In this document: piece after piece, positions 1-64,000 of the stretch
Layout: the number at the start of each line of letters is the position of its first letter
Numbering within the stretch: position 1 is the first letter of the stretch
NCBI GenBank assembly: GCA_002011085.2
Contig: MTMB02000001.1
Span: forward strand, 1,339,627 to 1,403,626
DNA: 64,000 bases
Direction: 5' to 3'
From: Candidatus Geothermarchaeum rappei
GTDB taxonomy: Archaea > Thermoproteota > Nitrososphaeria > Geothermarchaeales > JDFR-13
Translations under genes and position numbers: made by a program
The notes under the pieces: generated by a model
The model's input: the letters and a program-made list of their open reading frames with translations, nothing else
The model's database searches: none
Told to the model about the DNA's origin: nothing

Positions 1-403
1 CGGAAGCGTATTTTATTGGGTAATGGAAGACATCCTTTAAACTCAATAGGCCATATTTTTCATGTAAGTATAATAGGCCTGCTACGAAGCCGGGTACACC
101 TATAGAAGAGTATCCCGTGGATTTATTCTCCTCCACATCATAATCCGAGGGGTTAATCCCATTGGGAGCGACCTCTCGATGATCAACTATTTCCATACTC
201 CCATCATTCATATGGACGAGGCCGAAGCCCCCGCCTCCCAACCCCATCCATCCAGGCTCTACAACAGCCATCGTGAGAGACGTGGCTACAGCAGCGTCAA
301 CGGCATTACCGCCCTTCTTAAGTATGTGAATACCGACTTCCGACGCGAGTGGAGATAGACTGACCACCGCGCCCCTGCCTATAGCTACACCATGCATATT
401 CAT
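1..403 (-). CDS. Gamma-glutamyltransferase, N-terminal part (cut by window edge)
   Basis: The reverse strand reads from an ATG at 403 to the window edge without a stop, giving the first 134 residues. It resembles the start of the gamma-glutamyltransferase (GGT) family: an initial 'ASEVGIHILKKGGNAVDAAVA' type segment, then 'GLGGGGFGLV' and 'EVAPNG', which are the usual N-terminal landmarks of this Ntn-hydrolase family. These enzymes transfer or hydrolyse gamma-glutamyl groups and mature by autocleavage before a catalytic Thr. That site lies beyond the window, so activity cannot be judged. No signal peptide is visible, so a cytoplasmic form is likely. An archaeal GGT-like acylase is an alternative. 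Confidence 0.85.
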   Translation of the reverse strand, partial: MNMHGVAIGRGAVVSLSPLASEVGIHILKKGGNAVDAAVATSLTMAVVEPGWMGLGGGGFGLVHMNDGSMEIVDHREVAPNGINPSDYDVEENKSTGYSSIGVPGFVAGLLYLHEKYGLLSLKDVFHYPIKYAS

Positions 404-477
404 AATAAAGAAATCAGATAGATGGGAATTCTAATAAGTATTAAAAATAATATGGAGGGGTATAATGCCATAAAAAA

Positions 478-2088
478 TCAGGATTCGTAGACCACTTTGC
501 CCCCTACTATCGTAGTAACTACCTTGATGTCTTTAATATCTTGTGGAGACACTTCATCCAAGTTATGAGAAAGTATAACCATATCTGCATATTTACCTAC
601 TTCAATAGAGCCGAGAGAATCTTCGTCGAATCCTAGGTAGGCAGCGTATTTAGTATAAAGCTTTAAAGCCTCCTCCAGACTCATCTTCTCATTCTCTGTA
701 TACTTACATAGCTCAATATTATCGTAGCATCCTCTAGTTACAGCGGAATATATTCCATATATTGGGTCTATTGGATCAACAGGTGCATCTGAGCCTCCTC
801 CAATGACGATCCCCCTATTCAGGAGAGTCTTGAAGACATATGTCCATCTAGCCCTTTCTGGCCCAAGCCTGTCTACTGTCCAGAAATCAGATATTATGAA
901 ACGTGGCTGAACTGCTGCAACCATCTTTAGACGTGACATACGCTCCATTAGATCAGGAGGAGTAAGGGATGCATGTTCAATTCTATGCCTATAGTCACCT
1001 ACATTACCCTGTAGCGTATCCTCCACAGCGTCTAATATAAGCTCTAGTGCATAGTCTCCTATAGCATGCATTGCAAGCTGCAGACCCGCCCTATGACTTT
1101 TGGAGACAACTTCTTTGAGAATCTCTGGAGAGACAACTAGTTTACCCTTGTTTCCCTCTTCATCCGAATAGGCTTCTCTCAATGCAGCGGTTCTACCTCC
1201 AAACGATCCGTCAACAATGATTTTGATCCCGTTTATCCCGAGAAGATCGTCTCCAAAACCACGTTTTATGCCCAGTGATACTACACTGTCGAGGTATTCA
1301 TGGCTATAATATATCCTAGTCCTTAACTTCAGCTCCCCCCTCTCCCTCAAAACCTGTAGGGCGGCTACCTCTTCAGGCAAGGCAGATACGAAATGCACCG
1401 TAGTAAGCCCGTGTTTAACCGCCTCATCAACAGCTAATTTAGCCGCCTTAATATGATCCTCTTTACTAGGAGGAGGAATTACCTTATAAACCAAGCTCAT
1501 GGCGGTCTCCTTTAATATGCCATTTGGTTCTCCCGATGCATCCCTCTCAATGATGCCACCGGGAGGAGCCTTCGTATCTCTATTGATGCCTGCTGCTTCA
1601 AGGGCTCGACTATTTACGACAGCAACGTGTCCACAGACCCTGACTAGATAGACAGGGTTATTAGGAGCCACTTCATCCAAGTCATGTTTATTTGGATACC
1701 TCTTCTCGGCAAACCGCTCCTGATCCCAGGATCTTCCTATGATCCACTCCCCTGGTTTACTCTCCTCCACTTTCATCTTAACAAGCTTCTTCATCTCCTG
1801 TATTGAGGTTACGTGTCTTAGGTCGATGAAGCCGAGTGAAAAACCGAATTTAACTAGATGCACATGTGTATCTATTAAACCGGGTATAACACTTTTACCC
1901 CCTGCATCTATAACCTTAGTTGTGTCCCCGACGTACTTCGAGACGCCATCATTGTCCCCTACATAAATTATCTTACCGTCCTTGACTGCAACAGCCTCAG
2001 CCCTCTTATTATCATCCGATAGACATAGGACACTACCATTTTTAATAACTAGGTCGGCATACATTTTGATACACCATCTATTGTTCAT
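478..2088 (-). CDS. Amidohydrolase, YtcJ-like (metal-dependent hydrolase)
   Basis: A 536-residue member of the amidohydrolase superfamily, YtcJ/amidohydrolase-3 branch. Visible marks are 'GLIDTHVHL' (first metal-binding HxH), 'HAIGDYAL', 'HRIEHAS' and 'GGGSDAPVDPIDP' (the late conserved Asp), with the usual beta-sandwich at both ends ('ADLVIKNGSVL' and 'GKYADMVIL'). The substrate cannot be read from sequence. The enzyme probably cleaves an amide or imide in the cytoplasm. The first residues 'MNNRWCIK' look like an extension: an ATG at 2064 gives the typical 'MYADLVIKNG' start. It lies between the transferase fragment and lysA and reads away from lysA. Confidence 0.85.
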   Translation of the reverse strand: MNNRWCIKMYADLVIKNGSVLCLSDDNKRAEAVAVKDGKIIYVGDNDGVSKYVGDTTKVIDAGGKSVIPGLIDTHVHLVKFGFSLGFIDLRHVTSIQEMKKLVKMKVEESKPGEWIIGRSWDQERFAEKRYPNKHDLDEVAPNNPVYLVRVCGHVAVVNSRALEAAGINRDTKAPPGGIIERDASGEPNGILKETAMSLVYKVIPPPSKEDHIKAAKLAVDEAVKHGLTTVHFVSALPEEVAALQVLRERGELKLRTRIYYSHEYLDSVVSLGIKRGFGDDLLGINGIKIIVDGSFGGRTAALREAYSDEEGNKGKLVVSPEILKEVVSKSHRAGLQLAMHAIGDYALELILDAVEDTLQGNVGDYRHRIEHASLTPPDLMERMSRLKMVAAVQPRFIISDFWTVDRLGPERARWTYVFKTLLNRGIVIGGGSDAPVDPIDPIYGIYSAVTRGCYDNIELCKYTENEKMSLEEALKLYTKYAAYLGFDEDSLGSIEVGKYADMVILSHNLDEVSPQDIKDIKVVTTIVGGKVVYES

Positions 2089-2210
2089 AATCCCATTAAA
2101 GAAGGGATATAGAAAAATATAGCAAGTAAGTAAATATCAATGTTTAATGATGCGGGAGACTAATGCTCATACAGAGCCTTAAAAGCGATATACTCCATAT
2201 AATAATATTT

Positions 2211-3557
2211 ATGAATTCTATCAGTGACCATATTACCATAGCCTCGGGAAAGGCGTATCTTGACGAAGTTAATCTGGAGAAGGTTGTTGAGAAATATAAG
2301 ACTCCGGTATTCGTATTCTCAGAGAAAAGGATTATAGAGAATGCTGTAGGCCTATATCAGCTGGCTAAAGACACTCATGATAAAGTGACTATTTTCTATG
2401 CCTTGAAGGCAAACTCAAACATCAATATCCTAAGAATATTTAGAGAACATGGAGTCTTAGCAGAAGTCGTCTCCCACGGCGAGCTATATAAAGCTATGAA
2501 AGCAGGTTATAAGCCAGAGGAGATAGTTTTCAACGGGCCAGGTAAATATATCGAGGGTCTAGAAACTGCAATTAAAAAAGGCATTAAATGTATAAACATA
2601 GATTCAGAATATGAAATGAAGATGGTTAGAGAACTATCTAGGAAACATGGTGTAGAGACTAGGGTTGCCATGAGAATAGTGCCTGAAGTAGAGGCGCAGG
2701 TAATAGAAACGGGTCTCTCATGGACAAAGTTTGGGTTGGAGATAGACAAGGCGTTTGAACTTTATCATAATGCAGCTGAAGATAAATGGCTGAGGCCTGT
2801 GGGGATACACAGCCACCTTGGCTCTCAGATTCTTGAGCTAGACACTTGGAGAAGAGGAACAAGGGCCTTAGTAGATATGGTTAATAAGCTACATAGTGAG
2901 GGAATAAGGCTTAAGCATATAAACATGGGTGGAGGATTCCCCAACAACTATACTATCTCTCCCATAGATGTGAATATAGATGTCTTGGATAAATTCAAGC
3001 CGAGTATAGAGGAGAAGGCTATATTTCAGACCATAGTAGACCAACTTAAGAGAGCCAAATATGATGTTGAGTTGTATCTAGAACTAGGTAGGCGCCTTAT
3101 AGCTGATGCCGGGATACTGCTTATGAAAGTAATTAACCAAAAGACACGGTCAAACGGTGAGAAGTGGCTCATACTCGACGGGGGATTCAATATCCTGTTG
3201 AGTACTGTTTTATACAAATGGTATTATCCAATGATCAATCTAAGTAGGATAGAGGAGCCACATGACCATCCATTTCGAATAGGTGGCCCGATCTGTGATA
3301 CGGACGACGCCTTTCACGATCTAGAGGGAGAGTTGAAAAACGATCCTCACCTACCTAGATATAGATATTTACCTGAGAAAACAGGCTCGGGAGATATAAT
3401 TATGGTGCTACATGTAGGGGCATATACAATGGAGGAGGCCTCGAACTATAATAGCCTTCCTAGACCGCCGATGGTCCTTGCAACCAAGGAAGGAGGGGTA
3501 AGGCTGATACGTAGAGGGGAAACACTGGAGGATCTAGTGGAGAAGGAAGTGCTTTAG
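2211..3557 (+). CDS. lysA: Diaminopimelate decarboxylase
   Basis: A PLP-dependent fold-type III decarboxylase that makes L-lysine from meso-diaminopimelate. Seen in the sequence: 'FYALKANSN' with the PLP lysine, 'HLGSQI', 'GGGFP', and 'GPICDTDD', which carries the Cys of the active-site loop from the partner subunit. An ATG at 2163 is in frame but adds a hydrophobic tail of 16 residues that is untypical. The ATG at 2211 gives a normal N-terminus and has a TTAAAA box about 28 bases upstream, which fits a leaderless message. Together with dapF at about 12 kb it argues for DAP-type lysine synthesis. A decarboxylase for a related diamino acid is not excluded. Confidence 0.88.
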   Translation: MNSISDHITIASGKAYLDEVNLEKVVEKYKTPVFVFSEKRIIENAVGLYQLAKDTHDKVTIFYALKANSNINILRIFREHGVLAEVVSHGELYKAMKAGYKPEEIVFNGPGKYIEGLETAIKKGIKCINIDSEYEMKMVRELSRKHGVETRVAMRIVPEVEAQVIETGLSWTKFGLEIDKAFELYHNAAEDKWLRPVGIHSHLGSQILELDTWRRGTRALVDMVNKLHSEGIRLKHINMGGGFPNNYTISPIDVNIDVLDKFKPSIEEKAIFQTIVDQLKRAKYDVELYLELGRRLIADAGILLMKVINQKTRSNGEKWLILDGGFNILLSTVLYKWYYPMINLSRIEEPHDHPFRIGGPICDTDDAFHDLEGELKNDPHLPRYRYLPEKTGSGDIIMVLHVGAYTMEEASNYNSLPRPPMVLATKEGGVRLIRRGETLEDLVEKEVL

Positions 3558-3619
3558 ATCTCTGGGGACAACGTTATTTCTTTAAAGAAAAGTGGCTTAA
3601 ATATAGTTTATTGGATAAC

Positions 3620-4027
3620 ATGAGATATAGGTCTATAAAGGGATATTGTTATTCAAGCGCCTCTCTAGTTATACTAGTGATTATATTCGGCTATTTACAG
3701 GAGACATATTTTACCGTTAACACGATTTACCTACCACTCTTAGTAGCCCTATCCATTTCCACCACGATATTCGCATACCTTGGATACAAGAATCTTAAAA
3801 GAGATAGGTATCAGAAATTCTTTGGATTTGCACAAGCAATATTTCTGGTGATTACCTTAACCGCTGCAGTATATTTGATGCAGCTACACACATTGACTGA
3901 GACTGAGAGAATACTGACAGCAGTTGTATTTCTTATACTAACGGGTACACTGGTAATCTCTATTAGGAATATCTCATATGAAGGGGAGAAAAAGATAGTT
4001 CCGCTGGATTATGGTGGAGAAGCGTAG
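3620..4027 (+). CDS. Hypothetical membrane protein, four transmembrane segments
   Basis: A 135-residue protein with about four hydrophobic helices: two in the first half (near residues 12-30 and 37-57), one around 70-90 and one near 98-116. The charged loop 'GYKNLKRDRYQK' lies between helices 2 and 3, and the polar tail ends in 'DYGGEA'. I do not recognise the family. The start could be TTG at 3611, but ATG 3620 is preferred. It follows lysA by 62 bases in the same direction, so it may be co-transcribed with lysA. It is convergent with the amidohydrolase that ends at 4035, only 7 bases away. Confidence 0.6.
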   Translation: MRYRSIKGYCYSSASLVILVIIFGYLQETYFTVNTIYLPLLVALSISTTIFAYLGYKNLKRDRYQKFFGFAQAIFLVITLTAAVYLMQLHTLTETERILTAVVFLILTGTLVISIRNISYEGEKKIVPLDYGGEA

Positions 4028-4034
4028 AGATCCT

Positions 4035-5465
4035 CTAGATAAGCCCCCTCCACAGATACTTCACCATCATACTATCTATATCAATGTATTCTCCAGCCGC
4101 CTTATCCATAAGGTCCAGAGCCATTTCATTTGCTTTATCAACTACACTATCCTCATCTACGAAGGTTACTTTGCCATCAACTACCTTGGGCTCTCCGTCT
4201 ACAAATACATGTGAAACTTCGTTGCCGAACGAGGAATAAACGAGGTTAAATATATAGTTTCTAACTGGTCGGGTCAACACTGGATTAAGGTTAAGATGCT
4301 TTAAGTCAACTACGATAAAGTCTCCCCTTTTACCCTCCTCCAGGCTCCCGAGATAATCATCCAGTCCAACCGCCATTGCACCTTCGATAGTCGCAAGTCT
4401 AAGGACCTTCCAAGCTGGAATTGCAGTGGGATCTTTCATGAGGACTTTATTGAGGAAACATACGAATTTAAGTTCCGTAAACAAGCTTTGATTATTATTA
4501 CCAGCAGCCTGATCAGTGCCTAACGCTGATAATCCCCCGAGTAATAGGTACTTTGCTAGGGGAGGAACTATACCGTCAATTAAAGCGATTGATCTCTGAC
4601 AACTAACCATTTTCACATTATTCTTCGCCATTATCTTAAGCTCTTCATCACTCGCATCGTGACAGTGTGCAGCCAATAAATTGGGTCCTAATATTTTTTC
4701 TTTATGAAGAATCTTAACTGTGGAATTCCCATATCTTTTTATGATTTGCCTCCTCTCCCTACCTCCTTGGGCAACATGCATATGTATCATCACATTATTT
4801 TCTCTCGCGAACTCTGTTATCTCCTTAAGCAGATTAAGAGGAACCATATCAAGAGCCTGAGGCCCAAGCATCACGTTTATCCTAGGGGGTTTATGAAAAT
4901 CATTATAAAGTTTTTTTGCAGCATCAAACTCCCCATATCCCCTCTCTATATCAAATGGATAAAGCTCATCCTCTTTAATATCGCTCAAAGAAGAGTCGAG
5001 GGAGTTTATGGTCTCAGTCAATACAGCACGCAACCCATACTTTGCGTATATCTCCCTAGCTAAGAAGGACATTCTATGTCCATAGTCTCCTAGAGTCGTA
5101 GTCCCCGTCTTCAATGCCTCTAAAACAGCTAAAAGGCTTCCTGCAAGCACATGGTTTTTATCAACATGCTTCATTATGGGAGACACTGTTTTACGCATCC
5201 ACTCGATTTCAGGCACATCTTGGCAGAATCCCCTTGCTATAGCCAATTGAGTATGCATATGTGCATCTATCAAACCAGGCATTATGAGACCTTTGTCCCG
5301 TACATCGAAATAATGGTCGCTTTTACTCGCAACCCGCATAACCTCCTCGTCACTACCAGCTGCAACGATAACGCCGTCCTCAACATATATTGAGAAGCTC
5401 TCGACAGCACCTACACCTCCGCCGCGCATGGTTAGACCAGCCCAGCCTCTAACGAGTAGCTCCAA
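4035..5465 (-). CDS. Amidohydrolase of the TRZ/ATZ-MtaD group (possible nucleoside or purine deaminase)
   Basis: 476 residues. Metal ligands of the amidohydrolase fold are all present: 'GLIDAHMHTQLA' (HxH), 'MIHMHVAQ', 'LAAHCHDA' and 'ALGTDQAAGN' with the final Asp. The loops match the group that contains 5-methylthioadenosine/S-adenosylhomocysteine deaminases, chlorohydrolases and guanine deaminases, which deaminate or dehalogenate heterocycles. Which substrate applies cannot be decided here. The gene stands alone on the reverse strand, followed toward lower coordinates by the convergent lysA pair. It is unrelated in detail to the YtcJ-like amidohydrolase at 478-2088. Confidence 0.82.
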   Translation of the reverse strand: MELLVRGWAGLTMRGGGVGAVESFSIYVEDGVIVAAGSDEEVMRVASKSDHYFDVRDKGLIMPGLIDAHMHTQLAIARGFCQDVPEIEWMRKTVSPIMKHVDKNHVLAGSLLAVLEALKTGTTTLGDYGHRMSFLAREIYAKYGLRAVLTETINSLDSSLSDIKEDELYPFDIERGYGEFDAAKKLYNDFHKPPRINVMLGPQALDMVPLNLLKEITEFARENNVMIHMHVAQGGRERRQIIKRYGNSTVKILHKEKILGPNLLAAHCHDASDEELKIMAKNNVKMVSCQRSIALIDGIVPPLAKYLLLGGLSALGTDQAAGNNNQSLFTELKFVCFLNKVLMKDPTAIPAWKVLRLATIEGAMAVGLDDYLGSLEEGKRGDFIVVDLKHLNLNPVLTRPVRNYIFNLVYSSFGNEVSHVFVDGEPKVVDGKVTFVDEDSVVDKANEMALDLMDKAAGEYIDIDSMMVKYLWRGLI

Positions 5466-5578
5466 TGTAAGTCACCATAAAATAAGATTATTTGGAGCCT
5501 AATTATAGGAGGGGTAACTCCAGTAGCTATTAGAAGAGGATTTTTAGATTTTGATAAAATAATTTGGAGAAAGGGAAT

Positions 5579-6295
5579 TTATACGATACCTAGATAGAGT
5601 TTACCTAGATCAGATCTATTCAATAGATCTTGTGCTGATCCACTGAACCTCACTGAGCCTGATACAAGGAGATATGCCTTGTCAGCAATGCTAAGCGCTA
5701 GCTTAACAATCTGCTCTACGATTACAATCGTTATTCCAAGCTCTTCCCTCAGTCTACTAATTTCATCAATTACTTTTGCAGCTAGCTTAGGGGCAAGGTT
5801 TGCAGAGGGCTCGTCAAACATCATGACCTTTGGTTTCCTTATTAGAGCCATGGCCATAGCAACCATCTGCCTCTCTCCACCGCTTAACCTACCCACTTTT
5901 CTGTCCATATACTGCCTCAGCACGGGGAAGAACTCTAGTGCATATTCAATCCTGTCCTCAACCTCATCATTGGGGATAGAATAGGCTGCCAGCCGCAGGT
6001 TTTCATACACGCTTAAGGTACTAAATACGTTGCCAACTTGTGGTAGATACGCGATTCCCTGATTCGAGATATAATGAGGAGGCTTTTTGGTGATGTCCTT
6101 CCCATCAAAAATAACCCTGCCACCGAAGATGTTAGTGATACCCATGATGCTTTTAAGTAATGTAGATTTACCACTACCATTAGGCCCTACTATTGCCGTG
6201 ATAAGGTTCTCCTCGAATACAGCGTCTACATTAAACAATACCTGTAGCTTCCCATATCCTGCATCTAGATTCTCAACACGAATAACTCCCGCCAT
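5579..6295 (-). CDS. livF: Branched-chain amino-acid-type ABC transporter ATPase LivF
   Basis: A 238-residue ABC ATPase. Walker A is 'GPNGSGKST', the signature is 'LSGGERQM', Walker B is 'KVMMFDEPSANLAP' and the switch His region follows in 'IVIVEQIV'. Length and the 'GNVFSTLSVYENLRLAA' stretch match the LivF group. The start at 6295 ('MAGVIRVENL') leaves 4 bases after the livG stop; an ATG at 6310 would overlap livG. It powers uptake of an amino acid or other small ligand together with livG, livH, livM and the binding protein next door. Confidence 0.92.
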   Translation of the reverse strand: MAGVIRVENLDAGYGKLQVLFNVDAVFEENLITAIVGPNGSGKSTLLKSIMGITNIFGGRVIFDGKDITKKPPHYISNQGIAYLPQVGNVFSTLSVYENLRLAAYSIPNDEVEDRIEYALEFFPVLRQYMDRKVGRLSGGERQMVAMAMALIRKPKVMMFDEPSANLAPKLAAKVIDEISRLREELGITIVIVEQIVKLALSIADKAYLLVSGSVRFSGSAQDLLNRSDLGKLYLGIV

Positions 6296-6299
6296 AATC

Positions 6300-7076
6300 C
6301 TACACCACAACAGTACCTAAATAACTCTCTATCACATGCTTATCATTCAACACTTCATCTGGAGAGCCCTCGGCAATTATCCTACCCATAGACATCGCAT
6401 ATACATGATCTACATATTCCTTGGCGACCTCCAGCCTATGCTCTATTATCAGGAAGGTTTTACCGTGGTTCTCTATTAGATTTTTTATGTGCCTGAAAAT
6501 CTCGTGGGCCAGAGTTGGATTGACCCCACCCACCGGCTCGTCCATAAGTATTGTGTCTGCATCCGTCATCAAAGCACGCCCTATCTCCAGTAGCTTAAGT
6601 TGCCCACCGCTTAGGGTATTTGCCCTAGCATCCTTGAGATGATAGAGATTTAGTAGCTTTAATATCCTAAGGGCCTTCTCCACAACCTCTTCCTCCACCT
6701 TCTTCCACTTACTGCGGAAAATTGAGTAATAGAGTCTTTCACCAATGTTAAAACGATAGGATGTCAGGAGGTTATCAAGTACACTTAGCTTGCCAAACGG
6801 AGATGGAATCTGGAATGTCCTCGTAAGACCTACGTCGACTCTCTTATGGGGAGGTAGATTCGTAATTTCTTTACCCTTGAAGAATATACGTCCTCCATCT
6901 ATGGGGAGAAAACCAGAGATGCAGTTGATCAATGTAGTCTTGCCACTGCCGTTAGGACCTATAATCATTGAGAGCTTCTTCTCTTCAACCTCCATAGAAA
7001 CATTATTTACAGCTACTAATCCACCAAATCTCTTGGTTAGGCCTTCTGTCCTGAGAACAATACCCACTTCCAACAC
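6300..7076 (-). CDS. livG: Branched-chain amino-acid-type ABC transporter ATPase LivG
   Basis: A 258-residue ABC ATPase with Walker A 'GPNGSGKTT', the LivG-typical 'TFQIPSPFGKLSVLDNLL', signature 'LSGGQLKLLEIGRALM', Walker B 'TILMDEPVGGVNP' and the H-loop 'FLIIEHRLE'. It probably starts at a GTG (7076), as the ATG just upstream is out of frame. It lies between livF and the binding-protein gene in the same direction, so livK-livG-livF form one unit reading left, opposite to livH-livM. Confidence 0.92.
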   Translation of the reverse strand: MLEVGIVLRTEGLTKRFGGLVAVNNVSMEVEEKKLSMIIGPNGSGKTTLINCISGFLPIDGGRIFFKGKEITNLPPHKRVDVGLTRTFQIPSPFGKLSVLDNLLTSYRFNIGERLYYSIFRSKWKKVEEEVVEKALRILKLLNLYHLKDARANTLSGGQLKLLEIGRALMTDADTILMDEPVGGVNPTLAHEIFRHIKNLIENHGKTFLIIEHRLEVAKEYVDHVYAMSMGRIIAEGSPDEVLNDKHVIESYLGTVVV

Positions 7077-7162
7077 CTTCCATAATTTGTTTCAACTGTT
7101 AGCTCAAAGATTATTAATACAATAAAAAGAAAGAGTTTTCGAGTTAAAAAAAGAAAAATGAT

Positions 7163-8644
7163 TTAGAGATACATTCTAAAGTCAACTGGTAGGGCGATAA
7201 GGCTGTCTAGCAGGCTGGTGAAAACATTGAAGATGTTCTGTAATGTATTCACTAGGTTACTCAGTAGTGAGGATATTGTAAACTCGTTGGACACTGGCTT
7301 TGAGGGAGCAGAAACCGCTGCGGGTGCACCTGCTCCGGCTGGAAGCTCCCATCCAAACCTGGATAGGTCTGGCATGACGTTCCAAGTCACTTCTCCAGTA
7401 GCAACGTTAATGATAGCCGCGTCATCTATCCAGTCGATGCCTCCAGTTGAGTTTAATCCCACGAAGGACACCGAATAGTCTGCCGCGGCCCTGTCTCCAG
7501 TCTCATCTAGTCTACACCAACCTGTTACACCGAAGTAGTTGTTAGCCACGTATGGAACCACTTCCTTGATGACTTCACCGTCATAGACACCGGCTTCAAT
7601 TATGGATAGAGCCGCGACCCAGACGGCGTCATAGAAGGCAGCTCCATATGCACCTGGATCCTCGCCTGTAATACTCCTATACTTCTCTGAATACTCTATC
7701 CACTTAGCAGACTTTGTAGGTGCATAGATTGTAGATATATGTACTGTTGCAAGAGACTGGTCTGGAGCGTCCCTAACTACTACATCCTCACCGACATATC
7801 CGTCGCTACCTACCCAGAGTGTATTCATTAGAATCTCATAATCCTTGGCCTGCTGTAGGATAGTTGCAATCTCGTCAAATGTAAATGTCTGTACAGCTAC
7901 ATTGTTACCATACTGCTGCTTGGCCTCAGTAATCTTCTGAGCCAGCTGAGCTACCTCGCCACTGAATTCAGTGGCTTCTGGGCTGTATCTGACTTCACCG
8001 ACTATCTGGACACCAAATTCGGATGCGAACTCCTTAAACTTCTCCGCTAGACCATCTCCCCATGCATCGCCCCTGTATATCATGACGATTGCCTTTGTAC
8101 CAATGTTCTTATGTAGAGCCAATAGGGCTCTTGACTGTAGGTTGTCGTTTGGAACCAGCCTGAATATATAGTCATTTGGTATAGCTAGCTTTGGACTTGT
8201 CGATCCCTCACTTATGATTACGATGTGATGCTCATTAGCATACTCCATTACCGCCTGAACAGAGCTACTCCACCTGAAGCCGACGGCTACACGCACACCC
8301 TGTGCATACAGTGTCTGTAGCTTCTCAAGGGCTAGCTGCGCAGAACGCTCAGCATACTCGTATATCAGGTCAATGGTAAAGTTCTTGTGAAGCACGTTCT
8401 TTATGTAATGGTTAATCTCACTTTCAAGCCACTCTTCCTGCGGGGGATCCTGCCTTGGAGCCACACTACCGATCATAACTACTCCGATTGGAATTGTACC
8501 CGTAAGCCCTTGTTGCGTTGTTGGCACTTCAGGGCACTCAACCTCAGTGGGCGTAGGTGCAGAGGCCTGGCCCAAGAAGAATCCACCGCCAAGCCCTACC
8601 ACTAACAGGACCACAGAGATTAGAGCCCAAACTTTATCGTTCAT
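7163..8644 (-). CDS. ABC transporter substrate-binding protein (LivK-like, periplasmic-binding type 1)
   Basis: 493 residues. The N-terminus has a hydrophobic helix 'VWALISVVLLVVGLGGGFFLG' followed by a Thr/Pro-rich spacer, which fits a membrane-anchored archaeal binding protein. The type-1 binding fold follows: 'IPIGVVMIGSV', 'VAVGFRWSSSVQAVMEY', 'IISEGSTSPKLA', 'RLVPNDNLQSRAL', 'YGAAFYDAVWVAAL'. The last 60 residues after 'PAGAGAPAAVSAP' are a second hydrophobic stretch ('ISSLLSNLVNTLQNIFNVF') and may be a further anchor. The ligand is probably an amino acid or peptide, but this family also binds other compounds. A GGGTG ribosome-binding site precedes the ATG. Confidence 0.9.
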   Translation of the reverse strand: MNDKVWALISVVLLVVGLGGGFFLGQASAPTPTEVECPEVPTTQQGLTGTIPIGVVMIGSVAPRQDPPQEEWLESEINHYIKNVLHKNFTIDLIYEYAERSAQLALEKLQTLYAQGVRVAVGFRWSSSVQAVMEYANEHHIVIISEGSTSPKLAIPNDYIFRLVPNDNLQSRALLALHKNIGTKAIVMIYRGDAWGDGLAEKFKEFASEFGVQIVGEVRYSPEATEFSGEVAQLAQKITEAKQQYGNNVAVQTFTFDEIATILQQAKDYEILMNTLWVGSDGYVGEDVVVRDAPDQSLATVHISTIYAPTKSAKWIEYSEKYRSITGEDPGAYGAAFYDAVWVAALSIIEAGVYDGEVIKEVVPYVANNYFGVTGWCRLDETGDRAAADYSVSFVGLNSTGGIDWIDDAAIINVATGEVTWNVMPDLSRFGWELPAGAGAPAAVSAPSKPVSNEFTISSLLSNLVNTLQNIFNVFTSLLDSLIALPVDFRMYL

Positions 8645-8875
8645 AATAACACCCTTAAAATATAGAAAAATATAATTAAATTAAGTAATTTAAATGTTTA
8701 ACTAAGTTCAAAACAATTAGGGTATATATATGAAATAACTTTCACATATGTTAGTAATATTGGAACAAGCAAACAAAATGCAGGGTTAAACTTGACATCA
8801 ATCCATGAAAATATTTAATAATGATACAACCAGATACTCAATTATTATTGATACTATTTTTGGAGGGAAATCAGC
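8645..8875. promoter_or_regulatory. Divergent promoter region of the liv transporter
   Basis: 231 AT-rich bases separate the two divergent halves of the transporter. On the reverse strand an AT-rich TATATTTTTCTATATTTTAA stretch lies just upstream of the binding-protein ATG. On the forward strand ATATTTAATAATG (about 8810) lies roughly 55-60 bases ahead of livH, followed by a GGAGGG ribosome-binding site 8 bases before the ATG. Both promoters probably fire from this space. No clear palindromic operator was seen. Confidence 0.5.
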
Positions 8876-9832
8876 ATGGCTATTGCCTTCATGATAATCT
8901 TTACCCAAGCCTTTATATTTGCAACCCTCCTAGCGTTCCTAACCCTAGGATTCAACTTGACATATCTAACTGCTAGGATACCGAACTGGGCACATGGTTC
9001 ATTTGCTGCCTTAGGGGTCTACATAACGTTGACAGTCACTAGAGTGTGGAACATGAATCCATATTATTCAATACCGATATCATTCTTTGTTGTAGGGTTG
9101 CTTGGAATCTCCGTATACCTAGGCGTGGTCTATACATTGAAACGGGCAGGTGCTCCGGAGATTATACTGTTGATATCTACATTGGCTGTGGATATTGTAA
9201 TGACTTCCTCACTGAATATCATAGCAGACTACCTCATGTATGTACATAAGGTTTCAAGCAGGATCTTCATCTTGAGAGACCTAGATATCGAGATATTCGG
9301 TCTTCCTGGAATACTGGTGGTTGCACCTACTCTACTGGCGATATTTACAATCATATTCTCCTACATGCTGTACAAAACTAAATTTGGCATGGCTATGAGG
9401 GGAACCGTCGAATCACCAGAGTTAGCATCTATTCTTGGTATTAACACCGACATGGTGAACCTAGTCTCATGGTTCATTACGGGAGGATTAGCAGGCATAT
9501 CAGGAGCGTTACTACCACTATGGTTCCTTTCAGACCCAGGTATTGGTACAATGCTTATAATCGACGTATTCGCAGCCAGTATCCTCGGTGGAATAAGATC
9601 CATCTATGCAGCGATTATAGGCAGCTATATAATAGGGTTCGCCGAAGTAGGGGGGACCTCATTGCTGTCATTTATAGTGCCGGAGATCGGTGGCGTATCA
9701 GTATCCTCCTACAGGCTGCTTGTCCCACTAACAGTGCTGGTTATTACGTTGATGGTCTTGCCAAGGGGGTTATATGGATTCTATGAAGAATATAAGGAGA
9801 AAAAGATTAAGCCGAAGGAGGTTGAAGCATGA
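8876..9832 (+). CDS. livH: Branched-chain amino-acid-type ABC transporter permease LivH
   Basis: A 318-residue polytopic membrane protein with about eight hydrophobic helices. The permease signature near residues 168-205 is visible ('MAMRGTVESPELASILGIN'), with 'ARIPNWAHGSFAALGVY' near the N-terminus, both typical of LivH. It forms the membrane channel with LivM. Its stop overlaps the livM start by 4 bases (ATGA), showing translational coupling. GGAGGG stands 8 bases upstream of the ATG. Confidence 0.93.
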   Translation: MAIAFMIIFTQAFIFATLLAFLTLGFNLTYLTARIPNWAHGSFAALGVYITLTVTRVWNMNPYYSIPISFFVVGLLGISVYLGVVYTLKRAGAPEIILLISTLAVDIVMTSSLNIIADYLMYVHKVSSRIFILRDLDIEIFGLPGILVVAPTLLAIFTIIFSYMLYKTKFGMAMRGTVESPELASILGINTDMVNLVSWFITGGLAGISGALLPLWFLSDPGIGTMLIIDVFAASILGGIRSIYAAIIGSYIIGFAEVGGTSLLSFIVPEIGGVSVSSYRLLVPLTVLVITLMVLPRGLYGFYEEYKEKKIKPKEVEA

Positions 9833-10896
9833 TAGAGCAGACTTTTATCCAAGCATTAATAGATGTAGTTTTATTCCTCTCTCTATATACAATTGTAACC
9901 ACGGCTCTGAACTATCAGTATGGCTATACAGGTATTCCGAACTTCGGTCTTGCATTTGCAGTAGCTGGAGGAGCATATATAACTGGCTTCCTGCCTGGTA
10001 GAATAGCGTACCTGATATATAAATCACAGCTACCTGATCCGAACTGGGATTACGTAAAGGATAACGCCATGATATTTATGAAGGTCAATCAACTCCTAGC
10101 CAAAGACCCAGCGCTTAGCATCACCCTATTGATACTGACACTTGTGGCTGCAATGGGAGTAGGTGCACTCCTGGGCTTCGTCGCCACATTTCCAGCTGTA
10201 AGACTAAGGGCGGACTTCCTCATGATAGTTTTAATAGCCTTCGCAGAAGCTGTGAGGATCATCGGTATGAACTATGAGCCGCTTGCAGGCGGTACACTTG
10301 GTATTGGAGTACCGAAGCTGTTAAAATGGACTGGGTTAAGTAAGAACGTACAGGACCTCGTATTAGTAGCAGGCCTTGCAATTGTCGTGGTAATATTCAA
10401 CTGGTTTATGCTACACTCCCCCTATGGAAGGCTCTTGAGAGCTGTTAGAGAGAGTGAATATGCCGCTACAGCCGTAGGTAAAGACGTGAATAGAGTTAAG
10501 ATGGAGGTTATGGTAGTTGGTAGCGCCATTGCAGCCATAGCGGGAGCTATACATGGATTCTATCTGCTAAGGGTAATCCCGCCCGCCTACACTAGATACG
10601 ACTGGACATTCTGGCCATGGCTTATGCTTATGCTGGGTGGAAGAGGAAGTGAATTAGGTGCTCTGGCTGGCACAAGCTCTATCATCATTATACGTAGGCT
10701 TGTATCCATATACAAGCACGCGATACAGGCATTTATACCCTTTGACGTCGTCTGGCTGGAGAGGATGGCTTTGGGAATAGCTTTCCTAGTTATAATGATA
10801 TTCAAGCCAGATGGATTGATCCCAGAGAAGCCGTTTAAGATCAAGGGATTACATGACAAGGAGCTCAGTGAAGATGCAGAGGTAACAGACACTTAG
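9829..10896 (+). CDS. livM: Branched-chain amino-acid-type ABC transporter permease LivM
   Basis: 355 residues, about nine membrane helices. LivM marks are 'GYTGIPNFGLAFAVAGGAY' (residues 30-48), 'RLRADFLMIVLIAFAEAVRI' and the coupling loop 'GRLLRAVRESEYAATAVGKD'. It starts inside the livH stop. After the stop there is a T-rich stretch (TATTTTTTACTGG) before the convergent HAD gene, which may end transcription. The five liv genes here form a complete transporter. Confidence 0.93.
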   Translation: MIEQTFIQALIDVVLFLSLYTIVTTALNYQYGYTGIPNFGLAFAVAGGAYITGFLPGRIAYLIYKSQLPDPNWDYVKDNAMIFMKVNQLLAKDPALSITLLILTLVAAMGVGALLGFVATFPAVRLRADFLMIVLIAFAEAVRIIGMNYEPLAGGTLGIGVPKLLKWTGLSKNVQDLVLVAGLAIVVVIFNWFMLHSPYGRLLRAVRESEYAATAVGKDVNRVKMEVMVVGSAIAAIAGAIHGFYLLRVIPPAYTRYDWTFWPWLMLMLGGRGSELGALAGTSSIIIIRRLVSIYKHAIQAFIPFDVVWLERMALGIAFLVIMIFKPDGLIPEKPFKIKGLHDKELSEDAEVTDT

Positions 10897-10939
10897 CTTT
10901 AACTCCCTATTTTTTACTGGATTTCTTTTCAATATATCC

Positions 10940-11596
10940 TCATAATATTTTCTCCAATAGCTTAGGTAGATGCGAGATATCCTTTATCACGTAGTCAGCA
11001 CCATACCTCCTGAGGAGAGACTCCTCTTTACAGCCTGTTAGGACACCTATTGTTATCAGCCCAGCATCCCTACCAGATTTCATGTCAACCCAATAATCTC
11101 CTACAAACAACGTTGATTCAGGCTCAACACCGTATTTCTCTATAACCATTTTTAGGAGACCTGTCCTAGAAAACAAAATATCCTCATGCTCAGGGTCCTG
11201 CTCCTTAAGAGTATATACATCATCAATATACTTATCCAAACCAAACTCCCTAAGCTCCCACCATATCATCTCTTTATCAGCTTCTCTACCAGTCGTGACA
11301 ACGATTCTAAATCCATGTATCTTAAGCCACTCAAGTGTTTCAAAAACCCCTTTAATAGGCTTATCCCGCTCATGTAGCCATCCACTGTATCTCCTCCTAA
11401 ACTCCCTCCAAAACTCGGTCTTACTACAGTTATCGGGCTTGAGAGAATCAAGCTCATCCCTACAAAATACATCGAAAAAACGCTTCCACGACACACGTCT
11501 CCCACCACATAATACGATCACTTCATTAAACGTTTCATAGAATCTGTATAAGGTGTCCAGTATCGTCTGGTCAAGATCCAGTATTATTAGCCTCAT
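10940..11596 (-). CDS. HAD-superfamily hydrolase (phosphatase-like)
   Basis: A 218-residue HAD protein. Motif I is 'LIILDLDQTILDT' (DxDxT, nucleophile Asp), motif II is 'IVVTTGREAD', and motif IV is 'LFVGDYWVDMKSGRDAG'. The cap lies between motifs I and II. Such enzymes dephosphorylate small metabolites; the substrate is not predictable. The ATG at 11596 puts motif I right at the N-terminus; an upstream ATG at 11608 adds only 'MSWG'. It is convergent with livM and lies beside dapF in the same direction. Confidence 0.8.
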   Translation of the reverse strand: MRLIILDLDQTILDTLYRFYETFNEVIVLCGGRRVSWKRFFDVFCRDELDSLKPDNCSKTEFWREFRRRYSGWLHERDKPIKGVFETLEWLKIHGFRIVVTTGREADKEMIWWELREFGLDKYIDDVYTLKEQDPEHEDILFSRTGLLKMVIEKYGVEPESTLFVGDYWVDMKSGRDAGLITIGVLTGCKEESLLRRYGADYVIKDISHLPKLLEKIL

Positions 11597-11667
11597 GCCC
11601 CACGACACCTGAAACTATCTAATGTTGATTGCCATTTATTAGATAAACTATCCATGAAGCTGATCTA

Positions 11668-12483
11668 CTAAACTGTCGTTAACTCAGATAAATTTAGATA
11701 GGCGTCGTATACCCTCCTCGCCTCTCCACGGATATAGTATCCGTCAATACCCTCCAATACATGTAAGGCACCGCCTGCAGTCTCTATCAATATATCCTTT
11801 ATATCCTTATCTATAACACCAGCCTCCTTAGCCACGTATGCAACTGCAACCGCCCCTGTACCGCAACTCAGGGTCTCACGCTCAACACCACGTTCATAGG
11901 TCCTAACAACAATGGTATTCCCATTCTTCTTCATAGCAAAGTTTACGTTAGAACCCTCTGGAAAAACTGGGTTATACCTTATTCGCCTACCAATCTCCTC
12001 CACATCAATATCCAGATTATCAACAAGGGATACTGCATGAGGGACTCCAACGTCTACAGAATACACCTTAAAACCCTCTAACTCAACGCCCCATATCCCA
12101 GTTTTAACAGGGCTACCTATGTGTATCTCCACCAGCCATTTGCCACGGGATACTATCCTCGCTTTCTTAACTCCTACCTGCGTATGTATAAGTATATCAT
12201 CCCCAGTGGAATATCCTTCTTCGGCCACATATCTTGCAAAGCATCTTAAGGCATTACCACAGATACCAGCCTCACTTCCATCACGGTTAAAATATCTAAA
12301 GAAAATAGAATCATCTATGGACTCGACTGTGACTGCCCCATCGGCTCCTGCTCCAAATCGTCGATGACATATTTTTCGAACCAACTGTTCAAATGTAGTT
12401 TTAACGAGATCGGGGTTTTTAGACTTGTCTATAAAGATGAAATCGTTTCCATTTGCATCCATCTTCGTAAAATACAGCTTCAA
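11668..12483 (-). CDS. dapF: Diaminopimelate epimerase
   Basis: A 271-residue protein. Both active-site cysteines are present in their standard contexts: 'EAGICGNALRCFARY' in the first half and 'ETLSCGTGAVAVA' in the second. 'KMDANGNDFIFID' is the usual N-terminus. The enzyme converts LL- to meso-diaminopimelate, the step before lysA. I chose TTG at 12483 because it gives the family-typical 'MKLYFTKMDANGND'; an ATG at 12519 would add 12 untypical residues. With lysA in the same window it supports lysine synthesis through diaminopimelate; the remaining dap genes are not here. Confidence 0.88.
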   Translation of the reverse strand: MKLYFTKMDANGNDFIFIDKSKNPDLVKTTFEQLVRKICHRRFGAGADGAVTVESIDDSIFFRYFNRDGSEAGICGNALRCFARYVAEEGYSTGDDILIHTQVGVKKARIVSRGKWLVEIHIGSPVKTGIWGVELEGFKVYSVDVGVPHAVSLVDNLDIDVEEIGRRIRYNPVFPEGSNVNFAMKKNGNTIVVRTYERGVERETLSCGTGAVAVAYVAKEAGVIDKDIKDILIETAGGALHVLEGIDGYYIRGEARRVYDAYLNLSELTTV

Positions 12484-12532
12484 TTTTATATGGCACCAAT
12501 AAAAGGGGGTTGATGCCATATAAAATAATTGT

Positions 12533-12916
12533 TTAGTCCTCCAGGTCTCTTTTCATCCTAAGATACTCTTCTCTGGATATTTCTCCACGGACATATCTCT
12601 CCTCAAGAATCTCTAGAGAGGATCTCCTCCTAGCACTGGTATTAGCCACGGTAGTCTCCCTAATCACGAGATATATCAAGAGCGATATAATTCCTATCCA
12701 TGGTATTATCACTAGGATAAACCATAGGGCACCGTTCATACCACGTTTCTCAGCATCCTGGTAAACTAGGAAACCTATGACAAGTAGGATGGCCCAGAAG
12801 AGAATCCCCCAGAAACCCATGAAGAAACCCCATGGCCAAGCCATGTGGGTACCCCATGCACCACCCCACATATCCATGCCCATATCCATTAGATGAGTGA
12901 ATACGTTCAAACTCAT
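12533..12916 (-). CDS. Small membrane protein with C-terminal SHOCT domain
   Basis: 127 residues. The N-terminus is rich in Met, Trp and Gly ('MDMGMDMWGGAWG'). Two hydrophobic helices follow (about 30-52 and 61-85) with the PLDc_N-like 'VYQDAEKRGMNGALW' between them. The C-terminus 'LEILEERYVRGEISREEYLRMKRDL' is cut into the short helical SHOCT motif that oligomerises. The function is unknown; SHOCT proteins are common in archaea and often accompany transport or redox genes. It stands 14 bases upstream of the longest possible dapF reading frame. Confidence 0.65.
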   Translation of the reverse strand: MSLNVFTHLMDMGMDMWGGAWGTHMAWPWGFFMGFWGILFWAILLVIGFLVYQDAEKRGMNGALWFILVIIPWIGIISLLIYLVIRETTVANTSARRRSSLEILEERYVRGEISREEYLRMKRDLED

Positions 12917-13132
12917 GTTTAATTCACCACCTTATATAATAACACCGTTATATATAAGTATCATAGTTTACAAAGTGATAGGTATTTAGGGGCCTGGTCC
13001 AAACGATATTTATATGGATTCTATGTGGTTTCCCGGAGTTTTTTTATCATACTGTGGATAATCCTAATATATTTGAGTCAAAAATAGAATTAAGTAAATT
13101 GAATCTGAAGAAGATTGATTCCATGTTTAATA

Positions 13133-13206
13133 GGGCCCGTGGTCTAGCTTGGTAGGATGCTGGCCTCGGGAGCCAGTGGTCCCCGGTTCAAATCCGGGCG
13201 GGCCCA
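13133..13206 (+). tRNA. tRNA-Pro (anticodon CGG)
   Basis: A full cloverleaf of 74 bases. The acceptor stem is GGGCCCG paired with CGGGCCC, with discriminator A. The anticodon arm is CTGGC-CTCGGGA-GCCAG, giving anticodon CGG (Pro). The T arm is CCCGG-TTCAAAT-CCGGG. No intron is present and the 3' CCA is not encoded. About 215 bases of AT-rich sequence separate it from the SHOCT gene; they hold no other feature I can support. Confidence 0.96.
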
Positions 13207-13336
13207 CTATTTTTAACTCCTAGTAAAACTCTACCTTAAAGACCCAGATTAGGTGTATATTCTATTATGAGTTGTTTTCTGTTAGAAACTATATATATAA
13301 AGAGGTAATTATAAGTATTGTCAAGGAGGAGATTAG

Positions 13337-14881
13337 GTGAATAAATTTTTTGCTCTTTTTATAAGTATGTTTTTAGTGCTGGGCTTGTTGACTCAGCCTC
13401 TAATGATTGTGAAGGCACAACCTGAGAAAGTATCTGTTATAGTAGGGTTTAGAGGAAAGCCGGATGCCGGCTTAATTAAAGCACATGGTGGCAAGATTAA
13501 ATATCAATATAATGTTATTTCAGCGGTTGCATGCTCCCTACCTACTACTGCTGTCGATGCCTTAAGGAAAAATCCTAAAGTCGCGTATGTTGAATTAGAT
13601 GGGGTGGTTGAGGCTATAGGCGAGGTCCTACCATGGGGAGTTGACCGTATAGATGCTGATAGGGTCTGGGATAGAGACTCTAATCTCGTGGTGGATGCTG
13701 GGGCTAATATTGGTTATGGAATTAAAGTAGCTGTTTTAGACACTGGGATAGACTATGATCATCCCGATCTTGTTGATAATGTCGCTGGAGGAGTATCCCT
13801 CGTAAATTATACAATAGACTATATGGATGATAATGGACATGGAACTCATGTCGCCGGGATAATTGCTGCAGTAGATAATGATGTTGGGATTATAGGTACT
13901 GCGCCAGGCGTGTGGCTCTATGCTGTAAAGGTTCTAGATAGTGGGGGAAGCGGTTACCTAAGCGATGTTATAGCTGGTATAGACTGGGCGGTTAATAATG
14001 GGATGCAGTTGATATCAATGAGTCTCGGCACCGATACTGATTATCAGTCTCTACATGATGCATGTGATAATGCCTATGCAGCTGGAGTATTACTGGTAGC
14101 TGCAGCTGGAAACGATGCATCTAGACTTAGTGTTAGATTTGGAATTGATACTATTGATTATCCCGCTAGATATGATTCGGTTATAGCTGTTGGTGCAGTG
14201 GACGAACTTGATGAGAGGGCTGTTTGGTCAAGTACGGGGCCTGAGCTCGAGCTATCAGCCCCTGGAGTCGATATAAACTCAACCTATTTAGATGATACCT
14301 ATAGTCTTCTCAGTGGAACTTCGATGGCGTGTCCACATGTTACTGGTACTGCAGCATTAGTTTTCGGAACTAATATAAGTGAAGTTGCTCCAAGCTATGA
14401 TTTAGATGGGGATGGGATCTGGGATGCTAATGAAGTTAGGGCATGGCTCCAAGCAACGGCTGAAGACCTTGGGGATCCTGGGAAAGATGATTTCTATGGT
14501 TATGGATTAGTTGATGCAGCTAAGGCAGTCGGTGCCGAGGACGTGGTCACTTCTAAAACTATGTACGTCTATAGTATAGAGATGTCTACAGAGACATTAT
14601 ATAGAGGGCCTAATCCATGGACTAAAGCGATAGCAACAATAACTATTTTGGATTCAGATGGAAGCCCGGTTGAGGGGGCCACGGTATATGGGCATTGGAG
14701 TGGACTTACTAGTGGAGACGTATCGGGCGTAACCGATGCCAATGGACAAGTCGTATTCGAGTCTAGCCTGGTTAAGAACGCCGCCGGTACATTTACCTTT
14801 ACTGTAGATGATGTTGTTAAAGAAGGATACGTGTATGACCCGTCTAAAAACAATGAGACAAGCGACAGTATAACAGTCTAG
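13337..14881 (+). CDS. Secreted subtilisin-like serine protease (S8) with C-terminal Ig-like domain
   Basis: 514 residues. A signal peptide ('FFALFISMFLVLGLLTQPLM', cleavage near KA-Q) is followed by an I9-type propeptide (about 30-95, 'VSVIVGFRGKPD'). The catalytic domain has Asp in 'AVLDTGIDYDHPD', His in 'NGHGTHVAG', Asn in 'AAAGNDA' and Ser in 'LSGTSMACPHVTG'. From about 405 onward a beta-sandwich ('ATITILDSDGSPVEGATV', 'GVTDANGQVVF') resembles bacterial Ig-like repeats and may bind the cell surface. The GTG start has AGGAGG upstream. It is a typical extracellular protease of a peptide-using thermophile, which fits the liv transporter. Confidence 0.92.
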   Translation: MNKFFALFISMFLVLGLLTQPLMIVKAQPEKVSVIVGFRGKPDAGLIKAHGGKIKYQYNVISAVACSLPTTAVDALRKNPKVAYVELDGVVEAIGEVLPWGVDRIDADRVWDRDSNLVVDAGANIGYGIKVAVLDTGIDYDHPDLVDNVAGGVSLVNYTIDYMDDNGHGTHVAGIIAAVDNDVGIIGTAPGVWLYAVKVLDSGGSGYLSDVIAGIDWAVNNGMQLISMSLGTDTDYQSLHDACDNAYAAGVLLVAAAGNDASRLSVRFGIDTIDYPARYDSVIAVGAVDELDERAVWSSTGPELELSAPGVDINSTYLDDTYSLLSGTSMACPHVTGTAALVFGTNISEVAPSYDLDGDGIWDANEVRAWLQATAEDLGDPGKDDFYGYGLVDAAKAVGAEDVVTSKTMYVYSIEMSTETLYRGPNPWTKAIATITILDSDGSPVEGATVYGHWSGLTSGDVSGVTDANGQVVFESSLVKNAAGTFTFTVDDVVKEGYVYDPSKNNETSDSITV

Positions 14882-14925
14882 CGATCCCTATTTATTTCTT
14901 TTTCTATTTATTACCGGAATATAAT

Positions 14926-16101
14926 CTAGTCTATGAAAGTCGTCGATATCTTAGTATATCCATCGACTGCTTTTATAAGGTGTTTTATTGGTACATTTTC
15001 ATTCGGCTTATGCGCATACCCCTCATCTCCAGGTCCAAATCCTATTGTAGGAATACCTGCTATTCCCGCTGAATATACGCCGTCTGTACTAAATCTCCAT
15101 GCCATAAATCTGGATTCGCTGAACACCCTTCTCTTAACAAGCCTTAAAATACTTTTTATGATACGATTCCTCTCGGTAATCCAGGCCGGGAAGAAGTGGC
15201 GTGCTTCCAGCTTCCTCCCATTCCATAGTGGGAGAGGTTCCACTGGAATATATACCTTCACATCCCTAGCCAAGTTCTTCTCCAAGGCCTTATTGGCTAT
15301 AAACTCGATTTCACCCAGTATCTTATCCTCGTCTTCACCCACGATAAACCTCCTATCGATATTTATAAAGCAGTGATCTGGAACCATAGGCGGTGACTTT
15401 GGGGTACACTCAATTATTGTGGGGGTAACTGTGGACCTCCCCAAGAGACGGTGGCTAGGTAATTTATTTTTAAGTCTAAGCACTCGATCCATGATAAACG
15501 TCGATGCTGCAAGTGCATTCATACCCTTCTCAGGCATTGATGCATGCGCCGTCTCACCACGTATCCTGACATGTATAACCGCCCTACCTCTCTGGCCAAT
15601 GCTTATATTTAGGTTGGTAGCCTCCCCTAGGACAACGAGGTCAGGCCTGATCCCTAAAGAGTCCTCCATGGCATATTTAAGTAAGACGCCTTCCGCTATC
15701 TCCTCCTGTGAGACAAAGACGAGGTAGATTGTTGGGTGAGGCTCTTTAATCATTGAAATTGATGACAACATAGCGGCTATAGCGCCCTTCATATCTACCG
15801 TGGCCCTGCCATATATGTTGCCGTTGACAATCTTCGGTTCATACGGCGGCATCACCCAGTTAGATAGGTCTCCCTCAGGGACATGATCCATATGCCCCTC
15901 ATAAACTATAGATTTGTCAATGGCTCCCTTTACAACCCCAATTACATTTCCGTATTTATCGATAAAGGCTTTGTCCACGCCTTCTGCATCCATAATCTCC
16001 TTTATCCTGTGTGCTACCTCCCTCTCCTCCCCAGAGACGCTTCTTATACTCACCAGTGTCTCAAGGTATTTTACAACCTTCTTCTCGATCTCCTCACCCA
16101 T
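14926..16101 (-). CDS. M20-family metallopeptidase / deacylase (ArgE-DapE-like)
   Basis: A 391-residue zinc hydrolase. Metal-site motifs are 'VYEGHMDHVPEGD' (first His), 'GRATVDMKGAIAAML' (bridging Asp), 'FVSQEEIAEG' (catalytic and metal Glu) and 'VLGEATNL', with 'GQRGRAVIHVRIRGETAHAS' in the dimerisation lid. The pattern is close to the YgeY/ArgE-DapE branch, which removes acyl or carbamoyl groups from amino acids or dipeptides. A role in lysine synthesis (succinyl- or acetyl-diaminopimelate hydrolysis) is possible given lysA and dapF, but not shown. It lies 26 bases from the cysteine-synthase gene in the same direction. Confidence 0.8.
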   Translation of the reverse strand: MGEEIEKKVVKYLETLVSIRSVSGEEREVAHRIKEIMDAEGVDKAFIDKYGNVIGVVKGAIDKSIVYEGHMDHVPEGDLSNWVMPPYEPKIVNGNIYGRATVDMKGAIAAMLSSISMIKEPHPTIYLVFVSQEEIAEGVLLKYAMEDSLGIRPDLVVLGEATNLNISIGQRGRAVIHVRIRGETAHASMPEKGMNALAASTFIMDRVLRLKNKLPSHRLLGRSTVTPTIIECTPKSPPMVPDHCFINIDRRFIVGEDEDKILGEIEFIANKALEKNLARDVKVYIPVEPLPLWNGRKLEARHFFPAWITERNRIIKSILRLVKRRVFSESRFMAWRFSTDGVYSAGIAGIPTIGFGPGDEGYAHKPNENVPIKHLIKAVDGYTKISTTFID

Positions 16102-16127
16102 AACGCTCTCCCCAAAGATTCATTTAT

Positions 16128-17090
16128 TTAAATATCTTCAAAGAGCTTGGTACTATAGTATTTTAAGGCGCTATCAGGCAGTATCGTAACTATTTTTGCA
16201 CCACTCGGTAAATCATGTTCCCTAGCGATCTTTATTGCAGCAGCTACATTCGCCCCGCTGGAGATTCCCACAGCCAGGCTCTCCAGCCTAGCTAAGCGTT
16301 GTGCAGTGTTAATAGCCTCTTCACTTGATACAGTTATAAAATCGTCTATTACATTCCTATACTCTATAACTATCTCCGGGATAAAGCCGTCGCCTACGCC
16401 TTCAACCCTATGCCGACCGCATTTGGCCTCGCCCAACCCCTTGAACCAGTATGTCGCCACAGGGCATTCCGCTGGCTCTGCTCCAAATACCTTTACGTTG
16501 CTAAACGCTTCTTTAAGACGAAGGCCGATTCCAACCAGTGTACCTCCCGTCCCTACGTGGGCCACGAATGCATCCACAGCCCCAAGCTGCTCTATTATCT
16601 CCCTACTCGTAGTCTCATAATGAGCCTTTACATTAGCCTCATCAGCCCACTGGTCAAAGACATAATATTTTTCAGGGTTCTTTTTAGCAAGCTCCAACGC
16701 GTATTCCAATGCCTTCAACGCATCGGTCTCCCCACCGGGGGTGGTCACGAACTCCGCTCCATACAATTTCATTGTTAGATAACGCTCCCTACTCATCTCC
16801 TCCGGGATCGCGATCAATACTTTATAGCCTAGAAAGGCTCCTACAGCTGAAAAGGCTATACCAGTGTTTCCCGTGGTAGGGACTACGAGGGTCATACCAG
16901 GCTTCAGTTCTCCCCGTTCTTCAGCAGCCTTTATCATATAATATGCAATCCTGTCCTTAATGGACCCGCTTAGGTTCATGAACTCTACCTTAGCCCATAT
17001 TTCTACATCGAGGTCAGATGCTATCTTTGACAGCCTTACAATAGGGGTGTCTCCAATCAGGTCGATAGACTTATATGCCTTTTTACCCAT
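16128..17090 (-). CDS. Cysteine synthase / cystathionine beta-synthase-like PLP enzyme
   Basis: A 320-residue fold-type II PLP enzyme. The PLP lysine is in 'LSGSIKDRIAYYMI', the phosphate-binding loop in 'TTGNTGIAFSAVGAFLG' and 'GTGGTLVGIG', and the Ser near the pyridine nitrogen in 'ILPDSALKYYS'. These enzymes join sulfide to O-acetyl- or O-phosphoserine, or condense homocysteine with serine. The next gene upstream is a cystathionine gamma-synthase/lyase, so the two together look like a transsulfuration pair; on that basis either CysK or CBS activity fits. Confidence 0.87.
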   Translation of the reverse strand: MGKKAYKSIDLIGDTPIVRLSKIASDLDVEIWAKVEFMNLSGSIKDRIAYYMIKAAEERGELKPGMTLVVPTTGNTGIAFSAVGAFLGYKVLIAIPEEMSRERYLTMKLYGAEFVTTPGGETDALKALEYALELAKKNPEKYYVFDQWADEANVKAHYETTSREIIEQLGAVDAFVAHVGTGGTLVGIGLRLKEAFSNVKVFGAEPAECPVATYWFKGLGEAKCGRHRVEGVGDGFIPEIVIEYRNVIDDFITVSSEEAINTAQRLARLESLAVGISSGANVAAAIKIAREHDLPSGAKIVTILPDSALKYYSTKLFEDI

Positions 17091-17101
17091 GTCACCACCC
17101 T

Positions 17102-18250
17102 TTAGATATTCCTAAGGGCATTCTCCAAGTCGGATATAAGGTCCTCAACATTCTCAATACCAACGGATAACCTTATTAACCCGGGTGTTATTCCAAGCCT
17201 CTTCTTCTCCTCATCTGGTAATGCCCTGTGGGTCATTGTAGCGGGTTGTTCTATTAGTGTTTCCACACCACCAAGGCTAACAGCTTTCTTCATGATGCTC
17301 AAGCTATTTAGGAAAACATCTACCTTATCCTGATCATCAGTATATAGTTTAAAGGAGATCATCCCTCCCCCTAGGCGCATCTGACTCCTAGCCAAGTCAT
17401 ACTGTGGAAATGACTTTAGGAATGGATACAGTACATCCTCAACCTTGGGGTGATTAGAGAGATATTCAGCGATCTCCATAGCATTTTTACAGTGCCTCTC
17501 CATCCTAACCTCCAGCGTTTTAATGCTCCTCAGAAGTAGATATGAGTCGAATGGAGATAGGACTCCACCCAACCGCGTCCTATGTAGCTTCACAAGCTCA
17601 TAGTCCTCCATAGTCTTAAAAGTAGCTGTACCAGCTATTATATCGCTATGTCCACCCAAGTATTTAGTTGCGCTGTGTATAGTGATATCAGCACCTAGCT
17701 CAATTGGATTCTGTAGATATGGTGATGCAAATGTATTATCCACAGCGACCTTCAAGCCGTGTTCATGGGCTATCTTAGACACCTTCTCTATATCTGTAAT
17801 CCTCATCATGGGATTGGAGGGTGACTCGATCATAACTAGCCTAGTATCATCGCTTATCTCATCCTCAAGTCTATCTGCATACCTAGTGTCCACATACTTG
17901 TATTTTATCCCTCGTTTAGAGAGTATCTCCATGAATAGCGTCTTTGTCCCCCCATAGATATCCTCCGATAGAATCACTTCCTCCCCCGGCTTCACGAAAC
18001 TAAGTACTACGGTTGAGATCGCGGCTATACCCGAGGAGAAAGCTAGGGAAGCCACGCCCTTCTCTAAGACACTCATCTTATCCTCTAGAACACGCCTAGT
18101 GGGATTATCGACGCGAGAATAAACGAAGTCCTGATCCTCATACTTCAGTTGATATGTCGATGAGAGGTGTATAGGGGGTATAACGTCAAACTCGTATTTC
18201 CCTTCTTCCCCACCATGGATACATTTAGTTGAAAAACCTTTTAACTCCAT
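17102..18250 (-). CDS. Cystathionine gamma-synthase / gamma-lyase (Cys/Met metabolism PLP enzyme)
   Basis: A 382-residue fold-type I enzyme of the Cys/Met PLP family. Seen: 'YSRVDNPTRRVLEDK', 'FSSGIAAIS', 'EDIYGGTKTLF', 'VDNTFASPYLQNPIELGAD' and the PLP lysine in 'HSATKYLGGHSD'; the end has 'IRLSVGIENVEDLI'. It either makes cystathionine from cysteine and an activated homoserine or splits it. The neighbouring PLP synthase 11 bases downstream suggests they work in sequence between homocysteine and cysteine. Which direction operates cannot be told from sequence. Confidence 0.88.
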   Translation of the reverse strand: MELKGFSTKCIHGGEEGKYEFDVIPPIHLSSTYQLKYEDQDFVYSRVDNPTRRVLEDKMSVLEKGVASLAFSSGIAAISTVVLSFVKPGEEVILSEDIYGGTKTLFMEILSKRGIKYKYVDTRYADRLEDEISDDTRLVMIESPSNPMMRITDIEKVSKIAHEHGLKVAVDNTFASPYLQNPIELGADITIHSATKYLGGHSDIIAGTATFKTMEDYELVKLHRTRLGGVLSPFDSYLLLRSIKTLEVRMERHCKNAMEIAEYLSNHPKVEDVLYPFLKSFPQYDLARSQMRLGGGMISFKLYTDDQDKVDVFLNSLSIMKKAVSLGGVETLIEQPATMTHRALPDEEKKRLGITPGLIRLSVGIENVEDLISDLENALRNI

Positions 18251-18426
18251 ATCCGATTACCACCAGAAAACAGATGATTAATAATATAAGAATCATCATG
18301 GGGGAATAATAATATTCCTTATTCAACGGTATACTGAGAATGTTGTTTCATCGTCCTTGCACACTACTTGGATAAAATTAAATAAGCCTGGGGTGGTCTA
18401 TGGTATATTATTAATCAGATAATGTA

Positions 18427-19575
18427 ATGGAGATGACTAGAATGAAATATGATGTTTTGGTATGGGGAGCTGGTAGGATAGGATATGCCGCTGCATATGA
18501 CTTGGTGAACAATGGATATAAAGTGATAGTCGCCGACTTAAGCGAGGATGCGTTGAGGAATATAGGTGATAAACTTGGCGTAGAGACTGTTAAGGTATCT
18601 CCGGACTACAGTTGGCTAGATGATTTTAAGGGGAAAATCGAGGTCATATCATCTTCACTTCCAGGTCCCGTAGCATTCAAAAGTGTAGAGGCGGGACTCT
18701 CAAAGGGCTTTAACATGGTTGATGCAACCTCCTTAACTGGTGAGGACCCTAGGAAGTTAAATGACGTTGTAGCGGGGAAAGACGTATATGCCGTTTTATA
18801 TGCGGGAGTAGCCCCCGGGATGACTCAAGTATTAGCTGGTGCTGTATATAGAGAACTAGGTGGGCTTGATAAGCTGGATCTCTATTGTGGAGGAATCCCT
18901 CAGGATCCTGAGGGGAAACCGCTTAGGACAAATATCACGTGGAGCCCGATAGGATACCTTGGAATGTATGTCAGGAAGAGTAGGAAGGTTGTAAATGGAG
19001 AGATAGTGTACGTCGATCCACTTGAGGATGTTGGAACCGTTGTTTTCCCAGGTGAGGGGGAGTATGAATATTTCCTTTCTGATGGATTGAGAAGTCTTCT
19101 ATTCAACTTTAAGGATGTACCTAATATGGCTGAGTACAGTCCAAGATGGAAGGGACATGCGGATCAGGTTCGCCTAATTAGGGAACTGGGATTCTTATCT
19201 AAGGAGCCTATTGAAGTAGGTGGCTGTATGGTTAGACCAATAGAGGTTGCCGCTAAAGTTATTGATAAGCAACTTACAAAGGACCCTAGGGACAAGGTCC
19301 TTACCATGGCGGTGGGATATAAAGCAAATCGCTTTGTAAGGTACATCAATATAGAGTATTATGATGAAAAGACTGGTCTAACGGCGATGCAGAGGACGAC
19401 TGGCTTCAACCTATCGAGGTTCACCATGATGGCTTTAGACGGAGATCTAGTGAGGGATACAGGTCTGAACTATCCAGAGGAGTTTGGATTGGATGAGGGG
19501 CTCTTCAATAAATATGTCCAGCATATGAAGAAAGTTGACATCGAGTTTAAGAGGGAGGAGGGCACGATAAAGTAG
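18427..19575 (+). CDS. Saccharopine dehydrogenase-like NAD(P)-binding oxidoreductase
   Basis: 382 residues. An N-terminal Rossmann fold 'VLVWGAGRIGYAAAYDL' with the acidic strand-2 end 'VIVADLSED' is followed by the saccharopine-dehydrogenase-type catalytic part: 'YAGVAPGMTQVLAGAV', 'LYCGGIPQDPEGKPL' and 'YSPRWKGHADQ'. The family includes lysine-pathway and carboxynorspermidine dehydrogenases; this protein could make or degrade an opine-like intermediate. ATG 18427 fits a leaderless start about 20 bases after a TATATTATTAA box; ATG 18442 has GGAGATG ahead and is a good alternative. It is divergent from the cystathionine gene. Confidence 0.75.
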   Translation: MEMTRMKYDVLVWGAGRIGYAAAYDLVNNGYKVIVADLSEDALRNIGDKLGVETVKVSPDYSWLDDFKGKIEVISSSLPGPVAFKSVEAGLSKGFNMVDATSLTGEDPRKLNDVVAGKDVYAVLYAGVAPGMTQVLAGAVYRELGGLDKLDLYCGGIPQDPEGKPLRTNITWSPIGYLGMYVRKSRKVVNGEIVYVDPLEDVGTVVFPGEGEYEYFLSDGLRSLLFNFKDVPNMAEYSPRWKGHADQVRLIRELGFLSKEPIEVGGCMVRPIEVAAKVIDKQLTKDPRDKVLTMAVGYKANRFVRYINIEYYDEKTGLTAMQRTTGFNLSRFTMMALDGDLVRDTGLNYPEEFGLDEGLFNKYVQHMKKVDIEFKREEGTIK

Positions 19576-19651
19576 CCTTCACCCAACACTTTCTCTATCA
19601 ACGAAAATTTTAATTCCTTCAATTCTTTATTTTATTTATTCGTGGGGTTAC

Positions 19652-19840
19652 ATGACTGAGGAGATTCCTCCGGGGCTCATTAAATGCCCATTTTGCGATA
19701 AAGTTGTGAAGCCGAAGCACAGGTTCCACTGGATTGTATTTATAATTCTATTGTTCGTAGGCCTCTTACCAGGTCTCCTCTACTGGCTCTTTAGACATGG
19801 TAAACATAAATGCCCTAACTGTGGAATGGGGCTGGATTAG
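19652..19840 (+). CDS. Small zinc-ribbon membrane protein
   Basis: 62 residues. The two knuckles of one zinc ribbon, 'CPFC' at residues 9-12 and 'CPNC' at 54-57, bracket a single hydrophobic helix ('WIVFIILLFVGLLPGLLYWLF'). If both knuckles bind one zinc they must lie on the same side, so the hydrophobic part may be a hairpin; the 'PG' in its middle allows that. I do not know its function. It ends 11 bases before the convergent ccdA-like stop. Confidence 0.6.
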   Translation: MTEEIPPGLIKCPFCDKVVKPKHRFHWIVFIILLFVGLLPGLLYWLFRHGKHKCPNCGMGLD

Positions 19841-19851
19841 AATTCCCATAA

Positions 19852-20535
19852 CTAGTATAGGAATCCGTATTCAAACAGCAGTATGTATATTCCAGCCAGG
19901 ATAAGGAGAATCGCTGTTGCATTATCGAGATAAGGCACTATCTTCGTAAGCCTATTCTGGACGAAGTCTTTGAATAATATGGTTAAAACGGTAACTGTTA
20001 TCATTAGCGAGTTAAGCCCGATGAGATATACTGAAACGACGGTTATAAAGGAGGTTAATCCGTATGACAGGGATATTGACGCGATCATCAGCGCAATAGG
20101 AGCTGAGCATGTTAGGGAAGAGATTCCATATACAAGGCCATACACATAATACGACCTCCCTCTACTAAGAACCGTATCAAGATAAGTTAATAATGGAGAA
20201 GTCAGTCTAGATAGGAAGACGATTTTCTTCCTAACTATGAGGAAGACGCCTACAATTATGAGGAGAACCGCGAGGAAAGTGGTCAGCTGTAGGAAAAACG
20301 CTGATATAGCCTCAAAAACAAGGACTTGAATCAGGATTATTGCCAAGTAGACTGTTGTAAGGCCTAGTGAGGCTAGAAAACCGAATCTAAAACCCCTATA
20401 TAGAGGGGAATGCCCTCCTTCCTTTGACAGGGTATATGATATGTATGATGGTAGTAGGGGGAAGGAGCATGGCGAGAAGAACGCGAATACCCCTCCTATG
20501 AATGCTAATGATATTAGAGGGATATCCATCGCCAT
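19852..20535 (-). CDS. CcdA/DsbD-type transmembrane thiol-disulfide carrier
   Basis: A 227-residue membrane protein with about six helices. The first helix holds 'FFSPCSFPLLPSYISY', the typical first Cys of CcdA, and helix 4 holds 'ISSLTCSAPIALMIASI', the second Cys. The pair shuttles electrons from cytoplasmic thioredoxin to outside thiols. It is directly followed upstream by a membrane-anchored thioredoxin-like protein, its likely partner. Confidence 0.85.
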   Translation of the reverse strand: MAMDIPLISLAFIGGVFAFFSPCSFPLLPSYISYTLSKEGGHSPLYRGFRFGFLASLGLTTVYLAIILIQVLVFEAISAFFLQLTTFLAVLLIIVGVFLIVRKKIVFLSRLTSPLLTYLDTVLSRGRSYYVYGLVYGISSLTCSAPIALMIASISLSYGLTSFITVVSVYLIGLNSLMITVTVLTILFKDFVQNRLTKIVPYLDNATAILLILAGIYILLFEYGFLY

Positions 20536-20546
20536 CCATCTCCAAT

Positions 20547-21077
20547 CTATACAAGTTCATCCAACACCTTTACTAGCGTCGAGTAATCGACGTAATTACT
20601 CTGTCTAAAACGTATCACCCCATCTTTATCAATAATGATAATCGTTGGAAGCGAATATACCCCGTATATAACACCGGCCTCCCGACTGCCTGCGACGACC
20701 CAGGGGATATCATTAGAGTCTCTATATTGCCTCAACATCTCCTCCGATGCATCGACATCAACAGTTATAAAAACCACGTCATCCCCACTATATTCGTTGT
20801 ACAACGTCTTCAATACAGAGAGCTGGGCTTTACAAGTCCCACACCATGTGGCGGAGAACTCAAGGACAACCACCTTACCCCTATAATCCCCAAGCCGTAT
20901 AAAATTACCATCCAAGTCCGTCAAATCAATATCCTGAGCCAAATACCCGACATAAATACCCTCCTCAAGCCTCTCCACCGAGGTATAGAAGTAGCTGCTG
21001 AAGAGAGTAAATGCAAAAGCCCCGACAATAACTATGGGCAACGCCACAGCCACAATCAATAGACGCTGATCAGCCAT
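20547..21077 (-). CDS. Membrane-anchored thioredoxin-like (TlpA/ResA-type) protein
   Basis: 176 residues from ATG 21077 ('MADQRLLIVAV'); a longer frame to 21152 adds a second hydrophobic stretch and is less likely. One N-terminal helix anchors a TlpA-like domain: 'IDLTDLDGNFIRLGDYRGKVVVLEF', redox motif 'WCGTC', cis-Pro in 'YSLPTIIIID'. It should reduce disulfides outside the membrane with electrons from the CcdA-like protein 11 bases downstream. The two genes form one operon. Confidence 0.85.
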   Translation of the reverse strand: MADQRLLIVAVALPIVIVGAFAFTLFSSYFYTSVERLEEGIYVGYLAQDIDLTDLDGNFIRLGDYRGKVVVLEFSATWCGTCKAQLSVLKTLYNEYSGDDVVFITVDVDASEEMLRQYRDSNDIPWVVAGSREAGVIYGVYSLPTIIIIDKDGVIRFRQSNYVDYSTLVKVLDELV

Positions 21078-21275
21078 GACACACACCACGCCAAACCCAC
21101 ATACAAAAAACGAAAAATAACATATAAAACACAACTTATAAAACATTAACAACGTTATACCAATAATTCATTAGTGATAACTATGAGGATACATGGTTTA
21201 TGTGAGGCTTATATTTATCTCAAATGATTTTAGTTAGGTTGAAATAAATCAGCATCTACATTTTAATTTTGGGAG

Positions 21276-22823
21276 ATGACGAAATTACCCAAGTTTATTC
21301 CTATTGTGACTCCACAATCTTTAAGGGTCTTCCAAGATCTTAGTGAGGAGTTTGAATATGCTGTTATACCCTATTATACACTGATATCACCAAGCATAGT
21401 TAATTACAGACTTACGGAGAGAGTTAAATGGATTCTATCAAGCATAATGCCTGATGAATTACTGCTAAAAGAGGATACTCATATATTGTTTAGAAAAACA
21501 GCAGAGGAACTTGGTGTTCACTATGTCCTTGTATGGGATATGCCTACGTACTTGGAGAATAAGGAGGAAAGTCTGAGAAATACATACATTTCCCTGAGTA
21601 AAATAGAATTTTTCCTGAACGAAGGGTTCAAGATAATTCCCCTTATAAAAGGGGCATACGAAGAGCATATTAGAATCTCCGCCTCACAGATATTTGATTG
21701 GGGGTTTAAAACCGTTGCATTCCACATAAGTGACTATCTTACATCATCAGAAAGACCGTGGCCACATATAGAGGACTACTCTCTTTCTTCATTCGACCTT
21801 ATGATGAGGTATATTAATTTAATCTTGGGATATGATTTCGATAGATTATTATTATTAGTTGGGGGAGCAAGCCCTAGATATGCCTTCAGGCTATTAGAGA
21901 TAGATGATAGGATTATCTTAGCTGGATACAGTTGGTATCTAGACGCCGAGAAGAGAAGGATATATGATTTGAAAGAAAGATATATTGTTAACATAGAGGA
22001 TAAAGAATATGAATGCAACTGTCCATATTGTGTCTCGATGCCTCCTAAGGTTAGAAGAAAAAGCGAGGGCATTGCGAGACACAATTTATATTTAAATAAA
22101 ATTCAAATTTCGAGTGAAGATATTAGTGTCGATATACAATTATATGATCTAATCGCTGATTACTCCGAAGATATAGTTATAACAGGAGAATTGTCCGTCG
22201 GAGGCCCTAAGAGTAAATGGAGAAGCATGATTAAGAAGATATATCAATTAAAGCCAGACTACTTGATAGTGATCGGTAGAATATTCGATTTCAAGACAGT
22301 CGATGAAAAACATATTAAACACTGGAGAGAGTTTATAGAGATACTGACTAAATTGCATAATGACTACAATTTGAATTTAATCTCAGTGTATAGATACCCA
22401 AGTAGTGGAGTATATCGGCTATTAAAGGATATTGTGTATCCGCCAAAGAGGGGGGAGAGACCAAATGTTCTTCAAGAGAATGAAGCAGATACATTAATCG
22501 CTAGGATAATTCGGATGGTAGTATCATCTAGGTCGCCGATTATCGTTAAGAAATGGTATGGCGGAGAAGTTAGTAGCACATTTACCATACAGTATATGGG
22601 TGTAGCAGAACAGGATTTTGATATATCGAAAAATGAGTTGAGAGATTTCAGTAAGGATACTGATTGGTTGATATGTGACTATATTAACCGACCATACATA
22701 GACTATCAGAACAAGATAGGTACACCAGGTATATGGGACTTAAGAGACATACATTATATCAAGTCTGAACCCGGATTAATTCATATAAAAAGAAATGGAG
22801 ATATAGAACTCATCAAAAACTAG
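21276..22823 (+). CDS. TGT-superfamily protein with extra C-terminal region (possible DpdA-like DNA or RNA transglycosylase)
   Basis: 515 residues. The N-terminal 275 residues follow the tRNA-guanine transglycosylase barrel. 'VLVWDMPTYLENKEESLRN' around Asp88 matches the conserved 'D-[IV]-P-T' segment, 'LLLVGGASPRYAF' (about 192-204) matches 'GxGHP', and Cys247, Cys249, Cys252 and His269 ('CNCPYC ... ARHNLY') form the TGT zinc site. Where archaeosine enzymes have the nucleophilic Asp ('FDSAxY') this protein has 'ILAGYSW', so the nucleophile is missing or shifted. Residues 280-515 are an alpha/beta region I do not recognise. The family swaps guanine for a 7-deazaguanine; DpdA members do this in DNA. 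The nuclease-like neighbour suggests modification-restriction, but that is inference. Confidence 0.6.
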   Translation: MTKLPKFIPIVTPQSLRVFQDLSEEFEYAVIPYYTLISPSIVNYRLTERVKWILSSIMPDELLLKEDTHILFRKTAEELGVHYVLVWDMPTYLENKEESLRNTYISLSKIEFFLNEGFKIIPLIKGAYEEHIRISASQIFDWGFKTVAFHISDYLTSSERPWPHIEDYSLSSFDLMMRYINLILGYDFDRLLLLVGGASPRYAFRLLEIDDRIILAGYSWYLDAEKRRIYDLKERYIVNIEDKEYECNCPYCVSMPPKVRRKSEGIARHNLYLNKIQISSEDISVDIQLYDLIADYSEDIVITGELSVGGPKSKWRSMIKKIYQLKPDYLIVIGRIFDFKTVDEKHIKHWREFIEILTKLHNDYNLNLISVYRYPSSGVYRLLKDIVYPPKRGERPNVLQENEADTLIARIIRMVVSSRSPIIVKKWYGGEVSSTFTIQYMGVAEQDFDISKNELRDFSKDTDWLICDYINRPYIDYQNKIGTPGIWDLRDIHYIKSEPGLIHIKRNGDIELIKN

Positions 22824-22833
22824 TGGTTCGGCA

Positions 22834-24047
22834 ATGGGTCAATTTAAGAACCGCAGATCTGGCGGAGAAGGAAGTCATGAAGAAAAACCTAAGATAGTTC
22901 TAAATGTGGAGACCAAAACGGATAATAAAGGAAGACCTTATATAACTCTGCCAGGAGAGCTCTTAGACGAGCTTTATTACCTTACAAACGAGACATTCTA
23001 TAAAATAAGACTTGAAAATAAAGAGGTATACACGTACTATATTGAATATAAGAAGAGACGCGGGATCGTGCTCTCCTTCTCCAAGCTAAAACCAGGTAAA
23101 TATCAGGCAATAATAGAACCCTATACACTACAAGACTTTCTAAAAGAGTTTAATGAAGAAACTTCACGCAGAATGTCTCTAACTCTTGTGGAAAAAACGG
23201 GGTATTAATACTGAAAAAGGATGATAAGGAAGTACTAAAAACAAAAGAATGGAGATTCGAAAGAGAACATGGAGGAGCAATAAAAGTAACAGCAGAATAT
23301 CCTGGAGAAACAAGGAAAAATGTTACAATCATATACAAGTTAAAAGACAACTCTTCCTTTATCAGAATATTAAGTCATAGGGCCAGAAAGCGGAAAGACC
23401 AAGAGATAATAGAGGATATAATACCAACTACATATGGAATTGCAATATCATACAGACATGGTAAAAGAAAAAAGACTACATTTATACCCGTAGCATCGGC
23501 CAGTATATTACGTGACTATGTCCTTCCAATAGATAGTATAACATATTCATTTTTAGAGAAAAAGGGAGATACTACTAAATACAGTATTAATATTTCTGAT
23601 ATGGAGACATATAGAGTATTACAAAGATTGTTTATACTAGGTCATAGAAAGGGGAAGACGGGGAACATCATAAAAGAAGCTATAGGAATTAAGATTGCTA
23701 CACATTTTCTTAAAAATATCTTTAATATGGAGGTTACTCATCGGCCAGCACATCATTTTGGATTTAGAATAAAGTATAATATAAATAATGTTTTTCCAGA
23801 CTTGATTGTTCTTAAAGAAAATGACAGGGAGATAATTGAAGTAAAGTTTACATCTCGTTTGAAGATGATAGACCTGAAGATTCGTGATGCTGAGAAAGAG
23901 TAAAATAGGCAAGTAAAGAGATTGAGTGAAACATCTTTAATAAAAGATCTCAAAATAAAATACAAAACAATAATAGTAGTATATTATAATTTTAACGAAA
24001 ACCACGGTGTTTTAATAATGAAGAGAAATAGGATTAATGAGGGGTAG
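22834..24047 (+). pseudogene. PD-(D/E)XK nuclease-like gene, broken by a frameshift and an in-frame stop
   Basis: Read as one gene of about 404 codons with two breaks. The first frame (ATG 22834, 124 codons) stops at 23206. The next frame is open from upstream and lacks a normal start (first candidate CTG 23211). Slipping back one base in the A6 run 23192-23197 joins them as 'LVEK-NGVLILKKDD'. The second frame carries 'FPDLIVLKENDREIIEVKF' (PD...ExK) and then meets TAA at 23901. After it the same frame continues sensibly ('NRQVKRLSETSLIKD...IIVVYYNF') to TAG 24045, 2 bases before the next gene. Function: probably a restriction-like endonuclease acting with the transglycosylase-like protein. 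Decay is the simplest reading; recoding is not excluded. Confidence 0.6.
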
Positions 24048-24049
24048 AT

Positions 24050-25054
24050 ATGTATTCCAAAGATAACATTAAGGTAGTTTTGGAAATTTTAGACATGTAT
24101 AATCATTTCTTGGACAAGGCCGAGAAATACCCATATCTACCCGGGGATCTTAAAATGGTTATTAATAGAGGGGAAGAAGATGTTAGCTGGTCAATTCTCA
24201 AGAATCCGTATATAGATGCTTTAGACCCTCAGCGTATGTTTTTTGAGGAGGTATATGAATTATTTAATGAAACAATATGGGTAAGAGATCATCGTTTATC
24301 TATAAAAACAATCTTAGAAGATATATACGGACTTAGCGTCAACCAAGAAGACGAAGATATTGCCTTAGGAACTTGGGTTAACATCGGAAAACTGGAATCT
24401 ATAAAGGAACTTTATCCTACTCTATATCAAATTATAAAGAATAGATGGGATGCTATAATGCAAGTGTCTTCGGAGCATGGGATAGCCATCACTAATGTTC
24501 TTGATGAAGAGTCAAAATATGTATGGTTGGAAATAGAAATAGACTCTTATCAAATGTCTTTAAAAGAAAAAATAAAAGAGGTATTCGATTCAATAGAAAT
24601 ACTAAGAGAAATTTATAAGAGATTTTTTAATTGTAAAGATGAAGATCAAGAATATGATGCCACGTCTAAAGAACCCCTCATAAATCAGCTAAGGACGTAT
24701 CTATACTCAATATACGAACTCGTGACTGATATAAAAGATAAAGTGGTATACGAACATATAGGATTGTTTGAGTGGCCAGGATTTAATGGAGAGGGATTTA
24801 CTTTATGGTTGAAGACACCTAATGTAAAACTTATAGATATTAATGTAGAAAGGAAGATAGGCAGAGAAATATCACAAAATTATAAGATGAGCATAAGGAT
24901 TAATGCCGATAAAGATATTATAACTAGATTGCCCAGTGAAATCCCTATCAAATCCACAGAAGAAAACTGGGCATACTATCAAGAAACCACACAACAACTA
25001 AAAGAAATAATAAACGAAATAAAAAACCTAATCAAGATAATAACAGAACTATAG
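24050..25054 (+). CDS. Helical protein of unknown function, island member (copy 1)
   Basis: 334 residues, acidic, mostly helical with some strands ('VWLEIEIDSYQ', 'GFTLWLKTPNVKLIDINV') between helices, and no recognised motif, signal or membrane helix. GAGGGG lies 7 bases before the ATG, and the gene begins 2 bases after the nuclease-like frame ends, so the three genes form one unit. A shorter relative is encoded at 25654-26466 on the other strand. 'GEED(V)SWSILKNPYIDALD' here pairs with 'AEEIWLSVSKRTRGIPYLD' there, and the helix-strand order downstream is the same. Confidence 0.55.
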   Translation: MYSKDNIKVVLEILDMYNHFLDKAEKYPYLPGDLKMVINRGEEDVSWSILKNPYIDALDPQRMFFEEVYELFNETIWVRDHRLSIKTILEDIYGLSVNQEDEDIALGTWVNIGKLESIKELYPTLYQIIKNRWDAIMQVSSEHGIAITNVLDEESKYVWLEIEIDSYQMSLKEKIKEVFDSIEILREIYKRFFNCKDEDQEYDATSKEPLINQLRTYLYSIYELVTDIKDKVVYEHIGLFEWPGFNGEGFTLWLKTPNVKLIDINVERKIGREISQNYKMSIRINADKDIITRLPSEIPIKSTEENWAYYQETTQQLKEIINEIKNLIKIITEL

Positions 25055-25233
25055 AAATAAAGAGATAACTCAGAACCACAAAAACACATTGGAATAACCG
25101 TGTTACATAGAACGAAATAAAGTTGATAGAATCAAAAAGCCCCAAGAAATATATCTCATGCTTTCTTTTCATTAAGAGTATAATATTTTTCTGCTAAACT
25201 TAATTTCGGTTATTATTAGATTCTAGTTATACG
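25055..25233. other. AT-rich spacer without recognised genes
   Basis: About 180 bases between the helical protein and the decayed membrane protein. Both strands are full of stops and I see no RNA gene or repeat. Confidence 0.5.
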
Positions 25234-25556
25234 CTACCTTTTCTTAAAAGACCTTCTGAAGAGAACGTATCCCCCAACAAATAGAAAAATTAGGGCTTCC
25301 CAATACTCAACCATACCAATGTAGAACATTATAATTAAAACGCCCATGTATCCTAACATGTAATAGGTGGCCAATATCTCATTTTCCAAAGGATCTCTAA
25401 TGAGGATATTATTAAACTGATCTCAAAAAATAAAAAGTATATTCCAAAGGGAGTGGCTTTAAAGGCTTCATAAAATAAATTCGCTATGTACACGGTTAAT
25501 GCGTCAACTATAGTTTCGTTAATAGCCCGCATCATCCCGTGTTTTGCAGTTGGCAT
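25234..25556 (-). pseudogene. Frameshifted small membrane protein
   Basis: Starting at ATG 25556 the frame gives 'MPTAKHGMMRAINETIVDAL...FGIYFLFFE' and then wanders to a stop at 25353. The neighbouring frame continues in protein-like fashion from about 25425: 'ILIRDPLENEILATYYMLGY', then two hydrophobic stretches ('GVLIIMFYIGMVEYW', 'ALIFLFVGGYVLF') and the basic end 'RRSFKKR' at 25234. A single lost base close to the T6 run near 25430 explains both. The intact product would be a protein of about 107 residues with 3 membrane helices. Its role is unknown. Confidence 0.5.
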
Positions 25557-25653
25557 CTATCATTCTCCATTAATTACCTTATAATCACACAAAAAATAAA
25601 TCTCTCTTAGTTATTTTATTTTTATCTAGAAAATTAGGAAAGTAGGGTTCAAA

Positions 25654-26466
25654 CTATTGATTTTCAGTTTCTATGATTATATCCATAAGTATCCTTATGG
25701 CTTCATTTAGTGTTGTGGTAAAGACAGATACCCATTTATCATCTAGGATCGTAACTATCTCGAAGTTATTTTTCTCTTTTTCGCTTAGTATGATTCTTTT
25801 TAATAGAGGTTCATCTGCGTATATCTGGATGTCTATTATAGCTTCATTAATGTGGTATAGTGGATGAATGAATAGTGATATTTTTCTATCATCTAATCCC
25901 GATGAACTAACGATATCTGTAGCGATGTTTAGGAATTTTAGTATTTGGTTTAACTGTTTACCTCTATTGTCGTATTCATATAAAACATTTTCTTCCAATG
26001 AATATAGCATTCTATATGCTTCTTTTAGAAACTCTAAGGCCAGGATCACCTTATCAATCGTCTCTAAATCATTTTTACCATAGTGTAGTGTTATTTTAGT
26101 CACTGAAAAACCTTCTTCATCTATTAGGTTCTCGATCATCATATCTAGCATTTTAAAGCTTTTCTTTAACTCCTTAATTATAGCACCCTTCTTGAAATGA
26201 GGGTCTAAAGCATCGGGATACTTAATTCTTAATCGCTCTATACTTTCTAAGTCTTTCCAAAACTCCTTATCAAATATTTTTTCCCCAATATCTGGAGACA
26301 ATTCTTTATCGGTAAGGATATCTCTTATGGAATAATAATAGTCCACTATCTCGATCTTTGTCTCTTTAAATATAATCGTATTAAAGAAATCAAGATAGGG
26401 AATCCCTCTAGTTCTTTTTGAGACGCTAAGCCATATTTCTTCTGCATATCCAAACCAGAAATCCAA
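25654..26466 (-). CDS. Helical protein of unknown function, island member (copy 2, N-terminus frameshifted)
   Basis: 270 residues from a TTG at 26466. The reading frame is open further upstream and codes plausible sequence ('ESITFAKQLVDIFYKKPFID'), but a frameshift in the A7 run 26534-26540 separates it from an ATG at 26552 ('MNKEFF'). One extra base there would restore a gene of about 299 residues. It is a distant paralogue of the protein at 24050-25054. Whether the shortened product is made is unknown. It reads away from a transglycosylase fragment, mirroring the gene order of the intact copy. Confidence 0.5.
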   Translation of the reverse strand: MDFWFGYAEEIWLSVSKRTRGIPYLDFFNTIIFKETKIEIVDYYYSIRDILTDKELSPDIGEKIFDKEFWKDLESIERLRIKYPDALDPHFKKGAIIKELKKSFKMLDMMIENLIDEEGFSVTKITLHYGKNDLETIDKVILALEFLKEAYRMLYSLEENVLYEYDNRGKQLNQILKFLNIATDIVSSSGLDDRKISLFIHPLYHINEAIIDIQIYADEPLLKRIILSEKEKNNFEIVTILDDKWVSVFTTTLNEAIRILMDIIIETENQ

Positions 26467-26700
26467 GTGTAAGTCTATAAAGGGCTTCTTATAAAAAATA
26501 TCTACTAACTGCTTTGCAAAGGTAATACTCTCTAAAAAAACTCTTTATTCATCGTCTAACCTTCATTCATTATAATACAAAATTGCTTTTAAAGGGATAT
26601 TTAATCTACTTTCAAATCCTATTACAACTATACCGTATCTCTTTATCTTAAAAGCTTGGAGCTCGTGATGATTTTTTAAAGACGTATTTTCTCACTTCTT

Positions 26701-26910
26701 TTAAGACAAAATCGGATTTTGAATTCCAACATACTTCTTATGTCCCAACAAATGAATTACGTACCTTTTAGAATCCAGATACCAAGACGCTCCAGCAAGT
26801 ATAATATTCTCACTAATATCCAATAGACTATCAAATAACTTCGGATTCATACCACCGAGAAGTAAAAGCTTATCAATACAACCAAAAAATAAAAATACAC
26901 AAACAACCAT
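26701..26910 (-). pseudogene. Fragment of a second TGT-superfamily protein
   Basis: A 69-codon remnant. 'IDKLLLLGGMNPKLFDSLLD' and 'NIILAGASWYLDSKR' align with 'FDRLLLLVGGASPRYAFRLLE' and 'RIILAGYSWYLDAEKRR' of the intact protein at 21276-22823. The N-terminal 185 residues and the zinc site are gone; the fragment starts about 50 bases from the att repeat at 26960. It shares with the intact copy the unusual 'ILAG-SWYLD' in place of the usual nucleophile loop, so this is a feature of the family, not a chance mutation. Confidence 0.6.
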
Positions 26911-26959
26911 AAAATACTACCTCAAATCAAAAAGGAAAAGGTTCAAACCATGGGTAAGT

Positions 26960-26977
26960 TGGTCCCCGGGGCAGGAT
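26960..26977. repeat. attL: 18-bp copy of the tRNA-Tyr 3' end
   Basis: TGGTCCCCGGGGCAGGAT here is identical to 48948-48965, the 3' end of the tRNA-Tyr gene including CCA. The flanks differ on both sides. Same orientation, 21,988 bp apart. This is the far-end attachment site of the integrated element. Confidence 0.88.
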
Positions 26978-27014
26978 ACTAACATAAATGTTCTAATCCT
27001 TGTCATGTTTTTCT

Positions 27015-27887
27015 CTATTTGAAAAACGTTGCATATATAGCAACTAATAGACTTATAATACCTATTAAATAGTCATATTTGAGAGACTTAAGTTTCTTTA
27101 TAGTACTCTTAACTTCTAACATTTCGTATAGCTTATATGTCTCATTTCTTCTAATCTGCTTACCTACGAAGTTAGATAGAAATCTTAAAATCCCTTCTAA
27201 GTTCTCACTTGGTGCATCCGAAGACATATAGCTTAATAGTTCCTTAAGGTTTCGTTTCAGGTTAATAAGTTTCTCTTTATTATTACTAGAAACATAAAAT
27301 AAAGCAACCTTATAGTATTGTTCAACATTTTTTAAGATCATTTTATCGGGTAAAACAGAAGAAAGATAATCGTTAAAATAGTTTAGACCATCTTTAAACC
27401 ATCTAACGTATTTTCTCGAGAATGGTCTGTCCTTATCTAAGCAAGAAATCTGATCATCTATCTTCTTAATCATAGCTAAAAATAAGATCCTTGCTTTTAC
27501 CAAATCGTCTATTCCTGTTCCCAAATAGGCGATTCCTCTAAAGAAGAGATCAGTAGTAATAAGAGCTAAAATCCATACAAAATAAATGATCAAAAAAGGT
27601 GAGAATAATTGTTTTGTGAATTCATTATACAGATTATATGTGCGTATAATGTATAATGATAAAAAATAGATCATAGATGAGGATAGCGAAGAATATAGAA
27701 ACATTGGATATAGTTTAATCACTGGAACAAGTTTAATTGCATATTTCCCATTTTCACTGAATAGATATATCTCAATAAAGTTGAGGATAGCAATAACCAC
27801 AATAAATAATGATGAAAATTGACTTATGGCTTCTGAGCCGTAATAAAGTGCAACTCCTGTGAGAAAAGCGTTTAATACAAGGATCAC
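27015..27887 (-). CDS. Membrane protein of unknown function at the left end of the element
   Basis: 290 residues from GTG 27887. Four hydrophobic helices fill the first 125 residues, a basic helical domain (about 130-265, 'RKYVRWFKDGLNYFNDYL') follows, and a last helix 'YLIGIISLLVAIYATFF' ends the protein. The frame stays open upstream for 27 more codons without a usual start codon. Base composition is more AT-rich than the structural genes. It lies between attL and the recombinase and may be a late-acquired cargo gene, such as an exclusion or defence protein; that is a guess. Confidence 0.5.
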   Translation of the reverse strand: MILVLNAFLTGVALYYGSEAISQFSSLFIVVIAILNFIEIYLFSENGKYAIKLVPVIKLYPMFLYSSLSSSMIYFLSLYIIRTYNLYNEFTKQLFSPFLIIYFVWILALITTDLFFRGIAYLGTGIDDLVKARILFLAMIKKIDDQISCLDKDRPFSRKYVRWFKDGLNYFNDYLSSVLPDKMILKNVEQYYKVALFYVSSNNKEKLINLKRNLKELLSYMSSDAPSENLEGILRFLSNFVGKQIRRNETYKLYEMLEVKSTIKKLKSLKYDYLIGIISLLVAIYATFFK

Positions 27888-28080
27888 TACTATATGAATA
27901 ATACCTAGGCAATTATCTTTAACAAATAATTTAAATTTAATGGCAAATCTCTTTAATGTTGCTTTAATTTATACCACCAATTATTATTACTCGACAACAA
28001 CAAATATAAGTATCGGCAAAAACGCTCGTTTATGTCCTATGCGGTAAAAAGTTGGTTATTGCCTCTTTGGTGCGTAGAAA

Positions 28081-28680
28081 TTAGGCTGTAATTTTGTCCA
28101 CTTTTAAGGCTCTCCTTACTGTTCTGTCACTGACACCAAGGATCTTGGCTATGGTCCTATAGCTAACCCCCTTCTCTCTAAGTTTCTTGGCCTGCCTAAT
28201 TTGTTCCTGTGTTAATGCTGGTGGGCGGCCAAGCCTCTTACCCTGCTGCCTAGCCTTCTCCAATCCTAGTTTGGTCCTTTGCTTGATGAGCTGTCTCTCA
28301 AAGTCCGCAGCCCAGCTGAGAATACTCAAGATCAGTTTACGAATATTTGGATCTAGGGTAGAGAGCCACTCTTCACGAACACTTATAACAGCTATACCTT
28401 TCTCTTCCAGGACCCAGACTGTGTTAAGGACCTCTCTAAAGCTGCGGCCTATCCTATCTAGGGCATAGACGACTACTGCATCAACCTTATTATAATTAAT
28501 GAATGATAGTAGGCTGCTGAATCCTGGCCTCTTCATGGGATCACTAGCACCAGTAACCGTGTCCTCAAACCAGGCAACAATATCAATACCCCTATTCTCA
28601 GCATAAGATCTAATAGCCAGCTTCTGATTCTCAACATCAAGCTCCTCCTTACTAACCCTAAGATAAGCTATAGCCCTCAT
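28081..28680 (-). CDS. Serine recombinase (resolvase/invertase family) with C-terminal HTH
   Basis: 199 residues. 'AIAYLRVSKEELD' carries the catalytic Ser with its Arg, 'VYALDRIGRSFREVL' the second Arg region, and 'LSWAADFERQLIKQRTKLGLEKA' the long E helix. The C-terminal 50 residues ('GVSYRTIAKILGVSDRTVRRAL') form a helix-turn-helix that binds the crossover site. Likely jobs are resolving element dimers or inverting a segment; integration is served by the tyrosine integrase. Its ATG overlaps the stop of the 56-aa gene upstream (ATGA). No TnpB-like gene accompanies it, so an IS607-type transposon is unlikely. Confidence 0.9.
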   Translation of the reverse strand: MRAIAYLRVSKEELDVENQKLAIRSYAENRGIDIVAWFEDTVTGASDPMKRPGFSSLLSFINYNKVDAVVVYALDRIGRSFREVLNTVWVLEEKGIAVISVREEWLSTLDPNIRKLILSILSWAADFERQLIKQRTKLGLEKARQQGKRLGRPPALTQEQIRQAKKLREKGVSYRTIAKILGVSDRTVRRALKVDKITA

Positions 28681-28847
28681 ATTCTCGACCTCCGCATAAT
28701 CCTTATAATTTTATCTAATAAACGGAGTATTCTATCACAGTCGTCAGGATCTATCTGATCAAAATTATACAGCTGCATTATCTCGCCTCTAACCTTCAAG
28801 AGAGCTTGTATAACCATATTCTTATTATAAACTGTCTTGCTGCTCAT
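28677..28847 (-). CDS. Small hypothetical helical protein between ATPase and recombinase
   Basis: 56 residues from ATG 28847, which has GAGGAGG 3 bases ahead; a longer frame to 28907 lies fully inside the ATPase gene and is not needed. The product is helical ('MVIQALLKVRGEIMQLYNF', 'ILRLLDKIIRIMRR') with a basic end. It overlaps the ATPase end by 23 bases and the recombinase start by 4, so all three are co-translated. The family is unknown; a small DNA-binding or partner protein is possible. Confidence 0.55.
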   Translation of the reverse strand: MSSKTVYNKNMVIQALLKVRGEIMQLYNFDQIDPDDCDRILRLLDKIIRIMRRSRI

Positions 28848-29739
28848 ATTCCTCCTCAACCTCGTTAAGATCTTCAATATCTCCATTACCCCAGTCCCTT
28901 CTGACACGGTAGCCTAGCTTCTCCATGATCTCACGATACGCTTTTAGAAAGTTCTCATTCCTACCTTTGATACCATATTTCCTCAGGATCTCACTAAATT
29001 CCTTAAGCTTGACCTCGGGAGTGGGGGGTGGGGATTGAAGTTTTTTTCTCTTAATAATATTATTAATAGATTTGCTCTCTAGGACAACATAGTTCTTTGG
29101 CAGGGGATAGGGATCTGCTATAGCTATAAACCTCCATCTACCTGCGAAGACGGCCACGGCACTGCTTAGGCCCTCGATAAGATCGTTTTTGTTTCTGGGC
29201 ATAGTAACCTTTAATGTTATCTTAAATAGCTGTCTGAAGTAGCCCTTGCCTAGAAGCGGGCCAATTAACTTAGCATCAGCAGGCTCATTAGGATAGTCTT
29301 TGAATAAATGCAGCTTAGCGGTCCTCCTAAACGTTACATCAAGCAAGTGATAGACTTGGGTGGCATGAAATACGATTAGGGCTCCTGAGAACTCCATCCT
29401 CTTCAGAATATGCCTGATCATGATATACTTCTTACTTGTCTTGATATTAGCCTCGCTATAGGCCCGCCTACCTAGCTGCCCCTCGGCTGCAGGAGCATCA
29501 TCATTAAACAGATAGAAGTATTTTATCTTCCTCAGATCATATTCACTATCTAGATCTCTGATGTTTCGTAGGATATCGACAAAGTTCATCTCCTTTGTGT
29601 GCAGCATAAAGATCTGATCCTCATCAACACCTTGTTTGAGTAAATAGTCGTATGCCTCTCCAATCTTATTACATACCCAAGTAGTCTTGCCAAAGCTCAT
29701 AGGACCAACAATGACAGCAGCATGAAATGGAATCTGCAT
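28825..29739 (-). CDS. P-loop ATPase, HerA/FtsK-type (candidate DNA-packaging or DNA-translocating motor)
   Basis: 304 residues. Walker A 'VGPMSFGKTTWVCNK' sits at residues 11-25, Walker B is 'YFYLFNDDAPA', and the downstream 'LIVFHATQ' with its Gln is the sensor strand of the HerA/FtsK/A32 class. In archaeal viruses such ATPases package the genome; in plasmids they move DNA in conjugation. The C-terminus is acidic ('DLNEVEEEYEQQDS'). The frame is open for 24 codons upstream without a standard start ('HYIAPPHFKLNV'), so the true N-terminus could be longer. It lies between small genes and the surface-protein cassette, as expected for a morphogenesis ATPase. Confidence 0.72.
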   Translation of the reverse strand: MQIPFHAAVIVGPMSFGKTTWVCNKIGEAYDYLLKQGVDEDQIFMLHTKEMNFVDILRNIRDLDSEYDLRKIKYFYLFNDDAPAAEGQLGRRAYSEANIKTSKKYIMIRHILKRMEFSGALIVFHATQVYHLLDVTFRRTAKLHLFKDYPNEPADAKLIGPLLGKGYFRQLFKITLKVTMPRNKNDLIEGLSSAVAVFAGRWRFIAIADPYPLPKNYVVLESKSINNIIKRKKLQSPPPTPEVKLKEFSEILRKYGIKGRNENFLKAYREIMEKLGYRVRRDWGNGDIEDLNEVEEEYEQQDSL

Positions 29740-29789
29740 GACATTAAGCTTGAAGTGTGGCGGAGCAATATAATGTAGTACGCTAAAGC

Positions 29790-30134
29790 CTACCTTATCG
29801 TTCGTATGACCTCACCTCGCAAGAGCAAACCTTCTCTACTCAAGCTAATCAACGCCTCCTCAACAAGCTCATCTAGAATCTCCATAGCTTTATCCAAATT
29901 CTCTTTAATGATCATGTTCTTGGCCTCCTCCATCTTTGTCCTATGATTCTTAGGACGGATGTTAGGAGTCAGGATGACGAATAAGGCCTCGACAGATCTT
30001 AAATACTCCCATAATGAGTTTCTAAACTTGAATTTCATACTACTATCTATATTGGATCTCCTCTCTGAGATCCTAAGCAAGGCCTTATTAATTACATAGG
30101 TATAATCTACGCTCTCATATGGTACAAAACTCAT
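29790..30134 (-). CDS. Hypothetical helical protein in the morphogenesis cassette
   Basis: 114 residues, almost all helix, rich in Arg, Lys and Glu ('KNMIIKENLDKAMEILDELVEEAL'), with no membrane segment and no known motif. The start ATG overlaps the stop of the gene upstream (ATGA). Function unknown; its place next to the ATPase suggests a virion or packaging accessory role, which is inference only. Confidence 0.55.
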   Translation of the reverse strand: MSFVPYESVDYTYVINKALLRISERRSNIDSSMKFKFRNSLWEYLRSVEALFVILTPNIRPKNHRTKMEEAKNMIIKENLDKAMEILDELVEEALISLSREGLLLRGEVIRTIR

Positions 30135-30424
30135 AGCAACTCCTCCTCATAACCCTCTATCTCCTCATCAGATAACACGAGCTTACGCTTACTCTTGACA
30201 TAGGCCTTGAAAAAGTCAAGCCTAATGGACCCAGGATCTTTGTCAATCTCCTCTAGGAATCGGATGTTCATGAGGATGAGAAGTTCTCTATATGCTGCTT
30301 GTAGCTCGGCATCATTATCTAGATAGACTCCTATTTCACCAAGCTCAGGCAAGATCTTTCTCAGGACCTCCTTGGCTTCTTTTATGCTGCCACGGCCAAG
30401 CTTGAAGAATAGGTTTTCTGGCAC
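30131..30424 (-). CDS. Hypothetical small helical protein
   Basis: 97 residues, helical and acidic at the end ('SDEEIEGYEEELL'), beginning 'MPENLFFKLGRGSIKEAKEV'. Unknown family. It is coupled by ATGA overlap to the next gene and lies 6 bases after the upstream basic protein, so it belongs to the same transcript. Confidence 0.55.
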   Translation of the reverse strand: MPENLFFKLGRGSIKEAKEVLRKILPELGEIGVYLDNDAELQAAYRELLILMNIRFLEEIDKDPGSIRLDFFKAYVKSKRKLVLSDEEIEGYEEELL

Positions 30425-30430
30425 TTAGGA

Positions 30431-30802
30431 TCACCTCTTAGCAATCATCTTTCTGATCATTGCCTTAGTTGATTTACCGTTTATCGTCTTAGGCAGCTTT
30501 CTCTTCTTAGCTACGTACCTAATTAGTCTCTTGATCGTCTCTAACTCCTTCTTGGAGGCTCCATGCTTCTTGGCCAGGACATATATGTATCTCAGTCGCT
30601 TTTTGAAAAGCTCATTTGTCATCTTGATCTTACGACAGTTATTCTTTGGATCATAGGTGTAGCCTCTCCTATAGTCTCTTAAAACGGCATAAGCCAGAGC
30701 CACGGCCTCAGCTACGGTATCGATACCTGGACTAGAGACCCTCCTAATATACTTTCCCTCTCGTTTTGCTAAACACGAGCCTCTACCTTGGTACACGGAC
30801 AT
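30431..30802 (-). CDS. Small basic protein, possible nucleic-acid-binding or virion protein
   Basis: 123 residues from ATG 30802, which has GGGGGTG 7 bases upstream; a GTG at 30811 is an alternative. The protein is very basic, with Lys/Arg-rich helices in the second half ('KRLIRYVAKKRKLPKTINGK'). Such a protein could coat the element's DNA. Upstream lies a 90-base gap holding AGAGGG/CCCTCT hairpin arms (30847-30852 and 30859-30864) and a TATTTTTA box near 30870 on this strand, so a promoter may serve this gene directly. No family recognised. Confidence 0.5.
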   Translation of the reverse strand: MSVYQGRGSCLAKREGKYIRRVSSPGIDTVAEAVALAYAVLRDYRRGYTYDPKNNCRKIKMTNELFKKRLRYIYVLAKKHGASKKELETIKRLIRYVAKKRKLPKTINGKSTKAMIRKMIAKR

Positions 30803-30846
30803 TCTTAACACCCCCTTTACCCCTGGCCAGGTCGCAGGATCTCACC

Positions 30847-30875
30847 AGAGGGCAGGTTCCCTCTAAAAATATCCT
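30847..30875 (-). promoter_or_regulatory. Candidate promoter with hairpin before the small basic protein
   Basis: In the only sizeable gap of the left cassette, a GATATTTTTAG box is followed on the reverse strand by an inverted repeat AGAGGG-6-CCCTCT. It lies about 60 bases ahead of the ATG at 30802. It could be a promoter with a leader hairpin or an end signal for the upstream operon. Confidence 0.3.
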
Positions 30876-30901
30876 TTGACCTGGTCCAGACTGGGCAGGG
30901 A

Positions 30902-31474
30902 TCATCTTCTCATCCTCACTATGAATATAGATGCTGCTGTAATTGCAACAAGGGCACCTAATCCAAGGAGGATTGCCTGGTCACGTGATACATTAGCCTG
31001 GCTAGTGGTTGGGTAATTAACCTCTATGACCTCTATTCTCAGCTTTAGAGTTACTTTCCAGTAGGCATTTCCTGAAACGCTTATACCTACGTATAATGTA
31101 CCTTGCTTATTCTTTATGAAATAGTCTGTCCTGTCAATAGGCACTGTAAATGCAGTAGCTACATAAGCAAAGTATATTGCACTTGACTTGGCCGCCTCAT
31201 CTGTCCACCAGGATCCTGAGACTGGTTTATCCGTTATAATCAGGTATCTGCCATAGCTATCACTAATTGCTATACCAGAGGCTATAATCTTGATCTTACC
31301 ACCGATCTCGTAATTTGAGATATCATAATTTAATGATGCAACATGTTTATCCTGAGTAAATGTTACAGATCCGAGATCTACATAGACGACCTTGATTTTC
31401 ACAGCAGTAGCATAAACAGGAACCACTATGGACAGCATGCTCAGTAACATGATTAAGATCAATATCCTCCTCAT
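30902..31474 (-). CDS. Secreted, C-terminally anchored surface protein with element-specific beta domain
   Basis: 190 residues: signal peptide ('ILILIMLLSMLSIVVPVYA'), a beta-rich domain (about 25-150) and one C-terminal helix ('ILLGLGALVAITAASIFIV') followed by RMRR, so the domain faces outside. The domain ('DLGSVTFTQDKHVASLNYD', 'YGRYLIITDKPVSGSWWT', 'TLYVGISV') matches the second half of the large protein at 36624-38033 ('DLGTKTVTPAARIASFSYD', 'YARYYIISTTDPGNKFWG', 'TFYIGVSV'). It is therefore a duplicated building block of the cassette, perhaps a virion spike. AGGAGGAGAGGG precedes the ATG, which overlaps the protease stop. Confidence 0.65.
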   Translation of the reverse strand: MRRILILIMLLSMLSIVVPVYATAVKIKVVYVDLGSVTFTQDKHVASLNYDISNYEIGGKIKIIASGIAISDSYGRYLIITDKPVSGSWWTDEAAKSSAIYFAYVATAFTVPIDRTDYFIKNKQGTLYVGISVSGNAYWKVTLKLRIEVIEVNYPTTSQANVSRDQAILLGLGALVAITAASIFIVRMRR

Positions 31475-32283
31475 TTCCCTCTCCTCCTCATACTCAATAT
31501 GATCATAGTTGATACGATTGCACTGGCCGCCCCACCTGCAACAGCTATTAATAGCTGGCTAGGCAGGGTATTCGTCTGAACATTATTGATTGCACTGGAT
31601 AGACCGACTCTATAGCTTATTCCATTCTTGGATAGAGCTTCTTTTATTGCAGAGACAGAGGTACCGTAATAAAGTGTGGCCGCCTTTCCCTCAAGAGCAA
31701 AACTAACCAATCCTATCACATTCCCAAACTGGTCTGTTATAGGACCTCCAGAGTTTCCTGAATCTACGCTGGCCGAGATCTCAAACAGCTTTTTATCTTG
31801 ATCTACCCAGGCAGCGACACCCATCGACACACGGGGATTCATACTCATCTTTGCAAGATCCCCCATTAACTTGTATAATTCGTATGGATACCCTAGGACG
31901 AAGATGGTCTGTCCCTTCTCAGGATCCTTTGCAGCTAATGAGAATATATATGTCGATGAAGGAGGCTTCTCCACCTTAATAATTGCTATATCTGTTAGGC
32001 TATCTGTATAGATCACATATCCTACCTCACTATAGTCACCTTTGATCAACGTAACCTTAGCATTAGTCTGATAGCTTACCACATGACCTGCTGTTACAAT
32101 ATATTTATTGCTTACAAACCAGCCAGTACCATACTGATCGCCATACAAGACCACAATAACCCCTGCATCCCAAGAAGAGCTATAAAGCTCAGTCTGTGCA
32201 TACGCTGCATACGTTCCTGGCAATACCAGTATTATAAATAAAGATAGGATTAGACTAGCCACTAATCTCCTCATACTCCTCAT
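31471..32283 (-). CDS. Membrane-anchored trypsin/HtrA-like serine protease
   Basis: About 270 residues. A signal peptide ('SLILSLFIILVLPGTYAAYA') leads to a chymotrypsin-fold protease with the full triad: His in 'IVTAGHVVSY', Asp in 'DSLTDIAIIKV', Ser in 'SVDSGNSGGPITD'. The end is a helix ('LLIAVAGGAASAIVSTMIILS') plus RRRGK, so the enzyme sits outside, held by its tail. No PDZ domain is present, unlike most HtrA. A start at 32322 is possible but lies within the upstream gene; ATG 32283 or 32274 follows GGTGGAGG. It may process the surface proteins encoded around it, which is inference from position. Confidence 0.78.
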   Translation of the reverse strand: MRSMRRLVASLILSLFIILVLPGTYAAYAQTELYSSSWDAGVIVVLYGDQYGTGWFVSNKYIVTAGHVVSYQTNAKVTLIKGDYSEVGYVIYTDSLTDIAIIKVEKPPSSTYIFSLAAKDPEKGQTIFVLGYPYELYKLMGDLAKMSMNPRVSMGVAAWVDQDKKLFEISASVDSGNSGGPITDQFGNVIGLVSFALEGKAATLYYGTSVSAIKEALSKNGISYRVGLSSAINNVQTNTLPSQLLIAVAGGAASAIVSTMIILSMRRRGK

Positions 32284-32686
32284 CCTCCACCTTCTCAGGC
32301 GGCCAAATTCTATGTTTTTCACGGCAAATTATTGTTCCATCAGCAAGAACCTCTACATCAGAATCGTGTTCAGAACACCTGATCTTAATCAATCCCGTGT
32401 CTAATGCATTTTTGAGGCCCGCCACCATCTTTGACGATCTCAGGAGATCTCTAAGCTCCTCCTTATGCTGCTGCTCCTTAAACGCCATTCTCTCCTTAAG
32501 CTCCTTGATCTGATCTTTTAGAGCATCAATTCTCTCCTGGTACATAGCCTTGATGCGTTCCGTGTTGTCACGCCTGATAAGTCGATAGATAGCTGCTATA
32601 ACAAGTGGAATAGCCAGGATCCCAAGCAGATCCAAAATAAAATATCCCAAGTCCCTCAACATGAAATAATTAAACAACCCGTCCAT
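32255..32686 (-). CDS. Membrane protein with coiled coil and small Cys/His domain
   Basis: 143 residues. One helix near the N-terminus ('FILDLLGILAIPLVIAAIY') is followed by a charged coiled coil (about 42-85, 'ERIDALKDQIKELKERMAF') and a C-terminal part with 'IRCSEHDSDVEVLADGTIICREKHRIW', where Cys and His pairs could hold a metal. The end is acidic. Unknown family. Its end overlaps the start of the protease gene. Confidence 0.55.
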   Translation of the reverse strand: MDGLFNYFMLRDLGYFILDLLGILAIPLVIAAIYRLIRRDNTERIKAMYQERIDALKDQIKELKERMAFKEQQHKEELRDLLRSSKMVAGLKNALDTGLIKIRCSEHDSDVEVLADGTIICREKHRIWPPEKVEDEEYEEISG

Positions 32687-32690
32687 ACTC

Positions 32691-33029
32691 TCACCTCCTT
32701 ATAACTTCTAAACGCCTGATTGGCTCAGGCAGATAAGACTCGATATACGGCCACGCAAGGGTGGCCAAGAGAGTAACTAAAAAGCTTATAAAAACCATTT
32801 GGGTGGCATAGATCGTCACATATGACGTGACTCCCTTAAGCTTGTTATAAACAACCAAGGTGAATAGAGGCCTGTCTATGCCAAAGGCCCAGAGCATTCC
32901 AGCCCATACCTTACCAACGATCAACATTATTATGAAAGCTGTACGGAGAGATCCAAACCATTTCCAAGCCATCTTCAAGACCATCACCATGCTTATTAGC
33001 ATTGCTATTAAGGCAAGCTCAACCAACAA
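32691..33029 (-). CDS. Small membrane protein, three transmembrane helices
   Basis: 112 residues from TTG 33029, which has GGAGGTGATC ahead and overlaps the end of the upstream gene by 11 bases. Three hydrophobic helices ('LALIAMLISMVMVLKM', 'AFIIMLIVGKVWAGMLWAF', 'TQMVFISFLVTLLATLAW') end in a basic tail. Small membrane proteins of this kind are coat proteins in some crenarchaeal spindle-shaped viruses, but I see no diagnostic match. Confidence 0.5.
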   Translation of the reverse strand: MLVELALIAMLISMVMVLKMAWKWFGSLRTAFIIMLIVGKVWAGMLWAFGIDRPLFTLVVYNKLKGVTSYVTIYATQMVFISFLVTLLATLAWPYIESYLPEPIRRLEVIRR

Positions 33030-34188
33030 CCGTGATCACCTCCGCTTGAGGCGGGGGCGGGGGCTGAGACGGTTCAACCACTGTTTGATTAGACTCTCCT
33101 CCTGGTGCAGCTGGTATAGTCTGATTACCTGGATAGAAGTTTGCTGGCTGCGTCTGATTCTGCTCAGGTGCTGGGGCAACTCCAAACCCATATGCATTAC
33201 CAAGGGCATACCCTATGACTAATCCAATAACTAATGACAGTACGATATATGGTAGGACCTTCTTGGATAGCGGCTGTGTTGATAATCTGACAGCAGCTGA
33301 TGTCTCACCAGCTTTAAACACATCAAACTGCTCTCTAAGGATCTTTGCAATTGTTTGCCTCCATATTTTTGCTAATGCCAATTTAGCGAGAATAACTGCA
33401 GCTAAGCTCTTGCTGCCAGTCTTATCCTTAACCTCATCTAGAGCTTTCTTAACGATTTCAGCTGAATCCTTAGGTACAATGATCCTAATGTCACGGCCAA
33501 GCTTCTCAAGATAGTCCAAGAGTCCTATTGAACTCATGGTAGGTGAAGGCACTATTGAGATATGAGGTGGATTAATGCCTTTAGCATGGTACCAACTATA
33601 AAGAATCGTTCTATCATTCATACGCTGAATGTTTACAAACATCCAGGTAAGTGCGACGAAAAAGATCGTAGTGCTGAGCATAGCCTCCCAAGGATCCAGT
33701 GGCATCTGTATAGCAATACGTAGGGTTTCAAGACCGATCTTAACTTCAGCAATCTCAATAGGAGGGATCCAGCTGACTATCAATGCATAGTAAAACATAT
33801 ACCAAGCTATTGATGCTGCGACTATCCACCTCCAAGCCACTGCGAAGGGGCTAAAGTATCCTGCAGGACCTTTAGCGTCAAACAACGATATAGCCACTGA
33901 TGCCTGAGAGGGCGGAGTTTCAGTAACATACTGTTGTCCATCGACTGTCTTAATGAGGACTTTATCTTTGCTTTGAACCTCCTCGTATTCATAGTCATAG
34001 TAGATATTGACGTCTCCATCAAGCTCTTGAATTACCAGCATCCTCGTTGGGCCAAAAGGCCAGAAAAAGAAAGCTATTTTATCGGCCCATGTTCTCAAGT
34101 GGGCTCTGATGTTCTTGGTCAAGAGGATATATACTACTAGACCTATTGGCATAGAAAGAAGAATAGGGACAATGACGTCTAGACGCAT
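33019..34188 (-). CDS. Large membrane protein with proline-rich C-terminus
   Basis: 389 residues. Hydrophobic helices lie near residues 4-24, 120-142, 170-190 and 318-342. A cytoplasmic-looking domain ('RIIVPKDSAEIVKKALDEV', then a basic helix) lies between helices 3 and 4. The last 45 residues are a Pro/Gln/Asn-rich tail with a run of Pro ('SQPPPPPQAE') and several N-x-T sites, so the tail probably faces outside and may be glycosylated. No family recognised. The stop overlaps the next gene. It may be a scaffold or pore of the particle or secretion complex. Confidence 0.5.
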   Translation of the reverse strand: MRLDVIVPILLSMPIGLVVYILLTKNIRAHLRTWADKIAFFFWPFGPTRMLVIQELDGDVNIYYDYEYEEVQSKDKVLIKTVDGQQYVTETPPSQASVAISLFDAKGPAGYFSPFAVAWRWIVAASIAWYMFYYALIVSWIPPIEIAEVKIGLETLRIAIQMPLDPWEAMLSTTIFFVALTWMFVNIQRMNDRTILYSWYHAKGINPPHISIVPSPTMSSIGLLDYLEKLGRDIRIIVPKDSAEIVKKALDEVKDKTGSKSLAAVILAKLALAKIWRQTIAKILREQFDVFKAGETSAAVRLSTQPLSKKVLPYIVLSLVIGLVIGYALGNAYGFGVAPAPEQNQTQPANFYPGNQTIPAAPGGESNQTVVEPSQPPPPPQAEVITVVG

Positions 34189-35949
34189 CTAAGTTCTCAC
34201 CCTAATGCCCTTAGTCGTGAATAAAATCACTGCTATTATCATCACAACCAAGAAAGCACCCAAGAGCAGTAGCTTTGTTTGCTCACTGCTGGATGTAGAT
34301 GTTTCAGCTGGCACTGTATTCTGTAGCTGGATATCTTGTTTCTGATATACAAGCTGATAATTCCAGATTCCACTTACTTCTATCGTAGCCTCAGGTAGTG
34401 GCCTATCAACATTAACCTCTATGCTTCCAGACTGATCGGTCGTGTTTGAAGCAATAACGACACCAGAGGGATCCGCCACCCTCACAAGAAGATCTGGCAC
34501 AGGAGTACCCTGATCCAACACTGTAACCTTAAGCATGTTACCATTCAATTCAGCAAGGATATCCAAGTTATTACTAGCCTTAGAATCAGCCTGAACAATG
34601 ACTTGGCCATTCGCTACCGACTCCATAATGGGGATATCTACGTACCCTTCTGAACCTATTTTAGCCTCACCGACAACAATGCCATTAGCATCCACGATCT
34701 GAATTGTGGCACCATAGGGACCGTACACCCTAACTTTCTGACTGGGAACCCATGCCTCGATAGTAGCTTGACTAACCAGATCAGTATTAAGATCAATTGA
34801 GTAGTCCTCAATTTGCTCATCATCGTTTACTGGAGAGCCACTTACCGTGAATTTCCTTAACACATTTCCATTCTGATCCTTGATCTGAATTATGCTACCT
34901 TCTGGGAACCACTTAAAGTGTAGCTTGTTATCTGATGCTAAAGAAGAAATAAACCACATCCAAGTTTGTTCTGCTGGAATTCTAATAATATTATTATTTG
35001 GTGTCCCTGGAGTCCCATCATGTAAAAAATAGCTAGATCCATTATAGAACGTCGGGTCAGCCAATGCAAAAAGTGCTGAACCCAGTACCCTGCTTTGAAC
35101 TTCATTATAGTATTCTACATCATTATATTCTAGGTAAAAAGCTGCATAAGCAATTCTACCTACCCAGTCAGTAGCATGATAAGTGGTTATTTCACCAACA
35201 TGTACGTATTTTGAAGCTGTATAAGCATATGCGTTAGCTGTATTAGATCCAGAGATTTCTGTATAACTTACACCATTTATGGTAGCTTTACCAACTGTAT
35301 TATTAGCATCTATTACTTTTCTTGCACCACTAATTGTTATCCAGTCATTATAATCAGCATCTCCGAATATAAACTCAGTATTTATTATCCATAGAGATGG
35401 TTTTTTAATATGACCATATGTTTCGTCTGTTCTGAAGGACACTGAGCCTCCCCAGTGATCAGTGAAGCCAGCTATTGTGTGTATTGCATAACTAAATCCA
35501 GCTTCTACGTCTGTAACATAATCATTTACCTTAAATGTTGTAACAATCGTCCAATACCAAGGGGTTGTAGTGGTATCTATGGAGACAGTCTTATCATATC
35601 TTACATAGTCATATAAAGCACTGACATAGAAATCATATAGGTGTGGTGCTATTACGTCGTTTGGCCTTAGATCTATGTTCTCTAGCTTCAGATATTCATA
35701 GAGCTGCGTATCTTTCAGTTTGACTTGCCATCCCTGTTTATCGGCTACTACTTGATAGACTTGGCCAGGCTCGATAGTTGATAATGTTGCTAGTGTGAGG
35801 ACTGGTTTGTCTCCGATCTCGGTAGATAGCCATGGCAAAAGTTTGATGCTAGCTACGTTTCTGTAGAACATGTATAGCCCTAATGCTCCACCGACCAGGA
35901 TCAGCAATATAATAACAAGCAAAACCGTATTTACATTACCCTTCCTCAT
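34189..35949 (-). CDS. Large surface protein anchored at both ends (candidate virion spike or adhesin)
   Basis: 586 residues. An N-terminal helix ('TVLLVIILLILVGGALGLYMF') and a C-terminal helix ('LLLLGAFLVVMIIAVILFTT') bracket a large beta-rich part. The first two thirds have many aromatic residues, Thr and Asn ('WGGSVSFRTDETYGHI', 'YYNEVQSRVLGSALFAL'). From about 385 a set of short repeated sandwich domains follows ('VRVYGPYGATIQIVDANG', 'VRVADPSGVVIASNTTDQSG'), resembling carboxypeptidase-regulatory or Ig-like folds. A Thr/Ser linker precedes the tail. This is the largest protein of the cassette and the best candidate for a receptor-binding spike; the function is inferred. Confidence 0.6.
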   Translation of the reverse strand: MRKGNVNTVLLVIILLILVGGALGLYMFYRNVASIKLLPWLSTEIGDKPVLTLATLSTIEPGQVYQVVADKQGWQVKLKDTQLYEYLKLENIDLRPNDVIAPHLYDFYVSALYDYVRYDKTVSIDTTTTPWYWTIVTTFKVNDYVTDVEAGFSYAIHTIAGFTDHWGGSVSFRTDETYGHIKKPSLWIINTEFIFGDADYNDWITISGARKVIDANNTVGKATINGVSYTEISGSNTANAYAYTASKYVHVGEITTYHATDWVGRIAYAAFYLEYNDVEYYNEVQSRVLGSALFALADPTFYNGSSYFLHDGTPGTPNNNIIRIPAEQTWMWFISSLASDNKLHFKWFPEGSIIQIKDQNGNVLRKFTVSGSPVNDDEQIEDYSIDLNTDLVSQATIEAWVPSQKVRVYGPYGATIQIVDANGIVVGEAKIGSEGYVDIPIMESVANGQVIVQADSKASNNLDILAELNGNMLKVTVLDQGTPVPDLLVRVADPSGVVIASNTTDQSGSIEVNVDRPLPEATIEVSGIWNYQLVYQKQDIQLQNTVPAETSTSSSEQTKLLLLGAFLVVMIIAVILFTTKGIRVRT

Positions 35950-35951
35950 CT

Positions 35952-36590
35952 TTATCGCCTCCTCATCAGGACAAGAACTAAGACTACGACTATGACTGCC
36001 CCAGCTCCAAATAGGAGATACTGCATCTGAAGCTCACTCACAGATGGCGGATTATAGCCTTCTCCAGTACCAGAGTCGCTTGTATTTTGGTTTGAATTAT
36101 CTGATGTAGGTAGAACTTCTGGGGCGCTTACACTGGCTCCTTGGGCTACTATCTCGTACTTGTCCTTATTTGCAACAAAGCTGTGAACGAATTTTCCATT
36201 AACACTGATCTTTATCTGACCATCGTATCCATATACAATTGTAACATCATGCTCTCCAACATTTTGAATAGTGACTGTAGCCTTAACCTCTTCACGGCCC
36301 GCCTGCTTCCATACAACCTTTATGCCCTGCTCCACTTTGAAGCCCTCTAATACTCCTCCCTTGGATCCATATCCAATAACAAGCACTGAATAGTCACTTG
36401 TTGAAATACCGACTATATCTCCAAGAGTCTCACCTGGCCAGAATGGTGGAGCTGGTACTGAGACCTTAGCAGACACCTTATATCCTTTAGGCAGGTAGTA
36501 TCCTGTGGATGTAGCGTCATATGCATAGACTGTCATAGCCATAGTCAATATCAATATAAAAAAGAGTGGAATGATGACTATCCTACGCAT
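35952..36590 (-). CDS. Secreted, tail-anchored beta-rich surface protein
   Basis: 212 residues from ATG 36590 (GAGGTGATG lies upstream; 36602 is an alternative). A signal peptide ('IVIIPLFFILILTMAMTVYA') is followed by a beta-rich domain with 'PPFWPGETLGDIVGIS' and 'VYGYDGQIKISVNGKFVHSF', a Ser/Asn/Thr linker, and a C-terminal helix ('YLLFGAGAVIVVVLVLVLM') with RRR. The build (signal, beta domain, linker, tail anchor) repeats that of its neighbours. The strand pattern could be a ConA/LamG-like sandwich, but that needs a structure search. Confidence 0.55.
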   Translation of the reverse strand: MRRIVIIPLFFILILTMAMTVYAYDATSTGYYLPKGYKVSAKVSVPAPPFWPGETLGDIVGISTSDYSVLVIGYGSKGGVLEGFKVEQGIKVVWKQAGREEVKATVTIQNVGEHDVTIVYGYDGQIKISVNGKFVHSFVANKDKYEIVAQGASVSAPEVLPTSDNSNQNTSDSGTGEGYNPPSVSELQMQYLLFGAGAVIVVVLVLVLMRRR

Positions 36591-36623
36591 CTTGCACATC
36601 ACCTCTTTCCCAAGAGGCTTGAG

Positions 36624-38033
36624 TCAGCCCACTTTCATTGGGTTAGGGATATTCTTACCAGCCGTAAAAAAGAGTAGTAAAGCGAATAAGCCGATAGCTC
36701 CTAGGCCGAAGGCTATGGCAGTCAAGTACTCTGGATGGAAATACGCCAAGACAGCAGCTGTAATACCGCCAAGTGCTAGCAGCATTATGACAAAGGCGAC
36801 TATTGGGGCAATACCCTTTTTCTTACCACCACCAAAGCCACCTTGCTGCATAACCGCTATGATGATCACGACTATAACGATCACACCTATGCCCAAGAGC
36901 AGATACTTTGTGGTGTCGCTCATGCTATTCCACTTATCCTTTATCTGATCCCATAATCCCTGATTTGTGGACTGCTCAGTAGTCGAAGAGCTGCCACTTG
37001 AGCTTGGAGTATCAGCGTCTAATACGAGCTTTGCACTAATTATCCATTTAGCCCCCCTATTAAACTCATCGTACACGCTTACTCCTATGTAAAACGTTCC
37101 TGTCGATGCAGATGTCACACTAGAGGTTACATCAGCCTTGATAGTTGCAGTTATATATGCTACACCAAACTTTATGAAGCTCGCTGGCTTGTTAGCACCC
37201 CAAAACTTGTTACCTGGATCAGTAGTCGAAATGATATAGTACCTAGCATAGGAATCTAGATCTGCATTTAAGGTCACTATCAACCTAGCAGACTGAATAT
37301 TACTATACTTGCTAACATCATAGCTGAAGCTAGCAATACGAGCCGCAGGAGTCACAGTCTTAGTACCTAGATCAATCTCATGCGTCCCCGCCAGCATCTC
37401 ACCATATAGAACAACCTTATCGAATACACCTGAGGAACCAGCCTCAGCACCTAATGCCAGGACACCAGCCTCCAGAGATCCGCCTGAGTATATCCCTGTG
37501 CCATCAGCTAGATTAACCTTGAACTCGCCATTCTCAACAGTAACGATAACTGTGGTCTGAGACGTTGTCAAGCTTGACAAAGCAGTCTTAGAAGTCCCAT
37601 TCACAAGATAGACGGTTATGCCTGAAGAAGTCTTAACAACCTCATAGCCATACTGAACGGCAGTAGAGTTATCAGGCTCCAAGACAGCTATAACACCCTG
37701 AGTCAAAGTGATCTCAGCATAGCCCTCCCAAGTATGAGGATACATCAAGAGGCCCTCTTTAGCACCTAGAGAGCCAGAAGTCGATGTAATATTCAAGGAT
37801 CCAGATGACACAGAATAACTAACCTGGCCATACTCAGTAGTATTCCAGGAGTTCCACACCTCACCAGCAAGTGTCGTATTCACAAAGCCAGCGACTTCAG
37901 AGGCACTGAGAAAATCAAATGAGGCTAGGGTCTGATACTGTACTGTCAAGGACCTAGCAGGAACGGCGGCCAGAGAACCAAGTAACCCAATCAAAAACAC
38001 AAGCAAAAACAGATAAACACCCTTCCTACCCAA
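36624..38033 (-). CDS. Large secreted surface protein: lectin-like half, element-specific beta domain, three C-terminal helices
   Basis: 469 residues from TTG 38033, which has GGAGGGAG just upstream; ATG 38066 would add 11 residues before the signal peptide. After the signal ('LFLLVFLIGLLGSLAAVPA') comes a half with ConA-like features ('NGEFKVNLADGTGIYSGG', 'GVFDKVVLYGE'). Then comes the beta domain shared with the protein at 30902-31474, then a Ser/Thr/Gln linker and three helices with a GGFGGGKKKG turn. Expression is probably controlled by the two palindromes at 38080-38134. It heads the left operon, so it may be an abundant particle protein. Confidence 0.6.
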   Translation of the reverse strand: MGRKGVYLFLLVFLIGLLGSLAAVPARSLTVQYQTLASFDFLSASEVAGFVNTTLAGEVWNSWNTTEYGQVSYSVSSGSLNITSTSGSLGAKEGLLMYPHTWEGYAEITLTQGVIAVLEPDNSTAVQYGYEVVKTSSGITVYLVNGTSKTALSSLTTSQTTVIVTVENGEFKVNLADGTGIYSGGSLEAGVLALGAEAGSSGVFDKVVLYGEMLAGTHEIDLGTKTVTPAARIASFSYDVSKYSNIQSARLIVTLNADLDSYARYYIISTTDPGNKFWGANKPASFIKFGVAYITATIKADVTSSVTSASTGTFYIGVSVYDEFNRGAKWIISAKLVLDADTPSSSGSSSTTEQSTNQGLWDQIKDKWNSMSDTTKYLLLGIGVIVIVVIIIAVMQQGGFGGGKKKGIAPIVAFVIMLLALGGITAAVLAYFHPEYLTAIAFGLGAIGLFALLLFFTAGKNIPNPMKVG

Positions 38034-38079
38034 TCTCTCCCTCCAGAGCCCCCCGTTTAAATGCATGGGGTAAGCTCTA

Positions 38080-38134
38080 TGTAATACAAAGTTGTATTAC
38101 ACAATATAGAGATGTAATATGATTTTGTATTACA
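38080..38134. promoter_or_regulatory. Twin 22-bp operator-like palindromes in a divergent promoter
   Basis: Site 1 (38080-38101) is TGTAATACAA-AG-TTGTATTACA, a perfect dyad. Site 2 (38113-38134) keeps the outer arms TGTAATA/TATTACA. The centres are 33 bp apart, close to three helical turns, so two dimers would sit on one face. They lie between the left operon (start 38033) and the rightward gene at 38270. An element-encoded regulator such as the ribbon-helix-helix protein at 39417-39644 is a reasonable candidate to bind them. Confidence 0.65.
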
Positions 38135-38269
38135 CTTTGATTTTCAAAACTTGCTATTTTAGATAAATAGAGATCCATGTGTAATTGGTGACTTTTTTAA
38201 GTGACAGAAGTTATATATTTTCGAAAATTTTATTATTTTGTAACAAAATGTATTTTTTGGTGATTTCTA

Positions 38270-38674
38270 GTGCTAACATCAGTGCCTTCCCCTGCTAATA
38301 TTGAACTAAAAATGAATGGTACACTAGATACAAATAGATTCGATGAAGTTTCAAGAGCATTTTCTACTGACAGTAACATTATCAGAATGAATGAAGAGTC
38401 TATTTTAAAAACTGTATCAATTGAAAAAGACATTATAGACATTGTAGTATCACCTGGACCAGAGACAACGTTAAATCCAAAGTATATTATAACATTATCA
38501 TTACCCTATAGAAAAGAAAAGATCTATCCTCGCCCAATTCTATTTGGAATTGGAGTTTCATCATTATTAGCAGTGATGGGATTATTTACATCTCCCGTGA
38601 TAGCTTTTGCTGGATTTGGACTAGTATTAACTGGTCTCACAGCTTTATGGGAGATAAATAAGAAAGTTAAATGA
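38270..38674 (+). CDS. Hypothetical protein with two C-terminal membrane helices
   Basis: 134 residues from GTG 38270 (ATG 38312 is an alternative). A soluble part with strands ('IIDIVVSPGPETTLNPKYII') is followed by two helices ('ILFGIGVSSLLAVMGLF', 'VIAFAGFGLVLTGLTALW') and the basic end NKKVK. A TATATATT box lies about 60 bases upstream, next to the operator pair. The gene and its two followers are more AT-rich than the rest of the element and read against the main direction, so they may be an early or lysogenic unit. Family unknown. Confidence 0.5.
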   Translation: MLTSVPSPANIELKMNGTLDTNRFDEVSRAFSTDSNIIRMNEESILKTVSIEKDIIDIVVSPGPETTLNPKYIITLSLPYRKEKIYPRPILFGIGVSSLLAVMGLFTSPVIAFAGFGLVLTGLTALWEINKKVK

Positions 38675-38696
38675 TCCCTGTAGGTGCATCATAAAA

Positions 38697-38960
38697 TTGA
38701 TATTAAATGAAATCATAAAATTTATAGTATCTATATTAGACAAACTCAAACTAAAAGTAGTTCTTGATACTTTAAAGGAGTTCATCAATGCTGAAAAAAC
38801 GACCACAGGACGAGTGAATATAATAATGACCATAGGAACATTTACTATAGGTATTCTAAAAAGTGGGATAAATGAAACAGTTATAGCATTAGCATTAATA
38901 TTTGTAGGATCAGGCTTTTTTTCGGATTTTGTAATTCATATGAGAGGTAGATCATTATGA
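38697..38960 (+). CDS. Small membrane protein
   Basis: 87 residues from TTG 38697 (AGGTG 11 bases upstream). The first half is amphipathic ('IIKFIVSILDKLKLKVVLDTL'). The second half has two hydrophobic stretches ('VNIIMTIGTFTIGIL', 'VIALALIFVGSGFFSDFVI') and ends HMRGRSL. The stop overlaps the next ATG (ATGA). Unknown function. Confidence 0.45.
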   Translation: MILNEIIKFIVSILDKLKLKVVLDTLKEFINAEKTTTGRVNIIMTIGTFTIGILKSGINETVIALALIFVGSGFFSDFVIHMRGRSL

Positions 38961-39400
38961 CAATAAGAAGATATGTTAATTTTAAGATAAAAAAAGAAGA
39001 ATGGGGAGAGTATAACCTTAAAGACAATACAGTACTAAAAACACGTTTCATCCTAGTGAAAATTATTGATGACGGAAGAAGAGATGAATTTGGAAGACCA
39101 ATTTATTCAATTGGATCTCAGATCATTAATGCAGTATTTGTCCCTAAAGAGCTGTTGGGAGAACCATCAGAACAAATTTATACTCCAAGCGAGCTAGAGC
39201 AATCAATAATAGAGGATGATATTGCCTTTGAAGAAATAAAAGAGGGAGTGTCGATTTACGAATTAGAAGACGGTTATATATTAGAAGTTAAGCAAATCTT
39301 AGTAAGTGTAGCTAGGACAAACAAGTATGATCTCCGAGGAGAGCCGATATACTTGATAAATACTCAACCAATTTTTAAACTGAAGAAAATTAGGGAGTGA
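38957..39400 (+). CDS. Hypothetical soluble protein with an internal repeat
   Basis: 147 residues, acidic, mostly beta. Two similar segments are visible: 'TRFILVKIIDDGRRDEFGRPIYSIGSQI' in the first third (shown only in part: 'GRRDEFGRPIYSIGSQ') and 'TNKYDLRGEPIYLINTQP' near the end, so the protein may be an internal duplication of a small strand unit. Coupled by ATGA to the membrane protein before it. Family unknown. Confidence 0.5.
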   Translation: MTIRRYVNFKIKKEEWGEYNLKDNTVLKTRFILVKIIDDGRRDEFGRPIYSIGSQIINAVFVPKELLGEPSEQIYTPSELEQSIIEDDIAFEEIKEGVSIYELEDGYILEVKQILVSVARTNKYDLRGEPIYLINTQPIFKLKKIRE

Positions 39401-39416
39401 CGGTTTATAATTATTA

Positions 39417-39644
39417 TTATATCTTTAGCCCTTCTTTCTCAATTTTTTCAAGGAACGAAAGGAACTCCTTGTAGAACTTTCTAAATGTGATATAGAAGTT
39501 TATGGCGTCACGAATAAACTGACTGCGGTTACTACTCAGCTTATCGATCTCAATAATGAGATCAGGCTCAAGCCTAACACTAATAACAATCGTCTTATTA
39601 TTCTCATACCGCAACAGATCCAAAAAACCTGGAGACCTACTCAT
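39417..39644 (-). CDS. Ribbon-helix-helix (CopG/Arc-type) transcription regulator
   Basis: 75 residues. 'KTIVISVRLEPDLIIEIDKLS' is the DNA-binding strand plus first helix, and 'NRSQFIRDAINFYI' the second helix of a ribbon-helix-helix dimer, followed by a helical tail. Such small proteins are the usual repressors of crenarchaeal viruses and plasmids. It lies 5 bases after the helicase stop in the same direction. The palindromes at 38080-38134 or 41200-41218 are candidate targets. Confidence 0.8.
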   Translation of the reverse strand: MSRSPGFLDLLRYENNKTIVISVRLEPDLIIEIDKLSSNRSQFIRDAINFYITFRKFYKEFLSFLEKIEKEGLKI

Positions 39645-39649
39645 ATTCT

Positions 39650-41197
39650 CTACTCCTTAACCAGTTTAACATTAAATCTATAGGCAAATAGGCCGTAGAG
39701 ACGCTTACGATATCTCTCAAACTCCTCAGGAGACATAAGCAAGTGGTACTCTACGCCATCATAGATACTGTGCATAAGGCGGCCAACCCGCTGAAGTTGC
39801 TGCCTACGGCTACCAAATAAGAAGTCTATCTCTATAATCATCTGTAGATCTGGAACGTCAATACCCTCATCAAAGATCCTGCTCGCAATAATCTTCTCAT
39901 GTTTATTCAGGATCTCCATCCTCTTCTTAAGTGAATGAGCTCCATATACAAAGGGCAGGCCTGTGATTCTACTGGCCTCCTTACCCATGTCAATCGAGTC
40001 GCAGAAGACGAGCGTCCTACCCTTGGCCCTAGACAACAGCTCTCTCAACACAATGAGCTTACTAGGCGTTATATGTACATAGACAGGGGGCTTCTGGATC
40101 CATCCCTCACGTATCAACCTATCCCAGTCCTGGCCATATGGCAGGCCTCCAAGGGCGTATATCAGCTCTGTCTTACCATCTTCACGGAATGGAGATCCAG
40201 TTAAACATAGCCTCCATTTTGTATTGAATAAGGCAAGTCTAGAGTATGATGTAGCTGGTAAGTGATGTGCCTCGTCTATTATCATTAGATCAAACTCTTC
40301 TCTCCTGAATCTAGATGAAGACTCATACGTAGTGATCATTATATCATACTTACCATACATCTTCTTCTCACTATACCAGACTCCGACCCGAGGCCTAGGA
40401 CCTACAAAACTACTCCTTAGATCACTAAGCCACTTTCCAACCATGGTAACATTTGGAACCACGATCAATGTATGTCCTGAGACGGCTTCAATAGCCTTAA
40501 TGGCAAGAATAGTTTTACCTCCTCCCATAGGCCAGACAAGCACCATAAAGCCATGGTCAAGCCAGAATTTAAACGCCTCCTCCTGATAAGGCCTCAACAC
40601 AATATTGCTTTTCCAGATCCACCTAGGCTTTACAGGTTTTGGCTGCCAAGGAATAATACCATCTTTAATCAGTTTAGTAGCAAGTGAAAAGTGGCGGCCA
40701 GGCTTTATCCTAATACCCTTACCCTTCTCCCTCCTAAGAAGATCCTCACGATATTTTTTCCAGGCCTTAGCCAGTTCCTCCTCACTACCCACCAACCAGG
40801 AATCAATCATTCTCAATGTCTCAAACCTAGGCTTGATACCAAGTTCATCTCTAAGCTCATCAGGCACGAGACCCGCCCAAACAGCATACTGATCAACTCT
40901 AAAGACCTTATAGCTCTCAGTCTCGAATTCTAGCCATCCAACCGTTATAGGGATCCATTTAGGCACAATAACCTTAACATGATCCCTCATAGGCAGAATA
41001 ACATATGGGTTCTCTAGGAACACGCTAAACAGCTCGTCCCTAGTAAAGACGCTAGTCTGATCATCAACAACATACTCCTTAACCTCACCAGGACCAAGCT
41101 CAGTACGGACATAATAATATCTATAAGGCTTACCCTTCTTAGGCTTAAACACAGAGATCCTACGATCCAAAACCCTCACTCCATCCCAACCCCCCAC
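39650..41197 (-). CDS. Superfamily 2 DNA/RNA helicase (DEAH box)
   Basis: 515 residues. Walker A is 'VWPMGGGKTILAIKAI', motif Ia follows in 'TLIVVPNVTMVGKW', motif II is 'MIIDEAHHLP', motif III 'LCLTGSPFRED', motif V 'IIASRIFDEGIDVP' and motif VI 'QQLQRVGRLMH'. An N-terminal region of about 190 residues binds before the Q-like 'NIVLRPYQEEAFKFW'. It resembles XPB/Rad25-type and phage UvsW-type helicases, so a role in replication or recombination of the element is likely. Starts at GTG 41197; GTG 41179 or TTG 41170 are alternatives. Confidence 0.88.
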   Translation of the reverse strand: MGGWDGVRVLDRRISVFKPKKGKPYRYYYVRTELGPGEVKEYVVDDQTSVFTRDELFSVFLENPYVILPMRDHVKVIVPKWIPITVGWLEFETESYKVFRVDQYAVWAGLVPDELRDELGIKPRFETLRMIDSWLVGSEEELAKAWKKYREDLLRREKGKGIRIKPGRHFSLATKLIKDGIIPWQPKPVKPRWIWKSNIVLRPYQEEAFKFWLDHGFMVLVWPMGGGKTILAIKAIEAVSGHTLIVVPNVTMVGKWLSDLRSSFVGPRPRVGVWYSEKKMYGKYDIMITTYESSSRFRREEFDLMIIDEAHHLPATSYSRLALFNTKWRLCLTGSPFREDGKTELIYALGGLPYGQDWDRLIREGWIQKPPVYVHITPSKLIVLRELLSRAKGRTLVFCDSIDMGKEASRITGLPFVYGAHSLKKRMEILNKHEKIIASRIFDEGIDVPDLQMIIEIDFLFGSRRQQLQRVGRLMHSIYDGVEYHLLMSPEEFERYRKRLYGLFAYRFNVKLVKE

Positions 41198-41199
41198 TT

Positions 41200-41218
41200 G
41201 TTTAAAACAGTTTTAAAC
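41200..41218. promoter_or_regulatory. 19-bp palindrome before the helicase gene
   Basis: GTTTAAAAC-A-GTTTTAAAC is a perfect dyad squeezed between the stop of the upstream gene (41219) and the helicase start (41197). It contains TTTAAA boxes, so it may be both core promoter and operator. Confidence 0.5.
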
Positions 41219-41674
41219 TCAAAAATCATATCTACCACGTGCACCACCATAGAGATAGCTATATAGGTAAGCATCATGATCCTTGGCCGCCTTTTCAGCA
41301 GCCCTCTTAACATCCTCAGGCAACTCGTCAAATAGATCCATATTAACATAACACATCCTAGGTCTCTTCATGCGGCCATGATCAACATAGACATCAGCCG
41401 AGTTTCCACCGAGGCCATAGCGAATCCTAAGCCTGAGCCAACCAGGATAGCTACATTTCGGACATCTAATACGAAGGATCTTAACCCAGCCAAACCGTTT
41501 TTCAAGATACTTATCGATCCTTAATCTAGCCTTGACCTCTCTAGACTCGCCCTCCTTAAGCTCCTCAAGAAGCCTCATAACAAGATCCTTAGGCACCACT
41601 AACGATGCTTTTAACATGCCCTTTTTCCAAGGGCCATCATAGACTATAAACACAAGCTCATTATCCTCTTTCAT
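41219..41674 (-). CDS. Hypothetical protein with a CxxC pair
   Basis: 151 residues from ATG 41674, chosen because GGAGGTG stands 5 bases ahead. A longer frame from ATG 41887 would add 71 residues across a strongly palindromic stretch without a ribosome-binding site. The product is soluble: 'VPKDLVMRLLEELKEGESREV', then 'ILRIRCPKCSYPGWLRLRIRYG' with one CPxC, and a Tyr/Gly-rich tail ('LYSYLYGGARGRYDF'). A single zinc knuckle could pair in a dimer. Unknown function. Confidence 0.55.
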   Translation of the reverse strand: MKEDNELVFIVYDGPWKKGMLKASLVVPKDLVMRLLEELKEGESREVKARLRIDKYLEKRFGWVKILRIRCPKCSYPGWLRLRIRYGLGGNSADVYVDHGRMKRPRMCYVNMDLFDELPEDVKRAAEKAAKDHDAYLYSYLYGGARGRYDF

Positions 41675-41973
41675 ACAGACACCTCCATGTGTAGCAACTC
41701 CCAGGATGATGCCACACAAAAACAGAATCATTATAAAGAAGTCTATCCTGGTACCATGGACAACCAGGAAAGCAATTTCCAACAAATACATGGTTCCGTG
41801 TGTCAATATGCTGCTTATCACCACACAAAAAACAACATAAATAAAAACCCCTCTCCTGGATGTCCATGGATATCCAGGAAACCACATCAGATAAACACAT
41901 TTCTTGTGTAGTAATCAACGTTGCTTGCCACAAATTAAATAAATAATGATGTGTATCAATAAGCAGCATATCA
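41675..41973. other. Non-coding palindromic region, candidate replication origin or control centre
   Basis: 299 bases, the longest gene-free stretch of the element. It holds two related palindromes: 41746-41769 (TCCTGG-TA-CCATGG-ACAA-CCAGGA) and 41854-41879 (TCCTGGAT-g-TCCATGGA-t-ATCCAGGA, one mismatched pair). It also holds an inverted repeat pair ATATGCTGCTTAT (41807-41819) and ATAAGCAGCATAT (41959-41971), with TGTG/CACA blocks around them and an AT-rich part near 41831-41850. It lies between the helicase group and the nuclease/radical-SAM group. This arrangement fits an origin or a regulator-binding region. Confidence 0.55.
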
Positions 41974-42660
41974 CTACACCTCATACCAAGCCTTCCTCAA
42001 GGTTTTTCTATAGACCTTAAATCCAAGGTATTCCAGGTTTTTGATCAGCTCTAGAGTCTTATCCTCTTGGGGCTCTGGCAGGTTATGGTTATAGTTGTCG
42101 TAGCCGATGAAGATCATCTCAGGGTTAATCATGATAATCCAGTTTTGAAAGGCCACGAGATCAAAGTCGAAGATAGGCTCGATAGATAAGAACAACCTAA
42201 GATCATATGAAGATAGATCCTCCATAGCATACAATCTACTCAATGGATCTGGAGCCCTGCTATACCTACTATAATTAGGTACATATTGAGACTCCACTGT
42301 AGCCCCCAGGATCATATTACCTGTAAAGAGATCCAAGAACTCCATATACCTCCTGGGATTCTTTGTCAAAAACATGAATGTAGCCCTAGAGCCAGAGGAG
42401 TGTATGGCCTCCAAAACAGAGGTGATCCACTCACCAGGAACATCATCAGCAAAAAGATCAGCCATATCACAAACAAACACAAATCCGTTCTTAGGGATCC
42501 TCTTAAGCCTCTCAGGATAAAACTTGGGCTTTGTAAAGTCTTTATACATGTGCTTTAACCTAGTCTGAGCCAAACGCCTGGCCCAACAATATCGACATAG
42601 ATATGGGCAGCCAACAACAGGGTTCCAAGTCCTGGTAACCTGAGAGAACATCCTACTCAT
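41974..42660 (-). CDS. Radical-SAM-like protein of the DUF5131 (phage Gp37/Gp68) type
   Basis: 228 residues. 'RTWNPVVGCPYLCRYCWARRLA' gives the CxxxCxxC cluster motif in the 'WNP-GC' context typical of DUF5131, and 'FVFVCDMADLFADDVP', 'TFMFLTKNPRRY' and 'LFLSIEPIFDFD' follow in the family order. These proteins are common in bacteriophages and occur in archaeal viruses; the reaction is not known. GGAGGTGATAG precedes the ATG, which overlaps the end of the nuclease-like gene by 8 bases. Confidence 0.82.
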   Translation of the reverse strand: MSRMFSQVTRTWNPVVGCPYLCRYCWARRLAQTRLKHMYKDFTKPKFYPERLKRIPKNGFVFVCDMADLFADDVPGEWITSVLEAIHSSGSRATFMFLTKNPRRYMEFLDLFTGNMILGATVESQYVPNYSRYSRAPDPLSRLYAMEDLSSYDLRLFLSIEPIFDFDLVAFQNWIIMINPEMIFIGYDNYNHNLPEPQEDKTLELIKNLEYLGFKVYRKTLRKAWYEV

Positions 42661-43093
42661 ACTCTATCACCTCCTTTACTATGGGATTCTTTCTATATTT
42701 TGCCTTTAACAAGATCTGAGGATCGTTTTTTGGACACGTGATTAGACCGATTCCATAGCTCCTTAAAAAGATGAAAGCTCTAAACCATTCATTCGACTGC
42801 AGAATATGATATGGAGATAATGCAATAGCACCATATACATAATTACCTATATCAAAACGTTTAAACAGCTGATAAACAAGCCTCGGAAAATCAGTTTCCT
42901 TCAACTCCAATACAATGGTCCGTTCATATCCAGAGGGCGTACTATAATATGCTATAACATCGACCTCGACATTAGCAACAACCACATTAGTTTTATAAGA
43001 CCTCAAAACAAGATCATGAACCCTCCCAATCTCTCTCAAACATGGATCCAATAACCGCACCTCACCCACGGCCAACCACCTCCTTTTGAACAT
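42653..43093 (-). CDS. PD-(D/E)XK nuclease-like protein
   Basis: 146 residues. The core reads 'VANVEVDVIAYY' (Asp), about 15 residues, then 'TIVLELKETDF' (ExK), with a following helix 'RLVYQLFKRFDIGNYVYGAIAL' that matches the helix and strand after the active site in restriction-like folds. It could resolve Holliday junctions or degrade host DNA for the element. Overlaps the radical-SAM gene; a promoter is possible in the 55 bases before its start. Confidence 0.55.
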   Translation of the reverse strand: MFKRRWLAVGEVRLLDPCLREIGRVHDLVLRSYKTNVVVANVEVDVIAYYSTPSGYERTIVLELKETDFPRLVYQLFKRFDIGNYVYGAIALSPYHILQSNEWFRAFIFLRSYGIGLITCPKNDPQILLKAKYRKNPIVKEVIEYE

Positions 43094-43147
43094 TTTACGA
43101 AAAAGGAGCTCTGGACCAAACGGGTTTTATTTAACAAAGTTCTAAAT

Positions 43148-44164
43148 CTAGGCATAGAATACCTCACCTCCTGAGGACCTATCTTCATTTTCCTGAGGTT
43201 CAAGATCCATCATCTTTTCAAATATCTTGACAATCTTCTCTAGGCCCGTGCTCAGATCATTTAACGACTTAACTATCTTAACCTGATTCTCCTCCAAGAC
43301 CTGGATCCTCTGCAGCAGCATATTCATATCTTGGGAGAAGCGGGCCAAGATCTCAGGTAACATACGGTAATAAACCACAGCAGAAATATCCTTAAACTCA
43401 AGCCTGGCCCCCCTATTATGACTATCATCAATACTAAACTTATCACCCTTAACAACCCCAACATCACGATAAATATCCCTGGCCCAGGGATCCTCAACCT
43501 CAAAATGAGGCTTAAAAACACGCCAACCAACAATCCTCCTACCAAGAGACCTAGCAACAGCCTCACCAACCTTATAAGTAGCAATCAACAAACTATCACG
43601 AAGAACCTGAGGATCCACATCACCCCTAACACTAGGACCATAAACCACCATAGAACCCCCCTTATAAACCAAGACACTCAACCCATCAACCCTGGCCCGC
43701 CACTTACCCTCCTGAAACTCAACAAAAAACCCAGGAACACAAGCCCTATCAACAGGCCCATCCAACTCAAACCTGACCCCAAAATGATGAATCCCGACAA
43801 CAACCCCCACCCCGCCCGCCGACCCCCCGTCGATTTTTTGGACTCCCGTATGTGTTTTATATATATCTAGTATTGACTTTCCCTTTAGGGTTACTCGATA
43901 GACGTGTGTAGCATGTGCAGGATCATATTCTCTAACAACCAGACCTAGTTTAATCAATTTATTTAATCTATAATATACAGTAGATTTTTTCAAATCAGGA
44001 AAGATTTTAACGATCATAGCAGGGACAAAGCCCTCATCAATAAGAGACAAAATATGTACATCCTGGGGCTTCAACTTCTTAGTAATGTTATTCAGTCCAA
44101 ATTTAGTCCAAAAATCTAGTGTGTTTTTGGACTGTTCATATTTTTTATATATTTCAGGCTCCAT
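43148..44164 (-). CDS. Winged-helix DNA-binding protein with unknown C-terminal domain
   Basis: 338 residues. The N-terminal 105 residues hold a winged helix of the MarR/ArsR kind ('ILSLIDEGFVPAMIVKIFPDL', 'TVYYRLNKLIKLGLVVREY'). A Gly-rich linker ('GGSAGGVGVVVG') joins it to a beta-rich domain (about 125-280) and a C-terminal coiled coil ('LLQRIQVLEENQVKIVKSL'). Codon use changes at the linker: the N-terminal part is AT-rich, the following part uses GGT/AGG/GTT codons almost without pause. That suggests a fusion of two sources. A regulator or replication-initiation role is possible. Confidence 0.55.
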   Translation of the reverse strand: MEPEIYKKYEQSKNTLDFWTKFGLNNITKKLKPQDVHILSLIDEGFVPAMIVKIFPDLKKSTVYYRLNKLIKLGLVVREYDPAHATHVYRVTLKGKSILDIYKTHTGVQKIDGGSAGGVGVVVGIHHFGVRFELDGPVDRACVPGFFVEFQEGKWRARVDGLSVLVYKGGSMVVYGPSVRGDVDPQVLRDSLLIATYKVGEAVARSLGRRIVGWRVFKPHFEVEDPWARDIYRDVGVVKGDKFSIDDSHNRGARLEFKDISAVVYYRMLPEILARFSQDMNMLLQRIQVLEENQVKIVKSLNDLSTGLEKIVKIFEKMMDLEPQENEDRSSGGEVFYA

Positions 44165-44179
44165 AAACCCACCCCAGGA

Positions 44180-44566
44180 TCAATTCCTATTCTCTCGCTT
44201 CAACCTCCAGAAGTAGCCCTCATTCTTTCTTTTTCTCTCTTGGATGTAGATCCAGAATGCATCTGTAGGCGTGAATACCCCAGATCTCTTATCTGAATAG
44301 AATACAGGAGGATAGATCTCGTATGCAAGCCTCCTGAGAGACCTCGCTATAGAGGTCCACTTAGGAATATCAATCCCCTTGGGAGTTATCTTGAATCGTT
44401 GCTTAGAATAGTAGCCTGAGAGCTGTTGATAGCTTATAGACATGCGGCCATCATTATACCTGGCTCTTAGGTTAAGAAGCATATAAAAAAGGTAGATGGT
44501 GTAACGATCAGAATGATCCAGCTGAGCCTCAATATCCTCATATGTCCAAAGACTCTCTAATGTCAT
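44180..44566 (-). CDS. Possible winged-helix protein
   Basis: 128 residues. 'DRYTIYLFYMLLNLRARYND' and 'ISYQQLSGYYSK', then 'KWTSIARSLRRLAYEIYPPV' look like the helices of a replication-initiator-type or regulatory winged helix, and the end is basic ('QERKRKNEGYFWRLKREN'). I am not sure of the fold. Its ATG overlaps the upstream stop, as in a chain of five small genes from 45.86 kb down to here. Confidence 0.5.
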   Translation of the reverse strand: MTLESLWTYEDIEAQLDHSDRYTIYLFYMLLNLRARYNDGRMSISYQQLSGYYSKQRFKITPKGIDIPKWTSIARSLRRLAYEIYPPVFYSDKRSGVFTPTDAFWIYIQERKRKNEGYFWRLKRENRN

Positions 44567-44823
44567 ACCCTGGCCCCCTTAGCCTCCAGGACCCTATGAA
44601 TAACCTCTAGGCCCGCTCTAAGCCTCTCCAAAACATACTCATCCCAAGGCCTCTCTTGCTCAACCTTCTTGATTTGATACTCTTGCTCCTCCAAGGCCCT
44701 CATAAGCTCATACTCACTTACACCAAGAAGCTCCTCAAACGCCTCACGCTCAGGATAGGATATAAATCCCCTGAAGTATGGAATAATCACATGACTATTC
44801 AGAAAAATAGTAAGATCCGTCAT
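44563..44823 (-). CDS. Small hypothetical helical protein
   Basis: 86 residues, helical and acidic in the middle ('EAFEELLGVSEYELMRALEEQ'). No known motif. ATGA overlaps on both sides show that it is translated with its neighbours. Confidence 0.5.
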   Translation of the reverse strand: MTDLTIFLNSHVIIPYFRGFISYPEREAFEELLGVSEYELMRALEEQEYQIKKVEQERPWDEYVLERLRAGLEVIHRVLEAKGARV

Positions 44824-45020
44824 CTTGATCCCACCCCATCTAGAAAGAGCTTCATAACCTTGCCAGCATACAACTCGGCCTCAGCCTCCTTAGCTCTCAT
44901 TAAAGCCCTAGCCAACTCAAGGATCTCGTGTGCAGCATCGTCATCCAGGATATCATTCTTCAAGCAATTATCAACCAAGATCCTTAGCTTCTTAAGAAGC
45001 TCCCTAGTATATTCATTCAT
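44820..45020 (-). CDS. Small hypothetical helical protein
   Basis: 66 residues, two or three helices ('ELLKKLRILVDNCLKNDILDD', 'ILELARALMRAKEAEAELY'), no motif. Starts directly after the stop of the zinc-finger gene and overlaps the next gene by 4 bases. Confidence 0.5.
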   Translation of the reverse strand: MNEYTRELLKKLRILVDNCLKNDILDDDAAHEILELARALMRAKEAEAELYAGKVMKLFLDGVGSR

Positions 45021-45458
45021 CTAGCCACTCACCTCTATTACGATTTCCTTTATTGTGGTTGGGAATGTTAGGAAATCCTTGGGCTCATGTCTACATCGAT
45101 GTAAGTGGTCACGCATAGAAGCCGTTGAATGCCTTATTGCCTGCTTACACTTCATACAGAAATGCCAAACATGATATATGCCATTGGGATCAGGAGACTT
45201 GACTCTAATCTTAGTCTTCATGTATTTTTCTAATTCCTTGGCTTTTCTCAACCAGAAGTTATACTCTAAATCAGGATACGTCTCTGAAAGCTTGGCATGG
45301 GATAGATACACGGCAATAGCAGCTCTTGCAGCCTCTGGAGACAATTTACATAAGCATGAACGACAATGTGGGCACATATGCCATGAACAAGCACTACATA
45401 TAAAGGCATCGTCCAATTCAAATTCCTTTAGACATACAAAGCAAACAACCCTAGCCAT
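45021..45458 (-). CDS. Multi-zinc-finger protein
   Basis: 145 residues with 12 Cys and several His. The N-terminus has 'CFVCLKEFELDDAFICSAC' and 'HMCPHCRSCLC', a pattern like a double (RING- or B-box-type) finger. The C-terminal half has 'WHFCMKCKQAIRHSTASMRDH' with 'LHRCRHE', resembling a C2H2 finger. It probably binds nucleic acid or a protein partner. The stop directly touches the next start; the upstream gene stop is at its first base. Confidence 0.6.
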   Translation of the reverse strand: MARVVCFVCLKEFELDDAFICSACSWHMCPHCRSCLCKLSPEAARAAIAVYLSHAKLSETYPDLEYNFWLRKAKELEKYMKTKIRVKSPDPNGIYHVWHFCMKCKQAIRHSTASMRDHLHRCRHEPKDFLTFPTTIKEIVIEVSG

Positions 45459-45827
45459 CTAGCTCTTCACCTCTTGCTTGATTTTGAGTTTTTTGAAGGT
45501 CCAGCCTGAGGATCTGTGATATACACATATGTCGTAGCTGAGGATATGGGGTTCCACTAGAAGGGTGTCTATACCTAGCATCTCTAGGGCTCTTAAACTG
45601 CCATGAGGACCTGTACCGTAATAGCCGCAGTTTAGTCCTGATAGTAGAATAAAGATATCCTGCTTAGGAGGGACTGGGTCTCTAGCATGGACTTCAAAGC
45701 TGTAGATCCTAAAGTTGTCGATGATAACTTGGATAACCTCAAGCCCAGAATACCTGTTAAGGATCTTCTCCAAGTACTTGAGGCTCTCATAGGTATTGCC
45801 AATATTAGGATCAACATAAACCTTCAT
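45459..45827 (-). CDS. Hypothetical protein, Rossmann-like
   Basis: 122 residues from ATG 45827, which overlaps the TGA of the small membrane gene (TGATG) and has GGAGGTGGAGG before it; a longer frame to 45857 is not needed. Strand-helix pattern: 'MKVYVDPNIGNTYESLKYLE', 'QDIFILLSGLNCGYYGTGPHG', 'LLVEPHILSYDICVYH'. It may be an alpha/beta fold, but I know no family. Confidence 0.5.
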   Translation of the reverse strand: MKVYVDPNIGNTYESLKYLEKILNRYSGLEVIQVIIDNFRIYSFEVHARDPVPPKQDIFILLSGLNCGYYGTGPHGSLRALEMLGIDTLLVEPHILSYDICVYHRSSGWTFKKLKIKQEVKS

Positions 45828-45958
45828 CAGGCCTCCACCTCCTCGCTTAAGGCCCAATTGACGATGGCAAAGGGTATTAGTACGATGATCAAGCCGATTA
45901 CAGCAGTAACTACCAAGAACGCCTTCACCGCCTTCTTAAGCAAGCTAATAACGCCCAT
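45827..45958 (-). CDS. Tiny single-helix membrane protein
   Basis: 43 residues: 'MGVISLLKKAVKAFLVVTAV' then 'IGLIIVLIPFAIVNWAL' and an acidic end. One membrane helix with a basic front. Its ATG lies 14 bases inside the end of the upstream gene and its TGA overlaps the next ATG. Such mini-proteins are common in archaeal viruses; no function known. Confidence 0.5.
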   Translation of the reverse strand: MGVISLLKKAVKAFLVVTAVIGLIIVLIPFAIVNWALSEEVEA

Positions 45959-46097
45959 CTTTCTCATCCTCCCGTGTAATTTTATCAAGTTTCTCCAAGA
46001 GGTCGTAGGCTTTCTTGATCAGCCTAGTTTGCCTTTCCCACAATGCCCTAGGAACTAGGACATAATCCTCACGTATCTTGACCTGATGCTCACTCAT
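45945..46097 (-). CDS. Small hypothetical protein
   Basis: 50 residues from ATG 46097, inside the end of the AbrB-like gene. A strand-like start ('HQVKIREDYVLVPRALW') followed by a long helix ('TRLIKKAYDLLEKLDKI'). The start resembles the N-terminus of small antitoxin-like or AbrB-adjacent proteins, but that is weak. Confidence 0.45.
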   Translation of the reverse strand: MSEHQVKIREDYVLVPRALWERQTRLIKKAYDLLEKLDKITREDEKDGRY

Positions 46098-46494
46098 TTT
46101 CCTGGACCACCTCCTCAACAGCCTGCAAATTAACTTGTAGGATAGCAAGGGCCTCAGATGCCTCACTTAGTTTCTTCCTGGCATCATTAAGAACACTAAG
46201 AGGTACAGGAATCTCCCTCTCTAGTTCTTTCCTCATGTCCTCTATGAACTCGATCCAGTTTCCTATGATCGTGGAATTGATTGAACCAAGTGAGCGTCTT
46301 TGTAAAACAGGTCTCTTCCTAAGAAGAAGCTGGGTTATAAAGTCTCCTGGTAATGTTACCATTACTAGAACTAGATCGCCCTTGTCTACATCGAGCTCAC
46401 TTCTGATGTCCTTTGGAATGGTTACTTTCCCATCGTCAAGAATCCTACGAGTAAAAATATAAATTGGTCTAGATGTTCCGATGTTCCGATTCAT
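46090..46494 (-). CDS. AbrB/SpoVT-type transcription regulator
   Basis: 134 residues. 'RILDDGKVTIPKDIRSELDVDKGDLVLV' spans the swapped-hairpin DNA-binding fold (the core 'GKVTIPKDIRSELDVDKGD' is characteristic). A long helical C-terminus follows ('EFIEDMRKELEREI', 'LSEASEALAILQVNLQAVEE') that may mediate assembly. Such proteins are common repressors in crenarchaeal elements. A CTTAAATAC box lies about 35 bases upstream, next to the palindrome at 46542-46563, which may be its own operator. Confidence 0.82.
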   Translation of the reverse strand: MNRNIGTSRPIYIFTRRILDDGKVTIPKDIRSELDVDKGDLVLVMVTLPGDFITQLLLRKRPVLQRRSLGSINSTIIGNWIEFIEDMRKELEREIPVPLSVLNDARKKLSEASEALAILQVNLQAVEEVVQENE

Positions 46495-46541
46495 CAGGAC
46501 ACCTCACATAAGATTATCTCTTGTGAAGTATTTAAGTTTTA

Positions 46542-46563
46542 ATGTTTTGAAAAATCAAAACAT
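46542..46563. promoter_or_regulatory. Palindromic operator between divergent regulator genes
   Basis: ATGTTTTGA-AAAA-TCAAAACAT: perfect 9-bp arms around a 4-bp centre, in the 112-bp space between the AbrB-like gene (reverse) and the winged-helix gene (forward). The arrangement resembles a genetic switch. Confidence 0.6.
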
Positions 46564-46606
46564 CGTATCATAACATAATTATGACGGTAAAAGAAATAAT
46601 ATTATT

Positions 46607-46870
46607 ATGTTTGATGAGCCCGTTGTAACATTGCTAATATACATCTATAGAAACGGAGGAACAATTGAGAATTTCAGAGCTACAATGACAAAACTAGATT
46701 ATAGTTCATCTAAACTTGATAGAGCTAGAAGGGTCCTCAAACAATATGGGTTGATACGAGAAGAAATTGTAAAAGGAGCTCCTGTGGTTCTAAAGATTAC
46801 TTTAACAGATAAAGGTAAAGAGGCTGCTAGAAAAATAATTGATCTAAAGAAGTTCCTAGAAGAGGCCTAG
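46607..46870 (+). CDS. Small winged-helix regulator
   Basis: 87 residues. 'VVTLLIYIYRNGGTIENFRATMTKLDYSSSK' opens a wHTH (first helices), 'LDRARRVLKQYGLIREEIV' is the recognition part and 'VVLKITLTDKGKEAARKIID' the wing and last helix, as in PadR/MarR-like regulators. It faces the AbrB-like gene across a palindrome, so the two may repress each other. The end overlaps the convergent gene at 46856 by 15 bases. Confidence 0.7.
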   Translation: MFDEPVVTLLIYIYRNGGTIENFRATMTKLDYSSSKLDRARRVLKQYGLIREEIVKGAPVVLKITLTDKGKEAARKIIDLKKFLEEA

Positions 46871-47029
46871 CTGCCTACGTATGTGTTGAAGCTTATTTTC
46901 TTTTGCTGTAGCTAGAGCCCTGAGTATTGTGTTCTCGATCTCAGGGGTCAGTAAGCCTTTCTGTCTCAGCATATCCAAGACCATCTCAATAGCATCTTCA
47001 AATCCCCTAAGGTAGATCTCATTAGCCAT
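46856..47029 (-). CDS. Small hypothetical helical protein
   Basis: 57 residues from ATG 47029 with GGTGAGG ahead (ATG 47041 is an alternative). It is one run of helices ('GFEDAIEMVLDMLRQKGLLTP', 'NTILRALATAKENKLQHIRRQ'). No known family. Convergent overlap with the winged-helix gene. Confidence 0.45.
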   Translation of the reverse strand: MANEIYLRGFEDAIEMVLDMLRQKGLLTPEIENTILRALATAKENKLQHIRRQLGLF

Positions 47030-47165
47030 GGGCCTCACCATTTTTAATTGAAAGCAGAAAATTATTTAAGTATAGATAAAATTAGATAGAGTGACATGTT
47101 TGTGAAAGTTTTATTTTTAATTCTGATAATATTTATTTATAACCTAGTTGGTGGGGGAGATCTTC

Positions 47166-47756
47166 TTGAGTGAAGGGGCAAAGGGTTCCAGGATCGTTAC
47201 GGTGATACTTGTTGTTTTGGTGGTAGCATTACTTGCTTTATCTGGATACCTCTATATGAAGAATATTCAATTGAGCGAGGATATTGCTAAACTTCAGGTC
47301 GAGGTTCAAACATTAACATCAGAGAAACAAAGCCTGCAATCCCAGTTACAGCAATTGATAAGTGAGAACAACCAACTGAAAAGTGAGGTCTCAAGTTTAC
47401 AGAGTCAGATATCTGTTCTTAATGACCAGATCTATACTTTACAGAGAGTGGTAAACCTTGAGGTATCCGAGGCTTGGTATTCTGATGAAACATTTAATCT
47501 TCCAGCTCTAACTTATATGCCTTATACATTATACCCTGGACGAGCAGGTTATTTCATACTTACCTTTACTGCCACACAGAATATAACTATAACTGTAGAT
47601 GGCTACTATGAAGGATATAGATATCATCTTGAGTGGAACTTGGCCCACGGCACAATTATAATACCTGTGCTTCCAGGGAGAGTAGAGATCTCATTCCATA
47701 ACTTTAATTGGTTCAGTGGCGTAACAGTAACATTTGACCTAACCTACGTCTATTAG
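47166..47756 (+). CDS. Membrane-anchored coiled-coil protein with beta domain (possible fibre)
   Basis: 196 residues from TTG 47166, which has GGTGGGGGAG before it (TTG 47148 is an alternative). An N-terminal helix ('VTVILVVLVVALLALSGYLYM') is followed by a perfect-looking coiled coil (about 38-95, heptads such as 'LQSQLQQLISENNQLKSEV') and a beta-rich end ('YTLYPGRAGYFILTF', 'VEISFHNFNWFSGVTVTF'). The build is that of a trimeric stalk with a head, outside the cell. It lies alone between regulators and the integrase; being so close to the end it may be a lysogenic conversion gene or a virion fibre. Confidence 0.55.
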   Translation: MSEGAKGSRIVTVILVVLVVALLALSGYLYMKNIQLSEDIAKLQVEVQTLTSEKQSLQSQLQQLISENNQLKSEVSSLQSQISVLNDQIYTLQRVVNLEVSEAWYSDETFNLPALTYMPYTLYPGRAGYFILTFTATQNITITVDGYYEGYRYHLEWNLAHGTIIIPVLPGRVEISFHNFNWFSGVTVTFDLTYVY

Positions 47757-47761
47757 ATCCT

Positions 47762-48886
47762 CTACACTTTTTTTCTTATTATTCCTACTATTTTCATGTA
47801 TTCCCTGAGTTCTTCTCTCAGCTCCTGGATCTCTTCTCTTATGTCTTTATGCTCTAGTAGGGCCTCGTAGCTTATGATTTCAGCCTCCTTACTTAGTGGT
47901 CGTCCACACTTGACACAATATTGTTGGATTGGTAAGTTATATGTGTTGCATCCCCTGCATTTTATATATGGATCGTCGTTTTTCGGTTTTTCACCATAGA
48001 AGCTTAGGAGCTTCTCTTCTACGTCTTGCATAGCCAAGTGGTTATAAAACTCTAAGGTCTTGTCTCTCTTTATTCCAAACATTTTTTTCACAATATGAGA
48101 TGGCAGGTATTTAAGCATCTCCGTGATTCTGGTATGCCGCAGAATATATGGTTTTTTATATGTTGTTTTTACGTTTGCTTTCTCCATTATCCTCTTTAGA
48201 TTGACTCTATAGGCCTCATACTGCAGCGGCTTTCCCCAGTTATCGTACCATAGATAGCTAGAGGGCTTTGGATCAGGATGCTTTTCAAGCCATTCAACCA
48301 CATAAGGAATACATAGAAATATTGGAAAGGTACGTGTCTCTGTCTTGGTCATAGGGATCGTTATATATCCATAATTACCTTTGATATCAAGATCCTTTAT
48401 CCTAAGTTCCATAAGCTCAGACGGTCTAGCTCCAGTCTCATACCCAACCATTATCATTGCACGATACATAGTCCCAGTAACTTGCAGCATAGCCCATATA
48501 TCTTCATGCGTAAGTAGATCACTCTTCTGCAGATTATTCCTAGGCTCTTTAACTTTAATCAACTTAGTTAGATCCTCTCTACCCTTTAAACGCAAATAAG
48601 ACCTCAAAATATACTTGTCCCCCGCCTTGGTCCACTCAGAATAATCCTCAGACTCAAGTCTAGCCAAGAACCTAATAACATTCTCTCTAGTAAGATTCAG
48701 ACTACCATTCCAACGCAGATAATTATACAAGACATAGATATACCTGATAACCCTCCTAATACTCAATCCCTTAGCACGAAGAACCTCAACAAGATCAACA
48801 ACATCACTATAATATCCTGGATAATTCCTCTTAAACAAATTAAGAACCCTGTTGAGCTCCCTCTCAGTAACCCTAATCCGAGGCAT
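47762..48886 (-). CDS. Tyrosine site-specific integrase with C-terminal zinc ribbon
   Basis: 374 residues. An N-terminal SAM-like core-binding domain (about 1-115) and the catalytic domain are visible: Arg in 'GYETGARPSELMELRI', then 'YILRHTRITEML', and the nucleophile Tyr in 'TLEFYNHLAM'. After it come 'CRGCNTYNLPIQQYCVKCG' (a zinc ribbon, two CxxC) and a helical tail. The gene is whole, not split by the att site, and reads away from the tRNA whose 3' end is the target. It joins the circular element to tRNA-Tyr. The ribbon after the catalytic domain is unusual for such integrases, though similar additions occur in archaeal recombinases. Confidence 0.92.
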   Translation of the reverse strand: MPRIRVTERELNRVLNLFKRNYPGYYSDVVDLVEVLRAKGLSIRRVIRYIYVLYNYLRWNGSLNLTRENVIRFLARLESEDYSEWTKAGDKYILRSYLRLKGREDLTKLIKVKEPRNNLQKSDLLTHEDIWAMLQVTGTMYRAMIMVGYETGARPSELMELRIKDLDIKGNYGYITIPMTKTETRTFPIFLCIPYVVEWLEKHPDPKPSSYLWYDNWGKPLQYEAYRVNLKRIMEKANVKTTYKKPYILRHTRITEMLKYLPSHIVKKMFGIKRDKTLEFYNHLAMQDVEEKLLSFYGEKPKNDDPYIKCRGCNTYNLPIQQYCVKCGRPLSKEAEIISYEALLEHKDIREEIQELREELREYMKIVGIIRKKV

Positions 48887-48926
48887 TCCACCAAAATAAA
48901 CCTACAAACCATATTTAAGCATAGAC

Positions 48927-48938
48927 CAGGATTTGAAC
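48927..48938. repeat. 12-bp direct copy of tRNA T-arm sequence beside attR
   Basis: CAGGATTTGAAC occurs at 48927-48938 and again at 48960-48971 inside the tRNA, 33 bp apart in the same direction. The outer copy lies between the integrase start and the tRNA and could be an integrase arm site or a trace of an earlier integration. Confidence 0.45.
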
Positions 48939-48947
48939 ATTAGGGTA

Positions 48948-48965
48948 TGGTCCCCGGGGCAGGAT
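48948..48965. repeat. attR: tRNA-Tyr 3' end, 18-bp match to attL
   Basis: Identical to 26960-26977. It covers the encoded CCA, discriminator, 3' acceptor strand and part of the T stem, so the intact tRNA gene here borrows its last bases from the element. Confidence 0.88.
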
Positions 48966-49075
48966 TTGAACCTGCAACCACCCGGTTTCTGTCTCAACCT
49001 GGGCTGGAATGCCGTACCCGACACCGATGGGTACAGCCTACAGCCGGGCGCTCTTCCAGGTTGAGCTACCCGGGG
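48948..49075 (-). tRNA. tRNA-Tyr (anticodon GUA) with a 51-base intron
   Basis: Exon 1 runs 49075-49038 and exon 2 48986-48948. The acceptor stem CCCCGGG pairs with CCCGGGG (C1-G72, the archaeal Tyr identity pair), the D arm is GCTC/GAGC, the anticodon stem CCCGG/CCGGG with loop CTGTAG-A, and the T arm GCAGG-TTCAAAT-CCTGC. CCA is encoded. The intron (49037-48987) sits at the canonical site after base 37. The gene is the target of the integrated element and remains functional in sequence. Confidence 0.93.
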
Positions 49076-49102
49076 CTCTATATTATTTTTGTTGTGGGTC
49101 TT

Positions 49103-49113
49103 TTTTATAAGTT
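49103..49113 (-). promoter_or_regulatory. TATA box of the tRNA-Tyr gene
   Basis: On the reverse strand AACTTATAAAAAAG lies about 33 bases before the first tRNA base, the normal distance for an archaeal core promoter. The same T-rich stretch may serve the forward gene at 49146. Confidence 0.5.
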
Positions 49114-49145
49114 TTTGTTGTGTTGTTTTTTGTTGGCTGGTTAGT

Positions 49146-49484
49146 ATGTCTGTGTCGGTTTTGGTTGTTGTTGCTACTAGGGATAGGGATAAGATCTTGG
49201 CGGCTGTTATGTATGCTACGAATGCTTTTAAGCGTGGTTGGGTGGATGATGTGGATCTCATCTTTTTTGGGCCTAGTGAGGGTGTGTTAGCCGGTGATGT
49301 GGAGTTGCTTTCTAAGGTTGTGGATATGGCTGGTGAAGTGGGTCTTAAGGTGGCTGCTTGTAAGGCTATTGCGGATGAGGGTGGGTTTACTCTTAGATTG
49401 GCTGAGAAGGGTGTCGAGGTCTTCTATGTAGGTGAATATGTCTCGAGGAGGATTAGGGAGGGGTATCGGGTTATGGTCTGGTAA
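49146..49484 (+). CDS. DsrE-like protein
   Basis: 112 residues from ATG 49146; a longer frame from 49089 adds a Cys/Phe-rich stretch read from T-rich promoter DNA and is unlikely. 'VLVVVATRDRDKILAAVMYATNAFKRGWV' opens the DsrE/DsrF fold, and 'DDVDLIFFGPSEGVLAGD' and 'GVEVFYVGEYVSRRIREGY' follow in order. The family moves sulfur or senses redox state; here no Cys lies at the usual active position (one Cys in 'VAACKAIADEGG' could serve). First host gene right of the element. Confidence 0.72.
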   Translation: MSVSVLVVVATRDRDKILAAVMYATNAFKRGWVDDVDLIFFGPSEGVLAGDVELLSKVVDMAGEVGLKVAACKAIADEGGFTLRLAEKGVEVFYVGEYVSRRIREGYRVMVW

Positions 49485-49556
49485 CCCACTTTATTTTATT
49501 TATCAATTATTTATTTCTACTCTAATTTGCCGTTGATAAATTGATTGGGGGGTTAT

Positions 49557-51101
49557 TCAGTCTTTTTTCGTCGCGAGGTATAGGAATATTGCTAGTGGGA
49601 CGGTTATCCATGCTGCGGCGAGTATTACAAGTGTTGGGAGAGTTATTCCGTAGTAGGCGGGGGTGATGGGTATCTTTCCTGTGGCGCCTATTACGTATCC
49701 TCTTCGGTATATGTCTACTAGACTGGGGTATTTCACTGGGTTTAGATATGATAGGTATATGGATATCCTGTGATACTCTGCTGACATGGGTGGTATGCCT
49801 ATGGCGTTTGATGCGAGGAATATTATTAGGTCCCAGAAGAAGCTTAGGACTATCCAGATGCCTATACCGACGCCTATTAAGCTACCGGTGGATCTAAGTA
49901 CGTGGGATAGGGTGAGGATTATGCCTACTAACGCGGCTGCCTCGACTAGAAAGGCGAGTATCATGCTTGTCAAGACATCCAGTGGAATGGTCTCTGAGAG
50001 AGTATAGTATATTGAGAAGTCCATTATACCAGCGAGGATTAATATGGCTACTGCTAGGGAGAGGATTATGGATATGTATCTAGATAATGCGATGCCTAGT
50101 CTAGTAACGGGTCTGGCTAGAACCATCTCTATATATCCTTTTACACGGTCACTACCGTATCCGAAGTAGGCGTTGAGTATTGCCAGTATAGGGATGAAGC
50201 CTCCCAATACACCCAGTACAAAGCCGGATATTATGTCCTTAATATTTACTCCTGGGAGGAAGGGCATGAATGTCCTTGTATCAATGTTGAATACATTGAG
50301 GATATTTTCGTTGGAGTCTGTTATGACGAGCAGTATATTTGTAGCATTGACATTCTCCTTTAGCAATGGATATGGATCGAGGTCAGTAACATAGTCTGTA
50401 AGCGTAGTGGCAGTCGGTAGTTCAGAAGCCTTTAGGACAAGCCTCTTCTTACCTCCTAGCCCGCTGAGGACCACATGGGTATTATTATAGAAGTAATCGA
50501 ACTCATACGGGTTTCCAAGCTTATAAAGATAGTAGTGCACTTTATACCCTGTTGGAGGGCCTCCATCACCACTGGCATAGAAAATTCTTATAAGCGTCCT
50601 TGTAGAGTTCTTCGGATCCTTGATATATTCTATTGGAGTACTCAGCTGATCTATACTACGGTTACCCAACCATGGAGGGATGATTTGGCGTTTCGTAGAG
50701 AATGAGATGCTCTCATATGAGACTGTTATATTAAGTAGCGTGTCTCTAGGATTAGGGATATTGCTGATATCTATAGAAGCATCTATAAAACCATTTTCAT
50801 CTGGATTTAGAGACATGTTATAATAGGTCTCCCCAGTATACATATTCTCTGTTTCTAAATACATATGTACGTTGGTGAGAGGCTCTCCATAACCATTGAA
50901 TACATAAGCCTTTATCCCAAGGCTTTTATTCCCATATATGACTATACCTTGGAATTTTAGAGGCTCAACGTATACTGAGGTCATGGATGTTTTTACCATA
51001 GGGATTAATGCAAAGCCTATTAAAGCAACTAGGATAATCACGATTATAGAGCCTTTACTGAGAAAAGTTTTTCTGAAATCATATAATATTGGTCTAAGCA
51101 T
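49557..51101 (-). CDS. ABC-2 type transporter permease
   Basis: 514 residues from ATG 51101, which has GGAGGTGA 5 bases ahead and overlaps the ATPase stop by 8. One N-terminal helix ('GSIIVIILVALIGFALIPM') is followed by a large outside beta domain (about 40-265) and five or six helices ('GGFIPILAILNAYFGYGSDRVKGYIEMVLARPVT' region, then 'LVILAAAWITVPLAIFLYL'). This is an ABC-2 exporter subunit with an unusual extracellular domain. It works with the ATPase next to it; the cargo is unknown. Confidence 0.85.
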   Translation of the reverse strand: MLRPILYDFRKTFLSKGSIIVIILVALIGFALIPMVKTSMTSVYVEPLKFQGIVIYGNKSLGIKAYVFNGYGEPLTNVHMYLETENMYTGETYYNMSLNPDENGFIDASIDISNIPNPRDTLLNITVSYESISFSTKRQIIPPWLGNRSIDQLSTPIEYIKDPKNSTRTLIRIFYASGDGGPPTGYKVHYYLYKLGNPYEFDYFYNNTHVVLSGLGGKKRLVLKASELPTATTLTDYVTDLDPYPLLKENVNATNILLVITDSNENILNVFNIDTRTFMPFLPGVNIKDIISGFVLGVLGGFIPILAILNAYFGYGSDRVKGYIEMVLARPVTRLGIALSRYISIILSLAVAILILAGIMDFSIYYTLSETIPLDVLTSMILAFLVEAAALVGIILTLSHVLRSTGSLIGVGIGIWIVLSFFWDLIIFLASNAIGIPPMSAEYHRISIYLSYLNPVKYPSLVDIYRRGYVIGATGKIPITPAYYGITLPTLVILAAAWITVPLAIFLYLATKKD

Positions 51102-52008
51102 TCCCTTCACCTCCGACAAGCTTCAGGAAATATTCCTCCAACTCGATTCTACGCGACTGTAGACTGGAAACTCTATAACCGTTCTCCACTAAAGCCTTAT
51201 TGACTTCATATGCTGACGCCTTTGAATCATATATGATGACAGTGTCTCCAGAGACCTCCACCTTACCATAGCTATCCAGGATATTCTCGAGTTTATTATC
51301 GATGTTGTCTATAGTCAACTCTATAACTAACCCGCCGAATTTACTCAAGTCTTTACTACGTATTATGTCAATGATCCTACCCTTATGAATAAAAACTATC
51401 TTGTCGGCTATCGTCTCCACCTCAGAGAGAATATGGCTGGAGAATAACACGGCCCTACCCTCTTTTTTAAACTCCAGAGCCAGTTCCCTAAAGAAGCGTA
51501 TGCCTTCTGGGTCTAACCCATTTAGGACCTCGTCAAACAAATAGTTAGAGGGGTCGGAGATCATTGAGACGGCGAGAGAAAACCTTTTCTTCATACCCAT
51601 GGAATATTCCCGGAGCCTGGTGTTCTCATGTCCTTCTAGACCCACCCTCCTCAATAGGGTTAGGCATCGTTCTTCTGCTTGTCTCCCGCCTAGGCCATGG
51701 AAGCCGGCGTAATACATCATTAGGTTAAGGGCCTTTTCATTTAAATTGAAGTTTGGGAGCTCAGGCAGCCACCCAACCCTCTCCGAGGCTTTAACCTTCT
51801 CCCTAACGATATCATGCCCATCTATGTATACAGTGCCACTTGACGGAAGCAGTACACCTACAGCGATCTTTATTGTAGTCGTCTTACCTGCCCCGTTAAG
51901 ACCTACATATCCTACTATCTCACCATCCCTAACCTCGAAACTAACATCATCCAAAGCAGGCGGGGACTTCTTAGAGTAATATTTTGTGAGATTCTCGATC
52001 TCAATCAT
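51094..52008 (-). CDS. ABC-2 type transporter ATPase
   Basis: 304 residues from ATG 52008 ('MIEIENLTKYYS'); 52023 is an alternative start. Walker A 'VGLNGAGKTTTIKIA', signature 'YSMGMKKRFSLAVSM', Walker B 'NYLFDEVLNGLDPEG' and the switch 'LFSSHILSEVETIAD' are all present, with the C-terminal part typical of CcmA/DrrA-like exporters. Encodes the motor for the permease that follows. Confidence 0.92.
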   Translation of the reverse strand: MIEIENLTKYYSKKSPPALDDVSFEVRDGEIVGYVGLNGAGKTTTIKIAVGVLLPSSGTVYIDGHDIVREKVKASERVGWLPELPNFNLNEKALNLMMYYAGFHGLGGRQAEERCLTLLRRVGLEGHENTRLREYSMGMKKRFSLAVSMISDPSNYLFDEVLNGLDPEGIRFFRELALEFKKEGRAVLFSSHILSEVETIADKIVFIHKGRIIDIIRSKDLSKFGGLVIELTIDNIDNKLENILDSYGKVEVSGDTVIIYDSKASAYEVNKALVENGYRVSSLQSRRIELEEYFLKLVGGEGNA

Positions 52009-52188
52009 GGCTACCAACACCATTTAATATTAGATTGCTATATTTAACAGTCGCCTCAGACTATAAATAAGTTAGGTAAAAGATTTCTATGAGCAACCTT
52101 TATTTAATTATGATTTTAATTCTATAAATTTTCTTAATAATTAGAGGAATAGCCTAAAAAATATAAGGATAAAATAAGGCTATTACAA

Positions 52189-52530
52189 TTACCAGACCTT
52201 GGTTCCGTTGGGAATGTCTTTGGATACGGTGATTAGATGGACTTTCCCATCGTCCTCCTCTGCGACGACCATCATTCCCTCGCTCACAACTCCAGATAGT
52301 TTCTTAGGTTTCAAGTTTAAGACGAAGATCATCTTCTTTCCATTCAGATCTTCGGGGGTATATTGATCGCCTATTCCAGCGATTATGGTCCTCGTGTGAT
52401 CTCCGAAGTCGACAGAGAGTTTTATTAGTTTCCTGGTTCTAGGTATCCTCTCCGCCTCCTTAACCTCTCCCACACGCATGTTAAACTTCCAGAATTCCTT
52501 CACATCATATAGCATGTTTTCGCCACTCAT
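52189..52530 (-). CDS. tRNA-binding OB-fold protein (MetRS C-terminal / CsaA-like)
   Basis: 113 residues. 'FWKFNMRVGEVKEAERIPRTRKLIKLSVDFG' and 'IIAGIGDQYTPEDLNGKKMIFVLNLKPKKLSG' are the conserved strands of the EMAPII/Arc1p tRNA-binding domain, ending in 'GMMVVAE'. In many archaea this domain is a free-standing partner of methionyl-tRNA synthetase. A GTG start at 52539 is also possible. About 165 AT-rich bases with no other feature separate it from the ABC ATPase. Confidence 0.87.
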   Translation of the reverse strand: MSGENMLYDVKEFWKFNMRVGEVKEAERIPRTRKLIKLSVDFGDHTRTIIAGIGDQYTPEDLNGKKMIFVLNLKPKKLSGVVSEGMMVVAEEDDGKVHLITVSKDIPNGTKVW

Positions 52531-52667
52531 GATAAACACCGCTCAAATTATCATTAAATATAATGTGTAGAATAATATATTCTTAGGTAACGTTATATTT
52601 AGTAGTAGATTTGTGGATGAAACGCTGACTATCAATAAATTATTGGCGATGAAATGGAGGGGGTGAT

Positions 52668-53870
52668 ATGCTTATCCTAAATATACCGTTAGCAATAGTA
52701 TTTCTTATTCTACTCTTGGAGATTATAATTATTTTAGCGGGTAGAAGGGTTGAATATGGAATCATTAGGGGCTATGGTGTTGAGGAGGAGCTGGATAGAT
52801 GTATTGAAGAAGATGTATATGCCTGCATGCTTCCCAAGCAAGTGCTGATAAAGACGGGTATAAAGGTAGGGGATAAAGTCGAGATAATCCTTAGGAAAGA
52901 GGGTGTAAAAACGGTACTATATTCATGTGGATGTAATAATGAATATTTCATAAGGATTAACCCCACTATGCTTGAGATGCTGCTTGGCAAAACCGAGGGA
53001 AATATACCTGTAGCGGTGAGAGTCGCTACGAGCACATATGCCTATACCTTATTCAGGAATTTTATAGAGGCTGTAGGGGGATTATTCTTCGCCATATGGT
53101 TCTTTGGATATGTACTGGACTATGAAATATTTGGTGTTACGGTATCCATTACACGTGTCCTCGATATTCTAGGCAGTACATTTATAGATATAGGCACTTG
53201 CAGTATGCTACTAGCAACTATATTGTTTATAATGATACTGAGAAACCCATATATTGATCCAGCGTATCCCATTGAAGAAGGATTTAGGTCCTTGGTGCAG
53301 AGAGTCTTTGCATCACCGAAGGAATATATAGAGAAAGAGGGAAAGACACCTGTGTTGATCACCGTTCCGCATGCAAAGGGTCCTGGCGGCGAGGATTATG
53401 TATCATATATAGCATATAAACTAGCCAGAGCATTGAATGCACACCTATTGATAGGGGGCGTATCTAGAGCCAAGATGGATTTAAACCGGTCTGAGGCAGA
53501 TGAACACCCATTTAGAAAGAGAATAAGAGAAGTGCTTAGTGAAAAGAGAATTAAGTTGGTAATTGATTTACATGGTATGAGGGGGGATGAGCCTAAGATC
53601 GAATTAGGCTCAGCTGACGGTAAATGTGCTACAAAAGAGACTCTAGGCATCTTAAAGGAATATATAGAGTCAGTTGGATTCAGGGTAGATGTGGATAAAA
53701 AATTTAAGGGCGCTAAGGGAGGAACTGTTATAACGACATTCTGTGACCCACCCAATAGAGAAGCTGTACAAATAGAGATATCATATTATATACGTCGGAA
53801 TAAAGAACTGAGGCTGAAACTGGTTGACGCATTAATAAATGCTGTGAAGAAATTATTAGAAAAAGAATAG
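52668..53870 (+). CDS. Membrane protein with C-terminal N-formylglutamate-amidohydrolase-like domain
   Basis: 400 residues. One N-terminal helix ('LAIVFLILLLEIIIILAG'), a soluble part with strands to about 115, and two more helices ('GLFFAIWFFGYVLDYEIFG', 'IDIGTCSMLLATILFIMIL'). From about 220 a domain like the N-formylglutamate amidohydrolase fold follows: 'VLITVPHAKGPGGEDYVSY' (His), 'SRAKMDLNRSEADEHPFR', 'KLVIDLHGMRG' and 'AVQIEISYYIRR'. The residues that could bind zinc are in place, so it may cleave an amide at the membrane. The pairing of domains is unusual and the substrate unknown. Confidence 0.6.
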   Translation: MLILNIPLAIVFLILLLEIIIILAGRRVEYGIIRGYGVEEELDRCIEEDVYACMLPKQVLIKTGIKVGDKVEIILRKEGVKTVLYSCGCNNEYFIRINPTMLEMLLGKTEGNIPVAVRVATSTYAYTLFRNFIEAVGGLFFAIWFFGYVLDYEIFGVTVSITRVLDILGSTFIDIGTCSMLLATILFIMILRNPYIDPAYPIEEGFRSLVQRVFASPKEYIEKEGKTPVLITVPHAKGPGGEDYVSYIAYKLARALNAHLLIGGVSRAKMDLNRSEADEHPFRKRIREVLSEKRIKLVIDLHGMRGDEPKIELGSADGKCATKETLGILKEYIESVGFRVDVDKKFKGAKGGTVITTFCDPPNREAVQIEISYYIRRNKELRLKLVDALINAVKKLLEKE

Positions 53871-53883
53871 TTAGGGATTAATG

Positions 53884-54456
53884 CTAACTCTGTTTAGAAA
53901 CGTATTTTTTCCATAATCGCTCTACAAGTTCAATGTATTTCTCATGGACGCCCTCACCAATATCCTTTTTCTCAACGCGCTCAAACTCAGTTAATAGTTT
54001 CTGCATATCCTCATGACTAAGAACGTCTCTAGCCATTACATATAGAATATTATCTTCTTTCTGTATGTGGTCGACTAGCAGGTTAACGTATCTCCATGCA
54101 TTCCTAGTAAATAATTTAGATGCGGTGGCATCGGATTTAGCCATTAGCCTGATTGCTTCACGCATACCTCTAACAGCAGCCCTACCCTCTTCATGTTCAA
54201 CTAGCATGACGCCAATAGGACCGCCTTCCTCAGGGATTCCTCTATTCTTCATCGCTGGAAAGAGAAGACCCTCTTCCTTACCATGATGACATTTATCCGC
54301 GAATGTAGAGATAAAATCAGTGATTGCCTTTAAATCCTCAATATCGACCGACCCACCTTTCTCTATCAGACGAGTTACATTTATCAATACGTCTATCATT
54401 TTTTCAATAACCCTATGCTCATGCATCAGTATCTCAATCGGGTCATGTTCATGCAT
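53884..54456 (-). CDS. Hemerythrin-like HHE cation-binding protein
   Basis: 190 residues from ATG 54456 (ATG 54477 is an alternative). Metal ligands appear as 'IEILMHEHRVIEKMID', 'DKCHHGKEEGLLFPAM', 'VEHEEGR' and 'LVDHIQKEDNILYVMA', the HHE pattern of a four-helix bundle binding two irons. Roles include oxygen or NO sensing and iron handling; the C-terminal helix region has no added domain. Confidence 0.87.
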   Translation of the reverse strand: MHEHDPIEILMHEHRVIEKMIDVLINVTRLIEKGGSVDIEDLKAITDFISTFADKCHHGKEEGLLFPAMKNRGIPEEGGPIGVMLVEHEEGRAAVRGMREAIRLMAKSDATASKLFTRNAWRYVNLLVDHIQKEDNILYVMARDVLSHEDMQKLLTEFERVEKKDIGEGVHEKYIELVERLWKKYVSKQS

Positions 54457-54578
54457 TATAGACACCAGATAAAACATTGTTATATTAGAATAAATAATTT
54501 AATACCCTTAATATTTAGGGTTTATAAGTGTTTAGTGAACGTGGGTGTAACTTTAGATCGGTCGCTCCAGGTAAATAC

Positions 54579-54588
54579 ATATATAAAG
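54579..54588 (+). promoter_or_regulatory. TATA box of the aminotransferase gene
   Basis: CATATATAAAG is centred about 27-29 bases before ATG 54613, so transcription should start on or next to the A of the ATG: a leaderless message. Confidence 0.6.
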
Positions 54589-54612
54589 TTGTAGGTTGCT
54601 TCTAGATTTTTT

Positions 54613-55764
54613 ATGACTATTGAGAAGAAGGCGGTCACTCATTACCAGATATTCAACAGGGCGTTAGAGGCCGAAGAGAAGGGAGAAAAGATATATCACT
54701 TAGAAGTCGGGGATCCAGATATAGAGGTTGATCCAGAAGTAATTGATGAGATGTGTAGGAAGGCAAGAGAAGGATATACACATTATAGTAGCCCTAGAGG
54801 AATATTTGAGCTAAGGAAGGTGATAACGACTTACTTAAATAATCGGTTGGGGGTGGAGAGAGATCCTGAGGATGTCCTTGTGACAATAGGCTCAAAAACC
54901 GGACTATATCTCGTTTTAAAATATTTAGTCAAGCCTGGGGAGAATGTAGTACTCCTAGAGCCCACGTGGGGAGCATATAAGACGTTGATAACACAGATGG
55001 AGATAAACTATATACCAATAAAGACATACTTCGATAATGTCTGGATGCCAACACCAGAGGATCTTGATAATATTAAGAAGATGGATTTTAAGGCGTTTCT
55101 TTTACTTAATCCATCAAATCCAACTGGGAAAGTCTTACCTAGGAAGATAATAGATGAAATCGTCGATATAGTAATCGATAAGAAAGCTTTTTTGATAGGG
55201 GATGAAGTATATTTCGACACCATTTTTAAGGGTCCTGGAGACTACCCGAGTACTTTAAAATATGAGTATAAGAAGACGGTCGCGTTATATAGCCTATCCA
55301 AGTCCCATGCAATGACTGGGTTTAGACTGGGATGGGTAGTATCTGAAGAGGAGATACTTGAGAAGCTTAGGAAGGGAATACAGCATGTATACACTAACGT
55401 ACCAGTTTTTATACAGTATGCCGGGATAAAGGCATTGGGTAAAACGGAGATAGTTGAGAAGAATAGGGAGATATATAGACGGAGGGTCGGGATAATGGCC
55501 AATGCACTGAGTGAGATGGGCTTCAAATTCCATTATCCCGATGCAACATTCTATATTTTCTCAATGATTCCCGATGAGGTGGAGGATGCCAATAAATTTG
55601 CTCTAGAATTATTGGATAAGAAGGGAGTGGCGGTGGCCCCCGGGGCTTCATTCGGTGGCTATAACAATTTCATAAGGTTCTCAGCATCCGCAAAGGAAGA
55701 GGATATAAGGATTGCTATGAAGAGGATTATGGAATATATAAATGAAAATAGTAAAAAGATGTAG
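54613..55764 (+). CDS. Class I/II aminotransferase (aspartate/aromatic type)
   Basis: A 383-residue fold-type I PLP enzyme. 'HYSSPRGIFELRKVI', 'VLVTIGSKTGLYLVLKYLV', 'LLNPSNPTGKVLPRK', 'LIGDEVYFD', the PLP lysine in 'ALYSLSKSHAMTGFRLGWVV' and the final Arg in 'NFIRFSASAKEED' are all visible. Lying just upstream of the shikimate operon, it may transaminate prephenate, phenylpyruvate or aspartate, but this cannot be told from sequence. Leaderless start; see TATA box. It ends about 120 bases before the operon leader. Confidence 0.88.
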   Translation: MTIEKKAVTHYQIFNRALEAEEKGEKIYHLEVGDPDIEVDPEVIDEMCRKAREGYTHYSSPRGIFELRKVITTYLNNRLGVERDPEDVLVTIGSKTGLYLVLKYLVKPGENVVLLEPTWGAYKTLITQMEINYIPIKTYFDNVWMPTPEDLDNIKKMDFKAFLLLNPSNPTGKVLPRKIIDEIVDIVIDKKAFLIGDEVYFDTIFKGPGDYPSTLKYEYKKTVALYSLSKSHAMTGFRLGWVVSEEEILEKLRKGIQHVYTNVPVFIQYAGIKALGKTEIVEKNREIYRRRVGIMANALSEMGFKFHYPDATFYIFSMIPDEVEDANKFALELLDKKGVAVAPGASFGGYNNFIRFSASAKEEDIRIAMKRIMEYINENSKKM

Positions 55765-55803
55765 AGATTAAGCATTACATGGTCAAGGAAAGTTGACCAA
55801 AAA

Positions 55804-55887
55804 GTTTATATAATTAGGCTCCTTTATATGTTAGGTTAACAACTTGTATGTAGGAGGTTTGAGGCGATGGCACGCCAATATCTATAG
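55804..55887 (+). promoter_or_regulatory. Promoter and leader mini-ORF of the shikimate operon
   Basis: TTTATATAAT (55804-55813) is a strong TATA-like box; transcription would start near 55835. The leader holds TAGGAGGT (55851-55858) and 9 bases on an ATG (55867) that opens a six-codon frame, Met-Ala-Arg-Gln-Tyr-Leu, ending in TAG 55885-55887. The last G of that stop is the G of the GTG start of the transketolase fusion. Translation of the mini-frame could thus feed or control the first operon gene. Confidence 0.5.
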
Positions 55888-56882
55888 TGGAGGAAGAAAG
55901 GAGGTTCCTCCGAGATATTCTTCTTAAGAGTATAAATGAGAAGCAGATCATTATCCTGAAAACACTTCTCACAGTGGGCAACACTACACTATCCAGGGTA
56001 CTTAATAACATATCCAAGGCACACGATATTCCGCTTTCTACCTTGAAATTCAACGCTTCTACATTGACTAAATACAAGCTAATTGAGTTCTATAGACTTA
56101 ATGGTAAGAGGTATGTAAGGGTCTCGCCGTTGGGCAAAAAGGTTCTTAGCTGGATAGAATACGATAGGGATGAAGCTTATCTACAACATACAGATGACTT
56201 GGACGAAGCATCCATGAAAGTTAAGAATGAACTAAGGGAGATACTAAGTAAACTTGATGGCTTCCACCTTCATTCATCAATGACATGTATAGATATTATC
56301 CTAGCTATATTATATCATAGAAAAATAACAAACAGGAGACTGGAGAAAACAAACCTTATATTGAGTAAGGGACATGCGACACCAGCGTTATACGCCGTTC
56401 TAAAAGGATTTGGATTGATAAAAGCAAGAGATATAGCTAGCTTCTCTCAACCAGGATCAGCGTTTCAGACACACGCCGTAAAGGGCAATCCGCTTATAAA
56501 AGTCTCCACTGGGTCATTGGGCCAAGGCCTTTCAATTGCCAATGGAATTGCTTTGGGAATGAAGATGAATGGAGAAGAAGACTATGTATACGTTGTTGTG
56601 GGAGATGGAGAGACTGATGAAGGGCAGATATGGGAAGCGGCTGCTACCGCATCTACCTATGGATTAGATAATATAATACTTATTATTGATAGAAATGGAA
56701 CACAGCTTAGTGGAGAGACAGAGAAGATAAAGCGTAAAGAGCCATTGGGGCTTCGATGGAGATCCTTCGGATGGGAAGTACTTGAAATAAGGCTTAAGAG
56801 TGCTGCAGATATACTATATGCGTTAATCAGGGCTGATGAAATAAAGAATTGGCCTAAGGTGATCATCGCTAGACATGTTTAG
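55887..56882 (+). CDS. Winged-helix domain fused to transketolase N-terminal (TPP-binding) subunit
   Basis: 331 residues from GTG 55887. Residues 1-92 form a winged helix ('QIIILKTLLTVGNTTLSRVLN', 'TLTKYKLIEFYRLNGKRYV'). Residues from about 110 are the N-terminal transketolase half: 'LDGFHLHSSMTCIDIILAIL', 'LSKGHATPALYAVL', 'GSLGQGLSIANGIALG' and the TPP motif 'VVGDGETDEGQIWEAA'. With the next gene it makes erythrose 4-phosphate for DAHP synthase. The DNA-binding domain at the head of the operon suggests that the enzyme subunit may also regulate it; this is inference. Confidence 0.85.
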   Translation: MEEERRFLRDILLKSINEKQIIILKTLLTVGNTTLSRVLNNISKAHDIPLSTLKFNASTLTKYKLIEFYRLNGKRYVRVSPLGKKVLSWIEYDRDEAYLQHTDDLDEASMKVKNELREILSKLDGFHLHSSMTCIDIILAILYHRKITNRRLEKTNLILSKGHATPALYAVLKGFGLIKARDIASFSQPGSAFQTHAVKGNPLIKVSTGSLGQGLSIANGIALGMKMNGEEDYVYVVVGDGETDEGQIWEAAATASTYGLDNIILIIDRNGTQLSGETEKIKRKEPLGLRWRSFGWEVLEIRLKSAADILYALIRADEIKNWPKVIIARHV

Positions 56883-56906
56883 CTAATTATGAAAACGGTG
56901 TAGAGA

Positions 56907-57839
56907 ATGGAGGCTAGTTTTAGAGAAGCTTTTGGAGAGGCTTTACTAGAGGCCGGGGAGTCCACTAGAAACTTAGTTGTAATTGATACTGACGTATTGA
57001 ACTCAACAAAAACCATATACTTTGCAAGGAGGTTTCCCGAAAGATTTATTCAGATAGGGATAAGTGAGCAGGATGCGGCGGGTATGGCCGCCGGCCTAGC
57101 AATTAGTGGTAAGATACCTGTACTAGCCACTTTTTCAATGTTCCTACTAAGAAGTTGGGAGCAGATTAGAAACACAATTGCACGAGACAACCTTAATGTA
57201 AAGATAATCGGGACCCACTCAGGTTTATCTGACTATCTAGACGGGGCATCACATCAGTGTCTAGAGGATATTGCCTTAATGAGGGTATTACCTAACATGA
57301 CTGTCATATCCCCTGCAGATGACATTTCAACTCGCTCTCTGTTTCATCAAGCTCTTGAATTAAGAGGACCAGTTTATATTAGGCTTGGGAGAGACAATGC
57401 CCGAAGGATATATCGGGATTATGATGATGTGACGATTGGTAACGCAAATATATTAGTAGAGGGAGATGACATGACGATAATATCATGTGGCGCCCTTGTA
57501 GCGGTCTCCCTTAATGCTGCAAACATCCTTGGGAAAAAGGGATTTAGACCGAGGGTCATAGATTCTCACACAATAAAGCCACTTGATACAGAGACAATTA
57601 TTAAGGCAGCTAGAGAAGCTTCTCCGGTATTTGTCATTGAAGAACACAATATATTTGGTGGACTCGGATCTGCAGTCGCAGAGATAATTACAGAAAGAAC
57701 TCCTACACACGTGTTTAGAATAGGAGTGCCAGATGTTTTTGGAACTGGAGGTAGAAGCTATGAAGAGTTGCTTAGATACTTTAGGCTCACGCCGCCCGAG
57801 ATAGTAAGAAGAATTGAGGGGATGATAAATGGTCTTTAG
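56907..57839 (+). CDS. Transketolase C-terminal subunit
   Basis: 310 residues: pyrimidine-binding part ('[14 protein letters not shown]', '[20 protein letters not shown]', '[17 protein letters not shown]', 'GPVYIRLGR') and C-terminal domain ('[15 protein letters not shown]', '[19 protein letters not shown]'). It completes the TPP site with the N-terminal subunit, 24 bases upstream. The two split subunits replace a single-chain transketolase, as is usual in archaea. Confidence 0.92.
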
Positions 57840-58617
57840 GTATACACGTAAAGATTATAAAGAGAAGACGGTTATTAGAGTTGGCCGGGTAGAAATAGGA
57901 AAGAAATTTGTTTTCATCGCAGGGCCGTGTTCAATAGAAAGTGAAAAACAACTAGCTGAAATAGCTGAGGCCCTACTGAATATCGGAGTAGACATACTTA
58001 GGGGAGGAGCGTTTAAGCCGAGGACCTCACCGTACTCTTTCCAAGGACTGGGCTTAGAAGGGCTAAAGATTCTCCGTAGAATCAGCGATAGATACGATGT
58101 CCCTGTAATAAGTGAGGTTCTAGACCTCAGGGATTTAGAAAAGGCAGTTGAATATTTGGATATAATTCAGATAGGTGCAAGAAACATGTATAACTATCCA
58201 CTTCTTAGGGTAGTTGGGAAGCTGGAGAAACCCGTTTTATTGAAGAGAGGGTTATCCGCTACACTAGATGAATGGTTATATGCAGCAGAATATATTATGA
58301 AGGAGGGTAACGAGGAGGTAATTCTCTGTGAGAGGGGAATAAGAACATTCGTTAAGCATACTAGGTTCACACTGGATATAGCCGCGATTCCTTCACTTAA
58401 AGAAAGAACTCATCTACCTGTGATTGTTGATCCATCGCATCCCGCTGGAAGAAGAGGTATTGTATCACCCTTAGCCAAGGCCGCTGCATGTGTGGGAGCA
58501 GATGGTATAATGATTGAAGTCCACAACAAGCCGGATAATGCCCTCTCCGACGCCGCTCAGAGCATCACTATTGAGATGTACAAAGAATTAGTCAGGGATG
58601 TTAGGAGATGTCTATAA
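57829..58617 (+). CDS. aroF: DAHP synthase (3-deoxy-7-phosphoheptulonate synthase), AroF/KDO8PS-like type
   Basis: A 262-residue type I-beta enzyme. '[19 protein letters not shown]', '[18 protein letters not shown]', '[21 protein letters not shown]', '[13 protein letters not shown]' and '[14 protein letters not shown]' carry the metal, phosphoenolpyruvate and sugar-phosphate ligands. There is no N-terminal regulatory or chorismate-mutase domain, so feedback inhibition is less likely. Overlaps the transketolase stop by 11 bases. Confidence 0.94.
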
Positions 58618-59684
58618 GAAAACTTGATCACCTGGGAAAGACGATAGTCTTTGGACAAGGCTCTACACACGAAGTTTTTAATAAGATTGCAGAGATGAAG
58701 CCACATAAAATTGGCTTGTTAATCGACAGGCAGGTGGCAAAGGCATATCCCAATGTACTGGAGGAAATGTTGTTACGAAATGGACTTGATATGTTGTATT
58801 ACATAGATCCAGGTGACGTATCTAAGACATTGGATTTAGTAGTGGATATATGGGAAGACCTTGTTAAAAATGGGTTCACGAGAAAATCACTTCTAATAAG
58901 CCTCGGCGGAGGCGTAGTTAATGACATAGGGGGCTTCGTTGCATCGACTTTCATGAGGGGGCTCCCCCTTATAGTTATCCCAACTACATTATTGTCACAG
59001 GCTGATGCATCAATCGGGGGGAAAAATGGGATAAACTTCCATGGTAAAAACATGATAGGTACGTTTTACATTCCTGACTTAGTTGTTATAGACCCGGTTT
59101 ATATCAAGAGCCTAAGTATGGAGGAAGTCACCAACGGAATTGTAGAGATAATAAAACATGGACTATTAGGCTCAGAAACCTTGTTGAAATTCCTGAGGGA
59201 AAATAGAGAGAACATCGTGAACAAGGAAATAGATGTTATAGAGAAAGCGATACTCCAGAGCATTAAAATCAAACTCAGTATAATCTCAAGGGACTTTAGA
59301 GAAGCGGGGCATCGAAGGATTTTAAACTTGGGTCATACCATAGGTCACGCTATTGAAGAACTATCCCACCATACAATACCACATGGAAAAGCCGTGGCCT
59401 ATGGGATTAGAATAGCTATGAGGCTTGGAGAAAGATTGTTTGGATTCAAGTATACCGCTAAAATAGAGGAACTGTTTTTTGACTATGGCCTACCTCAAGA
59501 CTTTCCATTTAAATTAGATGACTTGTTGGATGTAATGAAGCAGGATAAAAAGAATTGGTACGGAAAACTCGTCTTTGCCGTACCTAAGGAGATAGGCGAT
59601 ATAGAGATGGTAAGCCTAGAAGAGGAGGAAACAAGGATTCTACTGGGTGATATCCTTGAGAACGTGTCTGTCAATAATGTTTGA
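58608..59684 (+). CDS. aroB: 3-dehydroquinate synthase
   Basis: 358 residues. NAD-binding '[21 protein letters not shown]' and '[19 protein letters not shown]', zinc ligands in '[10 protein letters not shown]', '[13 protein letters not shown]' and '[13 protein letters not shown]'. It converts DAHP to dehydroquinate. It starts inside the DAHP synthase stop region (10-base overlap), so the genes are coupled. Confidence 0.95.
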
Positions 59685-60318
59685 AGACCTTCATCTCGTA
59701 CTCAATCAAATAAGGAGGAAAGACGTGTTAATTGAGGTTAGGTTGGATAATACACATGATGATCTCAAGGATTTATTTAGAGCTCTAGATACAGTTAAGG
59801 ACAGGCTTATCCTCACAGTTAGGACTAGAGGTGAAGGAGGCTTTTTTATGGGAGACGACGAAGGGCTACGCGAAAAATACTTGGAGATAATTGATTATAA
59901 GCCTTTGTTTATTGATATCGAGATAAATTCAAAGATATTTGAGGAGGTAGCTAAGAAGGCTAAAGATAATTCCATCAAGGTAATCGCCTCGTTTCACGAC
60001 CCGTTTAAGACTCCATCGAAGGGCAAGCTTAGGATAATTCTTGAAACAATGATTGAATCACCCTATATCGATGTAGCTAAGATCGTGACTATGGCTAGGA
60101 GCTACAAAGATAATCTCACAGTACTGGGGTTACTGGAAAGATATTCTGGTGAAAAACCTTTGATAATGTTTTGCATGGGAAGGTATGGCAAGATATCCCG
60201 TATAATGGCGCCCCTACTTGGCTCTTGGCTAACCTACGTATCAATACATGAGAGGAAGACTGCACCTGGTCAGCTAACACTGGAAGAGATGGAGATGTTC
60301 CTTAGGTGGTTAAAGTGA
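59677..60318 (+). CDS. aroD: 3-dehydroquinate dehydratase, type I
   Basis: 213 residues from ATG 59677, overlapping the aroB stop by 8 bases; an ATG at 59647 would add 10 residues in a region still coding for aroB. 'IEVRLDN', 'LTVRTRGEGGFFMG', 'KVIASFHDPF' with the catalytic His, the Schiff-base lysine in 'IDVAKIVTMARSYKD' and 'FCMGRYGKISRIMAPLLGS' are the type I marks. Confidence 0.93.
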   Translation: MFEDLHLVLNQIRRKDVLIEVRLDNTHDDLKDLFRALDTVKDRLILTVRTRGEGGFFMGDDEGLREKYLEIIDYKPLFIDIEINSKIFEEVAKKAKDNSIKVIASFHDPFKTPSKGKLRIILETMIESPYIDVAKIVTMARSYKDNLTVLGLLERYSGEKPLIMFCMGRYGKISRIMAPLLGSWLTYVSIHERKTAPGQLTLEEMEMFLRWLK

Positions 60319-61172
60319 TTAGAATAGATGGGTCCACTCAGAAGTACTGTTTAATTGGAGATCCCGTGAAGCATTCTCTAAGCCCGATAATCATGAATAA
60401 GCTCTTTTATGAACATGGATTCAATTCAATCTACTTTGTCTGTAGAGTAGTGAAGAATAGGCTTAGAGAAGGGGTGGCGGGTCTATGTGCATTGGATATT
60501 AAAGGATTTAACGTGACTATTCCCCATAAAGTAGACATACTGAGGTATTTGGATAGTGTTAGTGAAGATGTATTGAAGATAGGCGCTGTGAACACTGTGT
60601 TGAATACTGGAGACCAGCTTATTGGATACAATACCGATTGGATTGGGGTGGCTAACACATTCAAACAATTCGGGTTCAATAGATTCGGTAAATGCGTGTT
60701 ATTAGGTGCTGGAGGAGCGGCTAGGGCGGTGTTATTCGCTCTAGAGGAAATATGTGAAGAAGTTATCATATTCAATAGGACATTTGCCCGAGCGTTTGAT
60801 TTAGCATCAAAATATGGGGATAGTAGATGTAGGGTGACTGCAAAAAAGTGGAAAAAGAACATTATTAGGGAAGAAATGTTGGATTCAGATCTACTCATAA
60901 ATGCAACTTCAATAGGTATGGATGGGGTTAGTACCCCTATACCAAAAGAATTCATCACAGGTAATCAGGTTGTTTTTGACCTAGTATATAGTCCTTTAAA
61001 CACTCCCTTGTTGAGCAATGCATGTGAAAAAGGGGCTTTTGTAATAGACGGATTATGGATGCTTATCCATCAAGCTGCTGCAGCATTCAACATATGGACT
61101 GGAGTGTACCCAGAAACTAGCTTAATAAGAGAATATTTAGAGGGGATGATGAAATGGAGGGATACGGCGTAG
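60306..61172 (+). CDS. aroE: Shikimate dehydrogenase
   Basis: 288 residues from GTG 60306 (GTG 60315 is an alternative). 'LIGDPVKHSLSPIIMNKLF' binds shikimate, 'GFNVTIPHKVDIL' has the catalytic Lys, 'VLLGAGGAARAVLFAL' is the NADPH loop, and 'INATSIGMDG' and 'DLVYSPLNTPLL' follow. It reduces dehydroshikimate. Overlaps aroD by 13 bases and aroK by 19. Confidence 0.94.
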   Translation: MVKVIRIDGSTQKYCLIGDPVKHSLSPIIMNKLFYEHGFNSIYFVCRVVKNRLREGVAGLCALDIKGFNVTIPHKVDILRYLDSVSEDVLKIGAVNTVLNTGDQLIGYNTDWIGVANTFKQFGFNRFGKCVLLGAGGAARAVLFALEEICEEVIIFNRTFARAFDLASKYGDSRCRVTAKKWKKNIIREEMLDSDLLINATSIGMDGVSTPIPKEFITGNQVVFDLVYSPLNTPLLSNACEKGAFVIDGLWMLIHQAAAAFNIWTGVYPETSLIREYLEGMMKWRDTA

Positions 61173-61981
61173 CCTATGGGGCAATAACAGTAGTAAATGC
61201 CTTCGCAACAGGAGTGGGGGCGGCGATTGGTGTAGATCTAAAAGTCGAGACCTATGTACAGAAGAGTCAGGAGACTAGGATTGAGACATATTATAATGGG
61301 AATCCAGTGTCAGTAAATATAGGTCTCGTAAAAAAGATACTCGAGATTTTTAGGGATATATATGGATTTAAAGATGAAGTAAAGATCTATATAGATTCGG
61401 AGATACCTCCAGAAAAAGGGTTAAAAAGCAGTAGTGCCGTGGCGAATGCATTAATCCTGGCCCTATACGACTATCTAGACATCGAGCCCAAGATGGGAGA
61501 CATATTAAAATTAAATGTTTCAGCTTCACTCAGCTCAGGGATTTCACTAACTGGGGCATTAGATGATGCAGCAGCATCATTAATAGGCGGTCTTGTTGTT
61601 ACGAATAACATAGGTAAAAGGATTTTACTTCATAAAGATATTGGGGAGTATAATGTCCTAATAGCATATCCAGAGAGAAGAATAGCGACGAGCTCTTTCA
61701 GAGACACGGATTTCAGTCCAATTAAAGGATTGATGCACGGTATTACCAATTTATTACTTAAAGGAGATTGGAGGGCTGCAATGACATTAAACGGCTTTGT
61801 ATACACGGTGTTTCTTGGCTATGATACAGAACCAATACACCTGGCATTGAGAAGCGGTGTAGAAGCGGTATCCCTGAGCGGTAAAGGTCCTGCATTTGCT
61901 GCTGTGACAAAAGAAATTGGGGTTCTGAAGAGAAAGTGGAGGGAGCTGGGTTGGAAGTTGTTGTTATCTAAAACACGGTGA
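61154..61981 (+). CDS. aroK: Shikimate kinase, archaeal GHMP type
   Basis: 275 residues. 'SEIPPEKGLKSSSAVANALILAL' holds the phosphate loop of GHMP kinases, 'NAFATGVGAAIGVDLKV' the N-terminus and 'VEAVSLSGKGPAFAAV' the C-terminal Gly-rich motif. This is the archaeal kind, unrelated to bacterial AroK, which fits an archaeal host. It sits in pathway order between aroE and aroA. Confidence 0.93.
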   Translation: MEGYGVAYGAITVVNAFATGVGAAIGVDLKVETYVQKSQETRIETYYNGNPVSVNIGLVKKILEIFRDIYGFKDEVKIYIDSEIPPEKGLKSSSAVANALILALYDYLDIEPKMGDILKLNVSASLSSGISLTGALDDAAASLIGGLVVTNNIGKRILLHKDIGEYNVLIAYPERRIATSSFRDTDFSPIKGLMHGITNLLLKGDWRAAMTLNGFVYTVFLGYDTEPIHLALRSGVEAVSLSGKGPAFAAVTKEIGVLKRKWRELGWKLLLSKTR

Positions 61982-61987
61982 TAGAAA

Positions 61988-63244
61988 TTGGATGTGATTA
62001 TAGAGTCTAAAAGCGAGATTACCGGGCATATTACTGCTCCACCGTCGAAAAGCTATACCCACAGGTACCTATTTTTAGGCTTGTTATCTAGGGATGTCAC
62101 GAGGCTACTGAATCCACTCATATGTGAGGATACAGTTGCAAGCATAGAGGCTATAAAGGCCTTTGGAGCAGACTATAGAACACCAGATATCATGGGAGTG
62201 GATATGCCTATGAAACCTGATAAAGAGATTGACTGCCGTAGATCAGGGACAACATGTAGATTCGCCGCTGCAATAGCTAGCATGGTTAGAGGACCCACAG
62301 TCCTAACAGGCTCGGAACAGCTTAGTAGGAGGCCGATGAAACAGCTTATAGATGCGTTGAGGCAAATCGGTGTAGAGATACTTGATAATAGGGGCCACCT
62401 GCCTTTAGTTATTAACGGTGGAAAGATAAGAAATAGGGAGGTTATCATATCTGGAAAGATCTCATCCCAATTCATCTCAGCACTAATACTATTGGGTTCA
62501 AAGATAGGGATGAAGGTTATAGTAGAAGACGAGGTGGTTTCAAAAGGATATATTGATATCACTCTACAAACCCTAAAAGAGGCTGGAGCAAGGTTCTATG
62601 TAGATAAATACAAGTATTTTGAGATGTTTCCAAGCGACTTAAAAGGTGGTGAACGTATTGTTTCAGGCGACTATTCATCAGCAGCCTTCCTCATAGCAGC
62701 CGCTGCAATAGGGGGGAGCGTCACTATTCATGGATTAAAGAGAGGTGATGTGCAGCCTGATAAAAAGATACTTGAGATTGTTAGGGAGATGGGGGCTATT
62801 GTAAAGTGGAGAAATAACGGGGTAGAAGTTTCTCATGGAGAACTAACTGGCATTGAAATTGACTGTCGAGACACCCCCGATCTTATACCTATAGCTTCTG
62901 TCTTGGGAGCATATGCCAATGGCACCACCATTATTTCTGGAGGGGAACACGCTAGGTATAAAGAGACTGATAGGATTAAAACGACCATTCTAAATCTAAG
63001 GAAAATGGGGGTAAATGCAATTGAAAAGAGGGATGGGTTAGTCATATATGGCGGGAAAAGGCTTGGAGAGACTCCTGTGTACTTTAACTCCTTTGGAGAT
63101 CATAGAATAGCTATGGCATTTATAATTGCTGCGCTGTTCCATAAAAAGCCATGTAGGGTTTATAGGGTTGAAGTTATACGGGACTCCTACCCCGAGTTTT
63201 TTACAGACTTGAGTAAAGTTGGAGGGAGGTTTAGGATAATATGA
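61988..63244 (+). CDS. aroA: 3-phosphoshikimate 1-carboxyvinyltransferase (EPSP synthase)
   Basis: 418 residues from TTG 61988, 6 bases after the aroK stop. 'APPSKSYTHRYLFLGLL', 'CRRSGTTCRFAAAIASMV', 'QLSRRPMKQLIDALRQIG', 'SSQFISALILLG', 'YSSAAFLIAAAAI' and 'FGDHRIAMAFIIAAL' are the two-domain EPSP synthase motifs. The Ser/Arg residues that bind shikimate 3-phosphate are in place. The stop overlaps the aroC ATG (ATGA). Confidence 0.95.
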   Translation: MDVIIESKSEITGHITAPPSKSYTHRYLFLGLLSRDVTRLLNPLICEDTVASIEAIKAFGADYRTPDIMGVDMPMKPDKEIDCRRSGTTCRFAAAIASMVRGPTVLTGSEQLSRRPMKQLIDALRQIGVEILDNRGHLPLVINGGKIRNREVIISGKISSQFISALILLGSKIGMKVIVEDEVVSKGYIDITLQTLKEAGARFYVDKYKYFEMFPSDLKGGERIVSGDYSSAAFLIAAAAIGGSVTIHGLKRGDVQPDKKILEIVREMGAIVKWRNNGVEVSHGELTGIEIDCRDTPDLIPIASVLGAYANGTTIISGGEHARYKETDRIKTTILNLRKMGVNAIEKRDGLVIYGGKRLGETPVYFNSFGDHRIAMAFIIAALFHKKPCRVYRVEVIRDSYPEFFTDLSKVGGRFRII

Positions 63245-64000
63245 TTGGGAAAATGTTTAGAATCTCTATTTTTGGAGAGAGTCATGGAAAGGGAGTTGGT
63301 GTAGTAATAGAAGGATGCCCACCTGGAATTGAGGTCAATCCCAGGGATATAGCGTTTGAACTATCTAGGAGGAGAATAAATGATCCAGAGATCTCTACAC
63401 AACGTAAAGAGAAGGATGATTTTCGCATATTATCCGGTATATTCAATGGATATACTACTGGAGCGCCGATAGTGATATTCATAGAGAATAAGGATGCTGA
63501 TTCATCAAGCTATGAAGCAATTAAAGATACCCCTAGGCCTAGTCACGCCGACTATACAGCTAGGATAAAATACTTTGGCTATAATGACTACAGGGGAGGG
63601 GGCATGTTCTCGGGGAGAATAACCGCTTCAATCGTAGCTGCAGGGGCCTTTGCAAAAAAAGTACTGGCTAAGTACAATATAGAGGTATATGCACATACAT
63701 ACTCTGTTGGGGACATAGCTATTCCAGAAGACACATCAATTACACAGATAAAGGAAGAGACATATAAGAGTCCGGTGAGATGCGCTGATCCAGAGACCTC
63801 AAGAAGGATATATGAGCTGATTAAGAAAGTTAGGCAAGAAGGAGATAGTATCGGTGGAATTGTGGAAGCCATTGCATTAAATGTGCCTCCAGGGCTTGGT
63901 GAGCCGCCAATAGATACTTTGGAGGGAGAGATATCCAAGGCGATGTTTATAATACCAGGTGTCAAGGGAATAGAATTTGGCCGTGGCTTTGAACTCACGC
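63241..64000 (+). CDS. aroC: Chorismate synthase, N-terminal part (cut by window end)
   Basis: ATG 63241 overlaps the aroA stop and the frame stays open to the window end (253 codons). 'FRISIFGESHGKGVGVVIEGCPPG', 'ELSRRRINDPEISTQRKEKD' and 'DYRGGGMFSGRITASIVAAG' (parts shown) are the flavin and substrate regions. It makes chorismate from EPSP. The remaining 110 or so residues lie outside the window. Confidence 0.95.
   Translation, partial: MIGKMFRISIFGESHGKGVGVVIEGCPPGIEVNPRDIAFELSRRRINDPEISTQRKEKDDFRILSGIFNGYTTGAPIVIFIENKDADSSSYEAIKDTPRPSHADYTARIKYFGYNDYRGGGMFSGRITASIVAAGAFAKKVLAKYNIEVYAHTYSVGDIAIPEDTSITQIKEETYKSPVRCADPETSRRIYELIKKVRQEGDSIGGIVEAIALNVPPGLGEPPIDTLEGEISKAMFIIPGVKGIEFGRGFELT

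Follow-up and report, generated by a model that had tools for sequence, protein, structure and literature searches.

A complete integrated element in a tRNA-Tyr gene of a Geothermarchaeales genome, very probably a provirus related to SSEV and APOV1

Introduction

What kind of element lies between an intact tRNA-Tyr gene and a copy of its 3' end in the 64,000-nucleotide stretch of DNA from a heat-loving archaeon analysed here (the window)? The initial annotation described an element of unknown family, carrying no marker and perhaps representing a new lineage, and pointed to the habit of crenarchaeal viruses and plasmids of integrating into tRNA 3' ends. The host is placed in the Geothermarchaeales family of JdFR-13 (Ca. 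Scotarchaeum otlingeri) and so does not count as a crenarchaeon in the narrow sense. Nor is a marker lacking: the membrane/surface cassette is homologous to, and partly syntenic with, that of Sulfolobus super-elliptical virus (SSEV), and one protein is common with the guttavirus APOV1. Judged by its genes, the element is very probably a temperate dsDNA provirus of an enveloped, ovoid or spindle-like virus related to these two. The lineage is best read as joining SSEV and APOV1, and it appears to fit no existing family cleanly. "New lineage" is partly correct: these genes together define no recognised family, yet sequenced relatives exist, one of them an isolated virus.

The integration site

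The window contains two copies of the sequence TGGTCCCCGGGGCAGGAT and no others, one at 26960-26977 (attL) and one at 48948-48965 (attR). The second copy constitutes the last 18 bases of an intact tRNA-Tyr(GTA) gene (complement 48948-49075), which has an intron in its anticodon loop; ARAGORN finds this gene when introns are allowed and misses it at default settings. A second copy of the final 18 bases would arise by chance with a probability of about 2e-6 (64 kb, both strands), and the direct repeats recognized initially are thus real. The result is a complete integrated element in tRNA-Tyr, 21,988 bp long and single-copy in its own genome. It carries some 35 closely packed ORFs, as first reported; most of them are on the minus strand. 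Its named ORFs are all open and decay is not seen; the provirus may be defective or domesticated.

In a same-genus genome (G001) and a same-family genome (G003), tRNA-Tyr adjoins homologs of the genes to the left of attL, and none of the element's genes intervenes. Since the left-flank block is rearranged in these relatives, with the flanking gene inverted in G001, the empty site can be read at the level of genes rather than of exact bases. The same gene order, vertically inherited at the tRNA-Tyr locus, was searched for across the host family and not found. A 515-aa flanking gene was considered as DpdA/TGT and dropped, having no Pfam or PADLOC match.

Genes for integration, regulation, and replication

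Beside attR lies a tyrosine integrase of 374 aa with a C-terminal zinc ribbon (47762-48886, minus strand; Phage_integrase, 8e-19; 36% to the G003 integrase). The ORF is intact and lies 61 bp inside the att site, which therefore does not split the gene, in agreement with the initial contrast to the divided SSV-type gene. Of 300 genomes from the phylum, 122 carry integrase homologs, so that this gene is no defining mark of the group; an alignment scan of the named genomes matched JdFR-13 only, which identified the host family.

Several neighboring genes have counterparts in the G003 element. These encode a 61-aa protein (46856-47041, minus; 37%, E 1e-8), an 87-aa winged-helix regulator (46607-46870, plus; 43%, E 2e-13), which also matches SSEV gp23 (E 5e-4) and phrog_11046, an AbrB-like regulator of 134 aa (46090-46494, minus; E 1e-5, and MazE_antitoxin at 4e-4), and a 338-aa helix-turn-helix (HTH) protein (43148-44164, minus), a candidate replication initiator or regulator with 25% identity (E 5e-5) to a 293-aa protein. 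A 202-aa protein with predicted transmembrane (TM) and coiled-coil segments is encoded at 47148-47756 (plus). Further left are a 228-aa DUF5131/radical-SAM-like protein (41974-42660, minus; DUF5131, 3.7e-17), which shares 49% identity with its counterpart in the G379 provirus, a 515-aa SF2 helicase of the XPB/UvsW-like type (39650-41197, minus; ResIII 2.8e-20, phrog_16 8e-41), and an AT-rich stretch with three ORFs of 134, 87, and 147 aa (38270-39400, plus). Near attL, a serine recombinase (resolvase/invertase) of 199 aa (28081-28680, minus; Pfam Resolvase 1.5e-38, phrog_125 7.5e-54) is followed, at the AT-rich end, by a 290-aa membrane protein with three hydrophobic segments and no Pfam or PHROG match (27015-27887, minus).

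The membrane and surface cassette

Between these regions, on the minus strand, lies the cassette that, with the ATPase, suggested a virus or vesicle-forming element to the first annotator; its virus-like character is upheld by membrane-segment predictions and by homology to SSEV. Five proteins (190, 283, 586, 216, and 480 aa) combine an N-terminal signal or anchor with a C-terminal membrane segment, and three further element proteins also have membrane segments. Homologs of four SSEV proteins are contiguous in one cluster, 31471-34188. The 283-aa protein (31471-32322) is a trypsin-like serine protease (Trypsin_2, 2.9e-21) that keeps H80, D111, and S191 and is 34% identical to SSEV gp9 (E 6e-25) and 43% to its counterpart in G292 (E 3e-49). 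It is followed by a 143-aa TM and coiled-coil protein (32255-32686), homologous to gp8 (30%, E 1e-9), a 112-aa multi-TM protein (32691-33029), homologous to gp2 (32%, E 3e-10) and found also in G111 and G292, and a 389-aa membrane protein (33019-34188), homologous to gp33 (E 3e-28). With homologs in G292, G111, and G379 as well, the 389-aa protein is, on these alignments, the hallmark of the group. In a shuffled-sequence control the best E value was 0.003 in 200 trials, versus 3e-28 to 1e-9 for the SSEV matches. Alignments of the 389-aa protein and the protease gave no match in viral_contigs.

The remaining cassette proteins are predicted to be displayed at the surface. A 190-aa protein with a signal peptide and C-terminal TM (30902-31474) occupies the place of SSEV gp10, and a 216-aa protein at 35952-36602 has the same predicted plan. 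The 586-aa protein (34189-35949) has a signal, Ig-like domains (Big_6, 4e-8), a C-terminal TM, and a domain common with HAV2 gp10 (E 1e-13); it is probably the spike or attachment protein. Its AF2 model is poor (mean pLDDT 41). In the 480-aa protein (36624-38066; counted from the first ATG, rather than the 469 aa originally given), membrane-segment and pattern analysis places a two-TM hairpin at the C-terminus. This coat-like domain, residues 406-480 (36624-36851), has GGGKKKG before its first TM, and its pattern is common to SSEV gp31/gp32 and to hairpins of G292 and G111, with weak profile scores. "Coat-like" thus refers to a hydrophobic pattern.

The ATPase and its neighbors

Adjoining the cassette, also on the minus strand, is a P-loop ATPase of 304 aa (28825-29739), 38% identical to the G292 provirus ATPase (E 4e-43) and probably a morphogenesis or packaging motor. 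It had been called HerA/FtsK-type; the Walker A motif is present, but Pfam and PHROGs assign no named family. By hhalign it scores 95% with the G379 ATPase, 89.5% with that of G003, and 6.7% with the SSEV/APOV1/G111 set, to which it is linked only through G379. In related viruses the ATPase found at this position belongs to the B251 (DnaA-like) family: SSEV gp6, APOV1 orf19, and the G111 ATPase all match SSV1 B251. To that family the window ATPase shows no more than a remote link. It has no match among phages or in IMG/VR.

Three small genes complete this block, and the order 126-97-114-ATPase is kept in G292 and G111. The 114-aa protein (29790-30134) is 48% identical over 31 aa to a G111 protein (E 1e-4), and the 97-aa protein (30131-30424) is conserved by position only, as an ORF of similar size. 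The basic 126-aa protein (30431-30811) is 61% identical to its homolog in G111, 52% to that in G292, and 46% to APOV1 orf14 (E 6e-33). Possibly it condenses DNA; its model is fair (78.6), yet Foldseek gave no solved relative.

Alternative interpretations

Could the element be a spindle-shaped virus of the Fuselloviridae proper? GenBank files SSEV in that family, the B251 matches point the same way, and the C-terminus of the 389-aa family weakly matches SSV1 B277. Fusellovirus core genes comprise VP1, VP4, C166, A82, A92, A154, B115, B251, and the integrase (PMC9608457). Beyond the 25-aa B277 stretch, however, no element protein significantly matches an SSV1 protein, including the VP1 region, VP4 (C792), C166, A82, B251, and the integrase; the core genes compared are thus absent or unrecognisable. 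The 143-aa family does not match A153/A154, and a proposed equivalence of C102, A153, A82, and C84 with the 112-aa, 143-aa, and hairpin proteins found no support. Together with the unsplit integrase, this makes membership unlikely.

A capsid-less integrative plasmid of the pT26-2 family or the pR1SE-like type, spreading in membrane vesicles by means of membrane proteins and an ATPase, would make no true virion. When overall plans are compared, the element resembles the pT26-2 family in its membrane-protein core, ATPase, and chromosomal integration (PMC6972569), though a link in sequence was not found. Its module, however, has its homolog in SSEV, which entered the database as an isolated virus, and a tblastn search of plasmids with the G003 ATPase gave only two weak partial matches, so that we regard a vesicle plasmid as quite improbable.

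A relative of the pleolipoviruses or thalassapleoviruses, with a VP4 fusogen, is very unlikely. The plan and size do recall AvPV1, a 17.9-kb virus found in a tRNA gene and encoding a membrane protein, a spike, and an NTPase (PMC10919331). When the spike, the 389-aa family, and the ATPase were compared by hhalign with HRPV6, HRPV3, and His2, on the other hand, scores reached at most 15%, on the P-loop only; homologous ORF6/ORF7 proteins and NTPase were not found (about 15% or less), and no profile matched a VP4-like fusogen, the 586-aa model being the poor one noted above. An integrative conjugative element is more improbable still: such elements do occur integrated in thaumarchaea (PMC6563490), but Pfam and PHROGs scans of the proteins detected no VirB4/VirD4, TadC, FlaI/PilT, or TFIIB, and the absence of both signature ATPases argues against it. 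That the region is fixed host DNA and its repeat a coincidence has nothing found in its favor and can practically be dismissed, given the 2e-6 estimate, the absence of the element beside tRNA-Tyr in two relatives, and the presence of related elements at other tRNAs.

Proposed life cycle

As an SSEV/APOV1-related provirus, the element would be excised as a circle by its integrase and copied by the host replisome with the help of the helicase and the HTH protein. The ATPase, together with the membrane proteins of 389, 112, and 143 aa, would form a membrane-bound apparatus for assembly and DNA loading, while the 126-aa protein would condense the DNA. Two-helix hairpins may line the particle membrane, and the tail-anchored ectodomain proteins (586, 480, 216, and 190 aa), trimmed by the anchored serine protease, would make the surface of an ovoid or spindle-like enveloped particle released by budding.

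The most novel feature suggested by the sequence is that surface ectodomains are fused to a small coat-like hairpin of two helices, both in this element and in a relative. The 480-aa protein ends as ectodomain-TM-GGGKKKG-hairpin. In G292, a 591-aa ORF reads protease-TM-second signal-ectodomain-TM-GGGKRG-hairpin, and a 612-aa ORF joins two signal-ectodomain-TM units. The recurrence of the ectodomain-hairpin fusion suggests precursor processing, in which the internal signals would need signal peptidase, a prepilin-type peptidase ([KR]G before a TM), or the viral protease. A bolder reading, which we hold as rather doubtful, is that of a new enveloped archaeal virus family, extending from Sulfolobales to Geothermarchaeales, whose surface proteins and two-helix coat hairpin are made as fused precursors. 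If true, this would amount to a polyprotein strategy of the kind used by certain enveloped viruses of eukaryotes; we know of no documented case in archaeal viruses.

Significance

The element suggests that the deep-branching order Geothermarchaeales harbors a dormant virus, and would be an early sign of viruses there; no described Geothermarchaeales virus was found in the literature searched. Two poorly placed viruses, SSEV and APOV1, appear to be linked through a morphogenetic module common to proviruses of several Thermoproteota families, and SSEV would thereby gain a host range and a lineage. The 389-aa, protease, hairpin, and 126-aa proteins could serve as entry points for studying the construction of ovoid or spindle-like virions in archaea.

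Comparison with related viruses and proviruses

The literature searched says very little about SSEV (isolate 1, MN539721; 15.4 kb, circular), a virus isolate whose host is S. islandicus. Like the element, which is known from its genes alone, it has the 389-, 112-, and 143-aa homologs, the anchored trypsin-like protease, and the winged-helix regulator, and its module includes tail-anchored surface proteins, hairpin proteins, and a P-loop ATPase. Identity is 24-34%, the SSEV ATPase is of the B251 subfamily, and no SSEV counterpart was found for the 126-aa protein, for the helicase, or for the element integrase.

APOV1 shares with the element the 126-aa protein, integration as a provirus in a tRNA gene, and surface proteins with signals and membrane segments; the circular dsDNA of APOV1 would correspond to a 22.0-kb circle here. 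APOV1, however, has 13.8 kb, an SSV-type integrase, and an ATPase of the other subfamily, and neither the 389-aa protein nor the protease has a homolog detected in it. Guttaviridae are defined by morphology, an ovoid or droplet-shaped enveloped virion (PMC5882108). In gene content, the element has one clear homolog, orf14, in this betaguttavirus, and Betaguttavirus genomes are circular dsDNA of 14-20 kb, versus 22.0 kb integrated for the element.

The same module is present in further proviruses. Searches for att repeats at tRNA genes succeeded for three of them: G003 (tRNA-Cys, 14 bp), G292 (tRNA-Ser, 36 bp), and G379 (tRNA-Arg, 56 bp). The G003 provirus (Ca. Scotarchaeum otlingeri JdFR-13, MTMA02000006, ~1235519-1251567), from the element's own host family, has homologs of the integrase, winged-helix, 61-aa, AbrB, HTH, and ATPase proteins; it differs in its size (16 kb), its site, a surface protein of 1843 aa, and a 411-aa protein that replaces the 389-aa one, with homology not detectable by hhalign. 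The G292 provirus of Thermoproteota (G292:C1:751398-774042) is similar in length and shares the ATPase, the 126-aa protein, the protease, the 389-aa protein (27%), and the 112-aa protein (32%); unlike in the element, its surface proteins are fused into the 612- and 591-aa ORFs.

Integration at tRNA-Tyr

The element (26960-48965) is bounded by an 18-bp direct repeat (26960-26977 and 48948-48965) that has only these two exact copies within the window. The right copy is the final 18 bases of tRNA-Tyr(GTA), comprising the end of the T-loop, the acceptor strand and CCA, for which the expected number of chance copies is ~2e-6. The tRNA gene is missed by ARAGORN at its default settings, but a run that permits introns places it at complement 48948-49075. 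The integrase gene (374 aa; 47762-48886, minus strand) is uninterrupted and is set 61 bp inward of attR. Both the repeat and the intact tyrosine integrase reported in the initial annotation are thus upheld, and at the level of sequence the element is integrated site-specifically at tRNA-Tyr. The genome in which it resides, one contig of 1.58 Mb, contains a single copy. A serine recombinase (28081-28680), which adjoins attL at the AT-rich end and is not seen in the related proviruses, is possibly a later arrival.

Host and the site without the element

The closest named relative carrying a matching element is Ca. Scotarchaeum otlingeri JdFR-13 (MTMA02000006; G003). G003 belongs to the order Geothermarchaeales, and a genome search puts it in one family with the genome of the window; consequently, the host is a deep-branching archaeon related to the Nitrososphaeria type, not a crenarchaeon in the classical sense. 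Its class-mates f4 and f10 are probably ammonia oxidisers. No virus of Geothermarchaeota is described in the literature searched, which comprised titles and abstracts and few subscription journals.

In a genome of the same genus (G001), the right flank of tRNA-Tyr is 84-88% identical to that of the window. Within ~80 bp past the tRNA 3' end lies a homolog of the 270-aa gene, which in the window sits on the left side of attL; homologs of the 100- and 124-aa genes come next. In G003, homologs of the 515-, 124-, 100-, 334- and 270-aa genes lie past tRNA-Tyr, and in neither stretch are element proteins encoded beside this tRNA. Since a neighbouring gene is inverted in G001, the comparison with the element-free site holds at the level of genes rather than bases. 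In the window, these five genes form an AT-rich block (~32% GC; 21276-26910) adjoining attL. None matches Pfam, the block's genes are also next to tRNA-Tyr in G001 and G003 (the 515-aa gene being duplicated in the latter), and the block could represent a mobile or defence island of earlier origin. From its ILAG.SWYLD motif, a 69-aa ORF (26701-26910) looks like a piece of the 515-aa gene, a hint that the flank has undergone duplication and decay locally.

A virion-type module

Names from Pfam and PHROGs are limited to the integrase, the serine recombinase, a trypsin-like protease, an SF2 helicase, a DUF5131 protein, small regulators and Ig-like domains. The DUF5131/radical-SAM-like protein (41974-42660) has a 49% homolog within a related provirus (G379) and matches two PADLOC candidate models.

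Among phage records, the 389-aa protein matched one by tblastn, that of Sulfolobus super-elliptical virus (SSEV; E 6e-18). All-against-all comparison of the element with SSEV gave four homologs in one cluster: the 389-aa protein with gp33 (E 3e-28), the 112-aa protein with gp2 (3e-10), the 143-aa protein with gp8 (1e-9) and the protease with gp9 (6e-25). Outside this cluster, an 87-aa winged-helix protein matches gp23 (5e-4). When the four proteins were shuffled in 200 trials, the best E was 0.003; with four clustered homologs at 3e-28 to 1e-9, the earlier statement that no known family marker is visible no longer stands. The protease keeps H80, D111 and S191; in the element as in SSEV, it has a signal at its N-terminus and an anchor at its C-terminus. 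As judged from sequence, the element carries a virion-type module.

Related proviruses

The 389-aa profile found three further genomes among 398 searched. Homologs in G292 comprise the ATPase (E 4e-43), the 126-aa protein (2e-29), the protease (3e-49) and the 389- and 112-aa proteins; those in G111 comprise the 126-aa protein (6e-44), the protease and the 389-, 112- and 114-aa proteins; and those in G379 the 389-aa protein and, by profile comparison, the ATPase. Direct repeats at tRNA 3' ends bound the proviruses of G292 (36 bp, tRNA-Ser, ~22.6 kb) and G379 (56 bp, tRNA-Arg, ~20.6 kb) and the element of G003 (14 bp, tRNA-Cys, ~16.0 kb). The gene order 126-97-114-ATPase is common to the window, G292 and G111, although the G111 ATPase belongs to another subfamily than that of the window. 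A degraded window-type ATPase with several stop codons (G385:C16:3346-4016, L092) is best read as a decayed provirus; G385 belongs to the genus of G198, a genome that carries an APOV1-like orf14. By eye, PIN-type toxin look-alikes occur within the virion gene clusters of G292 (147 aa; C1:762996-763439) and G111 (140 aa; C29:85215-85637).

Candidate coat proteins and fused precursors

Short two-helix hairpins are encoded by SSEV (gp31, gp32), G292 (63 aa) and G111 (90 and 69 aa). In the window, the 480-aa protein ends with this pattern (75 residues), which follows the protein's own C-terminal TM and a GGGKKKG linker; in G292 the pattern also closes a 591-aa ORF, preceded by GGGKRG. Together with a 612-aa ORF, this ORF occupies G292:C1:756462-760323 (L048); both contain internal signal-peptide-like segments directly past TMs and join signal-ectodomain-TM units, protease and hairpin in one chain. 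Ectodomain proteins, protease and hairpin thus look repeatedly fused, and the two G292 ORFs are possible polyproteins in an archaeal provirus. Because the hairpin sequence scores are weak, as expected for short hydrophobic segments, we infer a coat function for the hairpins as candidates only.

Proposed cycle

The element would excise from the chromosome and be copied by the host replisome, aided by the viral helicase and an HTH protein. The basic 126-aa protein would compact the DNA, and the 389/112/143-aa set with the ATPase would assemble the particle at the membrane. Surface proteins, held by C-terminal TMs, would be trimmed by the protease, and an enveloped particle, ovoid or spindle-like, would be released.

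Relation to described viruses

The 126-aa protein is 46-59% identical across the group to orf14 of the ovoid guttavirus APOV1. Its family (window 30431-30811) has a match in 42 of the 398 genomes, many of them in two other families and mostly one per genome; viruses may have taken it from a host, or hosts from viruses. The ATPases of SSEV (E 2e-11), APOV1 (4e-15) and G111 (6e-14) match SSV1 B251, with a profile match of 1e-25. B251 is a DnaA-like fusellovirus core gene (PMC9608457), to whose family the window ATPase is linked via the G379 protein only. A weak C-terminal match of the 389-aa family to SSV1 B277 (hhalign 31%) offers a lead. The G003 ATPase has a match in the ATPase of WyrdV1, a Lokiarchaeota virus with His1-like (spindle-virus) coat proteins in its record. 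The G003 protein is also 32% identical to an ATPase annotated as a DnaA-like initiator on an 84-kb plasmid of an uncultured archaeon (LC711081.1, 67403-67951). The 586-aa and G003 1843-aa surface proteins have domains in common with gp10 of Hyperthermophilic Archaeal Virus 2. ICTV notes a gene module common to APOV1 and fuselloviruses (PMC5882108), which agrees with the links found here.

The gene set of the element defines no recognised family, and to this extent the earlier suggestion of a new lineage stands; the element does have relatives, however, in SSEV and the other proviruses. In the literature searched SSEV is mentioned once, as 'Fuselloviridae (SseV isolate 1)' (PMC11065993). The core genes of Fuselloviridae that were compared fail to match the element, and profile comparison gave no homologs of the NTPase and ORF6/7 of Pleolipoviridae. 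Guttaviridae are defined by morphology and have one clear gene in common with the element. The element is therefore best placed, as a provirus, in an assemblage of archaeal membrane viruses of which SSEV is a member and which borders on APOV1.
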